50,362 nt of DNA, taken from IMG/VR virus record IMGVR_UViG_3300042731_005849, positions 1-50,362 of that record. One strand, given 5' to 3'. Positions 1 through 50,362 of this stretch are shown piece after piece. Origin of the DNA: a virus. The translations under genes were made by a program, and so were the position numbers. Under the pieces are notes generated by a model. That model was not told where the DNA came from, did not search any database, and was given only the letters and a program-made list of their open reading frames with translations. Numbering within the stretch: the stretch's first letter is position 1; the number at the start of each line of letters is the position of its first letter.

Positions 1-588
1 CCCCCTACCCCTACCCCCCCTCCCCCCTGCCATGCCCCCACCCCCTGCCCCCCTGCCCCACGGGCCCAGCCAAACCGGTTAACTTCATCACAGTGATTCA
101 CAGGGCAGTCAAGAGGGGTGCCCCCTCCCCCGCCCCCCACCAGGCCGGCGGGGCGGTAGAAGCACCCCCGAACCCCCAGAAAGTGCGGGGGGACAGGAGA
201 AACCCACTACAGGGAGAGTACAAGAGCCCCCCAAGAACTCGCGGGGGGATGGAAACACCCCTCAGAGAGACTACCCACCCCCCTGGTACCCACCCAGGAG
301 CCCTGACACACCCCGAGAAGAGCCCGGAGGCCGGCCAGACAAGTCCCCGAGACCGATACCCCAGCTCCCAGGGCCACCCCGGCGCCTTCTGCCTACCGAC
401 TTTTTGCTTTTTGCTCGAGTTTGAGCCGTTGTTTTACCGCTGGCCTACCCCGGACCCGGTCCGCGAGCCCGCGTGCTACGCAAACGGCGTCTCTTTCTCA
501 AGTGTCTCATAAGGAGTATTACGTAAACCTAATCGTGCCACGATCGTGTGACGTTTTCGTGCTCGAAAAGTAGCATCAGGTTATACTT
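1..588. other. C-rich left end without a convincing gene
   Basis: No supported gene lies here. The first 60 bases are nearly pure C runs on the + strand, so the other strand is G-rich and could form a G-quadruplex. The base skew (C-rich + strand) is opposite to the purine-rich coding strands elsewhere. A reading frame at 93-512 has low-complexity Pro/Arg/Gly content and no ribosome site. Near the right side is a perfect 10-base palindrome, CACGATCGTG, at 539-548. A TATACT box lies at 583-588 with no good -35 partner. It could be a packaging or end region, or a control region; nothing decides. Confidence 0.5.
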
Positions 589-783
589 TTGTGCAAGGTC
601 TCGCGTGAGATCGACCTCGAGGGACTACCCGAGGAGGAGTCCCAGATTTTCGAGAGGGTGAGGCTCAGCGGGGACCCCTTACATCGCGTGAAATCGTATC
701 AAATTTTTCGGAATCTGGACCAAGAGGGTGAGCTGCTGTACGGCTCGCGGCCGGGCATCGTGAGCTATCGTGAACGCCAGTGA
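589..783 (+). CDS. Small hypothetical protein (64 aa), doubtful
   Basis: This frame would start with TTG and encode a 64-residue charged protein beginning MCKVSREIDLEG. No family is recognised. There is no clear ribosome site, and a TATACT box overlaps the proposed start, so the true start may be further in or the frame may not be used. It ends 51 bases before the -35 box of the first promoter cassette, so it would be a separate unit from the regulators that follow. It is listed because its composition (acidic N-terminal half, balanced charges) is more protein-like than other frames here. Confidence 0.3.
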   Translation: MCKVSREIDLEGLPEEESQIFERVRLSGDPLHRVKSYQIFRNLDQEGELLYGSRPGIVSYRERQ

Positions 784-834
784 AGTGGAGGAAAACCAGG
801 TACTGCAATTTTTTGCAAAATCCGGAAAAAAGTC

Positions 835-863
835 TTGACAAAGCACTCAAACCTGAGGTAAAA
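835..863 (+). promoter_or_regulatory. Promoter cassette P1
   Basis: TTGACA at 835-840, a 17-base spacer, and a weak -10 (GTAAAA) at 858-863. The spacer holds the dyad ACCTGAGGT at 851-859. An A-rich stretch precedes the -35 box, as in the other copies of this cassette. It lies 55 bases before the ATG at 918 and supports that start over the upstream in-frame ATG at 780, which would lie before the promoter. Confidence 0.65.
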
Positions 864-917
864 GGGGAGACAAATGGCGAAGGATCCAGTGGCTCTGGAC
901 CCGAAAAGGAGGCGGCG

Positions 918-1646
918 ATGGAGAAAAAGGGACTCGAGGCAGCGGCGGAGATGGGGAGGATCACAGTCGAGGGAAAGCCCCTCACTCGGTACCTGGACGA
1001 GAAGAGGGGGGAGGAGGCTGCCCGGGTGGCAGCAGAGATCATCGAGGAGAGAAGTCGCGGGCTGGCGCGTGGGGTGCCGGCCCGTTTTGTGTTTGGCGGT
1101 AAGCAAGGGGTGGAGACACGGGCCAGGACGTGGACCCCCCGCGAGATTAGAAGGAGGAAAGGGATTATGGCGAAACCGTATGGAACTGTGGCGGAGAACA
1201 TCCTGTGGTGTGTGATCGAGAAGGGGCCGCTGACGGCCGGGGAGATCGGCGCCGAGCTGGGCAAGGACACGGGGAACATGACCTCGATCCTCTCGAGGTT
1301 GCACCGGGGGCTGCCGGATCTCATCCAGCCGGACAAGTCGACGAGGCCGTGGGCCTGGCAGGTGACGAAGCCGATCTCGGTCGAACATGCGTACAAGCGG
1401 TTCAAGGCGGGCACGGTGGTCAAGCCGGCGAAGAGGCGGATCGTCCGGCGGCGGAAGCCGGAGGCGGCGACGACCCCGCTGGAGCGGATCAAGTCGCTGG
1501 AGAAGGCGGCGGCTCCGGCGGTTGATGTGGAGGGGCTCGTGATCCGGGCCGTGGAGAAGATGGGGGCAGGGGAGCAGACGATTCATGTGAAGGTGTCCCA
1601 CCGGATCGATGTCCGGTTCGGTATCCTGAAGGAAGGAGGCGGTTAA
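918..1646 (+). CDS. Winged-helix DNA-binding protein (242 aa)
   Basis: The start at 918 is chosen because AAGGAGGCGGCG sits just before it and promoter P1 lies upstream; an in-frame ATG at 780 precedes the promoter. The N-terminal ~85 residues are charged and probably helical. Residues about 88-150 read as a winged-helix domain: helix AENILWCVIEKG, then LTAGEIGAELG as a helix-turn, NMTSILSRLHRG as recognition helix, and a basic wing. A Lys/Arg-rich stretch near residue 175 (KPAKRRIVRRRKPE) would aid DNA binding. It is the first gene of the rightward unit and directly abuts the next winged-helix gene. It is probably a phage regulator; no specific family is named. Confidence 0.6.
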   Translation: MEKKGLEAAAEMGRITVEGKPLTRYLDEKRGEEAARVAAEIIEERSRGLARGVPARFVFGGKQGVETRARTWTPREIRRRKGIMAKPYGTVAENILWCVIEKGPLTAGEIGAELGKDTGNMTSILSRLHRGLPDLIQPDKSTRPWAWQVTKPISVEHAYKRFKAGTVVKPAKRRIVRRRKPEAATTPLERIKSLEKAAAPAVDVEGLVIRAVEKMGAGEQTIHVKVSHRIDVRFGILKEGGG

Positions 1647-2414
1647 ATGAAGAAGAGGAAAAAGGAGGCTCTGGCTCAGCGACAGATCCTCCGGGCGATC
1701 TACAAGGCTGGAAGGAGGGGGGTCACGCCGAAGGAGCTGGAGGTGTTCCTCCCGGAGATGAAGCCGAAGACGGTCTCGGCCGGCACCTCGATTCTGTACG
1801 ATCGGGTGGAGCACACCGGGATCCTCACCCGGACGGCGGAGCCCCGGAAGACGTACAGGTACAAACCGGGGACCGGCGGGATCCGGAGGGCGCTGGAGAC
1901 GTTCGACAAGACACTGCCGAAGAAGAAGCGGCGGGTGGAGCCGGCCCCCAGGAAGCAGCCGGTCCAACCGGAGCTGCCCGGGATGGTGGCAGAGCCCAAG
2001 GAGCCCCTCCCTCCACCGGAGCCGGAACCGGAGCCAGAGGTCCGGATGGCCACACCGGAGGAGATGGATTCGATGGACCGCTTCGAGACCTTTGTCCGGT
2101 TCCTCTCGAGGGGCAGGAAGATCGAGAAGAAGAAGGGCAAGGCGGAGGGGGTCTTCCAGATGTTCCGCATCTCCCTGCCCGGCGCCGCCCTCGTGTCCGG
2201 CCTCATGAAGTGCCCGAGGTGCAGGTTCGAGCTTCGGAGGACGAGGATCTCGAAGGTGGACCGGAAGAACGGGAAGGTGACGGGGATCGAGTACAACTAC
2301 GACTGCCAGAGGTGTAACCTCATCTGGGAAGGGCTGGTGGAGTGCAGGGAGAAGGACCAGAAAAAGAAGGACGAGGTCGACCTGTCGGTCCTCGGTCTGG
2401 AGGAACTCGTATGA
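1647..2414 (+). CDS. Winged-helix plus zinc-ribbon protein (255 aa)
   Basis: Starts directly after the stop of the preceding gene. Residues about 8-75 resemble a winged helix: AQRQILRAIYKAGRRG, then VTPKELEVFLP and a wing ending in TYRYKPG. Residues about 95-135 form a Pro/Glu linker rich in PEPEPE. The C-terminal part has a zinc ribbon with Cys pairs at 189/192 (CPRC) and 220/223 (CQRC). The combination of an HTH and a zinc ribbon suggests a transcription factor or a DNA-replication accessory protein. The stop overlaps the next ATG (ATGA), so translation is likely coupled. The exact role is unknown. Confidence 0.6.
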   Translation: MKKRKKEALAQRQILRAIYKAGRRGVTPKELEVFLPEMKPKTVSAGTSILYDRVEHTGILTRTAEPRKTYRYKPGTGGIRRALETFDKTLPKKKRRVEPAPRKQPVQPELPGMVAEPKEPLPPPEPEPEPEVRMATPEEMDSMDRFETFVRFLSRGRKIEKKKGKAEGVFQMFRISLPGAALVSGLMKCPRCRFELRRTRISKVDRKNGKVTGIEYNYDCQRCNLIWEGLVECREKDQKKKDEVDLSVLGLEELV

Positions 2415-2638
2415 AAAGAACACCGAAGAAGTCACTGGAGTCCCAGGTCTGGCGGGAGTTCGACCGGATCGCGTGCGAGAAGCATGGCGGCCAGTTCTTC
2501 CTGGTCGGGTACGCGACCGGGGTCGTTGCGGGGTTCGGGGGGCCGGCCAAGGGGAAGCTGCTCAACCTGCCCCGATACCCATCTGCCGTGGCGGCGCTGA
2601 AGGCGGCTACGGCGTCCGAGGGGGAAGATGCCGACTGA
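2411..2638 (+). CDS. Small hypothetical protein (75 aa)
   Basis: The start is the ATG at 2411, which overlaps the previous stop as ATGA; a longer frame reaching upstream would overlap the zinc-ribbon gene. The protein has a basic N-terminus (MKRTPKKSLESQVWREFDR), a short hydrophobic segment (FFLVGYATGVVAGFGG) and a small alanine-rich C-terminus. It is not recognised. It overlaps the next gene by 11 bases, in line with a tightly coupled early operon. Confidence 0.55.
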   Translation: MKRTPKKSLESQVWREFDRIACEKHGGQFFLVGYATGVVAGFGGPAKGKLLNLPRYPSAVAALKAATASEGEDAD

Positions 2639-2813
2639 GTGGGTGGACCTCGAGGTGGAAATCTTGCGCGAGACCCCCGGGGCCTTTCTGATAACGGATG
2701 GTGAGAACGAGTGCTGGCTGCCGAAGAGCCAAACGCGCCTTCTCGGGCGAGAGGGCAGGGACGCCCAGGTCCAGGTTCCGGAGTGGCTGGCACTCACTGA
2801 GGGGTTGATATGA
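2628..2813 (+). CDS. Small conserved-type phage protein (61 aa)
   Basis: Encodes an acidic 61-residue protein. Its core (EVEILRETPGAFLITD, then ECWLPKSQ) has the look of a small beta-sheet protein often annotated as hypothetical in phages and prophages, where a surface is made by alternating hydrophobic residues and a WxPKSQ turn. The ATG lies inside the preceding gene and its stop overlaps the next ATG. Function unknown; a regulatory or DNA-associated role is only a guess. Confidence 0.6.
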   Translation: MPTEWVDLEVEILRETPGAFLITDGENECWLPKSQTRLLGREGRDAQVQVPEWLALTEGLI

Positions 2814-2974
2814 AGAAGAGAATGAGGGGCTGGTGGATCCACGCGGCGCTCATCCTGTCCGGGGGGTTCATGATTTATGGCGGGATCCTGTACCCGGGGC
2901 CGGTGGCGCTGGTATTTTGTGCCCCATTCGTTCTGATCGCCCTGGCGGCGATCGGGCTGGAGGTGAGTGAATGA
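2810..2974 (+). CDS. Two-helix membrane protein (54 aa)
   Basis: An ATG at 2810, overlapping the previous stop as ATGA, opens a 54-residue frame. It starts with a basic segment (MKKRMRGWW), followed by two hydrophobic stretches (about residues 11-28 and 31-50) joined by YPGP, and ends in a short acidic tail. This predicts two membrane helices with the N-terminus inside. The stop overlaps the ATG of the next gene. Two-helix proteins of this size include holins, but the position among early genes argues as well for a membrane-acting accessory protein. Confidence 0.6.
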   Translation: MKKRMRGWWIHAALILSGGFMIYGGILYPGPVALVFCAPFVLIALAAIGLEVSE

Positions 2975-3183
2975 AGGACGTGCTATACTTGGAGGTCATA
3001 AAGCAGGACGAGCCGGTGGTCCGGATCGGATCCTGGAAGCCTCCCGGCGAGCGGATCGACAACTTCGACCAGCAGCGGGACATCGGCTGGCACATCATGT
3101 TCGCCTTCCAGCAGGGCGCCCGGGAAGTCCGGGTGGTCCGGGCGCCGCCGAGGGAAGAGCAGTGGAAGGGGGTGACGCCGTGA
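2971..3183 (+). CDS. Small hypothetical protein (70 aa)
   Basis: A 70-residue protein with ATGA overlap at the start and a GTGA overlap at the end. It has no Cys and an amphipathic pattern (MKDVLYLEVIKQDEPVVRIG, then WHIMFAFQQGAREVRVVRAP) that suggests a small alpha/beta or all-beta fold. It is not recognised. Its neighbours are very small membrane proteins within one early operon. Confidence 0.55.
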   Translation: MKDVLYLEVIKQDEPVVRIGSWKPPGERIDNFDQQRDIGWHIMFAFQQGAREVRVVRAPPREEQWKGVTP

Positions 3184-3326
3184 AGCTGAAGCACCTGGCG
3201 GTCATGATCCAGCTCGTCACGCTCGGGGTCCGTTGTGCAGTGCGTCTGACCGCATGGTGTCTGTTCGAGTTGCAGGATGCGGTTTGCCTTTGGGTGAGAC
3301 AACGGATGGAAGAGGGATCGACATGA
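3180..3326 (+). CDS. Small hypothetical protein (48 aa), GTG start
   Basis: The GTG at 3180 overlaps the preceding stop (GTGA), and the TGA overlaps the next ATG. The 48-residue product has a hydrophobic stretch with several Cys (VMIQLVTLGVRCAVRLTAWC) and an amphipathic C-terminal helix. It may associate with membrane. The perfect stop/start couplings at both ends are the main support for this gene; no family is recognised. Confidence 0.45.
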   Translation: MKLKHLAVMIQLVTLGVRCAVRLTAWCLFELQDAVCLWVRQRMEEGST

Positions 3327-3406
3327 AGGTTGAAGAATGGCTGTTCGCAGCGGGGATGTTCTTTGTGATCATGGCTATCATGAGCTGGTTCGGCGTGTTC
3401 TGGTAG
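3323..3406 (+). CDS. Single-span membrane peptide (27 aa)
   Basis: A 27-residue frame opens at an ATG overlapping the preceding stop. After MKVEEW it is almost entirely hydrophobic (LFAAGMFFVIMAIMSWFG), i.e. one membrane helix. It is short, but coupling on its 5' side and the run of similar small membrane proteins support it. Function unknown. Confidence 0.45.
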   Translation: MKVEEWLFAAGMFFVIMAIMSWFGVFW

Positions 3407-3423
3407 AAGGAGGGTGAGCATGA

Positions 3424-3648
3424 TTGATCCAGATGCTGCAAAAAATGTTTGACGATGTGAAGCAGCTAGAAAACATCACCAGAAACAAGCGGGACCAACT
3501 GAGTGGAGCGTTGGAGAAGATCAAATGGGAAATTAGAATGGGGAAGAGATACATCAGGGGCCATCACGGGTTCTGTATAATGGACAGGGCTGAACAGATA
3601 ATCAGAGATGCCCTGGAGGGGGTGAGTCATGAGTCGAAGGACATCTGA
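3424..3648 (+). CDS. Small helical protein (74 aa)
   Basis: A mostly helical, charged protein with repeated Lys/Glu residues, for example DVKQLENITRNKRDQLSG. The start is uncertain: TTG at 3424 lies 10 bases after a GGAGG ribosome site, while ATG at 3433 is an alternative. An ATG at 3420, better placed, opens only a 10-codon frame. The 3' end overlaps the next gene by 20 bases. It has no recognised family. Confidence 0.5.
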   Translation: MIQMLQKMFDDVKQLENITRNKRDQLSGALEKIKWEIRMGKRYIRGHHGFCIMDRAEQIIRDALEGVSHESKDI

Positions 3649-3766
3649 ACGGGAACGGCAGAAGCAGGAGGCGGAGCGGCTCTACAACATGGCCGTGATC
3701 ATCGCCTTCATCGTGATCGCCGGCGGGCTGCTGATGATCCTGTTCGAGGGGCTGCCGGTCCCGTAA
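3629..3766 (+). CDS. Single-span membrane protein (45 aa)
   Basis: The ATG at 3629 follows GGAGGGGGTGAGTC, a good ribosome site. The product has a strongly charged cytoplasmic-type N-terminus (MSRRTSERERQKQEAERLYN), one membrane helix (about residues 21-40) and a five-residue tail. The N-in topology follows from the basic N-terminus. It is the last of four small putative membrane proteins in this operon. Confidence 0.55.
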   Translation: MSRRTSERERQKQEAERLYNMAVIIAFIVIAGGLLMILFEGLPVP

Positions 3767-3775
3767 AAGGAGGGA

Positions 3776-4039
3776 ATGATGCACGTTCGCGTTCAAGTGG
3801 TTGTGGGCAAGATGGACAAGACGTGGTACGCCGAGGAGATCGAACTGCTCGAGCCCGAGGAGGACCGGATCGTTTCCATGGCACTCGAGCGGGCCGAGGA
3901 GAGGCTCCGGCTGGACGAGAGGGCGGCCAAGCAGGTGGCGTTCCTGGCGGTCTGGCACATCGAGCGGATAGGAGAAAATGATGGTATTCAGAAAGAAGGA
4001 CTGGGTCAAGGCGGTGGAGGAGAGGGCAAAGGTGGATAA
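3776..4039 (+). CDS. Small hypothetical protein (87 aa)
   Basis: Preceded by AAAGGAGGGA; the start is 3776 or the next ATG at 3779. The first 65 residues look like a real acidic alpha/beta protein, with a beta-rich start (MHVRVQVVVGKMDKTWYAEE) and a Glu/Arg helix. The last 20 residues are Gly-rich and overlap the next gene by 62 bases, so the tail may be an incidental extension. No family is recognised. Confidence 0.45.
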   Translation: MMHVRVQVVVGKMDKTWYAEEIELLEPEEDRIVSMALERAEERLRLDERAAKQVAFLAVWHIERIGENDGIQKEGLGQGGGGEGKGG

Positions 4040-4253
4040 GAATTTTCTACGATCCAAGGATGTGGCCAGGATCCTGGACTGCTCCCCGGACGATGTTCTC
4101 GATTGGAGGAGGAAGGGGTTCCTCGAGGGCAGGAAGCTCCGGCCGGGCAGCAGGATCTGGGTCTTCCGGGAGAAGGACGTGCTCAAGGCCCGAAAAAGGA
4201 TCCGGAAGCACCAGGAGCTGTGGGGCCGGAAGCGGGTGTCGGCTACGGCGTGA
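3978..4253 (+). CDS. MerR/excisionase-like HTH protein (91 aa)
   Basis: Residues about 22-75 form a compact helix-turn-helix with wing typical of the MerR/excisionase (HTH_17) superfamily: FLRSKDVARILDCSPDDVLD, a WRRKGFLEG turn, and RIWVFREKDVLKARKRI closing the wing. Such proteins act as excisionases, small regulators or terminase small subunits. It is the last gene of the rightward unit and converges with the HD-domain gene on the other strand, overlapping it by 11 bases. It is a good candidate to bind the repeated operator dyads of this genome, but that is inference. Confidence 0.7.
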   Translation: MMVFRKKDWVKAVEERAKVDKNFLRSKDVARILDCSPDDVLDWRRKGFLEGRKLRPGSRIWVFREKDVLKARKRIRKHQELWGRKRVSATA

Positions 4254-4671
4254 CACCCAGGATCGCCAGGGCGTTTTCGTAGCGTTTGGCGAGGCCGCGA
4301 TGGGTCAGCGGGAGGAGATGCTTCCGGGCCAGGTGGTCGCGGAGATCGGCGATCTTCACCAGGCGTGCCAGGGGGTTCCCGGCCAGGGCCCGGACGTAGT
4401 CGTTGTAGGCGATCCCGGTGGGGCGGGTCAAGGCCACGACAGCCGCGACGACGTCCTCGGCGAAGCCCCAGGCGCGGAGCTGGCCGGCCGTGACGACCGT
4501 GTCCTCGAGGATGTCGTGGAGGATCCCGACGGTCCTCTCGACATCGGTGGTGAGCAGGGGGTCGGAGGCCACGCGCAGGGCGTGGGCGTACAGCGTGTAG
4601 CCCGCCTTGTCCACCCGGCGGGCGTACGCGATTTCCGCAATCTTGGCAGCTCTTTCAAGTTCCGTCATCAT
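4243..4671 (-). CDS. HD-domain alarmone-hydrolase-like protein (142 aa)
   Basis: Resembles the HD hydrolase domain of RelA/SpoT and small MESH1-type (p)ppGpp hydrolases. Motifs from the chosen start: H30 in YAH, HD at 52-53 followed by ED at 56-57 (LHDILEDT), and a late KIADLRDHL segment supplying the last metal-binding Asp. There is no synthetase domain. The start at 4671 is preceded by GGAGGTGAGAG; a longer frame would include the promoter. It is transcribed alone from cassette P2. It might lower host (p)ppGpp during infection. Another HD phosphohydrolase substrate is possible. Confidence 0.65.
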   Translation of the reverse strand: MMTELERAAKIAEIAYARRVDKAGYTLYAHALRVASDPLLTTDVERTVGILHDILEDTVVTAGQLRAWGFAEDVVAAVVALTRPTGIAYNDYVRALAGNPLARLVKIADLRDHLARKHLLPLTHRGLAKRYENALAILGVTP

Positions 4672-4690
4672 CTCTCTCACCTCCATTTTT

Positions 4691-4719
4691 AGGATACCAG
4701 AGGTGAGGCTTTTTGTCAA
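4691..4719 (-). promoter_or_regulatory. Promoter cassette P2
   Basis: Read on the - strand: TTGACA (4719-4714), a 17-base spacer, TATCCT (4696-4691). The spacer holds ACCTCTGGT, the same ACC-N3-GGT dyad seen in the other cassettes. An A-rich stretch with GGCTTGACA context precedes it. It drives only the HD-domain gene. Confidence 0.75.
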
Positions 4720-4735
4720 GCCCTTTCCAGGATTT

Positions 4736-5302
4736 TTATCCCCGGTAGCGTTCGCCCTCGGGGTAGGTCGGCAGGTGCTGGCCGGCCTCGATCAGTCGCA
4801 TCTCCTCCCGGAGCACGTACGCCCGGGCCTCCACGGCCTCCAGCTCCTGCTCCCGGACATCGTAGGCGTACTGGAGGTATTCCTTCTCCGCCTCCTCGAG
4901 GGCCCTCTCGTTCTCATCCGCCCAGTCGTTGACGGCGAAGGTGATCGCCTGGCGGAATTTCTTCTTGATCGATTTGGGTGCCTGGGTTGAGAGGGGTTTG
5001 CAAGCATACGGGATCCGGTCGATCTCTGGCTGCTTCGTCCCTTGTGGGTAGAGGCGCCAGAGGCCGTCCGAGTGCCGGTAGGCGTGGGCCGAGACCCCGT
5101 ACTTGAACCCGTGGAGCCAGAGCCCCGTGTCCGTGTTCGCGTGTCCGCTGTGGGCGTTCAGATAAATCTCGTCCCTCGAGGTCGGGGTGATCTCCATCTC
5201 CCCCAGGAGCTTCTCCTTCTTCTTCCTGGTCTCCTCCCCGACGCCTCCGTAGTAGGCGCTCGGCGGGGCGTAGACAATTTGGATCTTGTCCGGTGTTTTC
5301 AT
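4736..5302 (-). CDS. Hypothetical protein (188 aa)
   Basis: The start at 5302 is preceded by AAAGGAGGGACGAC and overlaps the upstream stop as ATGA. The N-terminal half mixes short strands and loops (KIQIVYAPPSAYYGG, then GLWLHGFKYGVSAHAYRHSD). The C-terminal half is a long charged helix (about residues 120-175; ENERALEEAEKEYLQYAYD) that could form a coiled coil. No known family is recognised. It is the last gene of the P3 operon; the P2 promoter begins about 15 bases beyond its stop. Confidence 0.6.
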   Translation of the reverse strand: MKTPDKIQIVYAPPSAYYGGVGEETRKKKEKLLGEMEITPTSRDEIYLNAHSGHANTDTGLWLHGFKYGVSAHAYRHSDGLWRLYPQGTKQPEIDRIPYACKPLSTQAPKSIKKKFRQAITFAVNDWADENERALEEAEKEYLQYAYDVREQELEAVEARAYVLREEMRLIEAGQHLPTYPEGERYRG

Positions 5303-5877
5303 GTCGTCCCTCCTTTCGCGGCCTCGAGGGCCGCCGGCGCCGGCGCCTTTGTGGTGACCGTGATCTGGTCTTCCTTCCCGGTGACGTTGACGATGTATCC
5401 CTGCTTCTCCAGGGAGTGACAGACCCACTCGAGGTCGTCGAGGCGCCCGCCGTCTTCATTCCAGATCGCAAGGGCGCCGTCCGGGCACTCCTGCCAGCCG
5501 TAACGGTGGCCGCCGAACCCGCGCCTGATCAGAATGTTGAAGTAGTTCTCGATCTGGTCCCGGAGGGTCGGGGGGCCGGCCGTGAGGTCCAGCTCGCTGA
5601 CCAGCTGCCAGGCGTACTTGTCGCTCAGCTCCCGGTACTCGTTTGTGTACTGGCTGCCGCACCAGAGGTCGGTCATGATGTCGTCGTTCTTCGTGTCGTT
5701 GTACTGTCCGCAGAAGGCCCGGACGACTGCCTCTGGGGGCCCGTTCACGTAGCGAACGTGGATCCAGTGGGAGGCCGTGCCGCGCCCCTTCGTGACCGAG
5801 AACTTCACCCCGGGGTATTCGGCCTGGAGGGCCTTCTTGATCTCCTTCGTGGTCTTTCTCTCGTATCCCTGGCTCAT
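5299..5877 (-). CDS. LPD29-like domain protein (192 aa)
   Basis: The first ~65 residues resemble the LPD29 type of domain found in large polyvalent phage and plasmid proteins: a helix (TTKEIKKALQAEYPGVKFSV), strands of the form WIHVRYVNGPPEAVV, and a following helix. The middle has YFNILIRRGFGGHRYGWQ, and the C-terminus a second small alpha/beta unit. Such domains are linked to host take-over or conjugation-type polyproteins, with no known biochemical role. The gene is coupled on both sides by ATGA overlaps. The family assignment is from recall of the pattern only. Confidence 0.5.
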   Translation of the reverse strand: MSQGYERKTTKEIKKALQAEYPGVKFSVTKGRGTASHWIHVRYVNGPPEAVVRAFCGQYNDTKNDDIMTDLWCGSQYTNEYRELSDKYAWQLVSELDLTAGPPTLRDQIENYFNILIRRGFGGHRYGWQECPDGALAIWNEDGGRLDDLEWVCHSLEKQGYIVNVTGKEDQITVTTKAPAPAALEAAKGGTT

Positions 5878-7109
5878 TTCTCTTCCTCCTCTTCTAGCTC
5901 CACGATCTTCGTGGGGCGGTTGACGATTGTTTCCTTGCCGTATCCGTTGTCGGCCTTGTGCTCCTTGACCATCGCGTCGAAGTCGTAGGCGAAGCCTTCG
6001 TCGAACTTCGGGGCGGTCCCGAACCAGACCAGCTTGTTGCCGGCTGGGAGGCGGAGCGTCGTGATGTAGGTCCTGCCGTAGTAGCCGTCATGGACGTGGA
6101 CCCGATCGCAGGTGGCGCCCTTGAAGCTCATCCTCTTCCCGACGGTCCCGATGTGCTCGCTCTCGAGGCGTTCCTTCTTCTTCCGTGCGATCCCCAGGAG
6201 TTTCTCCCGGGCGATCTTGTATGCGATCGGGGCGCTCGCCGCCAGCCCGAAGGCCCGGTTGGGCACATAGCCCAGACGGACGATCGTGGCCAGGTTCGCA
6301 TAATAATCGTTGTCGATCGTTTCCTGCTTGGCCATTTCGTGGAGCCACCACCAGGCGCCGAAGGCCAGCTCTTCGGCCGCCGCCGTCACCGTGGGGCGCC
6401 TCTCGTTTTTCGGTGGGTTGACGCGGAGGTTGACGATGTCAGCCGTCGCGGCCTTGTCCCACTCTTCCGCCTTGGTCCTGCTGACGTACCCGTTCTCGAG
6501 GGTCTCGTCGGCGGCCTGGCAGAGGACCAGCCAGAGGTTGTCGCCCCGGGGGCCGGCGCCGTAGCCTTCGCCAGGGTCGCCGCCGAGGGTCATGATCTCG
6601 CCCAGGCACTGGGCAGCCCAGAGGAAGTTCGTGGGGTCGATCCCCAGGAAGTCCTTGAGGCAGGTGGTGCCGACCTGCTTCGTGGTGCCGTCTTCGTGGC
6701 GGACGACGAAGGTGTCCTTCCGGGTCCTGGCGTACCCGCAGTGATCGCAGTCAGGGGCCGCGTCCGCGTACTTGGCGCGGATCCCGTCCGCCGCCGTCGG
6801 GGTCGCGTAGAGCAGGTTCGTGTACTCGCCTTCGAGCAGGTGGTGCTCGATGCGGGCCTGGAAGGTCCAGCCGGCCAGCTTTGGTGGATCGAAGTCAACC
6901 GCGACCGCCCGGAAGTTCTCGGTCGTGGTCACGTCGCAGCGGTTGATCGGATCGTACCCGGTGACGATCTCCTTCGGGAAGGGGGCGCCGACGGTCCAGT
7001 CGAGGATCCCGGCGAGGCCCTTCTTGGCCATTCTCTTCTTGATCTCCGTGAGCCGCTCGATGACTCCGGGGACCTTGTACGCGGGTATGTCCACTCTGAT
7101 TTCTTCCAT
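5874..7109 (-). CDS. Conserved phage protein with Cys cluster (411 aa)
   Basis: The start is set at 7109, where ATG overlaps the stop of the upstream gene; an upstream in-frame start would cover that gene. The protein has a probable zinc site with C121, C124 and C150 (CDHCG followed by QVGTTCLKDFLG), a motif familiar from uncharacterised phage and plasmid proteins of about this size. The rest is mixed alpha/beta with a basic helix (KIAREKLLGIARKKKERLE) and a C-terminal OB-like strand region, ending in an acidic tail. The overall pattern suggests nucleic-acid binding; the function is unknown. Confidence 0.6.
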   Translation of the reverse strand: MEEIRVDIPAYKVPGVIERLTEIKKRMAKKGLAGILDWTVGAPFPKEIVTGYDPINRCDVTTTENFRAVAVDFDPPKLAGWTFQARIEHHLLEGEYTNLLYATPTAADGIRAKYADAAPDCDHCGYARTRKDTFVVRHEDGTTKQVGTTCLKDFLGIDPTNFLWAAQCLGEIMTLGGDPGEGYGAGPRGDNLWLVLCQAADETLENGYVSRTKAEEWDKAATADIVNLRVNPPKNERRPTVTAAAEELAFGAWWWLHEMAKQETIDNDYYANLATIVRLGYVPNRAFGLAASAPIAYKIAREKLLGIARKKKERLESEHIGTVGKRMSFKGATCDRVHVHDGYYGRTYITTLRLPAGNKLVWFGTAPKFDEGFAYDFDAMVKEHKADNGYGKETIVNRPTKIVELEEEEEK

Positions 7110-7318
7110 CACACTCCCTCCTTCAGGGCCGCGAGCCCGGGGAACCAGGCCGCCGCCGCTCGGTTTGCAACCTCTCGGACGAAGAGAACCGCCCGGTCCT
7201 CGTTCCACCTCCCGGCGCGGACGGCAGCCAGGGCAAAGTCCTGAGCCTCCCGCCGCCACTCCATCAGGGCCGCCAGAGCCTCATCCCTTCCCAGCCGTCC
7301 CGCGCCTCCCTCTCTCAT
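7109..7318 (-). CDS. Small helical protein (69 aa)
   Basis: First gene of the P3 operon, with AAAGGAGGGAGAG directly before its ATG. It encodes an Ala/Arg-rich, mostly helical protein (EALAALMEWRREAQDFALAA, then VREVANRAAAAWFPGL). No family is recognised. The ATGA overlap with the next gene suggests both are made together. Confidence 0.55.
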   Translation of the reverse strand: MREGGAGRLGRDEALAALMEWRREAQDFALAAVRAGRWNEDRAVLFVREVANRAAAAWFPGLAALKEGV

Positions 7319-7338
7319 CTCTCCCTCCTTTCATCTTA

Positions 7339-7367
7339 ATAATAGCAGTAGGTAAGTTCTTTGTCAA
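7339..7367 (-). promoter_or_regulatory. Promoter cassette P3
   Basis: On the - strand: TTGACA (7367-7362), a 17-base spacer with TTACCTACTGC, TATTAT (7344-7339). The spacer core is identical to that of P5, which points the other way 2.1 kb to the right. A strong A-rich stretch lies upstream. It drives the four-gene unit from 7318 to 4736. Confidence 0.8.
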
Positions 7368-7397
7368 GCCCTTTTTCGGATTTTTTCAAAAAAATTT

Positions 7398-7411
7398 TGC
7401 AAGCGCTTGCA
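7398..7411. promoter_or_regulatory. Palindrome TGCAAGCGCTTGCA
   Basis: A perfect 14-base palindrome located about 30 bases upstream of the -35 box of P3, between two leftward units. It has the form of a LacI-family operator (central GCGC, TG...CA ends). Near-identical copies lie at 9435 and 41784, and a perfect copy inside a gene at 14471. Confidence 0.6.
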
Positions 7412-7415
7412 TCAA

Positions 7416-7781
7416 TCAATCCTTCCCGGGGACGTGGTCGAGAGCCTCCTGCTCCCACGGGCCCCAGTGCTCGTGGCGGAGGAGGAGCTGGCGGACCTCC
7501 TCCGGCTGGTACCGGAAGGTCTTCTCGATCTGGCCTTGGGCGTAGTACGCCTTGGCGTGGGCCACCCAGTTCCGGCCATTCGTGACATCGAGGACGGTCC
7601 GCCCGTCGGGGGTCTCGAGCCAGGCGTGCCAGTGGCGGATGCCCTCGAGGGGGCCCTCGCCCATCACGAACCCGTGGACCAGGACCAGCTTCTCCCGGCG
7701 CCCCTTCGGGGGGAGGAGGCAGCGGTCCACGATCACCCGGGCCGCCGCCTCAAAACAGTTTCCGGTAGCTTCGTAGGTCAT
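7416..7781 (-). CDS. Conserved phage hypothetical protein (121 aa)
   Basis: The start at 7781 overlaps the upstream stop (ATGA) and has a GGAAGGG ribosome site. The sequence follows a pattern common in phage hypothetical proteins: TGNCFEAAARVIVD near the N-terminus, LVHGFVMGEGPLEGIRHWHA, VLDVTNGRN, and a C-terminal HEHWGPWE. A Cys near residue 9, a His in RHWHAW and an Asp in VLDVTNG are placed as in papain/transglutaminase-like folds, but no activity can be claimed. It is the last gene of the P4 operon. Confidence 0.6.
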   Translation of the reverse strand: MTYEATGNCFEAAARVIVDRCLLPPKGRREKLVLVHGFVMGEGPLEGIRHWHAWLETPDGRTVLDVTNGRNWVAHAKAYYAQGQIEKTFRYQPEEVRQLLLRHEHWGPWEQEALDHVPGKD

Positions 7782-8083
7782 TTCCATCCCTTCCTTGTGG
7801 GCAGCTCCGCGACGATCGGGAGCTGGCTCAGGTGGCTGGTTGCCGCCAGGGGTCCGCCGCAGCGGGGGCACACGTACCGGCCCCCGAGGGGGAAGCTCAG
7901 CCCCTTGGCGATCCTCATCCCTTCCGTGACGCCCCTCTTGGAGACGACCATCCTGGTCATCCCCTGGATCTCGTCCCAGACCGCCTGGGAGCAGCGGCCC
8001 GCCTCGAGGTCCTCCTGGGAGACGTACCCGGCGTGCCAGACGAACCGGACTTTGCAGCTGGGGCACTTTGCTTGATTGGCCAT
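7778..8083 (-). CDS. Zinc-ribbon protein (101 aa)
   Basis: Two Cys pairs, CPSC near residue 7 and CPRC near residue 72, frame a helical insert of about 60 residues, which predicts a split zinc ribbon. The insert (QEDLEAGRCSQAVWDEIQGM) is amphipathic. Such proteins usually bind nucleic acid or a polymerase subunit. It lies in the middle of the leftward six-gene operon and shares an ATGA junction with the next gene. Specific function unknown. Confidence 0.6.
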   Translation of the reverse strand: MANQAKCPSCKVRFVWHAGYVSQEDLEAGRCSQAVWDEIQGMTRMVVSKRGVTEGMRIAKGLSFPLGGRYVCPRCGGPLAATSHLSQLPIVAELPTRKGWK

Positions 8084-8093
8084 GGGATCCCCC

Positions 8094-8525
8094 TCAGTCC
8101 ATTCTGCTGTGGGCGTACGCGGTCACGCCGTAGTCCCCGAGGACCTTGGCGAACGCCCGGGCGTACGCTTCCTTCCGATCGAGGCTCTGGCCCCCGGCGC
8201 TTACCCAGTAACGGTATCCGCCGGCGTAGCTGTCCTTCGTCCAGGGGAGGCTGTACTCGGCGCCGGCGAGGCCGGCCTTTTTCAGCCCGTTCAGGAACCG
8301 CCTGTTCGGGGTGGTGGTCGCCCTGACCTTGATGTCCGCAAACCCGCAGCAGCCGTCCTCGACAATCCACTGCTTGACGACGGGGCTCCCGTCATCGAGG
8401 GGGTTCACCCTCTGCTGGACGATCATCGGCGTGGGGGTCGCGGCCGCCAGCGCCGCCTCCCCGGCCTCGATCGCCTCCCTGTGAACCTTTGCCGCGTTCG
8501 CGGTCAACCATGCTTTCTTCGCCAT
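8094..8525 (-). CDS. Conserved phage hypothetical protein (143 aa)
   Basis: Preceded by AAAGGAGATCGAC. It starts with a basic helix (MAKKAWLTANAAKVHREAIE), continues with PTPMIVQQRVNPLD, a GCCGFADIKV strand and GYRYWVSAGGQSLDRKEAYA, and ends in AYAHSRMD. This pattern is familiar from uncharacterised phage proteins with the same order of segments; they are thought to be single-domain alpha/beta proteins. The function is unknown. It sits in the P4 operon between two other conserved hypotheticals. Confidence 0.6.
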   Translation of the reverse strand: MAKKAWLTANAAKVHREAIEAGEAALAAATPTPMIVQQRVNPLDDGSPVVKQWIVEDGCCGFADIKVRATTTPNRRFLNGLKKAGLAGAEYSLPWTKDSYAGGYRYWVSAGGQSLDRKEAYARAFAKVLGDYGVTAYAHSRMD

Positions 8526-8538
8526 GTCGATCTCCTTT

Positions 8539-8904
8539 CTACCCGACGTACGCCACGATTTCGTAGCGGCCGCTCGGCATTTTGTACCAGCTGAGAATCA
8601 GCTGGGCATTTTTGACGGGGGTCCTGGCCAGGTCCGGGAGGCCATCCTCCATCGGAGCCTTCCAGGGGAACCCGCCGATCCCGTCGCCGTAGGTCCCGAG
8701 CAGGAACTCGGTCCGGCCTTCGGCGCCGCAGATGATCCCGGTCCAGGGCAGCCATGCCTCGTCGATCAGCTCGCACCCGTTGGCCTTCAGGATGCCGTTG
8801 ATCGCGCCGAGGGGGATCCCGTCGAAGTAGGTGTTGAAGGTCAGCCGGTAGAGCGCCTTGTTGGCCGCCTTCCGGAATTTCGCGGGGAGTCTCGCGCCTG
8901 TCAT
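8539..8904 (-). CDS. Hypothetical protein (121 aa)
   Basis: AAAGGAGG lies six bases before the ATG at 8904. An upstream ATG overlaps the ribosome site and is less likely. The protein starts with a basic helix (ARLPAKFRKAANKALYRL) and continues with mixed strands (LIDEAWLPWTGIICGAEG, FLLGTYGDGIGGFPWKAP). Four Trp and many Gly suggest a compact globular protein. No family is recognised. Confidence 0.55.
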   Translation of the reverse strand: MTGARLPAKFRKAANKALYRLTFNTYFDGIPLGAINGILKANGCELIDEAWLPWTGIICGAEGRTEFLLGTYGDGIGGFPWKAPMEDGLPDLARTPVKNAQLILSWYKMPSGRYEIVAYVG

Positions 8905-8917
8905 GACATGCCTCCTT

Positions 8918-9013
8918 TCAACCGCCGAGTCCCGGCCACCGATGGGCCAGGATCCAGTATTCGCAGTACCCGATTGCCGCCAAGCAGATTGTGAGAGCGA
9001 TTGCCGTTTCCAT
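8918..9013 (-). CDS. Membrane peptide (31 aa)
   Basis: A 31-residue frame whose ATG shares one base with the preceding stop (TGATG) and follows AAAGGACGG. METAIALTICLAAIGYCEYW is a single hydrophobic span, followed by a short polar tail. It is small, but the tight junction and conserved spacing support it. Confidence 0.45.
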   Translation of the reverse strand: METAIALTICLAAIGYCEYWILAHRWPGLGG

Positions 9014-9165
9014 CAGACCGTCCTTTCGATTCCCGGGAGCCAGAAGCTCTCCGGGGCCAGGGTTTTGGGAGGAGCCGCCACCGCCGCGCCGGCCAGGAGC
9101 ACGAGGCCAATCACCAGCCCCGCCAGCCCCCGTCCCGCCTTCCGCCCTTTCGCCGCCTTTCCCAT
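9013..9165 (-). CDS. Small membrane or secreted peptide (50 aa)
   Basis: First gene of the P4 operon; AAAGGAGGGAGAG lies directly before the ATG at 9165. The product has a strongly basic N-terminus (MGKAAKGRKAGRG), a hydrophobic segment of about 18 residues ending in GAAVAAPP, and a 20-residue polar tail. This looks like either a signal peptide with an AVA-A type cleavage site, or an N-in single-span membrane peptide. Confidence 0.55.
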   Translation of the reverse strand: MGKAAKGRKAGRGLAGLVIGLVLLAGAAVAAPPKTLAPESFWLPGIERTV

Positions 9166-9187
9166 CTCTCTCCCTCCTTTCAATTAT

Positions 9188-9216
9188 AAGGTACCATAGG
9201 TAATATTCTGTGTCAA
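9188..9216 (-). promoter_or_regulatory. Promoter cassette P4
   Basis: On the - strand: TTGACA (9216-9211), a 17-base spacer with TTACCTATGG, then TACCTT (9193-9188). A TATAAT box follows five bases later (9188-9183) at 22-base spacing and may be the true -10. The dyad TACC-TAT-GGTA overlaps the spacer and -10. It drives the six-gene leftward operon. Confidence 0.7.
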
Positions 9217-9434
9217 GCATTTTTTCGGGTTTTTTGAAAAAAAATTAAAAAAAATATTCCTCAACGAAATCGGTAGGTTACAGGCGCTCTCGCGCCCGCG
9301 CACGCCCGCGCACGCGCCCGGGCGCCCGTGTACGCGCACGCGCACGCGAGGTTCCGGGGGATTCCTCGAGGTTCCCTCTCGAGGGCATCGTTTCTATTGG
9401 TTGTATAGCGTTACGCATATTAGAACACACCCTT

Positions 9435-9448
9435 TGCAGGCGCTTGCA
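9435..9448. promoter_or_regulatory. Palindrome TGCAGGCGCTTGCA
   Basis: One mismatch from the perfect palindrome at 7398. It lies 31 bases upstream of the -35 box of P5, almost the same distance as the 7398 copy from P3. This repeated placement supports a regulatory role, for example as a LacI-family operator or activator site. Confidence 0.55.
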
Positions 9449-9478
9449 AATTTTTTTTGAAAAAATTTGAGAAAAGAC

Positions 9479-9507
9479 TTGACAAAGAAGTTACCTACTG
9501 CTATATT
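9479..9507 (+). promoter_or_regulatory. Promoter cassette P5
   Basis: TTGACA (9479-9484), a 17-base spacer with TTACCTACTGC, TATATT (9502-9507). Preceded by a long T/A tract. It drives the rightward genes from 9528 to 11036. Confidence 0.8.
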
Positions 9508-9527
9508 TAAGATGAAAGGAGAGAGAG

Positions 9528-9740
9528 ATGATGAGAATGGGCGGAAGGAAAGAAGACCTGATCACGCGGCTGCGGATGGTGCGGGCCGCCTCCGGCCTGA
9601 CGGTGGCCGAGGCCGTGGCCTCCACCAGCGGCTACAGGCGGAAGACGGTGGCCGAGCTGGCCGCCCTCTGGAACGCTGAGTACGCCGCCGCGCCGAAGAC
9701 CGCGAACGGAAAAATTGCCATCATCAAGAAGGAGGGCTGA
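9528..9740 (+). CDS. Small helical protein (70 aa)
   Basis: First gene after P5, with AAAGGAGAGAGAG before the ATG; a second ATG follows at 9531. The product is a short basic helical protein: RKEDLITRLRMVRAASGLTV then YRRKTVAELAALWNAEYAAA. The KTVAELAALWN segment resembles the second helix of a SAP-like or HeH-type DNA-binding domain, a weak similarity. Function unknown. Confidence 0.55.
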   Translation: MMRMGGRKEDLITRLRMVRAASGLTVAEAVASTSGYRRKTVAELAALWNAEYAAAPKTANGKIAIIKKEG

Positions 9741-9742
9741 TC

Positions 9743-10093
9743 ATGGAATGGGATGTCATTCACACCTACACGGCGAAGGACGCGGTCGCGGACGGGATGC
9801 TGGTCGAGGTCCCCGAGAAGACCGCGAAGGAGGCCGGCTTCAACTGGCCGGTCCGGATCACCTGCGGCGTGCACGAGCTGTGCACCCCCCCGAAGAGCAA
9901 CACGACCCAGACCTACGAAGGGCGCCTCTGGGACGTCCTCTTCCTGGCCTACCTGGCCATCAAGCGGACCCCGGCCGGCGAGGGGCTGGCCACCTACAAG
10001 GTCAAGATCGGCCGGAAGGTCGAGACCCTCTGGGCGGCGGTCGACGGGACCTGCGGCCCCGCGATCCACATCCTGACCCCTGCGGAGTATTAA
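9743..10093 (+). CDS. DUF6573-like phage protein (116 aa)
   Basis: Fits the DUF6573 pattern: an opening like VIHTYTAKDAVADGMLVEVP, then TAKEAGFNWPVRITCGVHEL, YEGRLWDVLFLAYLA in the middle, and a C-terminal strand pair ending in GPAIHILTP. Its length is usual for the family, which is widespread in phages and plasmids and has no known function. It is preceded closely by the 70-residue gene in the same operon. The assignment rests on recalled family pattern. Confidence 0.65.
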   Translation: MEWDVIHTYTAKDAVADGMLVEVPEKTAKEAGFNWPVRITCGVHELCTPPKSNTTQTYEGRLWDVLFLAYLAIKRTPAGEGLATYKVKIGRKVETLWAAVDGTCGPAIHILTPAEY

Positions 10094-10103
10094 GGAGGAA
10101 GTC

Positions 10104-10352
10104 ATGAAAGCGAAACGAGTGAGGGCAGGTGCCCGCTACATTTACCAGCCGGTTCCCTACGACAGGATCCACCCCCCGAAGGGGGCGGACGTCGAGGCCG
10201 GCGACACGGTCAAGGTGGTCAACCTGTACGGCTGCCCGAAGGCGAACACGATGGGCCAGTGCTACATCGAGAAGGACGGGGAGTTCGTCGGCATGGTCTG
10301 CACGAACAGCCTCAAGTCCAGGAGAGGAGGAAGCCATGGGACGAGTAAATGA
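10104..10352 (+). CDS. Small hypothetical protein (82 aa)
   Basis: AAGGAGGAAGTC lies directly before the ATG. The sequence suggests a small all-beta (SH3-like) domain: PPKGADVEAGDTVKVVNLYG, then GQCYIEKDGEFVGMVCTNSL. Pro-Lys-Gly turns and three Cys are notable. It overlaps the next gene by 17 bases. No family is recognised. Confidence 0.55.
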   Translation: MKAKRVRAGARYIYQPVPYDRIHPPKGADVEAGDTVKVVNLYGCPKANTMGQCYIEKDGEFVGMVCTNSLKSRRGGSHGTSK

Positions 10353-10575
10353 GATTTGGCAGTGTCAGGAGATGGACCCGGACGAGACCCTCGAGATCCT
10401 GATCGCCGAGAACGGCGGGGACTACGGGGACTGTGAGCGGGTGACCCTCGAGTCGCTCGACGAGCACTGGGAGAACCAGGACCGCTGGCCGGTATGGAAC
10501 CAGCTGATGAAGGCGAAGCTCCGCGAATTGGTGGCAGCCGGGAAGCCGTTCTGGTGGTTCACGATCCACTACTGA
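10336..10575 (+). CDS. Acidic small protein (79 aa)
   Basis: The ATG at 10336 has GAGGAGGAAGCC before it; longer upstream extensions would read through the previous gene and are Ser/Arg-rich noise. The protein is acidic (EIWQCQEMDPDETLEILIAE, then ERVTLESLDEHWENQD) and ends in WWFTIHY. A net charge this negative suggests a partner-binding or DNA-mimic role, but that is only a guess. Confidence 0.5.
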   Translation: MGRVNEIWQCQEMDPDETLEILIAENGGDYGDCERVTLESLDEHWENQDRWPVWNQLMKAKLRELVAAGKPFWWFTIHY

Positions 10576-10587
10576 AAGGAGGGAGCC

Positions 10588-10857
10588 ATGAGGTTCAAGA
10601 AGTCGAAGACGGGAGTCCGTCACGTCGAGGTCGGGCGGGTGATGGGGATCAAGAGCGGAGAGTATTTCATCCTCTCGGCCCAGAACGGGACCGGGAACCT
10701 GAAGTTCTCGAAGCTCTACAAGTACGGGGAGCTGGTGAAGATCCCGGCCGAGGTCAAGGGGAAGCTCACGAAGGAGGAGCGGGCCCTGGTCGACGAGATC
10801 CGGGACTACGTCAAGAGCACGCGGCACCGGCCCCGGAAGAAAGGAGCCACGACATGA
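10588..10857 (+). CDS. Basic small protein (89 aa)
   Basis: Preceded by AAAGGAGGGAGCC. The protein is basic, with an N-terminal beta-type region (HVEVGRVMGIKSGEYFILSA) and a C-terminal helix (KLTKEERALVDEIRDYVKS) ending in RHRPRKKG. Nucleic-acid binding is plausible. ATGA junction with the next gene. Confidence 0.55.
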   Translation: MRFKKSKTGVRHVEVGRVMGIKSGEYFILSAQNGTGNLKFSKLYKYGELVKIPAEVKGKLTKEERALVDEIRDYVKSTRHRPRKKGATT

Positions 10858-11036
10858 AGACCCTCGAGCAGGAGCTGGTCGACAAGATCAGCGAGATGAT
10901 GACCCGGATCCTCCTGGCCAGGGAGATCGCCTACAAGGTCGAGACGGGCATGTGCCCGGCCAGGCCGGAGGCGGCCCGGGAGCTTCACAGACTTCTGACC
11001 GAGGCGGCCAAGATCGGCGCCGGCCAGGGCCCCTAA
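10854..11036 (+). CDS. Small helical protein (60 aa)
   Basis: The start at 10854 overlaps the previous stop. The protein is one or two amphipathic helices (EQELVDKISEMMTRILLARE, then EAARELHRLLTEAAKIG) with a central CPARPE turn. It is the last gene of the P5 unit; an A/T-rich stretch and P6 follow at once. Confidence 0.5.
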   Translation: MKTLEQELVDKISEMMTRILLAREIAYKVETGMCPARPEAARELHRLLTEAAKIGAGQGP

Positions 11037-11054
11037 AAAATTTTTGAAAAGGGC

Positions 11055-11083
11055 TTGACAAAAAGATAACCTATGGTTATCTT
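11055..11083 (+). promoter_or_regulatory. Promoter cassette P6
   Basis: TTGACA (11055-11060), a 17-base spacer, TATCTT (11078-11083). The spacer carries the best dyad of the set: ATAACC-TAT-GGTTAT, a perfect 6+6 inverted repeat overlapping the -10 box. It drives the unit with the GHKL ATPase. Confidence 0.8.
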
Positions 11084-11104
11084 ATAAGTGGAAGGAGGGA
11101 CGAC

Positions 11105-11506
11105 ATGGCGACTTACTTGGTACTTCAGATGGCAGAGTGGGCGACCCTCTGGGATGAGGCCGAGATCGTGGCCCACGCCCTCCGGGAGCCCTACGACATT
11201 GTGGCCAAGGTGAAGGCCAACGGGCTGGACGAGGTCTACTACCTGACGAACAACATCGAGTCCTCCTGGACCGGGAACGAGGGCGTGACTCCCGCCCCCA
11301 GGTTCGCGGAAGGCTGCCGCTCCAGCTCCGTGGGCGACGTCTTCTACGATGCCGAGGCGAAGGTGGGCTACGCGGTCCTCCCGCTCGGCTTCTCGAAGCC
11401 GATCCGGAACCTCGGCCTGGCGAGGGCTGGGGAGAAGGCGCTCAGCGGGATCGAGGGCCCTCGAGGCAGGTGGTGGAATTTCGGCCCCGCACTCATGGGG
11501 ATGTAG
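11105..11506 (+). CDS. Conserved phage protein (133 aa)
   Basis: First gene after P6, with AAGGAGGGACGAC before its ATG. The segments YDIVAKVKANGLDEVYYLTN, WTGNEGV, then RSSSVGDVFYD and YAVLPLGFSKP match a pattern common in phage hypothetical proteins, in which an SxSVGDV turn and a final GF strand are conserved. These are thought to be small beta-rich proteins with no known function. Confidence 0.55.
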   Translation: MATYLVLQMAEWATLWDEAEIVAHALREPYDIVAKVKANGLDEVYYLTNNIESSWTGNEGVTPAPRFAEGCRSSSVGDVFYDAEAKVGYAVLPLGFSKPIRNLGLARAGEKALSGIEGPRGRWWNFGPALMGM

Positions 11507-11515
11507 GAGGAAGTC

Positions 11516-13045
11516 ATGGCGGCAACGGACAAGGCGATCAAAGGCAAGGTGGGCATCCCGGCGGAATACTTCCTCCGGATGGCCAAGCACGATTATGACG
11601 ACTACCGCGAGGCCCTGGCCCGCGAGTTCTACCAGAACTCGATCGACGCCGGCGCCCGGGAGATCCGCGTCGACGTGGACGAGGAGAGCCGGACGGTGAC
11701 GGTCGCGGACGATGGATGCGGGATGACCCGCGACATCCTGATCAACAAGCTCCTGGTGCTGGGAGGGACCCACAAGGCCGAGGGAGCAGTGGGCGCCTTC
11801 GGGAAGGCCAAAGAGATCCTGCTTTTCTCCTGGGCGAGCTACTCGGTCCTGACCTGGAAGGGCTCGGAAGCCTGGGCCGTCCACGGCGCCGGCGCCGAGT
11901 ACACAGTCCAGCCAGGGATCCCAGGCGACGAGAAGCCCAGCGGGACCATTATCCAGATCGTGATCCCGAAGGGCGAGGATATATGCGCCATCGGCCGGGC
12001 GTTTCGGACCGTGGCCCACAAGATACAAACCCGAACCAAGATCATTCTCGGCGGGATCCCGATCCTGTGCAACCTCTACCGTGGCCGCCTCCAGAGGCGG
12101 ACCGACTGGTGCCGGATTTACCAGACCAAGAAATACACGAACTACAACGCCTCCGTCCGGATCGACGGGATCTGGATGTTCGACTGGTGGATCGGTGCTG
12201 GGTATGGCACGGTGGTGATCGAGCTGGACCGGACGAGCCTCGAGTGCCTGACCTCGAACCGCGACGGCCTGAAGGGCCAGTGGCGCCAGACTGCTGAGAA
12301 ATTCCTCCGCGAGCTGGCCATCGACAAGACGAGCGCCCTCCGGGACCGCGAGGAGCTGGTGACCGAGCTGATCCGGGGAACCGGCGCCGTGAACATGGCC
12401 GACGAGAAGGTCGACCAGATCATCACCAGCTACACGGACGGGGACATCGGGCCCCAGGAAGTGGCCGGCGCCATCGGGCGGGTCCTCGAGGAGCAGGGCG
12501 GCGTGGCTGTCAGCGAGAACCTGGCCGACCTGGCCGCCGAGGCCAAGAGGGTGGGCAGCTGGTACGACCTGATCGGGAAGATCAAGTTCCTGGCGAACGC
12601 CCCGGACTTCGTGATCCGCTACCCCCGGAACAAGCGAGCGGTCCTCCGCCGGTACACCGAGACCGCCCGGGCCCGGACGATCGCCAAGATGTGGGGCGAG
12701 ACCGTGAAGCAGGTCCTCGCGGACAACGCCAAGACGAGCGTCAGCTACCGCCCCGGCTTCACCTTCGAGCGCGGGATCGAGGCCCAGATCAAGGGCACGG
12801 CCGACGGCTCGAAGCTGATCCTCTTGAACCCCAAGAACCTGGGCGCGGTCGTCGGGTGCGACAAGCCCCTGTCGAACCGGAAGCTCCTGATCGAAGAGCT
12901 GAAGGACCGGGCGATCCACGAGGTCACCCACCTCGAGAAGGACTACCACGACGAGGACTTCGTCAACGCCCTGTCCCGGATCCGCCTCCGGACCGTGAAG
13001 AGCGACAAGGCGTACTACCAGATCAGCCAGATCAAAGTGAAGTAA
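11516..13045 (+). CDS. GHKL ATPase with C-terminal HExxH domain (509 aa)
   Basis: Residues 30-190 form a GHKL/Hsp90-type ATP-binding domain: N box EFYQNSIDAG with N41, G1 box DDGCGM (65-70), G2-like box GAFGKAKE (93-100). A middle domain has the TSNRDGLKG motif near residue 248, similar to the post-ATPase region of Hsp90-like phage proteins. The C-terminal part ends with HEVTH (468-472), a zinc-metalloprotease-type motif in a helix, followed by YHDEDF, where H478 or a nearby acid could be the third ligand. No known chaperone or MutL C-terminal region is present. An ATP-gated protease-like or remodelling role is suggested, not shown. It is the largest early gene. Confidence 0.7.
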   Translation: MAATDKAIKGKVGIPAEYFLRMAKHDYDDYREALAREFYQNSIDAGAREIRVDVDEESRTVTVADDGCGMTRDILINKLLVLGGTHKAEGAVGAFGKAKEILLFSWASYSVLTWKGSEAWAVHGAGAEYTVQPGIPGDEKPSGTIIQIVIPKGEDICAIGRAFRTVAHKIQTRTKIILGGIPILCNLYRGRLQRRTDWCRIYQTKKYTNYNASVRIDGIWMFDWWIGAGYGTVVIELDRTSLECLTSNRDGLKGQWRQTAEKFLRELAIDKTSALRDREELVTELIRGTGAVNMADEKVDQIITSYTDGDIGPQEVAGAIGRVLEEQGGVAVSENLADLAAEAKRVGSWYDLIGKIKFLANAPDFVIRYPRNKRAVLRRYTETARARTIAKMWGETVKQVLADNAKTSVSYRPGFTFERGIEAQIKGTADGSKLILLNPKNLGAVVGCDKPLSNRKLLIEELKDRAIHEVTHLEKDYHDEDFVNALSRIRLRTVKSDKAYYQISQIKVK

Positions 13046-13056
13046 AGGAGGAGACC

Positions 13057-13248
13057 ATGGCCTGGAGATGTTTCGAGTGTGCCCTCGGAGAGCACGACAA
13101 CTACGACGACGATGTTCGGCTCGTCGGGATTCGGGATCCTGACACCGGCCGGCTCTACCGCCGGGCCAGGATGTGCAGGGAGCACCGGGAGATGTACGCC
13201 CAGGACGGCTACATTGTCAACGAGGCAAACAAAGGAGAGGGGACATGA
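13057..13248 (+). CDS. Small Cys/His protein (63 aa)
   Basis: The ATG at 13057 follows AAAGGAGGAGACC. CFEC near the N-terminus and CREH near residue 42 could bind one zinc ion. Between them is a run of acidic residues (EHDNYDDDVRLVGI). The stop overlaps the next ATG (ATGA). No family recognised. Confidence 0.55.
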   Translation: MAWRCFECALGEHDNYDDDVRLVGIRDPDTGRLYRRARMCREHREMYAQDGYIVNEANKGEGT

Positions 13249-13520
13249 GAAAACGACGGCTAAGGATGACGGTCGAGTTCGACCTGGAGCCAAAGGACAA
13301 CGGCTACGCCCACATGCTCAAGTACCTGATGATCGACGCCCTGGCGGAGTTCTGGAAGAACAGGGATCCGGCGCCCCAGTACGTGATGCGGCGATATGAG
13401 GAGATGGAGCTGAAGTGGGTCGAGGCGAAGATCCCCCAGGTCGAGGAGAGGAACGAGGCGGCCCAGGCGATCCTCCACGGGGTCCACAACAATATCAAGA
13501 TCGAGGAGGTCGAGGCATGA
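13245..13520 (+). CDS. Small helical protein (91 aa)
   Basis: Chosen start 13245 (ATGA overlap). It begins with a basic patch (MRKRRLRMTVEFDLEPKD) followed by alpha helices (MLKYLMIDALAEFWKN, then RRYEEMELKWVEAKIPQVEE). The charged helices suggest oligomerisation. Its stop overlaps the next ATG. Unknown function. Confidence 0.55.
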   Translation: MRKRRLRMTVEFDLEPKDNGYAHMLKYLMIDALAEFWKNRDPAPQYVMRRYEEMELKWVEAKIPQVEERNEAAQAILHGVHNNIKIEEVEA

Positions 13521-13771
13521 AAAAGCGATTCGGGTTTTACGCGGTCCCGCGCCACGCCATGGAGTTCATCGTGGTGGAGGGCGTCGGGCCGAACGAGATC
13601 CAGATGGAGATCCGGGCGGAGATCGAGGCCAGGAAAGCGAGGCAGCACTACTTCCTGATCCCGAAGGACGTGAAGGAGGCCCTGGACCAGAACCGCCCCG
13701 GGAGGAAGGTCGTGGTCTGCGATTGGACCGGAAAGGCGGCGGGAGATGAAAAAACTCGGAAAAACCCTTGA
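13517..13771 (+). CDS. Small hypothetical protein (84 aa)
   Basis: Starts at an ATG overlapping the previous stop. The sequence is mixed alpha/beta (RFGFYAVPRHAMEFIVVEGV, then ARQHYFLIPKDVKEALDQ). The last codons run into the -35 box of P7, so the next transcription unit's promoter is embedded in this gene's end. Confidence 0.55.
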   Translation: MKKRFGFYAVPRHAMEFIVVEGVGPNEIQMEIRAEIEARKARQHYFLIPKDVKEALDQNRPGRKVVVCDWTGKAAGDEKTRKNP

Positions 13772-13796
13772 CAAAGGGGGGAACCTGCTGTATCCT
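13768..13796 (+). promoter_or_regulatory. Promoter cassette P7
   Basis: TTGACA (13768-13773), a 17-base spacer with AACCTGCTG, TATCCT (13791-13796), with a TATAAT starting five bases further on. The TGA stop of the preceding gene overlaps the -35 box. It drives the unit with the polymerase-beta-like gene. Confidence 0.75.
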
Positions 13797-13818
13797 ATAA
13801 TTGGAAGGAGGGTGAGAG

Positions 13819-13899
13819 ATGAAAAAGGCAGCAAAAAAGGCGAGAGTCCGGAGGGCCCGGAGCGGGGCCTTCAGGCGCTGGCGGAAACGGAGGGCGTGA
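13819..13899 (+). CDS. Highly basic peptide (26 aa)
   Basis: AAGGAGGGTGAGAG stands directly before an ATG at 13819, the first start after P7. The 26-residue product has 14 Lys/Arg and no acidic residue (for example KKAAKKARVRR and FRRWRKRRA). Its TGA shares a base with the next ATG (TGATG). Such a peptide could bind nucleic acid; alternatively it may be a leader that sets translation of the next gene. Confidence 0.5.
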   Translation: MKKAAKKARVRRARSGAFRRWRKRRA

Positions 13900-14090
13900 T
13901 GGCGCTCCTCCGCTGGTACGACATAGACCCAAAAGCCTCGGACCTTTGGGTGATCGAAGGGCCGGCGGACTGGACCCTGGAAGAAGTGAACCGGGCAGTC
14001 CGGGCGACCGGGGATCCCCCTCCGGGAGGCAGGTGGGTGTCGGACTACGAGTGGGAAACCTACCACGGCAAGATGGAGATCGTATCATGA
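13899..14090 (+). CDS. Small acidic protein (63 aa)
   Basis: Start at 13899, overlapping the preceding stop (TGATG). A longer frame from 13746 would start before promoter P7 and is rejected. The sequence (WYDIDPKASDLWVIEGPADW, then EEVNRAVRATGDPP) is Trp-rich and acidic. No family recognised. Confidence 0.5.
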   Translation: MALLRWYDIDPKASDLWVIEGPADWTLEEVNRAVRATGDPPPGGRWVSDYEWETYHGKMEIVS

Positions 14091-14329
14091 GGAAGCTCGG
14101 AACAGTTCTCGCGGCGATCGTCCTGGCCGCCCAGGTGGCCACGATCCCGGACACGGTCGTCAAGGACCGGACCTTCGTCACCGAGAACGGCAAACGGGTC
14201 CTCGAGATCCGGGAAGATCCCCTGATCGAGGGGCAGTACCAGATGAGAGATGAAGACGGGAACCAGGCGGGCCACTGGCGACGGGACCCCCTCTTCCCGG
14301 ACAGATACCAGTACCGGGAGGGCCCATGA
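14087..14329 (+). CDS. Probable secreted small protein (80 aa)
   Basis: Start at 14087 (ATGA overlap). MRKLGTVLAAIVLAAQVATI is a good signal peptide with possible cleavage near AQVA; the mature part is polar with repeated DxxxxxQY segments (LIEGQYQMRDEDGN, FPDRYQYREGP). An exported phage protein could act in the periplasm or at the cell surface, e.g. in superinfection exclusion, but this is inference. Confidence 0.5.
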   Translation: MRKLGTVLAAIVLAAQVATIPDTVVKDRTFVTENGKRVLEIREDPLIEGQYQMRDEDGNQAGHWRRDPLFPDRYQYREGP

Positions 14330-14916
14330 GGAAGGAGGAAGCCCTGCCCACCCTGCGGGCTGTGGCGTCCTGGCTCGAGGAATCCGGCCAGGACGTTGTC
14401 GTATGCGGCGCCGCCCGGCGGGGGGCCAAGGAGATCGAGCACACGGACATCGTCATCCGGGGCCCCTTAGTGCAAGCGCTTGCAGACCTCGAGGAGATGT
14501 GCAAGCTCGTCAGCCTGGAGTGCGCGGTCCTCGAGCAGGGGGACCAGTACGCGGCCCTGCTCGTCAACGAGATCCAGCTGGCCCTCCATGTCGTCTACCA
14601 GGAAGCCTGGGGGGCTCATATATTATACTATACAGGGAACCAGGTGTTCAGGGTCGCCATGGCGGCCGAGGCGAAGAGCCAGGGCTACAAGCTCAACTCT
14701 CGGGGGCTCTGGCATCGGAGCGAGCTGATCGCCGGCCGGACCGAGGAGCAGATATTCGACGCCCTGGATCTGGCCTACATCCCGCCCACGCGGCGGACCT
14801 TCCGATGGAAACGAAACCGAAAACCCCTCAGGAGAAAAGGAGAAATCTGTGGCGAAAGTCAGAACGATCCGGATGAAGAACGGCCAGGAGTCGAAGCCCA
14901 AGCTCCGGGAAGGTGA
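14326..14916 (+). CDS. Polymerase-beta/PolX-fold protein, catalytic residues altered (196 aa)
   Basis: Strong structural signatures of the PolX nucleotidyltransferase palm: VVVCGAARRGAKEIEHTDIV (24-43), then WGAHILYYTGN (95-105) and AKSQGYKLNSRGLW, EEQIFDALDLAYIPPTRRT. In family X enzymes the metal ligands are two Asp in a GDxD motif and one Asp in a later strand. Here the first is His39 (EHTD), the second Asp41 remains, and the third position is Ala86 (IQLALHVV). Two of three carboxylates are missing, so nucleotide transfer is doubtful. It may keep a DNA- or nucleotide-binding role. The C-terminal ~35 residues are basic and overlap the next gene. A palindrome copy (14471) lies inside. Confidence 0.65.
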   Translation: MRKEEALPTLRAVASWLEESGQDVVVCGAARRGAKEIEHTDIVIRGPLVQALADLEEMCKLVSLECAVLEQGDQYAALLVNEIQLALHVVYQEAWGAHILYYTGNQVFRVAMAAEAKSQGYKLNSRGLWHRSELIAGRTEEQIFDALDLAYIPPTRRTFRWKRNRKPLRRKGEICGESQNDPDEERPGVEAQAPGR

Positions 14917-15349
14917 GCAGCGGACCCCCCAGGAGCTGCTGGGCGTGTCCGGGAAGCCGGCGGAACTTGAGGAGGTGGCCGAGGACCTGTCCGTCGAGGA
15001 GGTCCAGCTGTTAATTGACGAGGGTGCCGAACTGAGTGCTGTCAACAAGGAGAACGCCGACCGGGAGAAGCAGATCAAGATCCTCCTCCGGCGGAACGCC
15101 GAGTTCAACGGCTGGAAGGAGATGGCCGGCCAGGTCGGCCAGTGCAAGATCAAGGCGTCCAGCTCGACAAAGATCCCAGCGATGAAGCTCCTCGAGAAGA
15201 TCCGGGAGCTGGGCAAACAGAAACTCTTTGGCTCCGTATTCAAGGCTGATGTGACGGCCGCGAGGCAGTACCTCGGCAAGGACGACATCGAGGAGATCGC
15301 CGAGATCGAGAAGAAGGAGTACGGATCCGTGTCCCTGAAGCGGCTGTAG
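14849..15349 (+). CDS. Hypothetical protein (166 aa)
   Basis: GTG start at 14849 with AAAGGAG eight bases before it, inside the end of the preceding gene (68-base overlap). The N-terminal half is charged and helical (ELEEVAEDLSVEEVQLLIDE). The C-terminal half has KQKLFGSVFKADVTAARQYL and YGSVSLKRL, which recalls uncharacterised phage proteins near recombination or terminase genes, but no specific family can be named. Last gene before a strong terminator. Confidence 0.55.
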   Translation: MAKVRTIRMKNGQESKPKLREGEQRTPQELLGVSGKPAELEEVAEDLSVEEVQLLIDEGAELSAVNKENADREKQIKILLRRNAEFNGWKEMAGQVGQCKIKASSSTKIPAMKLLEKIRELGKQKLFGSVFKADVTAARQYLGKDDIEEIAEIEKKEYGSVSLKRL

Positions 15350-15380
15350 TTACCCACCTGTTCCGATACCCTCCACACGT

Positions 15381-15422
15381 CCCGGCAGGGTTTTTTTCTC
15401 CTTTCCCCTGCCGGGATTTTTT
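15381..15422 (+). terminator. Intrinsic terminator
   Basis: A 10-bp perfect inverted repeat, CCCGGCAGGG (15381-15390) and CCCTGCCGGG (15406-15415), with a 15-base T/C-rich loop, followed by ATTTTTT (15416-15422). It ends the early rightward unit and separates it from the structural genes. Confidence 0.85.
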
Positions 15423-15442
15423 ACCCCCCGGGTAAAATTCGG

Positions 15443-15495
15443 TTGACAAGCCCATATCCCTGTGGTACCCAGCCCGAAATTCTTGGTTATATAAG
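15443..15495 (+). promoter_or_regulatory. Probable promoter region of the structural module (P8)
   Basis: TTGACA at 15443-15448 is followed at 17 bases by TACCCA (15466-15471), a poor -10; the spacer has CCCTGTGGT, a weakened form of the operator dyad. Further on, TTGGTTATATAAG (15483-15495) contains an extended -10-like TATATA without a matching -35. Either could start late transcription; the weaker match to the early cassettes may reflect different timing. Confidence 0.45.
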
Positions 15496-15527
15496 GGACG
15501 GATTGGGGGACAAACGGGGACGGATAT

Positions 15528-16127
15528 GTGACCGACTTACCACGTATTGTCATCAAGAGCGAGGAAAAAAGGCTGGTCTACGGGGAGGTTTACGCTCCTT
15601 TGAGGGTAGATACCGATACGGAGACCATGACCGCCGAGGACATCGAGCAGATGGCCCACGCCTTTTTGGCCGGCGGGAAGACCGACAAGATCGACACCCA
15701 GCATAGCTTCGAGGAATCGGGCTGCCTGGTGGTCGAATCCTTCCTCGCCCGGAAGGGAGATCCGGACGGATTCATCGAGGGGGCCTGGGTCCTGGGGGTG
15801 AAGATCCTCCCGGACGAGCTATGGCGAGCCGTTAAAGCTGGAGAGCTTAACGGCTTTTCTTTTGCCGGGCGCCCGGGCGAGAAGGTGCCGGCCAAGGTCT
15901 CCGTCCGCCAGGCGAAGCGCCTGATCGGGGAGACGGAGAAGTCCTCCGACACGGGCCCTGTCCCACCCCATTCCCACGAGGTCAACCTGGCCTTTGACGA
16001 GAGAGGCCGGATCGTTCCTACGAACACCGAGGAATCCCTCGGGCACACCCACCCAGTCCAGAAGGCCACGGCGACGGATCGAGCGATCGATCACAGTCAC
16101 CGTATGATTCTCATAGAGAACGACTAA
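15528..16127 (+). CDS. XkdF-like prohead protease (199 aa)
   Basis: Matches the XkdF-type serine protease family that matures phage proheads: a first strand set (VYGEVYAPLRVDTDTE), TMTAEDIEQMAHAFL, then TQHSF with His59, WVLGVKILPDELWRAVKAGE and NGFSFAG with Ser111. The His and Ser are placed as the catalytic pair. The C-terminal ~70 residues contain clustered His (PPHSHEV, GHTHPV, DHSHRM), a repeated HSH/HTH pattern also seen in structural proteins with metal-rich tails. GTG start with a weak GGGGACGG site. First gene of the head module; terminase and portal are not upstream. Confidence 0.75.
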   Translation: MTDLPRIVIKSEEKRLVYGEVYAPLRVDTDTETMTAEDIEQMAHAFLAGGKTDKIDTQHSFEESGCLVVESFLARKGDPDGFIEGAWVLGVKILPDELWRAVKAGELNGFSFAGRPGEKVPAKVSVRQAKRLIGETEKSSDTGPVPPHSHEVNLAFDERGRIVPTNTEESLGHTHPVQKATATDRAIDHSHRMILIEND

Positions 16128-16139
16128 AGGAGACCAGCC

Positions 16140-17246
16140 ATGCCAGTCCGAGTGATCGAGGATACGGTGGAGAAGGACGTGACGTTCCTGAGGGATGTGG
16201 ACGTGAAGTTCGTTTCCCTGGTCCGTCATGGCGCCTGTCAGATGCCGTTCCGGGTGATCAAATCAGAGGGGGAAGGAGGTGATTGTAGAGACATGATGAT
16301 CGTACAGAGTATTCTGGTACCGAAGCACCTGGACCTTGCCGAACTGACCGGGAAGGAGGACCTCGAGTGGCTCTCTGACGCGAACCTGGAGACGGGGAAG
16401 GACTTTGAGGAATACCGAACCTTCGCCCAGGAGGAGGTGGAGCTGTTCGACGTGGAATCGATGAAGATGGTCAAAGTCCATGGCGAGGGAGTCTGGGCCC
16501 TGGCTGGCCAGCTCAAGGACGGCGCCTCTCCCGCGAGGGGGATCGCCCTCGGGCAGACCGAGGAGGAGGCCGCCAAGGAGATTCCCCTCTCACCGATGGA
16601 CACCCCGATCCCGGCAACCGCCGCCGCCTCGGCCGCGATGAGCTTCAAGGAGCTGTTCTACAGGGAACTGGACAACATGCTGGGAGTCGTGACCGGGACC
16701 CTGAACCAGAGCGGTCAGAAAATCCCGACCAGGAAGAAGACCATCCTGAGCGCGGTCGATGCGTTCCGGAGCTTCCTGGTCATGGGGCTCGACGCACTCG
16801 GGCAGAACGCAGCAAAGATCGACAAGGTAGAGGTGCACAACAAACCACAACCAACGGAGGAGGAAGACATGGCGCTATTCACCACAGAGGAAGAGTTCGT
16901 CGAGGCCATGAAGGGGGTCCTGAAGGACACGATCCCCGGGATGATCGACGAGCACATCCTGGCCCTCCAGAGCTTGAAGGACGCGGAGGAGAAACCGCCC
17001 GAAGAGCCGGAGACCAAGGAGACGGTCGAGAAGACCGAGACCACGGGAGAGGAGGACAACAAGGTCCTCGAGGCGGTCACCGCCCTCGCCAAGAAGGTGG
17101 ACGACCTGGAGAAGAAGTGGGAGAACGACCCGGCCACGGAGGCGACCGGCACCGAGGGAGCCGAGGAGGAGACGAAGAAGGGAGACGAGGAGGAGGAGAC
17201 GAAGCCGTCGGTCTTCGGTGGGCTGCTGTATCAGACCCGCCAGTAG
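16140..17246 (+). CDS. Prohead/scaffold-associated protein (368 aa)
   Basis: Strong ribosome site (AAAGGAGACCAGCC). The N-terminal ~45 residues contain VDVKFVSLVRHGACQMPFRV, a segment that commonly follows XkdF-type proteases as a separate or fused domain. The middle is helical with an Ala-rich region. The C-terminal ~120 residues are a highly acidic, Glu/Lys-rich coiled coil (DDLEKKWEND, EEETKKGDEEEETK), as in scaffolding proteins. The position between protease and capsid supports a scaffold role. An internal start at 16869 probably gives a shorter form. Confidence 0.65.
   Translation: MPVRVIEDTVEKDVTFLRDVDVKFVSLVRHGACQMPFRVIKSEGEGGDCRDMMIVQSILVPKHLDLAELTGKEDLEWLSDANLETGKDFEEYRTFAQEEVELFDVESMKMVKVHGEGVWALAGQLKDGASPARGIALGQTEEEAAKEIPLSPMDTPIPATAAASAAMSFKELFYRELDNMLGVVTGTLNQSGQKIPTRKKTILSAVDAFRSFLVMGLDALGQNAAKIDKVEVHNKPQPTEEEDMALFTTEEEFVEAMKGVLKDTIPGMIDEHILALQSLKDAEEKPPEEPETKETVEKTETTGEEDNKVLEAVTALAKKVDDLEKKWENDPATEATGTEGAEEETKKGDEEEETKPSVFGGLLYQTRQ
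16869..17246 (+). CDS. Nested in-frame scaffold form (125 aa)
   Basis: Inside the preceding gene an in-frame ATG at 16869 follows GGAGGAGGAAGAC, a ribosome site better than most in this genome. It would make only the acidic coiled-coil part, starting MALFTTEEEFVEAMKG. Nested scaffold genes in the same frame as a larger head protein are known (e.g. lambda C and Nu3). The site and the domain boundary agree, but expression is not shown. Confidence 0.55.
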   Translation: MALFTTEEEFVEAMKGVLKDTIPGMIDEHILALQSLKDAEEKPPEEPETKETVEKTETTGEEDNKVLEAVTALAKKVDDLEKKWENDPATEATGTEGAEEETKKGDEEEETKPSVFGGLLYQTRQ

Positions 17247-17309
17247 GCGGTCGTCCAGCTCCGCCGAGTAAAGTTTGACGATCGGCAAAACTGACAAGGA
17301 GGAAAGTCC

Positions 17310-18248
17310 ATGCCCACCACAGAGGAAATTCTGAACAAGGCTGACCTCGCGGTATCGGATCTCGTATCCAACGGTGGATACCTGAACCCGATGCAGGCCA
17401 ACACCTTCATCAGAATGCTCATCGAACAGCCCACCTTGCTGAACGAGATCAGAGTCGTCCCGATGTCGGCGCCGACGATGGAGATCAACAAGATCGGGTT
17501 CACGAGTCGCATTCTGAAGGTCGCGCCTGCCAGCGGCACAGCACTGGCTGCGGCCGACAGGTCGAAACCCGTGACCGACAAGGTCACGCTAACCACCAAG
17601 GAGATCATCGCCGAGGTTCACATCCCGTACGACGTGCTCGAGGACAACATCGAGCGCGGTCGTCTCGAGGACACGATCATGGCGCTGATCGCGGAGAGGG
17701 CATCCCTGGATCTGGAGGAGCTGATCATCAAGGGCGACACCGGATCGGGAGACGCTTATCTCGCCTTGGCAGACGGCTGTCTCGCGCAGACGACCAGCCA
17801 CGTTGTCGACTACGGTGCAACGGCGCCGTCAGTCACGAAGGCCGTGTTCAAAGCGGGCATAAAAGCCATGCCTAACAAATACTTGAGGAATCGAGCAGCG
17901 ATGAGGTTCTACACATCGCCGCACGCTGAGATCGAGTATGCCGACAGCCTGGCGAACAGGGAGACCCCTCTCGGTGACGCGAAGGTGACCGGGTGGATGC
18001 CGAACTATGCCTATGGCGTGCCGGTGAAGGCAGCAGCTCTGATGCCTGACAGCAAGTACATCTTTACGTGGCCCAAGAATTTCATCCTGGGAGTCCAGCG
18101 ACGGATCATGGTTGAGACGGACCGGGACATCAGGGCTCGCGTACTGATCGTCGTGCTGACCATGCGGATCGACATTAAATGGGAAGAAGAGGATGCAGTA
18201 GTCAAGTGCCTCGGCCTGGATGTTGGCGGAGAGTCAACCACCACGTAG
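17310..18248 (+). CDS. Major capsid protein, HK97 fold (312 aa)
   Basis: AAGGAGGAAAGTCC precedes the ATG. The order is typical of HK97-fold capsids: a short N-terminal helix (TTEEILNKADLAVSDL), an E-loop-like region (NKIGFTSRILKVAPASGTAL), a spine helix region (DTIMALIAERASLDLEELII), and P-domain/A-domain strands near YTSPHAEIEYADSLANRETP with IRARVLIVVLTMRIDIKWEEE at the end. Length 312 is usual. There is no long N-terminal delta domain, in line with a separate scaffold. The C-terminus is GGESTTT, the shortest form of the Thr tail found in other virion proteins here. Confidence 0.85.
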   Translation: MPTTEEILNKADLAVSDLVSNGGYLNPMQANTFIRMLIEQPTLLNEIRVVPMSAPTMEINKIGFTSRILKVAPASGTALAAADRSKPVTDKVTLTTKEIIAEVHIPYDVLEDNIERGRLEDTIMALIAERASLDLEELIIKGDTGSGDAYLALADGCLAQTTSHVVDYGATAPSVTKAVFKAGIKAMPNKYLRNRAAMRFYTSPHAEIEYADSLANRETPLGDAKVTGWMPNYAYGVPVKAAALMPDSKYIFTWPKNFILGVQRRIMVETDRDIRARVLIVVLTMRIDIKWEEEDAVVKCLGLDVGGESTTT

Positions 18249-18273
18249 TTGAGCTGATTGGTAGGAGGTAAGC

Positions 18274-18558
18274 ATGTCTAAAGTGTCGAAAGTGACACTG
18301 CTCGGAACCCCTGGCAGTACATATACGATCGCTTATGGAGCGCGAGAGTACCTGTTCGCTGCTGGCCGTGCCAGGAAGGTTCCTGTCGTGATCGCCCTGG
18401 AGGCACAGAAGAAACGAGACCGGAGAGGGGCCCCGCTTTTTTCCGTGGAGGACCTTCCCGAGATCGTGACCTCGGCGCCTCCCGAGCCGGCCGATCCCGT
18501 CGAGGAGCCAGAGCAGAATGCACCGGCAGAGGCTCAGCAACCAACATTTGGAATATAG
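18274..18558 (+). CDS. Small head-module protein (94 aa)
   Basis: GTAGGAGGTAAGC precedes the ATG. The first ~55 residues are a beta-rich domain (SKVTLLGTPGSTYTIAYGAR, then ARKVPVVIALEAQKKRD); the rest is a Pro/Glu/Ala linker (EPADPVEEPEQNAPAEAQQ). It lies directly after the capsid gene, where decoration or head-completion proteins are usual. No specific family can be named. Confidence 0.55.
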   Translation: MSKVSKVTLLGTPGSTYTIAYGAREYLFAAGRARKVPVVIALEAQKKRDRRGAPLFSVEDLPEIVTSAPPEPADPVEEPEQNAPAEAQQPTFGI

Positions 18559-18561
18559 GCT

Positions 18562-19158
18562 ATGGCACTAAAACTTCACGTCGGAGGCGCGGAGTCCGAT
18601 AGCTTCGTCACCGTCCTCGAGGCGGACGATTATCTGGAGAACCTGCCCGACGATACGACAGAATGGGAAGAGCTTTCCACGGAGGCCAAGGAGCTTCGGC
18701 TCCAGCTGGCGGCCCAGCTGATGGGTCACCTGCCCTTCCGTGGGTACACCGTGTATAGGTATCAGAGGCTCTGCTTCCCCAGGACCAGCCAGCCCTACGG
18801 TCGAAGGTTTCAAATCCCCAATGACATCAAACGGGCTCAGGCGTTCGTCGCCTACTCGATCGTTCATCGATCGCTCGCGGCTCGGGCTGCCATGGGGGAG
18901 GACGGGGCCGACGCCTCGTGGGGCACGCCAAGATCCATCTCACTGGCCGGCCTGGTTTCTGTTTCGTTCTCTGGGGAATCCACAGCGACGAACATGCTGG
19001 AGAACCTGACCCGCTCGATGCCGTATCCCGTCTATACCTTGCTCAAACCCTATCTGTCGCAAATTCGAGGGAGGTCCGTCCCAGACTCGGACGAGCTGAG
19101 GACGTTGTCTACCACAACCACGACAGAACCGCCCGTCGTGACAACGACGACCACGTAG
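18562..19158 (+). CDS. Head-tail connector protein with Thr tail (198 aa)
   Basis: Matches the DnaT-like/connector type of head-completion protein: EADDYLENLPDDTTEWEELS, then AAQLMGHLPFRG, the RLCFPRTSQPYG segment, and NDIKRAQAFVAYSIVHRSL. Such proteins attach below the portal. The last ~17 residues are a Thr-rich tail with an EPPVV insert, ending in TTTTT. The DNA of the tail is an ACN repeat that stops at TAG. The next gene is in the same frame after two codons, so rare read-through would fuse both. Confidence 0.75.
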   Translation: MALKLHVGGAESDSFVTVLEADDYLENLPDDTTEWEELSTEAKELRLQLAAQLMGHLPFRGYTVYRYQRLCFPRTSQPYGRRFQIPNDIKRAQAFVAYSIVHRSLAARAAMGEDGADASWGTPRSISLAGLVSVSFSGESTATNMLENLTRSMPYPVYTLLKPYLSQIRGRSVPDSDELRTLSTTTTTEPPVVTTTTT

Positions 19159-19164
19159 GAGGAA

Positions 19165-19353
19165 ATGATGGCGATCGGAAGACAAGGCTCAGTGGGGAAG
19201 GCCACTTCCAGATCGGGGCCCGTGATCGGACGACAGGGGAAGAAAGCAGGACCGATCGGGAAAACCAAATCGATGCACGCATCTGCTCTGACCTTGGATC
19301 AGGACAGAACGAAGGTCGCGTACCCGACGACGTCGACAACGGCCGCCCCGTAA
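19165..19353 (+). CDS. Small basic protein with Thr/Pro end (62 aa)
   Basis: GTAGGAGGAA precedes two ATGs (19165 and 19168). It contains repeated basic/glycine segments (AIGRQGSVGKATSRSGPVIG, then RQGKKAGPIGKTKS) with two RQG copies, and ends in YPTTSTTAAP. The short, low-complexity nature suggests a peptide that binds the virion or DNA. In frame with the gene before and the gene after. Function unknown. Confidence 0.5.
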   Translation: MMAIGRQGSVGKATSRSGPVIGRQGKKAGPIGKTKSMHASALTLDQDRTKVAYPTTSTTAAP

Positions 19354-19365
19354 ACGGAAAGTGAG

Positions 19366-19746
19366 ATGGCAATCTTCTCGCAGATTCGGGCACCAGTTCA
19401 GGCGATGGTCGCTGAACTGATGTCGGATCCGACATTTCGGGAGCAGATCACGTACAAGCGGTACACAGGGCAGACGTTCGACGGTTCACTGGGATACACG
19501 ATCAACACGTACCAGGAGACCGGCCTGTATGCGGTCAGGATGCGTCACAACCAGAACAGCGTCAAAGTATCCACATCGGATGTTGAAGTGGGAGATGTGC
19601 TCTTTCTGTTCGATGGGGTGACCTTCCCGGAGGATACTTCGCTGAAGGATGTGATCGAAGATGTGGACGGGAACACGCTGGGGATCAAGGGAATCGATCC
19701 AGTGTTCGACATGGCAGTCATTGTAACGGTGGTAAGCTCCTCATGA
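19366..19746 (+). CDS. Head-closure/head-tail joining protein (126 aa)
   Basis: The position and features fit a head-closure (stopper) protein: YKRYTGQTFDGSLGYTINTY near the N-terminus, then VSTSDVEVGDVLFLFDGVTF and a final strand pair ending in VIVTVVSSS. Proteins of this family are 100-130 residues of mainly beta structure and sit between connector and tail-completion genes, as here. The stop overlaps the next ATG (ATGA). Confidence 0.65.
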   Translation: MAIFSQIRAPVQAMVAELMSDPTFREQITYKRYTGQTFDGSLGYTINTYQETGLYAVRMRHNQNSVKVSTSDVEVGDVLFLFDGVTFPEDTSLKDVIEDVDGNTLGIKGIDPVFDMAVIVTVVSSS

Positions 19747-20162
19747 TCAATATGGAAATACGACAAGAGGGACTCGAGGAAATACTGAAGGCACTCCTGG
19801 CTGTTCCGGACGCCTTCGACTCTGGAATGCGGCAGGCCGCCCAGACCCTGCGGACCAGGGCAGAAGGAAACACCCCGGAGAGCAACAAGCCCTCCAGGGG
19901 TCGTGCGAAGCGAAGCTGGGGTCAGATCGAGCGGCATTCCTGGGGGTATTCCTTCGAGAATCCCTTGCACTACACGACGATCCTCGAGGAGGGGCTGTAC
20001 GAAAGGGTGGGACCACGAACGGTGGAAGAGGGAGGTCAAATCTACTCCAGGCAGGCCATCGGTGGCATCCTGGGACCTCTTCTTCGGGACCAGACGGTCC
20101 TGGAACGGGTCGCGGCGTTAATCGCGGCCGAGATCATCCGGGGGATCAACCGACATGCTTGA
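19743..20162 (+). CDS. HK97 gp10-like tail-completion protein (139 aa)
   Basis: Typical gp10-like order: an amphipathic first helix (GLEEILKALLAVPDAFDSGM), QAAQTLRTRAEGNTP, a glycine-poor loop with PLHYTTILEEGLYERVGPR, and a C-terminal helix (VAALIAAEIIRGINRHA). The central YxxxLEEG segment is the hallmark of the family. It forms part of the neck, between connector and tail terminator. ATGA overlap at its start; 8-base overlap with the next gene. Confidence 0.75.
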   Translation: MINMEIRQEGLEEILKALLAVPDAFDSGMRQAAQTLRTRAEGNTPESNKPSRGRAKRSWGQIERHSWGYSFENPLHYTTILEEGLYERVGPRTVEEGGQIYSRQAIGGILGPLLRDQTVLERVAALIAAEIIRGINRHA

Positions 20163-20601
20163 ACGCGAGCAGATCATAGCGGCCCTCTGGGGTCGGATGG
20201 CAGCTGTCGCAGGCGTTCAGCGGACCGCGAGAAATCCCATCAACCCGCCGGCCGAAGGGGATCTTCCGTGTGTCAACATCTTCGAGCTGGGGGATCGGGT
20301 GAGAGAAGCGAGGAAGCGCGGGGCAACGGCGCCGCCGGCGTACAAGCGAGAGCTGACCGTCATCCTCGAGCCTTTTGTCCTGGGTACATCGGAGCCACAG
20401 GTTACAAACGAGCTGGGCGCCTTCTTGCAGGAGGTGAAAAAGAAGCTCTACGAGGGAGGCACGAACCTCGGCTTGACTGGAGTGGAGGTGGAGGAGGTGG
20501 AGCTGTCCAGCATCTACCGTCCGCCCGGCATGGAGAAGGTCGCCGGTATCGGGATCACGGTCAACATACGGTACGTGGAGGATGTTTCGAGGTTAGTCTG
20601 A
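20155..20601 (+). CDS. Tail terminator protein (148 aa)
   Basis: Fits the tail terminator/minor tail U-like group by order and pattern: an N-terminal helix (REQIIAALWGRMAAV), FELGDRVREARKRGAT, a strand with KRELTVILEPFVLG, a helix (NELGAFLQEVKKKLYE) and final strands (EVEELSSIYRP-type, GIGITVNIRYVED). The gene precedes the tail tube gene, as usual. Confidence 0.7.
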   Translation: MLEREQIIAALWGRMAAVAGVQRTARNPINPPAEGDLPCVNIFELGDRVREARKRGATAPPAYKRELTVILEPFVLGTSEPQVTNELGAFLQEVKKKLYEGGTNLGLTGVEVEEVELSSIYRPPGMEKVAGIGITVNIRYVEDVSRLV

Positions 20602-20629
20602 CGTCAGAGCAAACAAGGAGGAATAAACC

Positions 20630-21175
20630 ATGGCAGGACCAGCAAGCCCATCGACGACCCTATACCAGCTTGGGAGGGGCGTGATGTCGATCGCAGAGTG
20701 GACTGGATCGACACCCCCATCCGCTGGGGATTACGAGGATGTGGGGAACAGCCCTCGCTTCGAGTGTGAGGTGAGCGAGGAAAAGCTGGACCACTACAGC
20801 TCTCGGTCTGGTATTCGGGTCAAGGACAAATCCGTCACATTGGAAATCGGGTACACGCTCAACTTTGATCTGGACGAGGTGAGCCAGGCAAACCTGGCCA
20901 GGTTCGTCCGGGGGACCGTCTCGGGCGACGAGATCCGGGCCGCCACAGCACTCGACCAGGAGTTCGCGGTCAAGTTCGTCTCCGACAACCCTGTCGGCGA
21001 GAACGAGAAGTGGGAGTTCTGGCGAGTCACGTTGTCCCCAGGTGGAGCGTTCAACCTGATCTCAGATGAGTGGAACCTGATCACGTTCACGGGTGAGGGA
21101 CTGGCTGATACGGCGAACCATCCGTCCAGCCCGTACTTCACGGTGACCTGGGTAACCACGACAACCACAGCCTAA
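20630..21175 (+). CDS. Major tail tube protein (181 aa)
   Basis: AAGGAGGAATAAACC precedes the ATG. The protein is beta-rich with an N-terminal loop (LYQLGRGVMSIAEWTGSTPP), PRFECEVSEEKLDHYSSRSG as the characteristic loop, KSVTLEIGYTLNFDLDEVSQ, and a final domain strand (WNLITFTGEGLAD). The order between terminator and chaperone genes supports the tail tube. The C-terminal residues VTTTTTA are a short Thr tail, unusual for a tube protein. Confidence 0.75.
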   Translation: MAGPASPSTTLYQLGRGVMSIAEWTGSTPPSAGDYEDVGNSPRFECEVSEEKLDHYSSRSGIRVKDKSVTLEIGYTLNFDLDEVSQANLARFVRGTVSGDEIRAATALDQEFAVKFVSDNPVGENEKWEFWRVTLSPGGAFNLISDEWNLITFTGEGLADTANHPSSPYFTVTWVTTTTTA

Positions 21176-21296
21176 CAGCCCATTTTTGAAGCTCAACGAC
21201 CGCGCCCCAGGCGCAAGGAGGAGCTGTGAAGGGCACCCTGGCCCCATCAAGTGACCCGTGCAGAAGACTGCACAAGGGTTTGAATGGAGGTGGAAG

Positions 21297-21704
21297 ATGG
21301 CGAAAGCCAAGAAGGACGCCGGGAATGAGCTGGATACATTATTTCCGGGGAAGGAGGTCGCACTAGGAGACGACCAAGCGGTCGTCGTTCGTCCATTGTC
21401 ACTCGAATCCCTGCCGAAGGTGGCCAAAGCCTTCGGCAAAATTATGCGGCTCGCCGAGACCGGCACGCTCCCATCGGAGCTGGCCGTGGCCGGCATGGAA
21501 GAGCTGCTCCAAATTTTGCCGTTCTGCATCGATCGCCCTGCCAACGAAATCCCATCGACCGTCGTTCCTGAAATAATTGAGATTGTCATCGACCAGAACC
21601 TGACGGACGACGTCGTGGGAAAATGGCAGGCTCTGATTCAGCGGGCCGTGATGCTCCAGGAAGGCGAGGTAGGGGATCAGAGCAAGTCACCTGGCAAAGA
21701 GTAA
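21297..21704 (+). CDS. Tail assembly chaperone, G form (135 aa)
   Basis: The start at 21297 follows GGAGGTGGAAG. Contains NELDTLFPGKEVALGDDQAV, PLSLESLPKVAKAFGKI and a helical C-terminal half, typical of siphovirus G-type chaperones directly before a tape measure gene. Codons GTG-GGA-AAA at 21615-21623 make the slippery heptamer GGGAAAA. Ribosomes that do not shift end at the TAA at 21702. A hairpin GTGCAG-AAGA-CTGCAC (21258-21273) lies just upstream of the start. Confidence 0.7.
   Translation: MAKAKKDAGNELDTLFPGKEVALGDDQAVVVRPLSLESLPKVAKAFGKIMRLAETGTLPSELAVAGMEELLQILPFCIDRPANEIPSTVVPEIIEIVIDQNLTDDVVGKWQALIQRAVMLQEGEVGDQSKSPGKE
21617..21623 (+). other. -1 frameshift slippery site GGGAAAA
   Basis: In the G frame the bases read G-GGA-AAA, the X-XXY-YYZ form required for -1 slippage; the lambda G/T site is GGGAAAG. 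The -1 frame is open from here to 21964 and the tape measure gene begins inside it. The site lies 79 bases before the G stop. Confidence 0.75.
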
Positions 21705-21964
21705 TCGCCTCGCACGTTGAGCTGCTGATCAGTAATGGGCACACGTTCTCGGACATTCGACAGTACAGCCTGCCGCAGCTGCTGCTGTTTATCGACCTGC
21801 TCGTGGACCGCTGGAAGAGGGAGAGCGATGCGATAAAAAAGGGGGCCAAGGGAACCGATGCCTCAGACGACAGACGTCAAATTAAGACTTCTTATCGAAG
21901 CCGTAAACAACGCGGGGGCCCAGCTCCAGAGCGTCGGCAATTCGCTAAAAAACGTCGGCGATAG
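21623..21964 (+). CDS. T extension of the tail assembly chaperone (G-T product)
   Basis: Reached by -1 slippage at 21617-21623, adding about 113 residues to G. It has a linker, then WQRVIASHVELLISNGHTFS and QYSLPQLLLFIDLLVDRWK, a pattern typical of T-domain helices, and a basic tail. No ribosome site supports independent translation. The 3' end overlaps the tape measure start by 107 bases, as is usual for this arrangement. Confidence 0.65.
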   Translation: MAGSDSAGRDAPGRRGRGSEQVTWQRVIASHVELLISNGHTFSDIRQYSLPQLLLFIDLLVDRWKRESDAIKKGAKGTDASDDRRQIKTSYRSRKQRGGPAPERRQFAKKRRR

Positions 21965-24900
21965 GGCACGAGACGCTCAGGGCAAGTTCGTCAAGATGGG
22001 CAACGAGGGGGCCAAGGGGGCGGACAAGCTCGGCTCGGCGATGGATCGCCTGAAGACCCGGATGGATGGGGTCAAGAAGGCCGGCCAGGCCCTCACAGGC
22101 ATCGGGGCCCAGCTTGGAATAGCTGCCGCAGCTATGGGAGCCGCTACCGCCTTCCCCATTGTACGGGCTGCCCAGTTTGAAAAGACCATGAACAAGGTCA
22201 AGGCGGTCACGGCAGGAACGACCGCCGAGTTCCAGGAAATGGCCGTGGTTGCCCAGAGGCTGGGACGAACCACGAAGTTTACAGCTACAGAGGCGGCCGA
22301 GGGGCTGGTCTTCCTGGGGATGGCCGGCTTGACGGCCAAGGAATCGATTGACGCCCTGGAGCCCTCCCTCACCCTCGCGGCGGCCGGCGATCTGGAACTG
22401 GCAGAAGCTGCTGATATTGCTACCAATGTCCTTACGGGCCTCGGGCTCGAGGTCGACTCTCTGGTACACATCACCGACGTCCTGGCCAATACGGCGAAGA
22501 GCGCAAACACGAATGTCTTACAACTCGGGGAGGCATTCTCGTATGTCGCCGGTACGGTCTCCGTGGCTGGGATGAGCGCCGACGAGGCCGCTGCTTTCCT
22601 GGGAATTATGGCGAATGCCGGCGTCCGGGCATCCCGGGCGGGGACCACGCTCAAGAACATCATTTCGGGCCTGAACCGAGTTCTGCCTCCAGGCAGGAAG
22701 GCGTTCGAGAAGTTGGGCGTGACCATCTCCAAGAATGCAGACGGGACCGTCGACTATCTGAAGACCCTCGAGGACCTCTACAAGGCCGGGGCCCGCCAGG
22801 AAGACTGGATTGCCATCTTCCAGAAGAGGGCCGGCGACCAGGCAGCCATCATCGGCAGGAATGCCGAGGCCGTCCGGGATTTGACGAAGGCCAACGAGGA
22901 CGCCATCGATGTTGCCGTTGAGATGAGGGAACAGATGGAAGAGGGTCTCGTTGGTGCTTTCACGAGGCTCAGGAGTGCCATCGATGGACTGGCCCAGGCA
23001 TTCGGTCGCCCGGCCCTAAAGCCTTTAGCTGATTTCGTCGATGCGATGGCCAAGGCCATCAATATGATCACGGAATGGGTGGATCAGAATCCAGTATTTG
23101 CCTCGGCCCTTCTATTGGTCACAGGAGCCTTCGCCGGCCTCCTGACAGTGATTACAGCCATCGTGGTCCCCTTGGGTCTACTGCTGACCCTGATCGGAGG
23201 AATCGGCGGCGGGCTTCCTGCTCTGGCGGCAGGATTCCTCAGAGTCAAGACAGCGGCTAAGGGATTTCTTGTGGCCCTCACAGGAATCCGGACCGCCCTT
23301 ACACTCCTGGTTCCCCTGATGGCAAAGGTGACCATCGCCATCTTCTCCTGGAAGATCGCCGAGCTGGTCTTCAAGCTGATCGAATGGAAGAACGCACTCG
23401 ATGGCCTGTCCAAGGCTCAGCAACGAGCGGCCGTGACGGCCGAGAAGATGATCAGCCGGCTGAACAAATATCGAAATTACACGGTCTCGATCAACCTCGA
23501 AACGACCAGTAATTGGGAGGATGTTGTCAGGACGGAGGAGGAGCTGGAAAAAGCCATTCAGCTCCAGAGGGCGCTGAAACTGGATGCCCAAAAGGACGTT
23601 GGAAAGAAGAACATCTTCCGCGAATATACCGAGGAAGCTCTTGAGGCCCAGGTCGCCATTAAGAATGCGAACGTCCAGCTCACGTATCTTGAGAAGCAGC
23701 TAGAACGGGCGCGTATCGCCAAGGGGCGTATCAGTATCGAAGAGGGCGAGCTGGTCGGACCGCCCGTGCCCGACTGGTATTGGGACGAGCTGGAGAAGAA
23801 GCAGGCAATCGATCTCGAGACCGAGAAGATGCGGATCTCCGTGATGGAGGACTCCGCCAAGAAAGTGATGAAGGTTCGGGATCTGGAGCTGGCGGCCCTG
23901 GAGAAGAAATACAAGGAAGGAGAAATATCGGAGAAGCAGTTCGCCGATCGTCGGGCCCTCATCCAGTATCAATCGGGCCTTGAGATCATGGCCCTCCTAC
24001 AAGCCGAGGATGAAGCATACCTCAAGCAGCAGGAGAAGATCAGGGGGGCAGAGATTGATCTTCAGGAGGAGGCCGGCAGGGCCCGTCTGGAAGCCCTGGA
24101 GCGGGAGCACGAGGCGGGTCTGATCAGCGTCGAGGCATACATCGAGGAGAAGAAGCGGATCACCCTGGCCGGCTACGACGCGGAGATTGCCGAGCTGAAG
24201 CGGAAGCTGAACGAGGCCGGACTGTCCCTCGACGAGAAGAAAGTCGTCCAGATCCAGATTGAGACCCTGGAGATTCAGCGGACCGCCGCCGGCGAGGGGA
24301 TCGAGGCCGAGGGAGTGGACCTGACCGCCGTCAGGACGGAACGGGAGCAGGCCCTCGTCGATGAGACGAAGATGATCCGGGCCGAGCTGTCCGGATGGGA
24401 GGGCGACCGCCTTCAGGCCGAGCTGGAAGCCCACGATGCCTGGCTCCAGCAGAGGTATGAGCAGGAGAAAAAGGCCGGGACGGACTTGAACATCCTCCGT
24501 GACTGGATGAAGGCCGAGCAGGAGAAGAGGGAGAAGAAAGAGAAAGAAGTTCAAGACGCCTATATGAAACAGCGTCTCCAGATCGTCAAGGACGGGCTGG
24601 GGTACATGGAGTCCATGTTCGCCGATCTGTACGCCGCGAGCGGCCAGGAGATGAAGGCGTTCTTCTATGCCCAGAAGGCCGTGGCCGTTGCCGAGGCCAT
24701 CATCTCCACCTACACGGCCGCGAACAAGGCCATGCAGGACACCCCCGGGCCCGGGTGGCTCAAGATGGCCATGGCCACCACGATCGTGGCCGCCGGTATG
24801 GCCCGCGTGGCCAACATCATCGCCACCACGATCAAGGCGGCCGAGGGTGGGATGGTGAGATTCGCCCAGACGACGCAGGGAGCAATCGCCAGAGTCGGGG

Positions 24901-27149
24901 CCACCGTGCCGAGGTTCGCAGAGGGCGGGACCGTGAAGCTCCGGGGGCGGACGATCGAGGTCGGGAAGGTGACGGTTCCCAGGATCCCGCCCGTGATCCG
25001 CCAGGTCCGGACGGTCGAGGAGGCCATGCGTCCGGTGGGCCGGCCCATCCAGAAGCTCGTCAAGGGTGGACGGGTTGCGCGAGCGCCCACACGCAGGCGG
25101 GCCCGCGAGGTGGTGGGTGAGCCCATCTTCCGGTTTGAAGAGGGAGGCGCGGTCCGGCTTCGGGGCCGAACGGTGGAGCTGGGGAAGATCGTGGTCCCGA
25201 AGGTCCCGCCCGTGGACGTTGTTCGTCGAGTCAAGACGATCCAGGAATCCATCAGGCCCGTGGGCCGGCCGGTGCAGAAGTTTGCCCGGGGAGGCCAGGT
25301 CCGAAAGATTCCGGTAAAGGATCCAACCACCAGGCCAACGGAGCCCGTCTTCAGGTTTTCTAAGGGTCGCACGGTCCGGAAGGTGCCCGTACAGGTGCCC
25401 ATCCTCCAGAAACTGACCGAGCCTGTCTTCAAGTTTGCCAAGGGGGGAACGCCCTCGAGGTCCCGGGCAGGGATCCCCGTGGGTCCGGCGATGCCGTCTC
25501 CCACCAGGCTCTCGACGAAGACCACGCCCGCGTCCCTGATGCGGGCCCGGCCCAGGAAGGACAAGATCCCCGCCTGGCTGACGGACAAGGAATACGTGAT
25601 GAGCCGGTCCGCCGTCCGACATTACGGCGCCGGATTCATGGAGAAAGTCAACCAGCGGAAGATCAAGATCGAGGAGTTCGTCAACAAGATCAAGCGCCGG
25701 ACCGAGGAGACGAAGCCAGCCGGCGAGGCCCGGACCGTGCTGACCCGGGTGATCTCACCGGTCCAGCGGATGTCCGAGAAGGTCGTCGAGCCTCTCCTCG
25801 GCTTATTGAGACCCAGGAAGGAGCAGGCCCCTGGCCGGCCGGTCGTGGCCGGCGCCCCGGTGGAGCGTCCTGGCAAGGAGCCGAGGAAGCTGCCCGAGGT
25901 GGTACGCCGCCAGGATACCCGGATCACGGATCGGATCAGCCGGCGCCGGCATCGCCTGGTCGAGTTCGTCGATGAGATCCGAAAGAAGAGCGCGGAGATC
26001 CAGCCGGTTCGGGAGGAGAGAACGGCTCCAGACCGGCCGAGGCGTCCAGCCAGGAGAACGCTGGAGAAGCCGGCGCCCGTCCAGGATCTCCTGGTCCCCC
26101 GGAAAGAGCGGCCCCCCAGGCCGCCCGCGCCCGTACGCGCAAGGGCTGGAGAACAGGTCCTGGAAGAGGCGCCGACCAAGGAGATCCGCCGGCGCGAGAC
26201 CAAGTTCCTGGAGCAGGTCAGCCGGCGCCGCAACCGGGTCGTCGAGCTGGTCGATGAGGTGAAGAAACGGAGCGAGGAGATCCGGCCATTCCAGAAGATG
26301 CGGACCATCCTGACGAAGGTGTCCGGGCCGTTCCGTCGAGTACGAGAAAAGGAGATCCCCCAGGAAGCGGCGCCTGTGACCAGACGGGTGCTGAGAACGG
26401 GCCGGCGGGAGCGGCAGGAGCCCCTCCTGGTCCTCGAAGCTGGGGTGCCCAGGCCAAAGAAAGCAGTCCAGAGGCCACCAGAAGTGGCCAAAATTCCGAC
26501 AGAAACGCCTGCCCCTATACGGATCCCTGTCGAAGTCCAGACCCCCAAAATGCTGGAAATGCCAGAGGTTCGGCGACCGGATACCAGGATCTCGGAGCAG
26601 GTTCGACAGCGCCGGCATCGGATCCTCCAGATGGTCGAAGAGATCCAGAGAAAGAGCGAGGAGCTTCGGCCGATCCGGGAGACCAAGACGATTCTCACGC
26701 GAGTCGGGACGCCCTTGCAGCAGCTCATCGAGGCATCGGAACCGACCCGGCGAGTGGAGAAGCCCAAGGGTGGACAGATTCGAGGCCGCCCCGGGATCGA
26801 CAAGATTCCGGCCTGGCTCCAGGACGAGGAGTTCGTGATCCGGGCCGAGGCCGTCCGCCACTATGGGGTGGCCTTTATGGAGCTTTTGAACCGTCGGATG
26901 GTGGACTTCAACCAGGTGCTGAGAAGCTCGGCCAGCACCTCGAGGCCGGCTGTCTACGCGGAACGGTTCCAGGAGGGCGGCCTGGCAGGTCCTCCGACAG
27001 CGGAGAGAGCCCTCTCCGTCGGTCGGGGCGTGGGCGGGACGACGATCAACGTGCCCGTCGATGTGACCACCGGGGACCTGGACCTGGCCGGCGAGATCCA
27101 GGACGCCGTGGAGGAGGCCGTCCGGCAGACACTGAGGGAGTATGTATAA
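21858..27149 (+). CDS. Tail tape measure protein (1763 aa)
   Basis: The first ~350 residues match TP901-type phage tail tape measure proteins: FEKTMNKVKAVTAGTTAEFQ, TEAAEGLVFLGMAGLTAKES, then VLANTAKSANTNVLQLGEAF. Residues about 415-460 are a hydrophobic segment (FAGLLTVITAIVVPLGLLLT). Residues ~640-930 are coiled coils. From ~1010 to the end the protein is unusual: repeated Arg/Pro-rich modules, with two LRGRT(I/V)E(V/L)GK copies (~1028, ~1101), at least three RRxHRxxExVDEI copies (~1360, ~1453, ~1583) plus a partial one near 1270, and two KIPAWLxDxE...AVRHYG copies (~1235, ~1645). The last is the usual C-terminal motif of tape measures, here duplicated. Tail length set by ~1760 residues would be long. 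Confidence 0.85.
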   Translation: MPQTTDVKLRLLIEAVNNAGAQLQSVGNSLKNVGDRARDAQGKFVKMGNEGAKGADKLGSAMDRLKTRMDGVKKAGQALTGIGAQLGIAAAAMGAATAFPIVRAAQFEKTMNKVKAVTAGTTAEFQEMAVVAQRLGRTTKFTATEAAEGLVFLGMAGLTAKESIDALEPSLTLAAAGDLELAEAADIATNVLTGLGLEVDSLVHITDVLANTAKSANTNVLQLGEAFSYVAGTVSVAGMSADEAAAFLGIMANAGVRASRAGTTLKNIISGLNRVLPPGRKAFEKLGVTISKNADGTVDYLKTLEDLYKAGARQEDWIAIFQKRAGDQAAIIGRNAEAVRDLTKANEDAIDVAVEMREQMEEGLVGAFTRLRSAIDGLAQAFGRPALKPLADFVDAMAKAINMITEWVDQNPVFASALLLVTGAFAGLLTVITAIVVPLGLLLTLIGGIGGGLPALAAGFLRVKTAAKGFLVALTGIRTALTLLVPLMAKVTIAIFSWKIAELVFKLIEWKNALDGLSKAQQRAAVTAEKMISRLNKYRNYTVSINLETTSNWEDVVRTEEELEKAIQLQRALKLDAQKDVGKKNIFREYTEEALEAQVAIKNANVQLTYLEKQLERARIAKGRISIEEGELVGPPVPDWYWDELEKKQAIDLETEKMRISVMEDSAKKVMKVRDLELAALEKKYKEGEISEKQFADRRALIQYQSGLEIMALLQAEDEAYLKQQEKIRGAEIDLQEEAGRARLEALEREHEAGLISVEAYIEEKKRITLAGYDAEIAELKRKLNEAGLSLDEKKVVQIQIETLEIQRTAAGEGIEAEGVDLTAVRTEREQALVDETKMIRAELSGWEGDRLQAELEAHDAWLQQRYEQEKKAGTDLNILRDWMKAEQEKREKKEKEVQDAYMKQRLQIVKDGLGYMESMFADLYAASGQEMKAFFYAQKAVAVAEAIISTYTAANKAMQDTPGPGWLKMAMATTIVAAGMARVANIIATTIKAAEGGMVRFAQTTQGAIARVGATVPRFAEGGTVKLRGRTIEVGKVTVPRIPPVIRQVRTVEEAMRPVGRPIQKLVKGGRVARAPTRRRAREVVGEPIFRFEEGGAVRLRGRTVELGKIVVPKVPPVDVVRRVKTIQESIRPVGRPVQKFARGGQVRKIPVKDPTTRPTEPVFRFSKGRTVRKVPVQVPILQKLTEPVFKFAKGGTPSRSRAGIPVGPAMPSPTRLSTKTTPASLMRARPRKDKIPAWLTDKEYVMSRSAVRHYGAGFMEKVNQRKIKIEEFVNKIKRRTEETKPAGEARTVLTRVISPVQRMSEKVVEPLLGLLRPRKEQAPGRPVVAGAPVERPGKEPRKLPEVVRRQDTRITDRISRRRHRLVEFVDEIRKKSAEIQPVREERTAPDRPRRPARRTLEKPAPVQDLLVPRKERPPRPPAPVRARAGEQVLEEAPTKEIRRRETKFLEQVSRRRNRVVELVDEVKKRSEEIRPFQKMRTILTKVSGPFRRVREKEIPQEAAPVTRRVLRTGRRERQEPLLVLEAGVPRPKKAVQRPPEVAKIPTETPAPIRIPVEVQTPKMLEMPEVRRPDTRISEQVRQRRHRILQMVEEIQRKSEELRPIRETKTILTRVGTPLQQLIEASEPTRRVEKPKGGQIRGRPGIDKIPAWLQDEEFVIRAEAVRHYGVAFMELLNRRMVDFNQVLRSSASTSRPAVYAERFQEGGLAGPPTAERALSVGRGVGGTTINVPVDVTTGDLDLAGEIQDAVEEAVRQTLREYV

Positions 27150-27722
27150 ATGAAAATCGGCGGATACGAGATGACCTGGCCCCCGGATCGGTGGCCGGTC
27201 CCGAAAAAGACACGCCACCAGTCGTTCGTGAAGACGTACGAGTCCGGGGTCTTCTTCGACTGGGGGATGTTCGTGATCGGCGGGGAGGTGATCCTGGAGT
27301 GGGACTGGCTGCCCGTCGAGGAGTTCAACCGATTGAGCGAAATATTCGAGCTGTCGGCCACGCAGCTCTGGGAACCGGACCAGGCGGACCGCCTCTTCCA
27401 CGGGACGGTGACGGAGGGCCCCTTTGTCACGACGGCTGTGGTCACCGGGCAGACCAGCGGGGCGACCGGGACGATCTCCCTGGTGGATGAGATATACAGC
27501 TACATCGAGGTGACCGGAACGACCGGGACCTTCCAGAGGACCGAGGTGATCCAGGACGACAGCGGAACGCCGAAGAGCGCGACCCTGACAACGGTGGACC
27601 AGATCAAGAGCTATTACGTGGAGATCATCGACTTCGCGGCGAAGATGCTCGAGGTGGTCGGGACAGACATCTTTTACCGGAGGCAGGCGAAGATGCGCCT
27701 GCTCCTCATGTCTGAGGCATAA
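27150..27722 (+). CDS. Distal-tail-type protein (190 aa)
   Basis: Starts immediately after the tape measure stop. The N-terminal ~95 residues (WPVPKKTRHQSFVKTYESGV, then ILEWDWLPVEEFNRLSEIFE) resemble the first domain of distal tail proteins; LWEPDQADRLFHGTV follows. Residues 95-150 are a repeated Thr/Gly strand region (TTAVVTGQTSGATGTISLVD). The C-terminus closes with QAKMRLLLMSEA. Position between tape measure and hub supports a baseplate role. Confidence 0.6.
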   Translation: MKIGGYEMTWPPDRWPVPKKTRHQSFVKTYESGVFFDWGMFVIGGEVILEWDWLPVEEFNRLSEIFELSATQLWEPDQADRLFHGTVTEGPFVTTAVVTGQTSGATGTISLVDEIYSYIEVTGTTGTFQRTEVIQDDSGTPKSATLTTVDQIKSYYVEIIDFAAKMLEVVGTDIFYRRQAKMRLLLMSEA

Positions 27723-27724
27723 AT

Positions 27725-30700
27725 ATGGCACTGACGCTGGACGCGGCCCTGGCGGCCGCTCAGGGATTGCAGAACCGGAGACCCCTCGTGGACATCGAGG
27801 CGGCCGGCGCGGAGATGGAGGTCCTGCCGATGCCGGCCTTCGAGCTGCAAAGCTCAGCGGAATACGACCAGCACCCGAACGCCCTGATGCTCTCGAACGG
27901 CCGGATCGTGGTGGTCTATGCCGTGGACGCCTCGGCCATCCGGTTCGGGCTTTCCGACGCGGAGCGCCTGGAGCTATCCTTCCAGACGATCCTCACTGGC
28001 TCTGAGGTCGATTCGCCGGCCATCGTGGAGAGGCCGGATGGCAAGATCGGGATGCTGTACCTGGAGCGGGGGGCGAACAACCTGGTCAAGTGGGCGGTCC
28101 TGGCCGCGAGTGGTGGGGTGGAGGATTCCGGGACAGTGGCCAATTATGGGTCGAGCGACTGGATGAGCGAGCCCTTCGTCATCCTGCTGTCGAGTGGGAC
28201 CTACCTGGCCGTGTGGACCGTTCGCCGGGGGCTCGATTACGATTTCCAGACCTCGACCTCGACCGATTTCGAGACATGGACGACAGTGGCCACGCCCTCC
28301 GTCTCGGGCCTGCTCGTCACGAGACACCTGGACCACCCTTCCCTGGTGCAGCTCGACACGGACGATGTGTTCATGTGGTTCGATTATGTGAACGAGATCG
28401 ACGAGAACGCCCACGAAATCTCGAACATTTTTTATTCGATTTCGACCGACGACGGATCGACCTGGGGAGGCGCCGTCCAGGCGACCTTCTACGACACGGC
28501 CATCATCACGGCCGAACACCCGATTGCATTTCAGGATGATACTGCCTCCCAGTTCGTGGCCTTCACGGAGAAGACGACGGCTCTGCACAAGTCATCTGCC
28601 GGGGAACAGTACGAGGACGTCGAGTGGTGTGGGGCCGGCGGCGCGACGACCTCGAGCGTGCGGTCCATCGGCTGGGATTGGGTGAATCGAAAGGTGTACT
28701 GCATCAACGGGGAGACCAGAACGTGGCAGCAGTTCAGGTCCGTGATAAAGATGGATCTGGACACCTGGGAGATCGACGACTGCTGGAGCTACACCTCGGA
28801 CGGGTACGATCCTGGGTACCACGGTTACTTCGGGAAGAACCCGTGCGATCCGCCGGGACCTTATGGGAACTTCTGCTCAACCAATGTGGGCCTCTGGAAT
28901 ACCCGGCAGGGACGGAACATCATCGCGGTTGCTTCGGACTCGAGCTATTACGGGGATTTTGAAATAGGCATCGCCGTCCTCGATGGAGAGAACGACTGGA
29001 TCAGGCATTATTGGAATTGGCAACGAACCGACTGGGGAGTCGAGCCAAACCTGGCCGTGATTGGCGAGGGCACGAAGTTTATTGACATCGATCAGGACCG
29101 GATGAAGATGTGGATCTGGACAAGCGGGTATCTGTCGGCGGCCGATCGAATTGGATACATCGATCTCACGCAGACGGTTCCCGACCCGTTCTATGATTTT
29201 AACCAGTTCACGACGAGGGAGAACTCCTCCGCCACGGATTTTCGGATCTATGAAGACTTGGACATGATGATCATAGGCGGGAACAGCTACGTCATTGTGT
29301 ACTCGATTTCCGAGGGAGGTACGACCCACTCCTTCGGAGCTGGTTCCCCAGGTGGAGAGGACTGGCCCGCGCAGGGTATCCGGAAACTCTGCTACATGGA
29401 CAACGCGATCTGGGGAACCATCGATTATCTGGGAGAAACGGACGACTACAAGCACGGGCTTATCAGATGTGACCTGGACACGGGCGAGGTATCCATGCAC
29501 AACCCCTTTGCCGAGTGGGGATACCGGGTTCAACCGTGGAGGGTGGAGCCGACACAGGACCACGAGCTGGTGATGACCGGGGGGCAGTACGGCTTCTACC
29601 TGTACGATACACAGGCTGACGAGTGGCTGCATCATGATAACAGCAGCGTGGCCGGCCTCCTGCCGGGGAATCCGGTGGCCCGAGTCTATGCGCTGGCGTA
29701 CGACGAAGCGACGGGGACGATGATCGGTGGGGCGAACTTTGGGCAGACCCGGCCATGGCAGGGCGTGATCGCCGTCAACCGGTACGGCCTGCTGCGAAGC
29801 AACCAGTATTTTAACATAACCTATGACGGGGGCTGGACAGTCGGGGCCACCTCCCAGCTCACGGACGGGATTGCAGACTTTCATGCGAGCCCCGTCCAGG
29901 ATCCTGACGAAGATTTCCTGTATGCGTTCTGGACGAGGCAGGTCAAGCTCGATTACGACCTGTACTGGGGGCGGGAAGGGACGGAGCTGATCACTCCGTT
30001 CCTGATCGGGGAGGTGAAGAAGACCCAGAGCATCGAGGGGGAGCCGAGCGAACTTTCGTTCTCCCTCGGCCGTGGGCATCTTTTCGATCCGTACCACACG
30101 ACCTCCCTGCTGAGTCCATACATGCAGCGTGGGGCGAAACTGTATCTGCGGTTTGGCGAGTCGGTGTACGAAGACCCTGACTGGGTTGAATACTGGCAGG
30201 ACATGGGGACCTTCTACATCGATAACGTCAAGCTCAAGCACGAGCGCGGTACCTATCCGACCATGCAGGTCGTGGCCAAGGACCTGATCATGTTCATGGA
30301 AGAGGACCAGGACATCTTCACGCAAGAGTATGTCGACACGTATCCACAATATGTCCTTCAGGACGTCCTCGAGACGCACGGGAACCTGGATCCAAACACA
30401 GAGATCCTGCTGCCGGAGCTGATGGAGAACCAGGCGTACCTCTCGATGCAGTGGACCGAAGAGGACCTGATGGACATCATCGAGGACATCTGTGATCGAT
30501 TCGGTTACTACTGGCGGGTGAATGTCGATGGAAAGTTCACGATCCGGTACATCAACGACGACATCGTCACGAACCCGGTGGACCACGTCTATTCGGACAG
30601 TACGAGACTGCTGCACTTCACGCCCGACTATCAGATGTCTGACTGGACGAACCGGGTGATCATCAAAGGTGAGTCCCTGGAGTGGGAGGATGTGATTCAC

Positions 30701-31498
30701 CAGGAGGAGCCCGTCGTGGAGTCCCACGGGACCTTCGGATGGTGGGGATTCAAGAAGACGTTCACGCATTACTACAGCCCGGACAAGCGGAAGAGGTGCG
30801 TGGAGCCGCGTCTGGAAAAGATCGAGGATGCGGCGAACAGCTTCATCTTTGATATGCTAGGCAACGTCTACATGAAGATCGTCTCGTCGACTGACACGTA
30901 CGTGGTGGTCAAAGTGGAGGCCACGGATCTGACCGGCGCCCTGATCACGGCGATCGCGGCTGCCTTGGGTTCGCTCCTCATTCCGGACCTGGTGATCACG
31001 TTTGGGGTTTATGCGACGACCGGGACGACACTGCCGTTTCCCGGGTCGGCGGCTCGAGCCCTGGCTTTTGCCGTGGTCTTCGAGATCCTCTCCTCGATCG
31101 GGAACTACCAGTACCGGGTCCATGCGAGGCCGGTGACGGAGATCCGGAGAGAGTTCTCGGTGATCGTGGACGATCTCGACCTGCAATATGAGATCGGTCG
31201 GATCATCGCCAAGTCATGGGATGACCCTCTCTGCTACACGATCTCCCAGGCCCAGTGGCGGGCGGAGCGAGAGATGAAGATGCTCCAGTGGCAGAGGAAG
31301 CGGGTCAACTTCTCCAAGATCACCCACCTCCAGGACGAGGAAGGGGACATGATCACGGTCCCCCACCCGTACACCGGGGAGACGATGCGGATCTTCGTGA
31401 CGAAGCTGACGAGGAAATTCAGGTATTCGGCCAAGGGAGGACGAGCTGGCGGCGGGGGCTACTTCATCGATGACATGGAAGGGTGGATCGTAGGATGA
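27725..31498 (+). CDS. Tail hub protein with sialidase-like propeller (1257 aa)
   Basis: Residues 1-250 and up to ~750 form a beta-propeller-like region: an Asp-box SISTDDGSTWG (~236-247) and many WxxxD and YDxxT blades (DRMKMWIWTSGYLSAADRIG). From ~760, GEVKKTQSIEGEPSELSFSL, LRFGESVYEDPD, GTFYIDNVKLKHERG, LQDVLETHGN and WTEEDLMDIIEDICDRFGYY follow the order of Tal/gp27-like hub proteins. A hydrophobic stretch lies at ~1070-1125. A large propeller inside a hub protein suggests glycan recognition or cleavage during adsorption; catalytic residues were not identified. The stop overlaps the next ATG. Confidence 0.65.
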   Translation: MALTLDAALAAAQGLQNRRPLVDIEAAGAEMEVLPMPAFELQSSAEYDQHPNALMLSNGRIVVVYAVDASAIRFGLSDAERLELSFQTILTGSEVDSPAIVERPDGKIGMLYLERGANNLVKWAVLAASGGVEDSGTVANYGSSDWMSEPFVILLSSGTYLAVWTVRRGLDYDFQTSTSTDFETWTTVATPSVSGLLVTRHLDHPSLVQLDTDDVFMWFDYVNEIDENAHEISNIFYSISTDDGSTWGGAVQATFYDTAIITAEHPIAFQDDTASQFVAFTEKTTALHKSSAGEQYEDVEWCGAGGATTSSVRSIGWDWVNRKVYCINGETRTWQQFRSVIKMDLDTWEIDDCWSYTSDGYDPGYHGYFGKNPCDPPGPYGNFCSTNVGLWNTRQGRNIIAVASDSSYYGDFEIGIAVLDGENDWIRHYWNWQRTDWGVEPNLAVIGEGTKFIDIDQDRMKMWIWTSGYLSAADRIGYIDLTQTVPDPFYDFNQFTTRENSSATDFRIYEDLDMMIIGGNSYVIVYSISEGGTTHSFGAGSPGGEDWPAQGIRKLCYMDNAIWGTIDYLGETDDYKHGLIRCDLDTGEVSMHNPFAEWGYRVQPWRVEPTQDHELVMTGGQYGFYLYDTQADEWLHHDNSSVAGLLPGNPVARVYALAYDEATGTMIGGANFGQTRPWQGVIAVNRYGLLRSNQYFNITYDGGWTVGATSQLTDGIADFHASPVQDPDEDFLYAFWTRQVKLDYDLYWGREGTELITPFLIGEVKKTQSIEGEPSELSFSLGRGHLFDPYHTTSLLSPYMQRGAKLYLRFGESVYEDPDWVEYWQDMGTFYIDNVKLKHERGTYPTMQVVAKDLIMFMEEDQDIFTQEYVDTYPQYVLQDVLETHGNLDPNTEILLPELMENQAYLSMQWTEEDLMDIIEDICDRFGYYWRVNVDGKFTIRYINDDIVTNPVDHVYSDSTRLLHFTPDYQMSDWTNRVIIKGESLEWEDVIHQEEPVVESHGTFGWWGFKKTFTHYYSPDKRKRCVEPRLEKIEDAANSFIFDMLGNVYMKIVSSTDTYVVVKVEATDLTGALITAIAAALGSLLIPDLVITFGVYATTGTTLPFPGSAARALAFAVVFEILSSIGNYQYRVHARPVTEIRREFSVIVDDLDLQYEIGRIIAKSWDDPLCYTISQAQWRAEREMKMLQWQRKRVNFSKITHLQDEEGDMITVPHPYTGETMRIFVTKLTRKFRYSAKGGRAGGGGYFIDDMEGWIVG

Positions 31499-33252
31499 AA
31501 TATGCCGGCAAAAAAATGCTGCGTCGTGCGATGCGTCGTGAGGCAAACCGCCGGACCGAGACGCGGGACGCCGTGATTGCAAGCATAGACACCGAGAATC
31601 GGGTCCTGACCGTGCTGGTTCATGGGTCTCCGTATCCGATCAAGGCCCGATTTGCCAACGACTGGGACGATCCACAGAGCAGGCCCCACTGGGTTCAGAG
31701 GGGAATGTCCGTTCAGATCCGGCACCGTGGAGGGATCCGAAAAAGGGTGGACGTAGTTGGTCCCGGACTCCTGGTTCCAGGGACGACCGTCGTCACCGAT
31801 CCGCCGACCGGAGCGGATGCGGTCATCGAGGGATGCTCGATCCGGCAGGTGGCCGGCGTTGAGGTTATGGCTGTTTGGGTAACGACAGGGTATTACCGAA
31901 TCGACAACGTGGTCTACGAGCTGGAGGCTGTTCCGGTGGGATACGAGATTCCGTCTGGATGGGAGATCCCGATCGCCCTTTGTGCCGGCATCGTGTATCT
32001 GGCCGCGCCGCCGGTGGGGAACGAGTACCGGTTCGATATTATCGTGGTTGGGGCGGATGGAGTGCTCGACCTGGTGCAGGGAGTCCCGGACTCAACAAGC
32101 CCGGAGATCCCGGACACGCCGGCGGACCACGTCCTGCTCGGATCCATCCTGATGTACCCGGGAATGGTCTGGGCGAGGGCACAGGACATCACGCCCGACT
32201 GGGAGGAGCCGCACCCAGCGATCATCAAGGTAACACCCGAGACGGTGGAGATGCCCTACGAGATGTCCTCGCAGGACATCACGGTGCAGATATGTGATCA
32301 GCGCGGCGTTCCGATGGGCGGGCCGGCTCCAACGGGGTGGTACATCACGCTGGAGTTCGCGGGGACAGGGTCCGGGTATCTGTACTCGCCTGATGAGGGG
32401 ATCTCGTACGAGAGCATTGGGTGCTCGACCGGTGCGGCGGCCTCGTCCTGCACGTTCACATATTACCGGGAGAAGGACGCCCCGGCCAGTACACTGCCCG
32501 AGATGGACCATTACACGTATTTCTCAGAGTATTCGGAGGGGACCCAGCCCGATGATTGGTCCCTGCGTTACCAGGGGACAACCTACGGGACCTTCCACGC
32601 CGTATCGCCTGGTCAGGGGTATGGGTCGAAGGTGCTGTTCCACGACTCCAAGGGGAACACGGGGAGGCAGATGTTGTCCTGGGACCCGCTGGATAACACG
32701 AAGGACCTGTCGATTCTGACAAAAGTTCGTGTCACGGAAACAGCCGGCCACAAGTGCTACATCTTCGCCCGAGCACACGGCACGTATCCCGTGACGAATG
32801 CCTACTATGTCAGGTTTTCGGATACGGACTTTATCCTGGGCGGGTGGAGGGAAGTCTCCTTTCTTGATCCGTCGGGTGGGTGGTGGATTGCCTCTACTCC
32901 ATTCGTGCCGACAGTCGGAACGGATTACTGGATTCGGTTTCGGGTGATTGCGACGGAACTCAAGGTGAAGCTCTGGGAGGACGGGACCGCAGAGCCGGAA
33001 ACCTGGACGTTGGAAGGGACAGATGATGCCTATCAGCACGCGGGATGGACCGGGGTCGGAGGATATGACAGTGATTGGTACTGTGACGCCTTCGGGGTAA
33101 ACACAGCACTGGCAAAGATTTACGGGTCTGAAGAGTCCCCCGTTCTCCTGGCGACGCTGAGGTACGAATACGAGATTCGGACCCAGCTATACATAACGCT
33201 GATCGGAGCCGACGGGGAGGTTGTCCACCCATACGAGGTGTTTGAATCATGA
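31495..33252 (+). CDS. Tail protein with ConA-like sandwich domain (585 aa)
   Basis: Start at 31495 (ATGA), with a basic N-terminus (MKYAGKKMLRRAMRREANRR), then a Gly/Val-rich beta region. Residues ~340-540 carry a ConA/LamG-like domain beginning YFSEYSEGTQPDDWSLRY and with WIRFRVIATELKVKLWEDGT, nearly the same signature as in the large fibre at 35457 (YWIRFRL...IRVWEWGTTEP). The end is a beta strand pair. It continues the baseplate/fibre series. The following gene is coupled (ATGA). Confidence 0.6.
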   Translation: MKYAGKKMLRRAMRREANRRTETRDAVIASIDTENRVLTVLVHGSPYPIKARFANDWDDPQSRPHWVQRGMSVQIRHRGGIRKRVDVVGPGLLVPGTTVVTDPPTGADAVIEGCSIRQVAGVEVMAVWVTTGYYRIDNVVYELEAVPVGYEIPSGWEIPIALCAGIVYLAAPPVGNEYRFDIIVVGADGVLDLVQGVPDSTSPEIPDTPADHVLLGSILMYPGMVWARAQDITPDWEEPHPAIIKVTPETVEMPYEMSSQDITVQICDQRGVPMGGPAPTGWYITLEFAGTGSGYLYSPDEGISYESIGCSTGAAASSCTFTYYREKDAPASTLPEMDHYTYFSEYSEGTQPDDWSLRYQGTTYGTFHAVSPGQGYGSKVLFHDSKGNTGRQMLSWDPLDNTKDLSILTKVRVTETAGHKCYIFARAHGTYPVTNAYYVRFSDTDFILGGWREVSFLDPSGGWWIASTPFVPTVGTDYWIRFRVIATELKVKLWEDGTAEPETWTLEGTDDAYQHAGWTGVGGYDSDWYCDAFGVNTALAKIYGSEESPVLLATLRYEYEIRTQLYITLIGADGEVVHPYEVFES

Positions 33253-33464
33253 GCGAGATGAAGAGGTTACTGGAGGACATCCTGGAAGAGGTGAAGGGGA
33301 TCCGGTCTGATTTTCAGCGGGCTCAGCAGAATGCCGACCCCGAGAAGTTGAAAAGGTACTATGCCGAGCAGCAGAAGAGGGCCCTGAGTGCCTTGGCCGA
33401 CGGCCTTCCTGAGAGCATGAGGGCGTCCGTCAACAGTATTATCGAGAGAATGACAGGGAGCTGA
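33249..33464 (+). CDS. Small coiled-coil protein (71 aa)
   Basis: ATGA overlap at the start. The product is a helical protein: RLLEDILEEVKGIRSDFQRA, then KLKRYYAEQQKRALSALADG, a likely coiled coil or helical hairpin, ending in a helix INS-type segment. It might be a connector or assembly factor of tail fibres. No family recognised. Confidence 0.5.
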   Translation: MSEMKRLLEDILEEVKGIRSDFQRAQQNADPEKLKRYYAEQQKRALSALADGLPESMRASVNSIIERMTGS

Positions 33465-33466
33465 CC

Positions 33467-34333
33467 ATGGGAAACAACTTTCACATAGCCTTTGTCGATT
33501 TTGGGACGCTGATGAAGGCGGACCATCTGAACCCCATCGTGTCGGGGCTGGACAGAGGGATCACGTACATGAAGAACGTGATCGTCCACTGTGATGGGGA
33601 GATCAGCTGGAATCCGTACACAGCCTATCTGAGCTGGAACGACACGATGCGGATCCACTTCACGCGGTCGGATGGGACCCTGATCCAGAATACGGTCGAC
33701 GCCGGCTCGATCTACGTGGCCGACGGACAGTTTGCCTACGTCGATCTGGACGAGGTGAACAACACCGTCGTGACGGTCCAGGTGGCAACGATCAACACGG
33801 GCGCGACCTCGAACACGGTCCTCTGGAACCGGGTCCTGCTCGGGTACCGGAACGTGGCCGCCGATGCGTTCTTCCCGGTTCACCTCCAGGTATCGTTCGA
33901 CGCCTCGACCGCCTCGAGGCCCTACGACATTGGGGCGACCTTCGACGGCTACCCGCCGGCCGAGGGCCTCATGGTCCAGCTCCCCATGGTCCGGACGGTC
34001 GTCTTCCCGGAGGACCTGGCGAACAGCCAGGGATATTGTGCGGTGGACCCGAAAGCTCTGGCGGTCTTCTCGATCAAGAAGAACGGGACCCAGTTTGCCA
34101 CGATGCGGTTTGCGGCAGGGGAGAACACGGCGACCTTCGTGTGCGCGTACCAGACCGAACTCGAGGCGGGAGACGTCCTGACGGTAACGGCGCCGAACCC
34201 GCAGGACGACGACCTCCAGGATGTCGGGTTCATCCTGGCCGGAATCCGTGGAACGGCTCCGCCGGCAGCAGCCCCGCCGCCGACTACCACGACACAGCCG
34301 CCGAGTGCGACAACGACCACCACGACGGCGTAG
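33467..34333 (+). CDS. Tail fibre/receptor-binding protein with Thr tail (288 aa)
   Basis: The C-terminal half has a domain common in phage tail fibres: PYDIGATFDGYPPAEGLMVQ, RTVVFPEDLANSQGYC, AVFSIKKNGTQFATMRFAAG, then GDVLTVTAPNPQDDDLQDVG and a GFILAGIR strand. It ends with PPPTTTTQPPSATTTTTTA, one of the longer Thr tails, coded by ACN codons and stopped by TAG. A beta-type N-terminal half precedes it. Likely part of the adsorption apparatus. Confidence 0.65.
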   Translation: MGNNFHIAFVDFGTLMKADHLNPIVSGLDRGITYMKNVIVHCDGEISWNPYTAYLSWNDTMRIHFTRSDGTLIQNTVDAGSIYVADGQFAYVDLDEVNNTVVTVQVATINTGATSNTVLWNRVLLGYRNVAADAFFPVHLQVSFDASTASRPYDIGATFDGYPPAEGLMVQLPMVRTVVFPEDLANSQGYCAVDPKALAVFSIKKNGTQFATMRFAAGENTATFVCAYQTELEAGDVLTVTAPNPQDDDLQDVGFILAGIRGTAPPAAAPPPTTTTQPPSATTTTTTA

Positions 34334-34343
34334 GAGGAGGGTC

Positions 34344-35447
34344 ATGGCACTGGTCTTTTTCGATAACTGTGATTATTACGGCACCAACGAAATCATGGAT
34401 GTATATGATCACTGTGGGAATACGAGCGAACTCAGCATCGTTTCTGGATCGGGAAGGAATGGGACCAACTGCATCCAGATTGACGCTGCGTTTGGCGCTT
34501 CACGATGGCTTGATAAATGTTTTCCAGCGACGGGTACCGTGATCATAGGCCATGCACTGTACCATCTGACTGATGTTGGAAGCCCGTTCGGTATGCGTTT
34601 GTATAACTATCAGGGGGTCCAGGTTACGCTACGAGTGGAGAGCGACGGGTCCCTCGCTTTAAGAAGAGGAGACCATACCGGGACAATCGTTGGGCAATCG
34701 GATGCCGGAGTGATTGCGGTAAATACGTGGTACTTCATCGAAATGAAAGTTGAGATCGGAAATTCGGCGGATTTTTCTGTGAGGGTAGGCGGTCAAGAGG
34801 TGATCAACGAGACCGGAAAGGACACGCAGAACCAGTCAGTGGCAACGGTGAGTCGGTACATATTTTACAACTCGAACAACGAACACGTCCGGTATGATGA
34901 TATGTATATCATCGTTCCGGGCGGGGCGTATAACAACGACTTCTTGGGGGACGTTCGCATCGATACGCTCTACCCGACGGGGGCAGGCTTTCACTCAGAT
35001 TTTGTGCCATCGACCGGATCGACGAACTGGAACCTGGTGGACGATCCCTCGACGAGTACCAGCGACTTTGTAACGGCGAATGAGATTGACGACATCGACA
35101 CGTATGAGGTCGGGTCCCTCGACCCGCTGGTCACGGATCAGATCAAGGCGGTTGCTGCGGTAACGTATGCAAGGAAACCAAGTGGTGGGACGGCTGTCTA
35201 TAAAGGGGCTGTTCGGTATGGGGGTCAGGATTATACCAAAAGATGCGCCGATCCGACCCGAGGATTTCTGGGAGCTTCATGGAGAAGGAGCCATACGATC
35301 TGGGAACGGCGACCGTGGGACGGCGATCCTTGGACCCAGGACAACATCGCCGCCTGTGAGTTTGGACAGTCGATGGGAGATCCGCTGGATGTGGTATCGA
35401 CCACGACTACGGCGGCCCCGGTGACGACAACGACAACGACAGCGTAG
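34344..35447 (+). CDS. Fibre-type protein, paralogue of the next gene's N-terminus (367 aa)
   Basis: Start at 34344 after GGAGGAGGGTC; longer upstream frames read through the preceding Thr tail. Residues 1-230 form a sandwich domain (MALVFFDNCDYYGTN, LRRGDHTGTIVGQSDAG, YFIEMKVEIGNSADFSVRVG) with a NNDFLGDVRIDTLYPTG boundary shared with the next protein's N-terminal domain (NNDFLGECYVTMRPT). The C-terminus ends STTTTAAPVTTTTTTA. The TAG stop is followed in the same frame by three codons and the ATG of the next gene, so both could once have been one protein. Confidence 0.6.
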   Translation: MALVFFDNCDYYGTNEIMDVYDHCGNTSELSIVSGSGRNGTNCIQIDAAFGASRWLDKCFPATGTVIIGHALYHLTDVGSPFGMRLYNYQGVQVTLRVESDGSLALRRGDHTGTIVGQSDAGVIAVNTWYFIEMKVEIGNSADFSVRVGGQEVINETGKDTQNQSVATVSRYIFYNSNNEHVRYDDMYIIVPGGAYNNDFLGDVRIDTLYPTGAGFHSDFVPSTGSTNWNLVDDPSTSTSDFVTANEIDDIDTYEVGSLDPLVTDQIKAVAAVTYARKPSGGTAVYKGAVRYGGQDYTKRCADPTRGFLGASWRRSHTIWERRPWDGDPWTQDNIAACEFGQSMGDPLDVVSTTTTAAPVTTTTTTA

Positions 35448-35456
35448 AGGAAGAAC

Positions 35457-38400
35457 ATGGCGCTGCTATTTTTCGATGGCTTTGGACATTATGCCACGGC
35501 AGACTTCGGTCAGAAGTATGACGGGACGACTGCGAACAGGATCATCCTCACGGGCGGGACGACGGTCGGAGACGAAGGGGAAGGATACACAGCACAGTAT
35601 TTGCACGTTGAATATGGCGGGTCGACAACGTCGTGGGTAGATTTTTCCCCGTATGCCGGAGGAGCTGTCGATACGGTGATCGTCGGTATTAGACTCTACA
35701 ACACGGTCTACCTTGCCGGTACGTTTTACGGGCTCCAGATAAAGAACGCCGATGGCAATCAGGTTACACTTCAGAAAGGGGTGAACGACTTCTCTCTCAT
35801 ATTGAGAAGGGGTGACTACAACGGGACGGAACTCGGCAGGACAGATCCGGTCCTGCTGGGGACCCATTGGCAGTATCTTGAGTGGAAGACCTACATCCAC
35901 GACACGAATGGGTATTCGGAAGTCAGGGTGAATGGTCAGACTCTTCTTAGGGTCGACGACGTCGATACAAAGTTCCAGTCGAGCAGCGGCGCGACACGAT
36001 TTGCTCTCCGACGGTCGAGCGGTACAAACCAATATTACAATTCGATGTATATCTGTGATGATTCTGGAACGATGAACAACGACTTTCTGGGCGAGTGTTA
36101 TGTAACGATGCGCCCGACGATCTCGGACGGGGACACGCAACACTGGGTTCCGAATACGGGCGAGAGCTGGGATGCCGTAAACGACGAGCAGGCAATCGAC
36201 GAGGATACCAGCTACATCGAAGCATACACGAAGGGCGACAAGACGCTCCACACGTATGCGAACGTGTACGAAGAACATGCCTATGGACACTGTCGAAATT
36301 ATGGCGACATTAAGGGGGTGGCGGTCAACCTGTCGACGAAGCTGGACAAGACCGGAACGGGTATGGGCGTTACGGGCGTTGTAACCATCGACGGGGAAGA
36401 TTATCTGGCAGACCTGGAAAAAGAGCCTGGGACAAGCTACGAGATTTATCAAGGACTGTGGGAGAGGAATCCAGCGACTGGGTCGGCGTGGACTCCGTCG
36501 AGCCTCGGGACGTCCCAGATCGGGGCGGTTGTCACGTCGTCGCCCTCGAGCACAACGACCACAGACACGCCCCCGCCAGCGACGACGAGCACGACTTCAA
36601 CCACGACGACAGCCCCGCCTGATTACTGGTGGACAGACTTCTCGGAGTACACCTCGGATACGGCTCCAGGCGACTGGACAGAAAGATACAACACCGGGAG
36701 TGGATCGATCACTGTTCGGGACTGGGGGGCGTATGGTGGGAAATGCTTGCAAGTAGATAATAGTGCAAGTGCCCAATACGCCGCCTCGTGGGACGACGTT
36801 GGGAGTGTGAGGGACCTTGAGATCCTGGCCCGCCTGCGGGTGGTAGCAGACACGAACAGCGCGGGTCGGGTTATCTGGAGGGGATCTGGAGGGGCCGGGA
36901 CTGAGAACTGTTATCTTGCCCAACTAAGAAGGACAGACGGTCACTTTGGGGCGGCAAGGTATATCAGCGGAACCTATACAGCCCTGAACAGAAAGAACTC
37001 GACTCTTGCCGAAGATACGAGATGGAACTGGATCCGGGCCAGGATGATCGGGAACAGGCTCCGAGCAAAGATATGGGACGGTTCGATTTCCGCAGAACCG
37101 TCTACGTGGGTACACGATTTTCTCGATACCAAAATCAGCGATGCGGGCTGGGCAGGCGTGATGCAGTATGTGGACGCCACGCACGTCGACTTTTTCAGCG
37201 TGGCGACGAACGGTGGGACGGCGATCGGGCCCTCGACCACAACGACCGGGCCTCCCGAATATTGGGAGACAGATTTTTCGGAGTATGCCCGAGACGCGAA
37301 CGCCTCGGACTGGACCAGGCAGTGGCGTACGACGCAGGACATCAAGATCAAGAAGATCCTGAACTCTGTAGTTGGTGGGAATCAGCTCTTGGTTGACGCC
37401 TCGGGTTCGGGGTATCTCGCCCATACATGGGATGACATCGGCGATGTAGAAAATGCAGAGGCCCTGGTGCTGTTCATGAAGGGGACGGCCTCTTCGGGAG
37501 AGGACTGGGGAGGCGCCTGCCTGCGGGTTTCTGGATCGAGTGGATCAGAGAATGCCTATTATCTCGCATGGGACCCAGGCGACAATACGATCAAGCTGAG
37601 GACGATCAAGAGCGGGGCGACAGTTCTGGTTGATACGGCGTCGAAGACGATCGGATACAATACATGGTATTGGCTCCGGCTCAAGGTCAATGGGCATCTC
37701 TTGTACGGGAAGGCGTGGGAGTACGGGACGACAGAACCATCTGCTTGGGATGTGGAATATGCGGATACGACACGTATTCCGGCAGGAAAGGCAGGGACCT
37801 TCTGGTATGATTCAGATACGTACCTTGACCGGATCGATTACTTTGCGGTTGCGACCAATGGAGGAACTCCTGAATGGCCGACGGTTGTAACGACCACGAC
37901 AGCGCCTCCGGAGTATTGGGAGACAGCATTCGATGAATATACACAGGGCGTTCAGCCGTCAGACTGGACGAATCACTGGGATACGAGCGGGATCACTTGG
38001 ACAAAAGAGTTTGGAGGAAAGACAGGCGGAGGGTCGAGGCTGTTTGGGGATCGAACAGCAGACAACGCTTATGGGCTTGGGTGGAATGATACAAATGGAA
38101 CAGATGGGTCGGTTGAAGTTCTGGCTTGTGCCAAGCAACATCATTCAAGTGCAGGAACAGACGCCGGAGGCGGGATCGTAATTCGCGGAGCTGGCGACGG
38201 GGCAAGCGAACGGGGTTACGTATTCAATCTCGATGAAGCCAGCCAAAAGATCCTGCTCAGGCGGTTCGACGCAGCAGGGTATGGGACAACTACCCTCTCG
38301 AATCCCGCCTTCACGATGAGCTTGAATACTTGGTACTGGATTCGATTCCGACTTACAGATGCACAGACCGGAGTAAGGAAGCAGATTCGTGTCTGGGAAT

Positions 38401-39371
38401 GGGGGACTACCGAGCCCGGCACATGGAATATCGACTATACGTCTTCAGGAGTAGGGCATATTTCAACGCCTGGGTGGGTCGGGGTCTACGAGCGAGACGT
38501 AGATTCAAGCTGGGATTGCGTTTCGATTGCGACGGGTGGAGGGACACCGTACCAGTGGGCACAGACGACCACCTCGACCACCTCGACAACGACCACCACA
38601 ACGGCTCCGCCTCCACCCCCGACGACCACGACGATTCCGCCCCCGACCACCACGACTCTGCCGCCGGCTACGACAACGACGACCACGGCGCCTCCGCCGC
38701 CGACGACGACGACTTCGCGGCCGCCGGACTGCTGGTATGACGACCCCTTCAACGGAAGCAACGGGTCCCCCGCCGACGCCGAGAAGTGGGAGTACGTCTC
38801 GCCGGCCACGACCACGGACTTCCAGATCCAGAGCAACCAGCTCCGGGCGTACATCGATTTTGACGACACGACCCGCGAGATCCAGAGCCTCTGGGAGCTG
38901 ACCGGGGACTTCGACATCCGGGTCGACCTGGACGCCTCTGGGAATCCGACGACGAACAGCTGGTGGATCGGGTTCGGGATCCGGAGGGGCGCCTACAAGG
39001 TCAAGGTTTTCAGAAAGTATTACGGCCAGCACGGGTACCGGACGGATTTCGACGGGTCGACCGAGGATCACCACCCGTACGCAGAGACGGACTGCAAGTT
39101 CCGGATTGCCCGGGCCGGCTCCACGGTCACGGTCTACCGATGGACCGGGTCCGACTGGTCCCAGCTCCGGAGCGAGACCTGGGGCGCCTACGATTGCGAG
39201 GTCTTCTTCGAGACCCAGAGCTGGTCCGGGAATCCGACGGCGACCGGGTACTTCAATAATTTCGATGTGTTCGAGGGATGCGAAAATATTGATCTGATTA
39301 CAACCACGACGGAACCGCCAGTCGTGACCACGACCACGGCGCCGCCGGCCACCACAACCACGACGGTATAG
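35457..39371 (+). CDS. Giant multi-domain tail fibre (1304 aa)
   Basis: Beads-on-a-string architecture. Residues 1-375: N-terminal sandwich domain paralogous to the previous protein, then Thr linker (SSTTTTDTPPPATTST). Residues ~392-595, ~603-810 and ~821-1030: three ConA/LamG-like domains starting WWTDFSEY, WETDFSEY and WETAFDEY, each with WYW(I/L)R-type strands (e.g. WIRARMIGNRLRAKIWDGS). Thr/Pro linkers (TTTTGPPEY; TTTTAPPEY) join them. Residues ~1035-1090: a 55-residue Thr/Pro linker. Residues ~1092-1285: a fourth, different sandwich domain. The C-terminus is TTTTEPPVVTTTTAPPATTT followed by TTV. Likely receptor binding. Codons in domains vary in GC, in line with piecemeal acquisition. 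Confidence 0.7.
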   Translation: MALLFFDGFGHYATADFGQKYDGTTANRIILTGGTTVGDEGEGYTAQYLHVEYGGSTTSWVDFSPYAGGAVDTVIVGIRLYNTVYLAGTFYGLQIKNADGNQVTLQKGVNDFSLILRRGDYNGTELGRTDPVLLGTHWQYLEWKTYIHDTNGYSEVRVNGQTLLRVDDVDTKFQSSSGATRFALRRSSGTNQYYNSMYICDDSGTMNNDFLGECYVTMRPTISDGDTQHWVPNTGESWDAVNDEQAIDEDTSYIEAYTKGDKTLHTYANVYEEHAYGHCRNYGDIKGVAVNLSTKLDKTGTGMGVTGVVTIDGEDYLADLEKEPGTSYEIYQGLWERNPATGSAWTPSSLGTSQIGAVVTSSPSSTTTTDTPPPATTSTTSTTTTAPPDYWWTDFSEYTSDTAPGDWTERYNTGSGSITVRDWGAYGGKCLQVDNSASAQYAASWDDVGSVRDLEILARLRVVADTNSAGRVIWRGSGGAGTENCYLAQLRRTDGHFGAARYISGTYTALNRKNSTLAEDTRWNWIRARMIGNRLRAKIWDGSISAEPSTWVHDFLDTKISDAGWAGVMQYVDATHVDFFSVATNGGTAIGPSTTTTGPPEYWETDFSEYARDANASDWTRQWRTTQDIKIKKILNSVVGGNQLLVDASGSGYLAHTWDDIGDVENAEALVLFMKGTASSGEDWGGACLRVSGSSGSENAYYLAWDPGDNTIKLRTIKSGATVLVDTASKTIGYNTWYWLRLKVNGHLLYGKAWEYGTTEPSAWDVEYADTTRIPAGKAGTFWYDSDTYLDRIDYFAVATNGGTPEWPTVVTTTTAPPEYWETAFDEYTQGVQPSDWTNHWDTSGITWTKEFGGKTGGGSRLFGDRTADNAYGLGWNDTNGTDGSVEVLACAKQHHSSAGTDAGGGIVIRGAGDGASERGYVFNLDEASQKILLRRFDAAGYGTTTLSNPAFTMSLNTWYWIRFRLTDAQTGVRKQIRVWEWGTTEPGTWNIDYTSSGVGHISTPGWVGVYERDVDSSWDCVSIATGGGTPYQWAQTTTSTTSTTTTTTAPPPPPTTTTIPPPTTTTLPPATTTTTTAPPPPTTTTSRPPDCWYDDPFNGSNGSPADAEKWEYVSPATTTDFQIQSNQLRAYIDFDDTTREIQSLWELTGDFDIRVDLDASGNPTTNSWWIGFGIRRGAYKVKVFRKYYGQHGYRTDFDGSTEDHHPYAETDCKFRIARAGSTVTVYRWTGSDWSQLRSETWGAYDCEVFFETQSWSGNPTATGYFNNFDVFEGCENIDLITTTTEPPVVTTTTAPPATTTTTV
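38558..38727 (+). repeat. ACN/CCN codon repeat, Thr/Pro linker
   Basis: The longest of the linker repeats: about 55 codons of mainly ACN (Thr) and CCN (Pro), with blocks of TTTT followed by APPPPP, IPPP, LPPA and APPPP. At DNA level it is built from ACGACC, ACCACG and CCGCCG steps and could recombine with other linker-coding tracts at 36540-36620, 37230-37260, 39298-39370, 34270-34330 and 50200-50362. Confidence 0.75.
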
Positions 39372-39382
39372 GAGATCAGTGA

Positions 39383-39703
39383 ATGGAGGAATCCAGACCG
39401 TACAGGAGGGACGGTGCCGGCCACCCAATTCCCGGGGGATCCAAAATCTCCGGGATCTTCAACGAGTACGTGGACGGGTCGACCTGGCGAACGGTGAAGA
39501 TTCCCGCCAGCCAGTTCTGCAAGGCCCTGCTCTGCAAGCTCCGCTCTGGAAACCGCTGGAAGGCCCGGAGGGTGGGGGAGACGGACTACATCACGATCGA
39601 GGAAATGCTCAGCCTCGACATCGCCCTCGAGGCCGGCGAGAACCTCTTCCAGGTTCAGACGGAATCCGGCTCGGACACGTTTGAGGTCCTGCTGCTCGAT
39701 TAG
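39383..39703 (+). CDS. Small fibre-region protein (106 aa)
   Basis: GGAGATCAGTGA precedes the ATG. The protein starts with a basic/proline segment (MEESRPYRRDGAGHPIPGG) and continues in a compact beta-type domain (TWRTVKIPASQFCKALLCKL, then ETDYITIEEMLSLDIALEAG), ending FEVLLLD. It may be a beta-sandwich tail accessory; no family named. Confidence 0.5.
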   Translation: MEESRPYRRDGAGHPIPGGSKISGIFNEYVDGSTWRTVKIPASQFCKALLCKLRSGNRWKARRVGETDYITIEEMLSLDIALEAGENLFQVQTESGSDTFEVLLLD

Positions 39704-39712
39704 GAGAAGGAC

Positions 39713-41581
39713 ATGGGAAAGAAGGTCGCGTGGGACACGTATGGAGACCACCCGACGGGGAGCCCGCCGCCGGGATGGACGAAGCAGGTCGAGGAGGAGA
39801 CCCTCGTCTCCGATGAGGTCGTGACGGACGCCGGCCAGCCTGGGGGGAAGGCTCACGAGATCCAGACGGACGCGGCCACGGACGGGGAGATCGTCTACAC
39901 GATGGACGTCTTTGGTGACGGGTCCACAATCGAGATGCTGGGCCTGCTCAAGACGAACAACACGACCGGGGAGCAGTTCAAGCTCGTCGGGCGCCTCGAG
40001 GAGGTCGGCGGGGTCAAGGCGTATTACAAGGTCTCGGTCCAGAATGGGGACATGCTGGTGATCTCCTCGGTCAAGGGGGCGAACTACATCGTCATCGACG
40101 AGACCGCGTTCGCGTGGTCCGCGAACACCTACTACTGGGTTCGGGTACAGATGGCCACGCAGACGATCCGAGCGAAAATCTGGCAGGATGGGACCTCGGA
40201 GCCGGGGGACTGGACCCTGGTCGGGCAGATGGTTTCCGGAGAGGAGCCATCCTGGGAGGCAGAGCTGTTCTCTCCCTCTGGTCCGACAAGTGGTGCTATT
40301 GGGCTCCGGGTCACGCCGTCGAACGGGTACATCGTGGCCATCTATTCGACCGGATCCTACTGCTGGGACACGGCGGAGCTTTCCCTGGAGGGGTCGACCA
40401 CGGCAGCGGACCGGCCAGCGGCGGGTGACTCGAATAACTGCGGCATCGATGATGATGCCCTCTATTATCGGGCGGCCAACGGTGGGATAACTGAGCTGGT
40501 GAAGTACGACCTGCCTGATTTCGGGACGACGAAGGCGACCGATGGGGATTACGACACGCCGCTCGTCAGCGTCTCTGCGGGAAATTATGTGCTACACAGT
40601 CCGTGGGAATATGGGCTGATCGGAACGAACAAGAGCGACATGACCCGAGCCTGGACGAACCTGTGGTATGGGCCCTACAACTGCTGCACGGTCGGGCCAA
40701 ACTCGGAGGATTGGACAGATCCGTGCAACCCGGAATCCGGGACCACCTACGACGGATCGTACGTCTGGGCGATCAGCTGGGGGCGCCACTGTACCCCGTC
40801 GCCTTGCGCGACAGCGATCGACTACGGCTGGTACCTGCTGGGGGTGGATCCGTCGGACGGGTCGATCGACTACTTTTACGATGTCTCCTCGTCGTTCAAG
40901 CACATGGACGATAACTGGTCCGTGGCGTCGGTCGTGGCCTACGACGAGACGAACAACTGCCTGATCATCACGGGGACGGCCTACAACTCTGGGACCTACT
41001 ATCGGCAGCACATCGGGAAGTTCGACCTAACGACGAAGACCATGACCGGCGTCCTGGAGGATACCTACTGGACGACGAACTACCATGACCAGCATCAGGT
41101 ATCGCCGAACGGGAAGTTCTGGTATCGGTACAACTCCGAGGAGGACGGCACGGGGGATGACTACCTGAACTGCCTGGATATTGCGACGATGACGGTCGAG
41201 CATAGCAAGAAGCTCGCGGACCTGGACGTGGGATCCGGAAAGCAGGTGACGAAGATTTCGTACTGGACAGAGGTGGATTCGGAGTCCGGCGCCTTTTTTG
41301 CCAGGCCGACGGCCGGGACCGGACTGAACTCCCAGGACCTGCTCAAGATCAGCGTATCTGGGATCTCGAGCGAGTTCCTGCGGAGCAACGGGAAGCCTGG
41401 ATGGGGAGGCAAGGGGAAGGGCTCGACCGTGACGATCACGTACTTCTCGGTGGCCGAGAAGACGGAGCCGCCGCCGCCAAATGGGAACAGCGGGTTCGAG
41501 GAATGGGGGAACCCGTTCGCGTGGGTCGGCCCGGGGCGGATCGGCCGGATGCCCCACAGGCTGGGTAAGGGGATCAAGTAA
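39713..41581 (+). CDS. Tail fibre with sandwich and propeller domains (622 aa)
   Basis: Residues 1-235 resemble the ConA/LamG-like repeats of the giant fibre (opening KKVAWDTYGDHPTGSPPPGW; strand YYWVRVQMATQTIRAKIWQD). Residues ~245-560 read as a propeller-like region with YDxxT and GKFDLTTKTMTGVL blades, close in style to the hub propeller (e.g. LGVDPSDGSIDYFYD). The last ~40 residues are Gly/Pro/Trp-rich (GFEEWGNPFAWVGPGRIG). Its TAA overlaps the next ATG. Confidence 0.6.
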   Translation: MGKKVAWDTYGDHPTGSPPPGWTKQVEEETLVSDEVVTDAGQPGGKAHEIQTDAATDGEIVYTMDVFGDGSTIEMLGLLKTNNTTGEQFKLVGRLEEVGGVKAYYKVSVQNGDMLVISSVKGANYIVIDETAFAWSANTYYWVRVQMATQTIRAKIWQDGTSEPGDWTLVGQMVSGEEPSWEAELFSPSGPTSGAIGLRVTPSNGYIVAIYSTGSYCWDTAELSLEGSTTAADRPAAGDSNNCGIDDDALYYRAANGGITELVKYDLPDFGTTKATDGDYDTPLVSVSAGNYVLHSPWEYGLIGTNKSDMTRAWTNLWYGPYNCCTVGPNSEDWTDPCNPESGTTYDGSYVWAISWGRHCTPSPCATAIDYGWYLLGVDPSDGSIDYFYDVSSSFKHMDDNWSVASVVAYDETNNCLIITGTAYNSGTYYRQHIGKFDLTTKTMTGVLEDTYWTTNYHDQHQVSPNGKFWYRYNSEEDGTGDDYLNCLDIATMTVEHSKKLADLDVGSGKQVTKISYWTEVDSESGAFFARPTAGTGLNSQDLLKISVSGISSEFLRSNGKPGWGGKGKGSTVTITYFSVAEKTEPPPPNGNSGFEEWGNPFAWVGPGRIGRMPHRLGKGIK

Positions 41582-41781
41582 TGGCGAAGATCAGGATTTC
41601 AGACGCATCGATGGAGGTTCTCCGGGGTGATGGGAACGAGATCAAGACAGCCCAGATGGTGGTCCACGTCGCCAGTGCATCTCCCCGGGTCAGGACGGCC
41701 CAGTACGTCGTCCTGGTGATCCGGAAGAGTGGACCGGAGCAGGAGGATCCGAGGTCTGTAGTCAGCATAATGTCGGGGTGA
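41581..41781 (+). CDS. Small beta-type protein (66 aa)
   Basis: The ATG shares a base with the preceding stop (TAATG). The sequence alternates hydrophobic residues in two similar halves (EIKTAQMVVHVASASP and RVRTAQYVVLVIRKSG), an internal duplication of the form RTAQxVVxV. Likely a small beta sandwich used in the fibre or baseplate. Not recognised. Confidence 0.5.
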   Translation: MAKIRISDASMEVLRGDGNEIKTAQMVVHVASASPRVRTAQYVVLVIRKSGPEQEDPRSVVSIMSG

Positions 41782-41783
41782 TT

Positions 41784-41797
41784 TGCAGGCGCTTGCA
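41784..41797. promoter_or_regulatory. Palindrome TGCAGGCGCTTGCA
   Basis: Identical to the copy at 9435, 45 bases upstream of the glycosyltransferase start in one of the few gaps of the structural region. Followed by CCGCTCAGCGG (41812-41822), a second small inverted repeat. A control site for the glycosyltransferase gene is possible. Confidence 0.55.
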
Positions 41798-41841
41798 ATT
41801 CCAGAGGGCGACCGCTCAGCGGAATCGCCATGGAGGAGACA

Positions 41842-43098
41842 ATGGAAAAGGTAGCAATTTTAACCACTTTCAGGGAGTTCGTGTCAGGCTACAGTTTGAC
41901 CGGGATCGTGCTGGACCAGATGAAGATCCTGGAGCGAGGAGGCCATGAGGTGGCCGTGTACGTGACCGAGGACTACCACGGAAAGAAGAACCCCCCGGGG
42001 GTCGATGTGGCCCGGATCCACAAGAAGATCCCGAAGGCCAAGCTCATCGACTACAAGACTCGGAACGAGATTACGGATGAGCACAAGGCCGTGGCCGGCC
42101 AGATGGCGGCCCTCTGCCTGGGGGAGCTGACCCAGTACGACATCGTCCTCACGCACGACCTGATTTTCACCGGCTGGAATCTCCCGTACGGGCAGGGGAT
42201 CCGGCAGGCCGGCCAGGATTGCAAGAACCGGTGGCTCCACTGGATCCATTCGATCCCGAGCGGTTCGAGGGATTTCTGGAACATGCGCGAATACGGGACC
42301 CGGCACAAGATCGCCTACCCGAACAAGACGGACGCCCGCCGTGTGGCCGACCAGTTCCGGACCGAGGTCGAGGCCATTCGGGTGATCCCCCACCCGAAGG
42401 ACCTGAGGAGCTGGTTCGACTTCGACCCGGTGACGTGTGCCTTCATCGACGACTACCCGGGGGTGATGCAGGCGGACATCGTCCAGATTTATCCGGCCTC
42501 GACGGACCGGCTCTCAGCCAAGAGGACCCGCGAGGTGATCATGGTCTTCGCGGCCCTGAAGCGGATGGGGTTCAAGGTCCAGCTCGTGATCGCCAATCAG
42601 TGGGCCACGGGCCGGCAGAGGAAGGAGGACGTGACCAAGTACACGCAGATTTATAAAAGGAACGGATTGACGAGCGAGGAGGTCTGTTTCACCTCGAACT
42701 GGAAGAAGGAGTTCGAGCTGGGGCTGCCAAAGCGGGTCATCCGGGAGCTGTTCCAGTGCTCGAACCTATTCCTGTTCCCGACCCGCGAGGAGACCTTTGG
42801 CCTGGTGCTCCCCGAGGCGGTCCTGGCCGGCGGGGTGCTGCCGGTGCTCAACAAGAGCCTCCAGATGATGATGGAGGTCACCGGGATGCACGCGGACTAC
42901 ATCGACTTCGGGAGCTACAACCAGACGATTCCGGACCCGGCGCCCGGGTGGATCGAGGCGGTTGCCCAGGCGATCGTGGGCCGGATGAGGCGGGACGAGT
43001 CGATCATGACGAAGACTTACATCCGGCAGAGGTATAACTGGGACAACCTGTACCAGAAATTTTACGGGCCGATTTTTGCCGAATCGAAGGATTGGTAG
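41842..43098 (+). CDS. GT4-type glycosyltransferase (418 aa)
   Basis: The start at 41842 follows GGAGGAGACA; a start at 41830 overlaps that site. Two-domain GT-B enzyme: N-terminal Rossmann-like half with SGYSLTGIVLDQMKILERGG, and a C-terminal half ending in the donor-binding segment FLFPTREETFGLVLPEAVLA, which contains the E-x7-E motif of GT4 (retaining). HSIPSGSRDFW lies between. It probably transfers a sugar from a nucleotide donor in the cytoplasm. The setting, in the midst of fibre genes whose proteins have Thr/Pro-rich linkers, suggests virion proteins as acceptors, but DNA or host surface glycans remain possible. Confidence 0.75.
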   Translation: MEKVAILTTFREFVSGYSLTGIVLDQMKILERGGHEVAVYVTEDYHGKKNPPGVDVARIHKKIPKAKLIDYKTRNEITDEHKAVAGQMAALCLGELTQYDIVLTHDLIFTGWNLPYGQGIRQAGQDCKNRWLHWIHSIPSGSRDFWNMREYGTRHKIAYPNKTDARRVADQFRTEVEAIRVIPHPKDLRSWFDFDPVTCAFIDDYPGVMQADIVQIYPASTDRLSAKRTREVIMVFAALKRMGFKVQLVIANQWATGRQRKEDVTKYTQIYKRNGLTSEEVCFTSNWKKEFELGLPKRVIRELFQCSNLFLFPTREETFGLVLPEAVLAGGVLPVLNKSLQMMMEVTGMHADYIDFGSYNQTIPDPAPGWIEAVAQAIVGRMRRDESIMTKTYIRQRYNWDNLYQKFYGPIFAESKDW

Positions 43099-43109
43099 GA
43101 GGGAGGGCC

Positions 43110-43535
43110 ATGGTCAAGGTATGTGCCCATTGGGACTGTAAGATGAAAGAAAGCCTCGATGTCAAGCGCCAGATTTATCAGTGCTACGATTTCACGGCCA
43201 AGGCGTTTGGGATCGACGACATCCACACGGTCGATCTGGACGGGACCTGTACGGTCGACCCGCCGAACCTGTTCGGGTCCCTCGAGGAGATCCTGAAAAA
43301 GTTTTCGGACCTCGAGCCGGTCTACATCTCGGAGAGGGGAGGGACGGATCTGAAGGAGTTTGTTCATCCAGAGAAGGCGCTCTACATCACCGGGCCGAAT
43401 TATACGGGGATGAGGATTCCTGACGGGGCCAAGGTTGTGAGCATCAAGGCAAGCAGCCTTTATCCTTCATCTCCGCTCTGGGCCCACGTTGCCCTTGGCA
43501 TCGTTCTGTCCGACCGCATTTACAAGGAGGGCTGA
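43110..43535 (+). CDS. SPOUT/TrmH-like protein, tentative (141 aa)
   Basis: Start at 43110 after GGAGGGAGGGCC. The C-terminal half resembles the cofactor-binding knot of SPOUT methyltransferases: EKALYITGPNYTGMRIP as the motif-2-like turn, VVSIKASSLYPSSPLWAHVA and GIVLSDR as the motif-3-like helix. The N-terminal half has IHTVDLDGTC and EEILKKFSDLEPVYIS, alternating strands and helices. Known members modify RNA 2'-OH; the substrate here is unknown and residue-level proof is lacking. It might also be a Rossmann-like protein working with the neighbouring glycosyltransferase. Confidence 0.4.
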   Translation: MVKVCAHWDCKMKESLDVKRQIYQCYDFTAKAFGIDDIHTVDLDGTCTVDPPNLFGSLEEILKKFSDLEPVYISERGGTDLKEFVHPEKALYITGPNYTGMRIPDGAKVVSIKASSLYPSSPLWAHVALGIVLSDRIYKEG

Positions 43536-43537
43536 GT

Positions 43538-45598
43538 ATGGCGGTCAATGTAGTTTCAACCCTGACCCTGCTCGACGCTGCTGATGTAACGACGAACTAC
43601 TCGTCCCATAACATAAGTGGGGTTATGGGCTCTCTGGGTGCGGTCAACCTGGTCGATGACGACGAGGCCCCTCCCATCAACGGGGTGGACTGCCTCGGGT
43701 GGGACTGCGACATCGAGACGGGTGGGTATTACTACTCATTTACCGCGACCGACTACAGCGGCACCCATTTCTGGATCTGGGGCTTGATCACGAACGCCTT
43801 CGTCTTGGAGGACTTGGTCCCGTCGAGTGGACAGTCCGGGATCTTCATCATTGGTAAAGAAGGATCGAACTACGGCTACTGGCACGTTGGCGGGGCGGAT
43901 ACATACGAGGGAGGGTGGAGGTGTTTCGTGGCGGATCTTGCCCAGGCACCGGACACGAACAACGGAACGGCTCCAGATATGTCGAACTGTGACGGCCTGG
44001 GATTGGGCTTCAGGTGCACTGGAAAATCAAAGGCGACCCACAACTGCTACATCGATTTTCTAAGGGTAGGGAACGCCGGCCTCCAGATGGACACGGACAC
44101 CTCGAGCGTGGCCGACTGGGAGGACATCTTCGACGGGGACAACTCGATCGGGGTGGGCTGTATGCGTCGGAGCGGCCTGGCGAACTTCGTCCAGGGAGAG
44201 CTTCAGATTGGGGATACCACCTCGGGGGACATGGAGTTCTCGGACACCGGGAAGATCGTCGTCTTCGAGGATGTTCCGGTCGCCGCCAGCCTCCACGAGA
44301 TCCTCGTCCAGGGGAACTCCGGGGGGACGATCAACTTCCAGATGGGAACGAAGTCCGGGACCCGGGGGATCTCCGGCTGCTTCCTGAAGGGGAACATCCC
44401 CTTCGCCTTCACGGCGACCGACACGGACATCGATGAGCTGAAGCTCTACGGCTGTGTGTTTAACAACGCCGGCGCCATCGCCCTGCCCGCGAGTGGATCC
44501 GGCCGGGAGGTGCTCGATTGCAGCTTCGAGGCGTGTGGCGAGGTCGACGCGGACACCTGCTCGGTCAAGTATTGTAACTTCATCGACTCCGACGGAGTGG
44601 CCCTGGTGCTGGACAGCACCTCCCACAACTGCTCGGACTGTAACTTCATCAACTGCGTGACGGGGATCGAGTTCCAAACCGAGGGAACGTACGCCCTGTC
44701 GAACATGGTCTTCTCCGGCTGCACAACGGACATCGACAGCTCGGTCGAGGCGACCTCAGTCGCATCCTATTCAGAATCGAACCAGGACTCTGATGTGAAC
44801 CTTTATACTGGGTACATGATCAAGCGGTCGATGCAGTTTACGGCGACGGCGGGCGAGCTGTCCAGGGCCCGGTTCTATCTGAAGAAATCTGGAAGTCCTA
44901 CAGGGAACGTCTACTGCGAATTGTACGCCGACGGCGGGGTATTGCCTACTGGGAGTGCCTTGGCGACATCACAGAACGTGGCGACCTCCGACATCGGGAC
45001 GAGCTATGCCGTTGTGGATTTCGAGTTTTGGGACGAATATACGATGTCGGCTGCGACCGAATACTGGATAGCGGTGTGCTACGACGGAGGGGATTCCTCG
45101 AACTACATCATCGTCGGAGCAGATGGATCTTCTCCGTCGGGGGATCTCGCCGCTGCTATGGCCTCGTCAACGTGGGCTGCTGACATCGTATATGCTTACT
45201 GCCATTACGTGAACCGGGACGGGATCGTAAAGATCAACGCCTCGGGAACTTCAAATCCGGGTACAACGAGCTTCTCCTCGACCGTGGACGGGGCGATCAT
45301 CATCGTGAACACGAAGACGCTCTCGGTCCATGTTCAGGACGAGGACACGAACGACATCACGGGCGCCTCCGTCCGGATCGAGAACCAGTCGACGGGCGCC
45401 CAGATTTCGCAGGGGACGACGGACGGGAATGGGGATTATACGGATACCGGGTACAACTACGTCGCGGACGTGGACGTGTACGTGGTGGTCCGAAAATCTT
45501 CTGCCGGGACTCGGTACTTCCCGGTTCGGCAGGCAGGGCAAATTGATTCCGACGGGCTGTCCGTCATCATCACGATGGTGGAGGATACAATAGCGTAA
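43538..45598 (+). CDS. Beta-helix tail fibre (686 aa)
   Basis: AAGGAGGGCTGAGT precedes the ATG. Residues ~180-420 show the rhythm of a right-handed beta-helix: VLDCSFEACGEVDA, VKYCNFIDSDGVALVLDSTS, CSDCNFINCVTGIEF. Residues ~430-560 form a jelly-roll (RSMQFTATAGELSRARFYLK, AATEYWIAVCYDGG). The last ~100 residues resemble a carboxypeptidase-regulatory-like domain (VHVQDEDTNDITGASVRIEN). The many Cys in NCxDCNF steps are notable. A receptor-binding or glycan-binding tail protein is likely. Confidence 0.6.
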   Translation: MAVNVVSTLTLLDAADVTTNYSSHNISGVMGSLGAVNLVDDDEAPPINGVDCLGWDCDIETGGYYYSFTATDYSGTHFWIWGLITNAFVLEDLVPSSGQSGIFIIGKEGSNYGYWHVGGADTYEGGWRCFVADLAQAPDTNNGTAPDMSNCDGLGLGFRCTGKSKATHNCYIDFLRVGNAGLQMDTDTSSVADWEDIFDGDNSIGVGCMRRSGLANFVQGELQIGDTTSGDMEFSDTGKIVVFEDVPVAASLHEILVQGNSGGTINFQMGTKSGTRGISGCFLKGNIPFAFTATDTDIDELKLYGCVFNNAGAIALPASGSGREVLDCSFEACGEVDADTCSVKYCNFIDSDGVALVLDSTSHNCSDCNFINCVTGIEFQTEGTYALSNMVFSGCTTDIDSSVEATSVASYSESNQDSDVNLYTGYMIKRSMQFTATAGELSRARFYLKKSGSPTGNVYCELYADGGVLPTGSALATSQNVATSDIGTSYAVVDFEFWDEYTMSAATEYWIAVCYDGGDSSNYIIVGADGSSPSGDLAAAMASSTWAADIVYAYCHYVNRDGIVKINASGTSNPGTTSFSSTVDGAIIIVNTKTLSVHVQDEDTNDITGASVRIENQSTGAQISQGTTDGNGDYTDTGYNYVADVDVYVVVRKSSAGTRYFPVRQAGQIDSDGLSVIITMVEDTIA

Positions 45599-45678
45599 CA
45601 GGACTCTGGCTTAAGGCGATCGGCTGGTCCCGGAACCGCCGAGCTAAAAACCAAGAGAGGCAAATGGGAGGGTAGAAC

Positions 45679-48186
45679 ATGCCAATCGCATCTGACTGGA
45701 CCATCGACTACATCAACAAGAGGATCTACCACAGCTCCGGGACCACGCTTTACACGGTGAATGAATGCTACTCCTGGCTCATGGACCAATTCGATGAGCT
45801 GGACCAGATGGACGACTTCATTCCCATGTCGGCCCAGACGCCGACCGAGTACACGATGGAGAATGGGTGGTTCATCTCGGACGACGACACCCAATGGCTG
45901 TATGGGGGTGCCATCAAAACTGATGGGTACACGGACACGATCCGGGTGCTCCAGTTCTCCGAGCTTCACTACACCGACTGCGTCGCCGGGGATCTCACGA
46001 AGGCTGTGGTAGGAGGGACGACGACCGACTCGGGCGTCCTGCTGGCCTACAACAACACGACCCGGAAGTGGTTTGTTCGGATGGATGACTCCGGCGATCT
46101 CTTCGACGAGGCGGAGACCATCACGATCACGGCGGGGACCGGAACGGGAGACACGATTGGGGCTTCGGTCACCGGCGAGGATCTGTACCCGAACATCTAC
46201 ACGCTGGGTACGATCGCCGACGATCCGGAGGCGCTGATCTACATCTTCCAGAACGAGGAGAGGATCGCGGAGTGGTGGGACCGCTCGACCTTCGACGCCT
46301 TCGGAGAGCCGGAGCACATCGACGTTCTGGTCAAGGTCAAGGAGGCCGACACGGAGATCGCCGGCGGGGTGATCACGGTCTTCAACCGCCAGTATGGGGA
46401 CTCGTTCGATCACTTCGAGATCGACCTCACGGCAGGCGGCCGGAACGCTGTGCCGCTTGCGACCGCGACCGATTTGAACAACACGACAGGGGAGCTTTAC
46501 TGCGAGCCCACGGAGTCGGATCTCTCGGATCTGACCGTCGGGAACTTCATTCGGGGAACGACGTCGGATGCGGTCGGCGAGATCATGGAGGTCGACGACA
46601 CGAACGACTACATCTACATGGGGAACGTCATCGGGACCTTCCAGACCTCGGAGACCTTGCAGGAAACCACGGACGGAACATCCGGTGGGGACACGGCGTT
46701 CAGCTACACGAACGACGGCTCGACGGCCTACACGAACGTGGTCGCCGGCTACGGGGGCGCTGGGAAGATTCTGATCTACCACGTCTCCGGGCGGATCGAC
46801 TTCAACACGGGCGGAACGGGGACGGACCCGGCCCTTTACGAAACCGTGACAGGGGCCACGAACGGGGCGACCTCGATCCTCTTGCAGCTCAACGTCACCT
46901 CTGGAACTTTTGCCGGCGGAGACGCGGCCGGCTGGGTCATCGTGGGGAACTCGACCGGATGCTACGAGGGAACCGACGGGACGGCCGAGACGATCAACTT
47001 CTCCGGGGGCCGGTCTGCCGTGATTACCAGCACCGACGGATGCGATCCGACCTACGTGACCGCCGAGCGGGCCTACTCTCTCCAGACCGGGTACAATTAC
47101 TCGGCCATCATCGACCTGAACGGGGACACGGTGGCCGACTTCTACGAGTACCTGAAGTATTTGAACCGCGAGGGCCAGGAGTTCCTGCTCTACCCCTACG
47201 CCTCGAAGATCCGGATGCTCGAGTTCGAGAGTTCTGGGTACACGGACTGTGTGGAGTCGGACATCGGCCTGGGGGTGACCGGGGGAACGACCGGGGACAC
47301 CGGGACGCTCTTGGACTACGACAACGTGAACCGAGTCTGGACGGTGCTGATGGACGCCTGCACGGGTACGCCAGCATCCGATGATCTGTTCGACGACCGC
47401 GAGACGGTGAGTGTGGACTCTCCTGGAACCGGAACCGGGACCACGATCGGCGCGAGCTACGCCGGCGCCCAGGACGGCCAGGAGTACCTCCGATCCCTGC
47501 CTCAGTACGCGCTCTCGAAGGCGTCCCCATACGGGACCTTCGCCGGTGGCGTCTTCTTCGGCGCTCAGGGGGTCTGGATCGAGGACATGGCCACAGCGGA
47601 CGCGGAGAGCTACATCCTGATCGACCATGGTGGAACCACAAGAACGCCGCCCTCGCAGATCGAGGTCAAGATCACGTCCGTCGAGAGCGGGGACCGCTGC
47701 TTCGTGGCCAGGACAACCGGGGACAACTACATCGTCGACAAGGGTGTGTTCAACATCCAGGTGGGAGCCGGAGCGTCGGCCACGGAGGTCCGGGTTGAGG
47801 AGACCATCCCGAACGACACGCCGACGACCGGGCAGCTTCGGATCGTCAGGAGGAACGCCTCGGGGGTCATCGAGGGGGAGGACCGGGTCGCATATACGAG
47901 CTGGGACAACGACAACCAGCCAACGTACTCGAGCTTCTGGACCGCCGCGACGCCGAACGCGATCGACACCGACGACACGGCGTATGTGCCCTTCATCGAC
48001 GAGCAGGCCAGCAGCGACGAGGTCTCGGTTCTGGTCCAGTACACCTCGAACCGGACCGTGGTCGCCCGGGTGCGGTACTACAACGGCGCCGGGGACTCGA
48101 TCATTCCCTTCCAGACGAAGGGGCCGCTCAACACCGGCGGGTACTCGACGGCCGCGATTCGTACGCCTGACAGCATCGTGACATAG
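45679..48186 (+). CDS. Large structural protein with internal duplication (835 aa)
   Basis: Begins SDWTIDYINKRIYHSSGTTL, a sequence style seen in phage structural proteins. A unit of about 80 residues occurs twice: ~88-170 (VLQFSELHYTDCVAGDLTKA, then TGTGDTIGASVTG) and ~511-600 (MLEFESSGYTDCVESDIGLG, then TGTGTTIGASYAG). Both share a TDC, a GGTTxDxGxLLxYxN and a DDLFDxxET-type part. Between and after are strand-rich regions with Thr/Gly repeats. The C-terminus (TSNRTVVARVRYYNGAGDSI) closes with strands. Function likely in tail fibres or baseplate. Preceded by an 80-base gap without a gene. Confidence 0.65.
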   Translation: MPIASDWTIDYINKRIYHSSGTTLYTVNECYSWLMDQFDELDQMDDFIPMSAQTPTEYTMENGWFISDDDTQWLYGGAIKTDGYTDTIRVLQFSELHYTDCVAGDLTKAVVGGTTTDSGVLLAYNNTTRKWFVRMDDSGDLFDEAETITITAGTGTGDTIGASVTGEDLYPNIYTLGTIADDPEALIYIFQNEERIAEWWDRSTFDAFGEPEHIDVLVKVKEADTEIAGGVITVFNRQYGDSFDHFEIDLTAGGRNAVPLATATDLNNTTGELYCEPTESDLSDLTVGNFIRGTTSDAVGEIMEVDDTNDYIYMGNVIGTFQTSETLQETTDGTSGGDTAFSYTNDGSTAYTNVVAGYGGAGKILIYHVSGRIDFNTGGTGTDPALYETVTGATNGATSILLQLNVTSGTFAGGDAAGWVIVGNSTGCYEGTDGTAETINFSGGRSAVITSTDGCDPTYVTAERAYSLQTGYNYSAIIDLNGDTVADFYEYLKYLNREGQEFLLYPYASKIRMLEFESSGYTDCVESDIGLGVTGGTTGDTGTLLDYDNVNRVWTVLMDACTGTPASDDLFDDRETVSVDSPGTGTGTTIGASYAGAQDGQEYLRSLPQYALSKASPYGTFAGGVFFGAQGVWIEDMATADAESYILIDHGGTTRTPPSQIEVKITSVESGDRCFVARTTGDNYIVDKGVFNIQVGAGASATEVRVEETIPNDTPTTGQLRIVRRNASGVIEGEDRVAYTSWDNDNQPTYSSFWTAATPNAIDTDDTAYVPFIDEQASSDEVSVLVQYTSNRTVVARVRYYNGAGDSIIPFQTKGPLNTGGYSTAAIRTPDSIVT

Positions 48187-48194
48187 GGGGACCC

Positions 48195-48416
48195 GTGAAG
48201 AAGCCACCGTACGTGTACTCGGCCCTGAAGAAAGCGATCCAGAGGCATGAAGTAAACATCGCCCGCCTGCGCGAGGCCATACAAAAGGAGCAGGTGGGCA
48301 AGCAGGAGTGCCAGAGGTACATCGAGGAGCACGAGCAGTACCGGGAGTGGGAGCGTGCCAAAAAAGCCGAAGACGCCGGCGGGGGAGGCAAGGACGCCGC
48401 CGCCGACGACTCCTGA
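48195..48416 (+). CDS. Small coiled-coil protein (73 aa), GTG start
   Basis: GTG at 48195 after AGGGGGACCC. Highly charged helix (YSALKKAIQRHEVNIARLRE, then QKEQVGKQECQRYIEEHEQY) with heptad-like spacing, then a Gly/Asp tail. Overlaps the next gene by 62 bases. Possibly a fibre assembly factor. Confidence 0.45.
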   Translation: MKKPPYVYSALKKAIQRHEVNIARLREAIQKEQVGKQECQRYIEEHEQYREWERAKKAEDAGGGGKDAAADDS

Positions 48417-48597
48417 GCAGGACTATCTGCGGGCCCATGGGGACCAGATGTTCCGACGTGGCCGGGGGGCCCACTGGGGCTTCCCTGGCGCCGGCGTCCT
48501 GGGGACCTCGAAGTTCGTCTTCGGGGCCCGCGCCTGGAAAATGCCGAACCTGAAGAAGAAGGCCAAAAAATGGAAAGATAAGAAAGAGAAGCCATGA
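48355..48597 (+). CDS. Small basic protein (80 aa), GTG start
   Basis: GTG at 48355 lies inside the preceding gene. Pro/Thr-rich start (PKTPAGEARTPPPTTPEQDY), a Trp/Gly middle (RGRGAHWGFPGAGVLGTSKF) and a Lys-rich end (NLKKKAKKWKDKKEKP). Its TGA overlaps the next ATG. The start is uncertain. Confidence 0.4.
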   Translation: MPKKPKTPAGEARTPPPTTPEQDYLRAHGDQMFRRGRGAHWGFPGAGVLGTSKFVFGARAWKMPNLKKKAKKWKDKKEKP

Positions 48598-49298
48598 CGA
48601 CAACCACTACGAGCGCACCTCCTGGTGGGGGTCTGTATTTTGACTTTTTGAACCAGCTGATCTGGGTCCTCGAGCCCCAGGCCGAGGTCCTCTGCCAGGA
48701 CCTGATTAACGAGATCCGGGCAGCCGAGGACTCGTTCGAGGGGATTGCCCACGGGAAGATCGCCGACGCCTCCGGGAAGGAGCAGCTGGCCGAGGGGATC
48801 CTGGTCGGCATCACCATCGAGCTGCTCGAGAACTGGCAGCTCAAGTTCTGGGCCGGCGACTACATCGCCAAGATCCACGGCGGGAACCTCGTGGGCGGGC
48901 CGGCGAACGACCCGGTCGCCTACACCCCCGGGGTGCAGGCGCTATTGATCCTGTCGGCCTCTGCCACGCTGGTGACAATGGAGGGAGGCGGCGGAGACGG
49001 GGGTCTAACGCAGGAGGAGCACGACTGGCTGATGAGCCTGCCGACCCTTGCCCAGATCGAAGCCTCGAGCACTCTGAACATGCAGGACGAGATCCTCCGG
49101 ATCCTGGGGCTCGTCCAGGAGAACTACTACCTGGACCAGACCTCGTACGACGCGAACGGACAGCTCCTGGCCGGCAGAATCCGGATCTATTCGGTGGCCG
49201 GCTCGGTGGGGACCGCGAACGACGTGATCGCCACGTACACGATCACACCGGTCTGGGTCGGCACGGAGCTGCAAACGTACAAGGTGGAAAAGGTATGA
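48594..49298 (+). CDS. Structural protein with Thr N-terminus (234 aa)
   Basis: Begins MTTTTTSAPPGGG, the same tract seen at the C-termini of other virion genes, then FDFLNQLIWVLEPQAEVLCQ and amphipathic helices (DLINEIRAAEDSFEGIAHGK) with a hydrophobic NWQLKFWAGDYI segment. Residues 140-190 hold an acidic coil (QEEHDWLMSLPTLAQIEASS), and the end is beta-type. ATGA overlaps at both ends. A tail accessory protein, not recognised. Confidence 0.5.
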   Translation: MTTTTTSAPPGGGLYFDFLNQLIWVLEPQAEVLCQDLINEIRAAEDSFEGIAHGKIADASGKEQLAEGILVGITIELLENWQLKFWAGDYIAKIHGGNLVGGPANDPVAYTPGVQALLILSASATLVTMEGGGGDGGLTQEEHDWLMSLPTLAQIEASSTLNMQDEILRILGLVQENYYLDQTSYDANGQLLAGRIRIYSVAGSVGTANDVIATYTITPVWVGTELQTYKVEKV

Positions 49299-49495
49299 GC
49301 CTTGCGCTCGCCACGAAAGGGGTCATCTGCCGGGGGACCGGGATCTCGGTGACGGTCACCGGGCCTCCGGGGACGGAGACCGTGTACCTGATCGAGATGG
49401 GGATTGACGTCGAGCTGGAGACGCTCGACGTGGCCATCAAGCTCGATGATTTCGATGTTGCGATCGACATCGAAGAAGACGGGTGGGTTGCATGA
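49295..49495 (+). CDS. Small beta protein (66 aa)
   Basis: ATGA overlaps on both sides. The first half is a beta segment (ATKGVICRGTGISVTVTGPP); the second is a run of acidic strands with a repeat: VELETLDVAIKLDDFDVAID. Likely a small partner of the neighbouring fibre proteins. Not recognised. Confidence 0.45.
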   Translation: MSLALATKGVICRGTGISVTVTGPPGTETVYLIEMGIDVELETLDVAIKLDDFDVAIDIEEDGWVA

Positions 49496-50362
49496 CCACA
49501 ACTACAACCACAGCGCCGCCGCCTGATGTGCCTTTGGACGAGGCATGGCATTTTGTCCATACCGATTCCGATTATATCACGGTCGGCGACGATGCTGCCT
49601 TGACCCTGCCTGACAGTGATTGGACGGTAGCCGGTTGGGTTCGCTTCTCTGATATGAACGCGAGCCCCAATTATCAGTACCTTATCTCTTGGGGTACATA
49701 CGATACTGCTAACTCGTTCATGCTCTTTTTGGCAAGTAATGACGACTACCTGTACTGGAGGATACAGGACGGAAGCTCTAATGAGCTTTACGATGGCACT
49801 GGACCAAACATATTTAGAAGTGATAGTGATGTGTGGTATCACGTTGCCTTGGTATATAGCGGCACCACGCTCACGGTGTATCGGAACAACGTCTCGGTTG
49901 GCTCCGAAACCCAGGCGATGGGTGCGATCAACTCGTCGACCGATTGGAACTTCGGTAGAAGACAGGACACTCCGACCAATAGATATTTCCGAGGGGATTT
50001 AGCTGGGTGGGCCAAGTGGGACAGAGCGCTCGATGCGACGGATCGTGCCTATCTGGTAAACTGCGGTGCTCCTTCGGACGAAGCAGTAAATGAGGATTTG
50101 GCCTGGTTCTGCCCCGGCGATGATTACACAGAGATCGTCGAGGATCTCACGGTAACAAATTACGGCACGACGATCGTCGATACAGGGCCTTGCCAGCCAG
50201 CGACAACCACGACCGAGCCTCCCGCCGAAACGACCACGACCGTCCCGGCCCCGACGACAACGACGAGCCCGCCTGTTACGACCACGACGGAACCGCCGCC
50301 GGCGGAGACGACCACGACCACAGAGCCTCCAGAAGTCACGACGACTACGGCGCCGCCGGTCC
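49492..50362 (+). CDS. LamG-domain fibre protein, cut by window end
   Basis: The frame stays open to the last base, so the gene continues beyond the window. It starts MTTTTTTAPPPDVPLDEAW, then a LamG/ConA-like domain: AALTLPDSDWTVAGWVRFSD, WYHVALVYSGTTLTVYRNN, and RYFRGDLAGWAKWDRALDAT, a standard Laminin_G_3 order. After residue ~225 comes a long Thr/Pro linker (TTTTEPPAETTTTVPAPTTT and more), as in the giant fibre, so a further domain probably follows. Confidence 0.75.
   Translation, partial: MTTTTTTAPPPDVPLDEAWHFVHTDSDYITVGDDAALTLPDSDWTVAGWVRFSDMNASPNYQYLISWGTYDTANSFMLFLASNDDYLYWRIQDGSSNELYDGTGPNIFRSDSDVWYHVALVYSGTTLTVYRNNVSVGSETQAMGAINSSTDWNFGRRQDTPTNRYFRGDLAGWAKWDRALDATDRAYLVNCGAPSDEAVNEDLAWFCPGDDYTEIVEDLTVTNYGTTIVDTGPCQPATTTTEPPAETTTTVPAPTTTTSPPVTTTTEPPPAETTTTTEPPEVTTTTAPPV

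Follow-up and report, generated by a model that had tools for sequence, protein, structure and literature searches.

A 50,362-nucleotide stretch of viral DNA from IMG/VR, hereafter the window, raises the question of why virion proteins of quite different function carry the same kind of end. On this siphovirus-like contig, nine structural proteins have a Thr-rich or Thr/Pro-rich tract at one terminus. An earlier note had described such ends on head, tail-tube, and fibre proteins, and had suggested that they are mucin-like O-glycosylated linkers, docking tags shared across the virion, or recombination seams that allow domains to be swapped.

Thr-Rich Tracts in the Structural Proteins

The tracts were confirmed: every one that had been listed is present at the gene named and lies flush with its stop or start codon. 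They are arranged as follows.

18234..18245, + strand: C-terminal end STTT of the major capsid protein (ORF 17310–18248, phrog_1623), the shortest tail
19108..19155, + strand: C-terminal tail STTTTTEPPVVTTTTT of the neck adaptor Ad1 (ORF 18562–19158, phrog_477)
19168..19353, + strand: small basic protein (61–62 aa) with the tail TTSTTAAP at 19327–19350
21152..21172, + strand: C-terminal tail VTTTTTA of the tail-tube protein (ORF 20630–21175, phrog_807)
34283..34330, + strand: C-terminal Thr/Pro tail TTTTQPPSATTTTTTA of a fibre-type protein (ORF 33467–34333, phrog_7049)
35397..35444, + strand: C-terminal tail STTTTAAPVTTTTTTA of a fibre-type protein (ORF 34344–35447, phrog_2448)
36543..36620, + strand: first Thr/Pro linker within the giant fibre (ORF 35457–39371)
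37236..37250, + strand: short internal linker PSTTTTGPP of the giant fibre, between two homologous domains
37875..37907, + strand: linker within the giant fibre, separating homologous domains
38556..38717, + strand: long Thr/Pro linker within the giant fibre
39300..39368, + strand: C-terminal tail TTTTEPPVVTTTTAPPATTTTTV of the giant fibre (ORF 35457–39371)
48594..48623, + strand: N-terminal tail MTTTTTSAPP (ORF 48594–49298)
49492..49524, + strand: N-terminal tail MTTTTTTAPPP, on a Laminin_G_3 protein whose ORF begins at 49492 and is still open where the contig ends
50206..50361, + strand: long Thr/Pro/Glu linker that follows the Laminin_G_3 domain and continues past the contig end

Inside the giant fibre, four linkers are clear and a fifth is weak. 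The tails of the window are short, with 5–6 Thr in the tube and Ad1 blocks and three in the capsid. The capsid end is marginal on its own; at this position, the capsids of relatives carry tails from TTTTT to TTTTTTTTTT, with 5–10 Thr. The tail of the tube protein is predicted to be disordered (residues 174–181, pLDDT < 50). A search with the Thr-tailed fibre protein at 34344 returned the same species only.

When 30 gene calls were shuffled 2,000 times within each protein, the mean number of C-terminal tracts was 0.02 (maximum 2) against five observed, and that of N-terminal tracts was 0.02 (maximum 1) against two observed; internal tracts numbered seven, compared with 3.2 in the shuffles. These results rule out chance or composition as the origin of the tracts. 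The Thr codons are mixed ACN, and adjacent identical Thr codons were rarer than expected in 18 related loci (93 vs. 115 ± 7.5), so the tracts are not a nucleotide-repeat artefact and did not arise by slippage. Within one genome, tails shared the same last residue in 63% of cases, compared with 31% after shuffling. Recent copying of one tail across the genome was rejected as the source of this likeness, because the DNA identity between tails of a genome was barely above that of synonymous shuffles (10.7 vs. 9.9 bases) and only 6 of 87 pairs stood out. Likeness with so little recent DNA copying is what a single modifying enzyme would predict.

A Glycosyltransferase Gene Downstream of the Fibre Genes

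A candidate for such an enzyme is encoded on the same contig.

41830..43098, + strand: predicted glycosyltransferase (GT) with a GT-B fold and an EX7E motif, just downstream of the fibre genes; the proposed tail-modifying enzyme
43110..43535, + strand: 142-aa protein directly after the GT gene, without a Pfam match

The best Foldseek match of the predicted GT-B fold was MshA (E 6.4e-12, probability 1.00), at a low global TM score of 0.38–0.40, and T4 alpha-glucosyltransferase was also among the fold matches. Both glutamates of the motif, E321 and E329, are invariant in seven homologues. The protein thus resembles GT4-like retaining GT-B enzymes (MshA, PimA, WaaG) in predicted fold and motif, but its identity to them is about 14% and it forms a family of its own. 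A sequence search against the PDB gave no match, and neither did tblastn against 50,697 phage records, including Che8, at 1e-5. Judged by this sequence comparison, the family appears to be new. The small basic protein (19168–19353) likewise had no match in the 50,697 phage records.

Distribution of the Tails and the Glycosyltransferase in Relatives

In related phages, the tails recur in the same slots, namely the capsid, Ad1, the small basic protein, the tail tube, and fibres, and were never found in five neighbouring genes (p94, Hc1, Ne1, terminator, and chaperone). Their sequence and length vary freely, from 3 to over 30 residues, and their composition ranges from pure Thr to Thr/Ser or Thr/Val/Ala/Pro. 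A strict pattern of tail, stop codon, and ribosome site occurred in eight contigs. With a looser pattern, about half of the loci among the matches listed had no tract in the called genes, and we therefore filtered per gene.

The tails co-occur with the GT family of the window. Among long records of the capsid family, this family was present in all 7 tailed and in none of the 15 untailed records. The tail and GT labels were identical in all rows of the capsid tree comparison; the best tree contained five independent tail/GT pairs, two of them on well supported branches and both concordant. The records are fragments and related to one another, and the well supported branches carry two independent contrasts only. 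The capsid relatives in GTDB (L083–L090) are remote and untailed. A reverse search starting from the GT gave 55 GT clusters. Of these, 39 had sufficient DNA upstream; Thr tracts were found in 35 and were absent from the other four (L161, L164, L168, and L178), compared with 2 of 50 control loci having tracts; the tract density was 22.8 per 100 kb in GT clusters and 0.3 in controls. The tract genes lay upstream of the GT in 78 cases and downstream in 4. This correspondence with the tails is specific to the GT family of the window: PF00534, PF00535, and phrog_2170 alone separated tailed from untailed phages poorly, because several untailed relatives also carry GTs. Phages with a TTTTTTTAAP-type tail lack the GT family of the window, and in some of them no GT was detected with PF00534 or PF00535, so tails can exist without this particular GT. 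In several relatives, the genes downstream encode several GTs, LpxC, hexapeptide transferases, a sulfotransferase, and a GDP-mannose dehydratase/epimerase.

The earlier note had regarded relatives whose proteins end before the tract, with no selection on it, as evidence against its proposal. Some relatives do end there. In the best-covered of them, the untailed sister G020/L008, the flanking genes are kept and the tube protein stops where the tail would start, with a large internal insert in place of the tail in the L008 tube, but the tails, GT, GT2, and the small tailed gene, which among relatives was detected in tailed ones only, are missing together. This joint absence favours a function for the tails. 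Since the tails are present exactly when the GT gene is present among comparable capsid relatives, they are most likely sites for the sugar coating of the virion.

Alternative Explanations for the Tails

Unmodified flexible spacers or hydrophilic brushes, serving solubility or domain separation, with the host surface, DNA, or a small molecule as the target of the GT, would account for the Thr/Pro linkers that part homologous domains of the giant fibre, for the predicted disorder of the tube tail, and for the tailed phages in which the two Pfam GT models detected nothing. We consider this reading rather unlikely: it gives no reason for the tails and one GT family to be present or absent together, for a preference for Thr over Gly, Ser, Ala, or Glu, or for tails on the capsid, neck, and tube that are yet absent from their neighbours. 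The GT and the downstream cluster might also glycosylate phage DNA, the tails being a separate feature that these phages happen to share. Glucosylation of DNA is within the abilities of phage GT-B enzymes, and the T4 enzyme is among the fold matches. Thymidylate-synthase-type enzymes are a common route to modifiable bases, however, and this type (PF00303) exceeded the cut-off in only 1 of 11 GT-positive genomes (G004, with G019 below it). LpxC, the sulfotransferase, and the hexapeptide transferases suit a surface glycan better, and the close tie to the Thr tracts would be a coincidence, which makes modification of DNA very improbable as the explanation.

The proposal of recombination seams for domain exchange between virion proteins holds up in part within the fibres, where a sandwich domain of about 210 aa occurs three times in the giant fibre and again in 31483–33252, 39713–41581, and L222, and where the tract lies a few residues from a domain edge in the tracted proteins. 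Scrambled codons and a DNA similarity hardly above synonymous shuffles nevertheless imply poor homology at the tracts, and the tails of the capsid, Ad1, and tube are left unexplained, so that we regard seams as a highly unlikely origin of the tails. We attach similarly little credence to docking tags that bind one shared virion partner. That many structural proteins of one genome end alike would fit such tags, but no candidate partner was found, positive evidence is lacking, and the tails change freely between relatives in length (3 to over 30 residues) and composition. Of the three suggestions in the earlier note, mucin-like O-glycosylated tails are favoured, as the tails track the GT-B family and, in several relatives, a downstream glycan-gene cluster.

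Comparison With Known Systems

Glycosylation of the mycobacteriophage virion (Che8, Corndog) was reportedly the subject of Freeman et al. 2023 in Cell Host Microbe. In mucin-type or linker PTS domains, as in the window, Thr/Ser/Pro-rich low-complexity stretches stand at ends and between folded domains, although the tails of several relatives consist of Thr only and lack Pro. Modification of mucins takes place in secretory pathways, whereas the enzyme proposed here would be a cytoplasmic phage GT-B protein. Promiscuous Ig-like domains of phage head, tail, and fibre proteins likewise place one interchangeable module on functionally different virion proteins, and the annotation of cultured tube-protein relatives includes an Ig-like domain. 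In contrast to these add-ons, the tail in the window is a disordered Thr tract with no folded sandwich, and it is encoded in frame, with no frameshift seen.

For the mycobacteriophages Che8 and Corndog, glycans are reported on the C-terminal ends of the capsid and tail-tube subunits (as cited in PMC12619734), and such virion glycans are attributed to phage-encoded glycosyltransferases (PMC11600133), the window resembling these phages in its GT at 41830–43098. The principle of virion glycosylation thus has a precedent, and the earlier note's remark that no described system adds one tail type to head and tail proteins alike needs to be qualified accordingly. The capsid and tube ends of Che8, the only mycobacteriophage compared, have no Thr tract, and the type of acceptor differs. 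What the window shows are acceptor-like C-terminal ends. The GT has no tblastn match at 1e-5 in the phage collection that includes Che8, though remote GT-B homology is possible. A further difference is that in the window Ad1, fibres, and a dedicated small protein also bear tails. Both the poly-Thr acceptor and its spread to the neck and fibres appear to be new.

A Proposed Virion-Glycosylation System

We consider it probable that the tails and linkers are acceptors for O-glycans with which the phage modifies structural proteins of its own. The Thr(/Ser/Pro) tracts would serve as disordered acceptor sites, and the GT-B enzyme encoded after the fibre genes would attach the first, or an early, sugar to Thr; this would happen in the cytoplasm, while the particle is being assembled or earlier. 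Other transferases and modifying enzymes of the phage might then extend or decorate the glycan. With tails presumably projecting from the capsid, neck, tail tube, and fibres, the finished virion would be coated with glycans, and the presumed benefit may be shielding, solubility, or adsorption.

More broadly, and with somewhat less assurance, we lean towards the view that a large set of uncultured tailed phages has its own virion-glycosylation system, in which parallel poly-Thr tags on the capsid, neck, a dedicated carrier protein, the tail tube, and fibres would be modified by a GT-B family peculiar to phages and, in several members, by a glycan pathway that the phage itself encodes. The whole system may be acquired or lost together, and a domain inserted into the tail-tube protein may sometimes take its place. 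To our knowledge, phage virion glycosylation has been shown chiefly in mycobacteriophages. If the proposal is true, virion glycosylation would become predictable from environmental phage sequence, with the GT family as a one-gene marker and the Thr tails as a visible acceptor. It would also give a function to glycosyltransferases that are now classed as auxiliary metabolic genes, explain puzzling low-complexity protein ends that annotation pipelines ignore, and offer naturally occurring pairs, with and without the system, in which the purpose of a glycan coat could be studied.

Thr-rich tails in the window and its relatives

The record is linear (50,362 bases, IMG/VR), and its siphovirus-type late operon runs from 15.5 kb onward in the order protease, major capsid (phrog_1623), the neck or head-tail adaptor Ad1, head closure, neck, tail terminator and tail tube (phrog_807), followed by a weak chaperone match and then by a 1763-aa ORF, tail proteins and fibres. 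The features are as follows:

4736-5428 and 5874-7259, minus strand: two plausible protein genes in the left part, with no convincing family match
11516-13045, upstream of the late genes: 509-aa HATPase_c_3 protein
14326-14916, likewise upstream: short protein matching the DNA polymerase beta thumb domain (5.9e-18)
19168-19353: small basic protein with a Thr tail
35457-39371: giant fibre, with three copies of a ~210-aa domain
31483-33252 and 39713-41581: neighbouring proteins, each with one copy of that domain
41830-43098, plus strand: glycosyltransferase (GT), directly downstream of the fibres

The earlier note had placed Thr/Pro-rich tracts at the ends of head, tail-tube and fibre proteins; every one was found, each abutting a stop codon or following a start codon. 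At the threshold used, five C-terminal tracts were called, compared with a mean of 0.02 after each protein was shuffled, and two N-terminal tracts, compared with 0.02; the thresholds were set in the course of the analysis and varied slightly from step to step. The window capsid end, STTT, is by itself below the tract criterion, and capsid relatives have TTTTT and up to ten Thr.

Eighty capsid relatives were taken from IMG/VR. In the group nearest the window, Thr tails end the capsid, Ad1, the small basic protein and the tail tube, and none is present on p94 (a neighbouring late gene), head closure, neck, terminator or chaperone. A second group (L025-L029, L036, L037) carries tails on the capsid and tube only. 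Tail composition varies by genome, from pure Thr (L005, L009) to Thr/Ser (L006, L013), Thr/Val/Ala/Pro (L016) and Thr/Pro/Glu (window). Within a genome the composition agrees, as does the last residue (63% of tail pairs vs. 31% when shuffled). The tail DNA of one genome is barely more similar than synonymous shuffles, and the Thr codons alternate more than expected. This pattern is what selection on amino acids, rather than DNA copying, would produce.

The small basic protein (core MAIGxxGxVGK...GPIGK...ALTLDQDKTKVxYP) was found only in tailed relatives and had no match among 50,697 phage records. Its tail equals its body in length in some relatives, and it is possibly a dedicated tail carrier or a decoration protein.

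Co-occurrence of the tails with a glycosyltransferase

The GT has weak phrog_2170 and GT-group-1 matches; its AlphaFold model matches retaining GT-B enzymes (MshA, 6e-12), with a low global TM of about 0.38, and its EX7E glutamates are invariant across seven homologues. There was no match to it in the 50,697 phage records. All long tailed members of the capsid family carry homologues with 46-64% identity: among 22 long records including the window, the GT family was present in 7/7 tailed and 0/15 untailed records (Fisher about 6e-6, uncorrected for ancestry), the records compared being fragments without completeness estimates. Two tailed records gave no GT match and were left out of this count, their GT region being incompletely covered: G005, 55 kb long with about 21 kb beyond the capsid, and G007, 37 kb long. 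On the capsid tree, these records require five changes for the tails and five for the GT; the best tree contains five independent pairs, and its well supported branches contain two, both concordant.

A reverse search seeded by the GT alone gave 63 viral loci in 55 clusters at 90% identity. Thr tracts were present in 35 of the 39 clusters with at least 9.5 kb upstream, compared with 2 of 50 untailed control loci, which are capsid relatives rather than a random phage sample; tract density per 100 kb was 22.8 vs. 0.3. The other four clusters (L161, L164, L168, L178) had no Thr tract in the record. Tract-bearing genes lay mostly upstream of the GT (78, vs. 4 downstream). In a pattern scan of 20 records, poly-ACN matches were confined to one strand per record, and a reversed control pattern was almost silent. 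In L149, a gene adjoining the GT (4500-8171) is an extreme case: its product, 1223 aa long, contains some 25 low-complexity tracts of Thr/Ser/Val/Gln/Glu.

The converse association, from tails to GT, is incomplete, because the window's GT family was not found, in the records searched, in other Thr-tract phages (L232, L250, L266, L270, L277, L279), whose small proteins and fibre proteins often carry TTTTTTTAAP-like repeats. Other GTs were detected in one of these (L266) and none in several, and they may form a separate class.

The untailed sister phage L008/G020, whose capsid is 76% identical to that of the window, is a natural loss or gain relative to the tailed phages. It keeps the conserved genes cl7, cl9, cl10, cl11 and cl13, their order unchanged, and has neither the GT nor GT2 nor any other compared glycan gene, no tail and no small tailed gene; its Ad1 and head closure genes abut. 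Its tail-tube protein (L008:13082-14056) stops exactly where the Thr tail of its relatives starts and has a large insert of ~140 aa in its interior; the tailed homologues do not have this insert, which may substitute for the tail.

Downstream of the GT, tailed relatives encode Glyco_trans_1_2, GT2, GT9 and GT-group-1 enzymes and hexapeptide-repeat transferases, and, in single genomes each, LpxC, a sulfotransferase and a GDP-mannose dehydratase/epimerase. Since the record ends 7.3 kb past the GT gene, the window's own glycan gene set may be cut off. In G015, a single run of genes after the fibre genes (L110:18569-19390 and neighbours) combines an LpxC-like deacetylase (5.5e-63) with three hexapeptide-type genes, several glycosyltransferases and a sulfotransferase; for a phage, such a glycan pathway is unusual. 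In G012, a GDP-mannose 4,6-dehydratase/epimerase-type gene (L106:17027-18085) adjoins GT2 and GT9 genes.

Interpretation of the tails

Plain spacers would account for the fibre linkers and leave the link to the GT unexplained. Recombination seams agree with the interior of the fibre, in which the ~210-aa repeated domain, with copies about 22-35% identical, is bounded by tracts; these repeats are evidence of domain shuffling inside one fibre module. Seams do not fit the tails of capsid, neck and tube. Docking tags would be left without a partner. As for the enzyme, DNA glucosylation is disfavoured because a thymidylate-synthase-type match, marking one route to modified bases, exceeded the cut-off in only 1 of 11 GT-positive genomes.

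The tails, their slots, their co-occurrence with the GT and the glycan genes in relatives are established here, and the most likely reading is that the tails are glycosylated. GT-B enzymes act in the cytoplasm, and the outer face of tailed-phage tube proteins is often decorated; structural modelling of the tube protein supports a disordered tail on a tail-tube fold (best match, the YSD1 tail tube). The GT would glycosylate Thr within the tails, later enzymes would extend the glycan on tails exposed on the virion, and the resulting coat may protect the particle or aid adsorption.

Glycans are reported at the C-termini of mycobacteriophage capsid and tail-tube subunits (Freeman et al. 2023, cited in PMC12619734), and capsid and tail tube are described as modified by phage transferases (PMC11600133). 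The capsid and tail-tube proteins of the mycobacteriophage Che8 have no Thr tract. On these grounds, and if the glycans are real, the Thr tails and their GT would represent a new form of virion glycosylation by phage enzymes.
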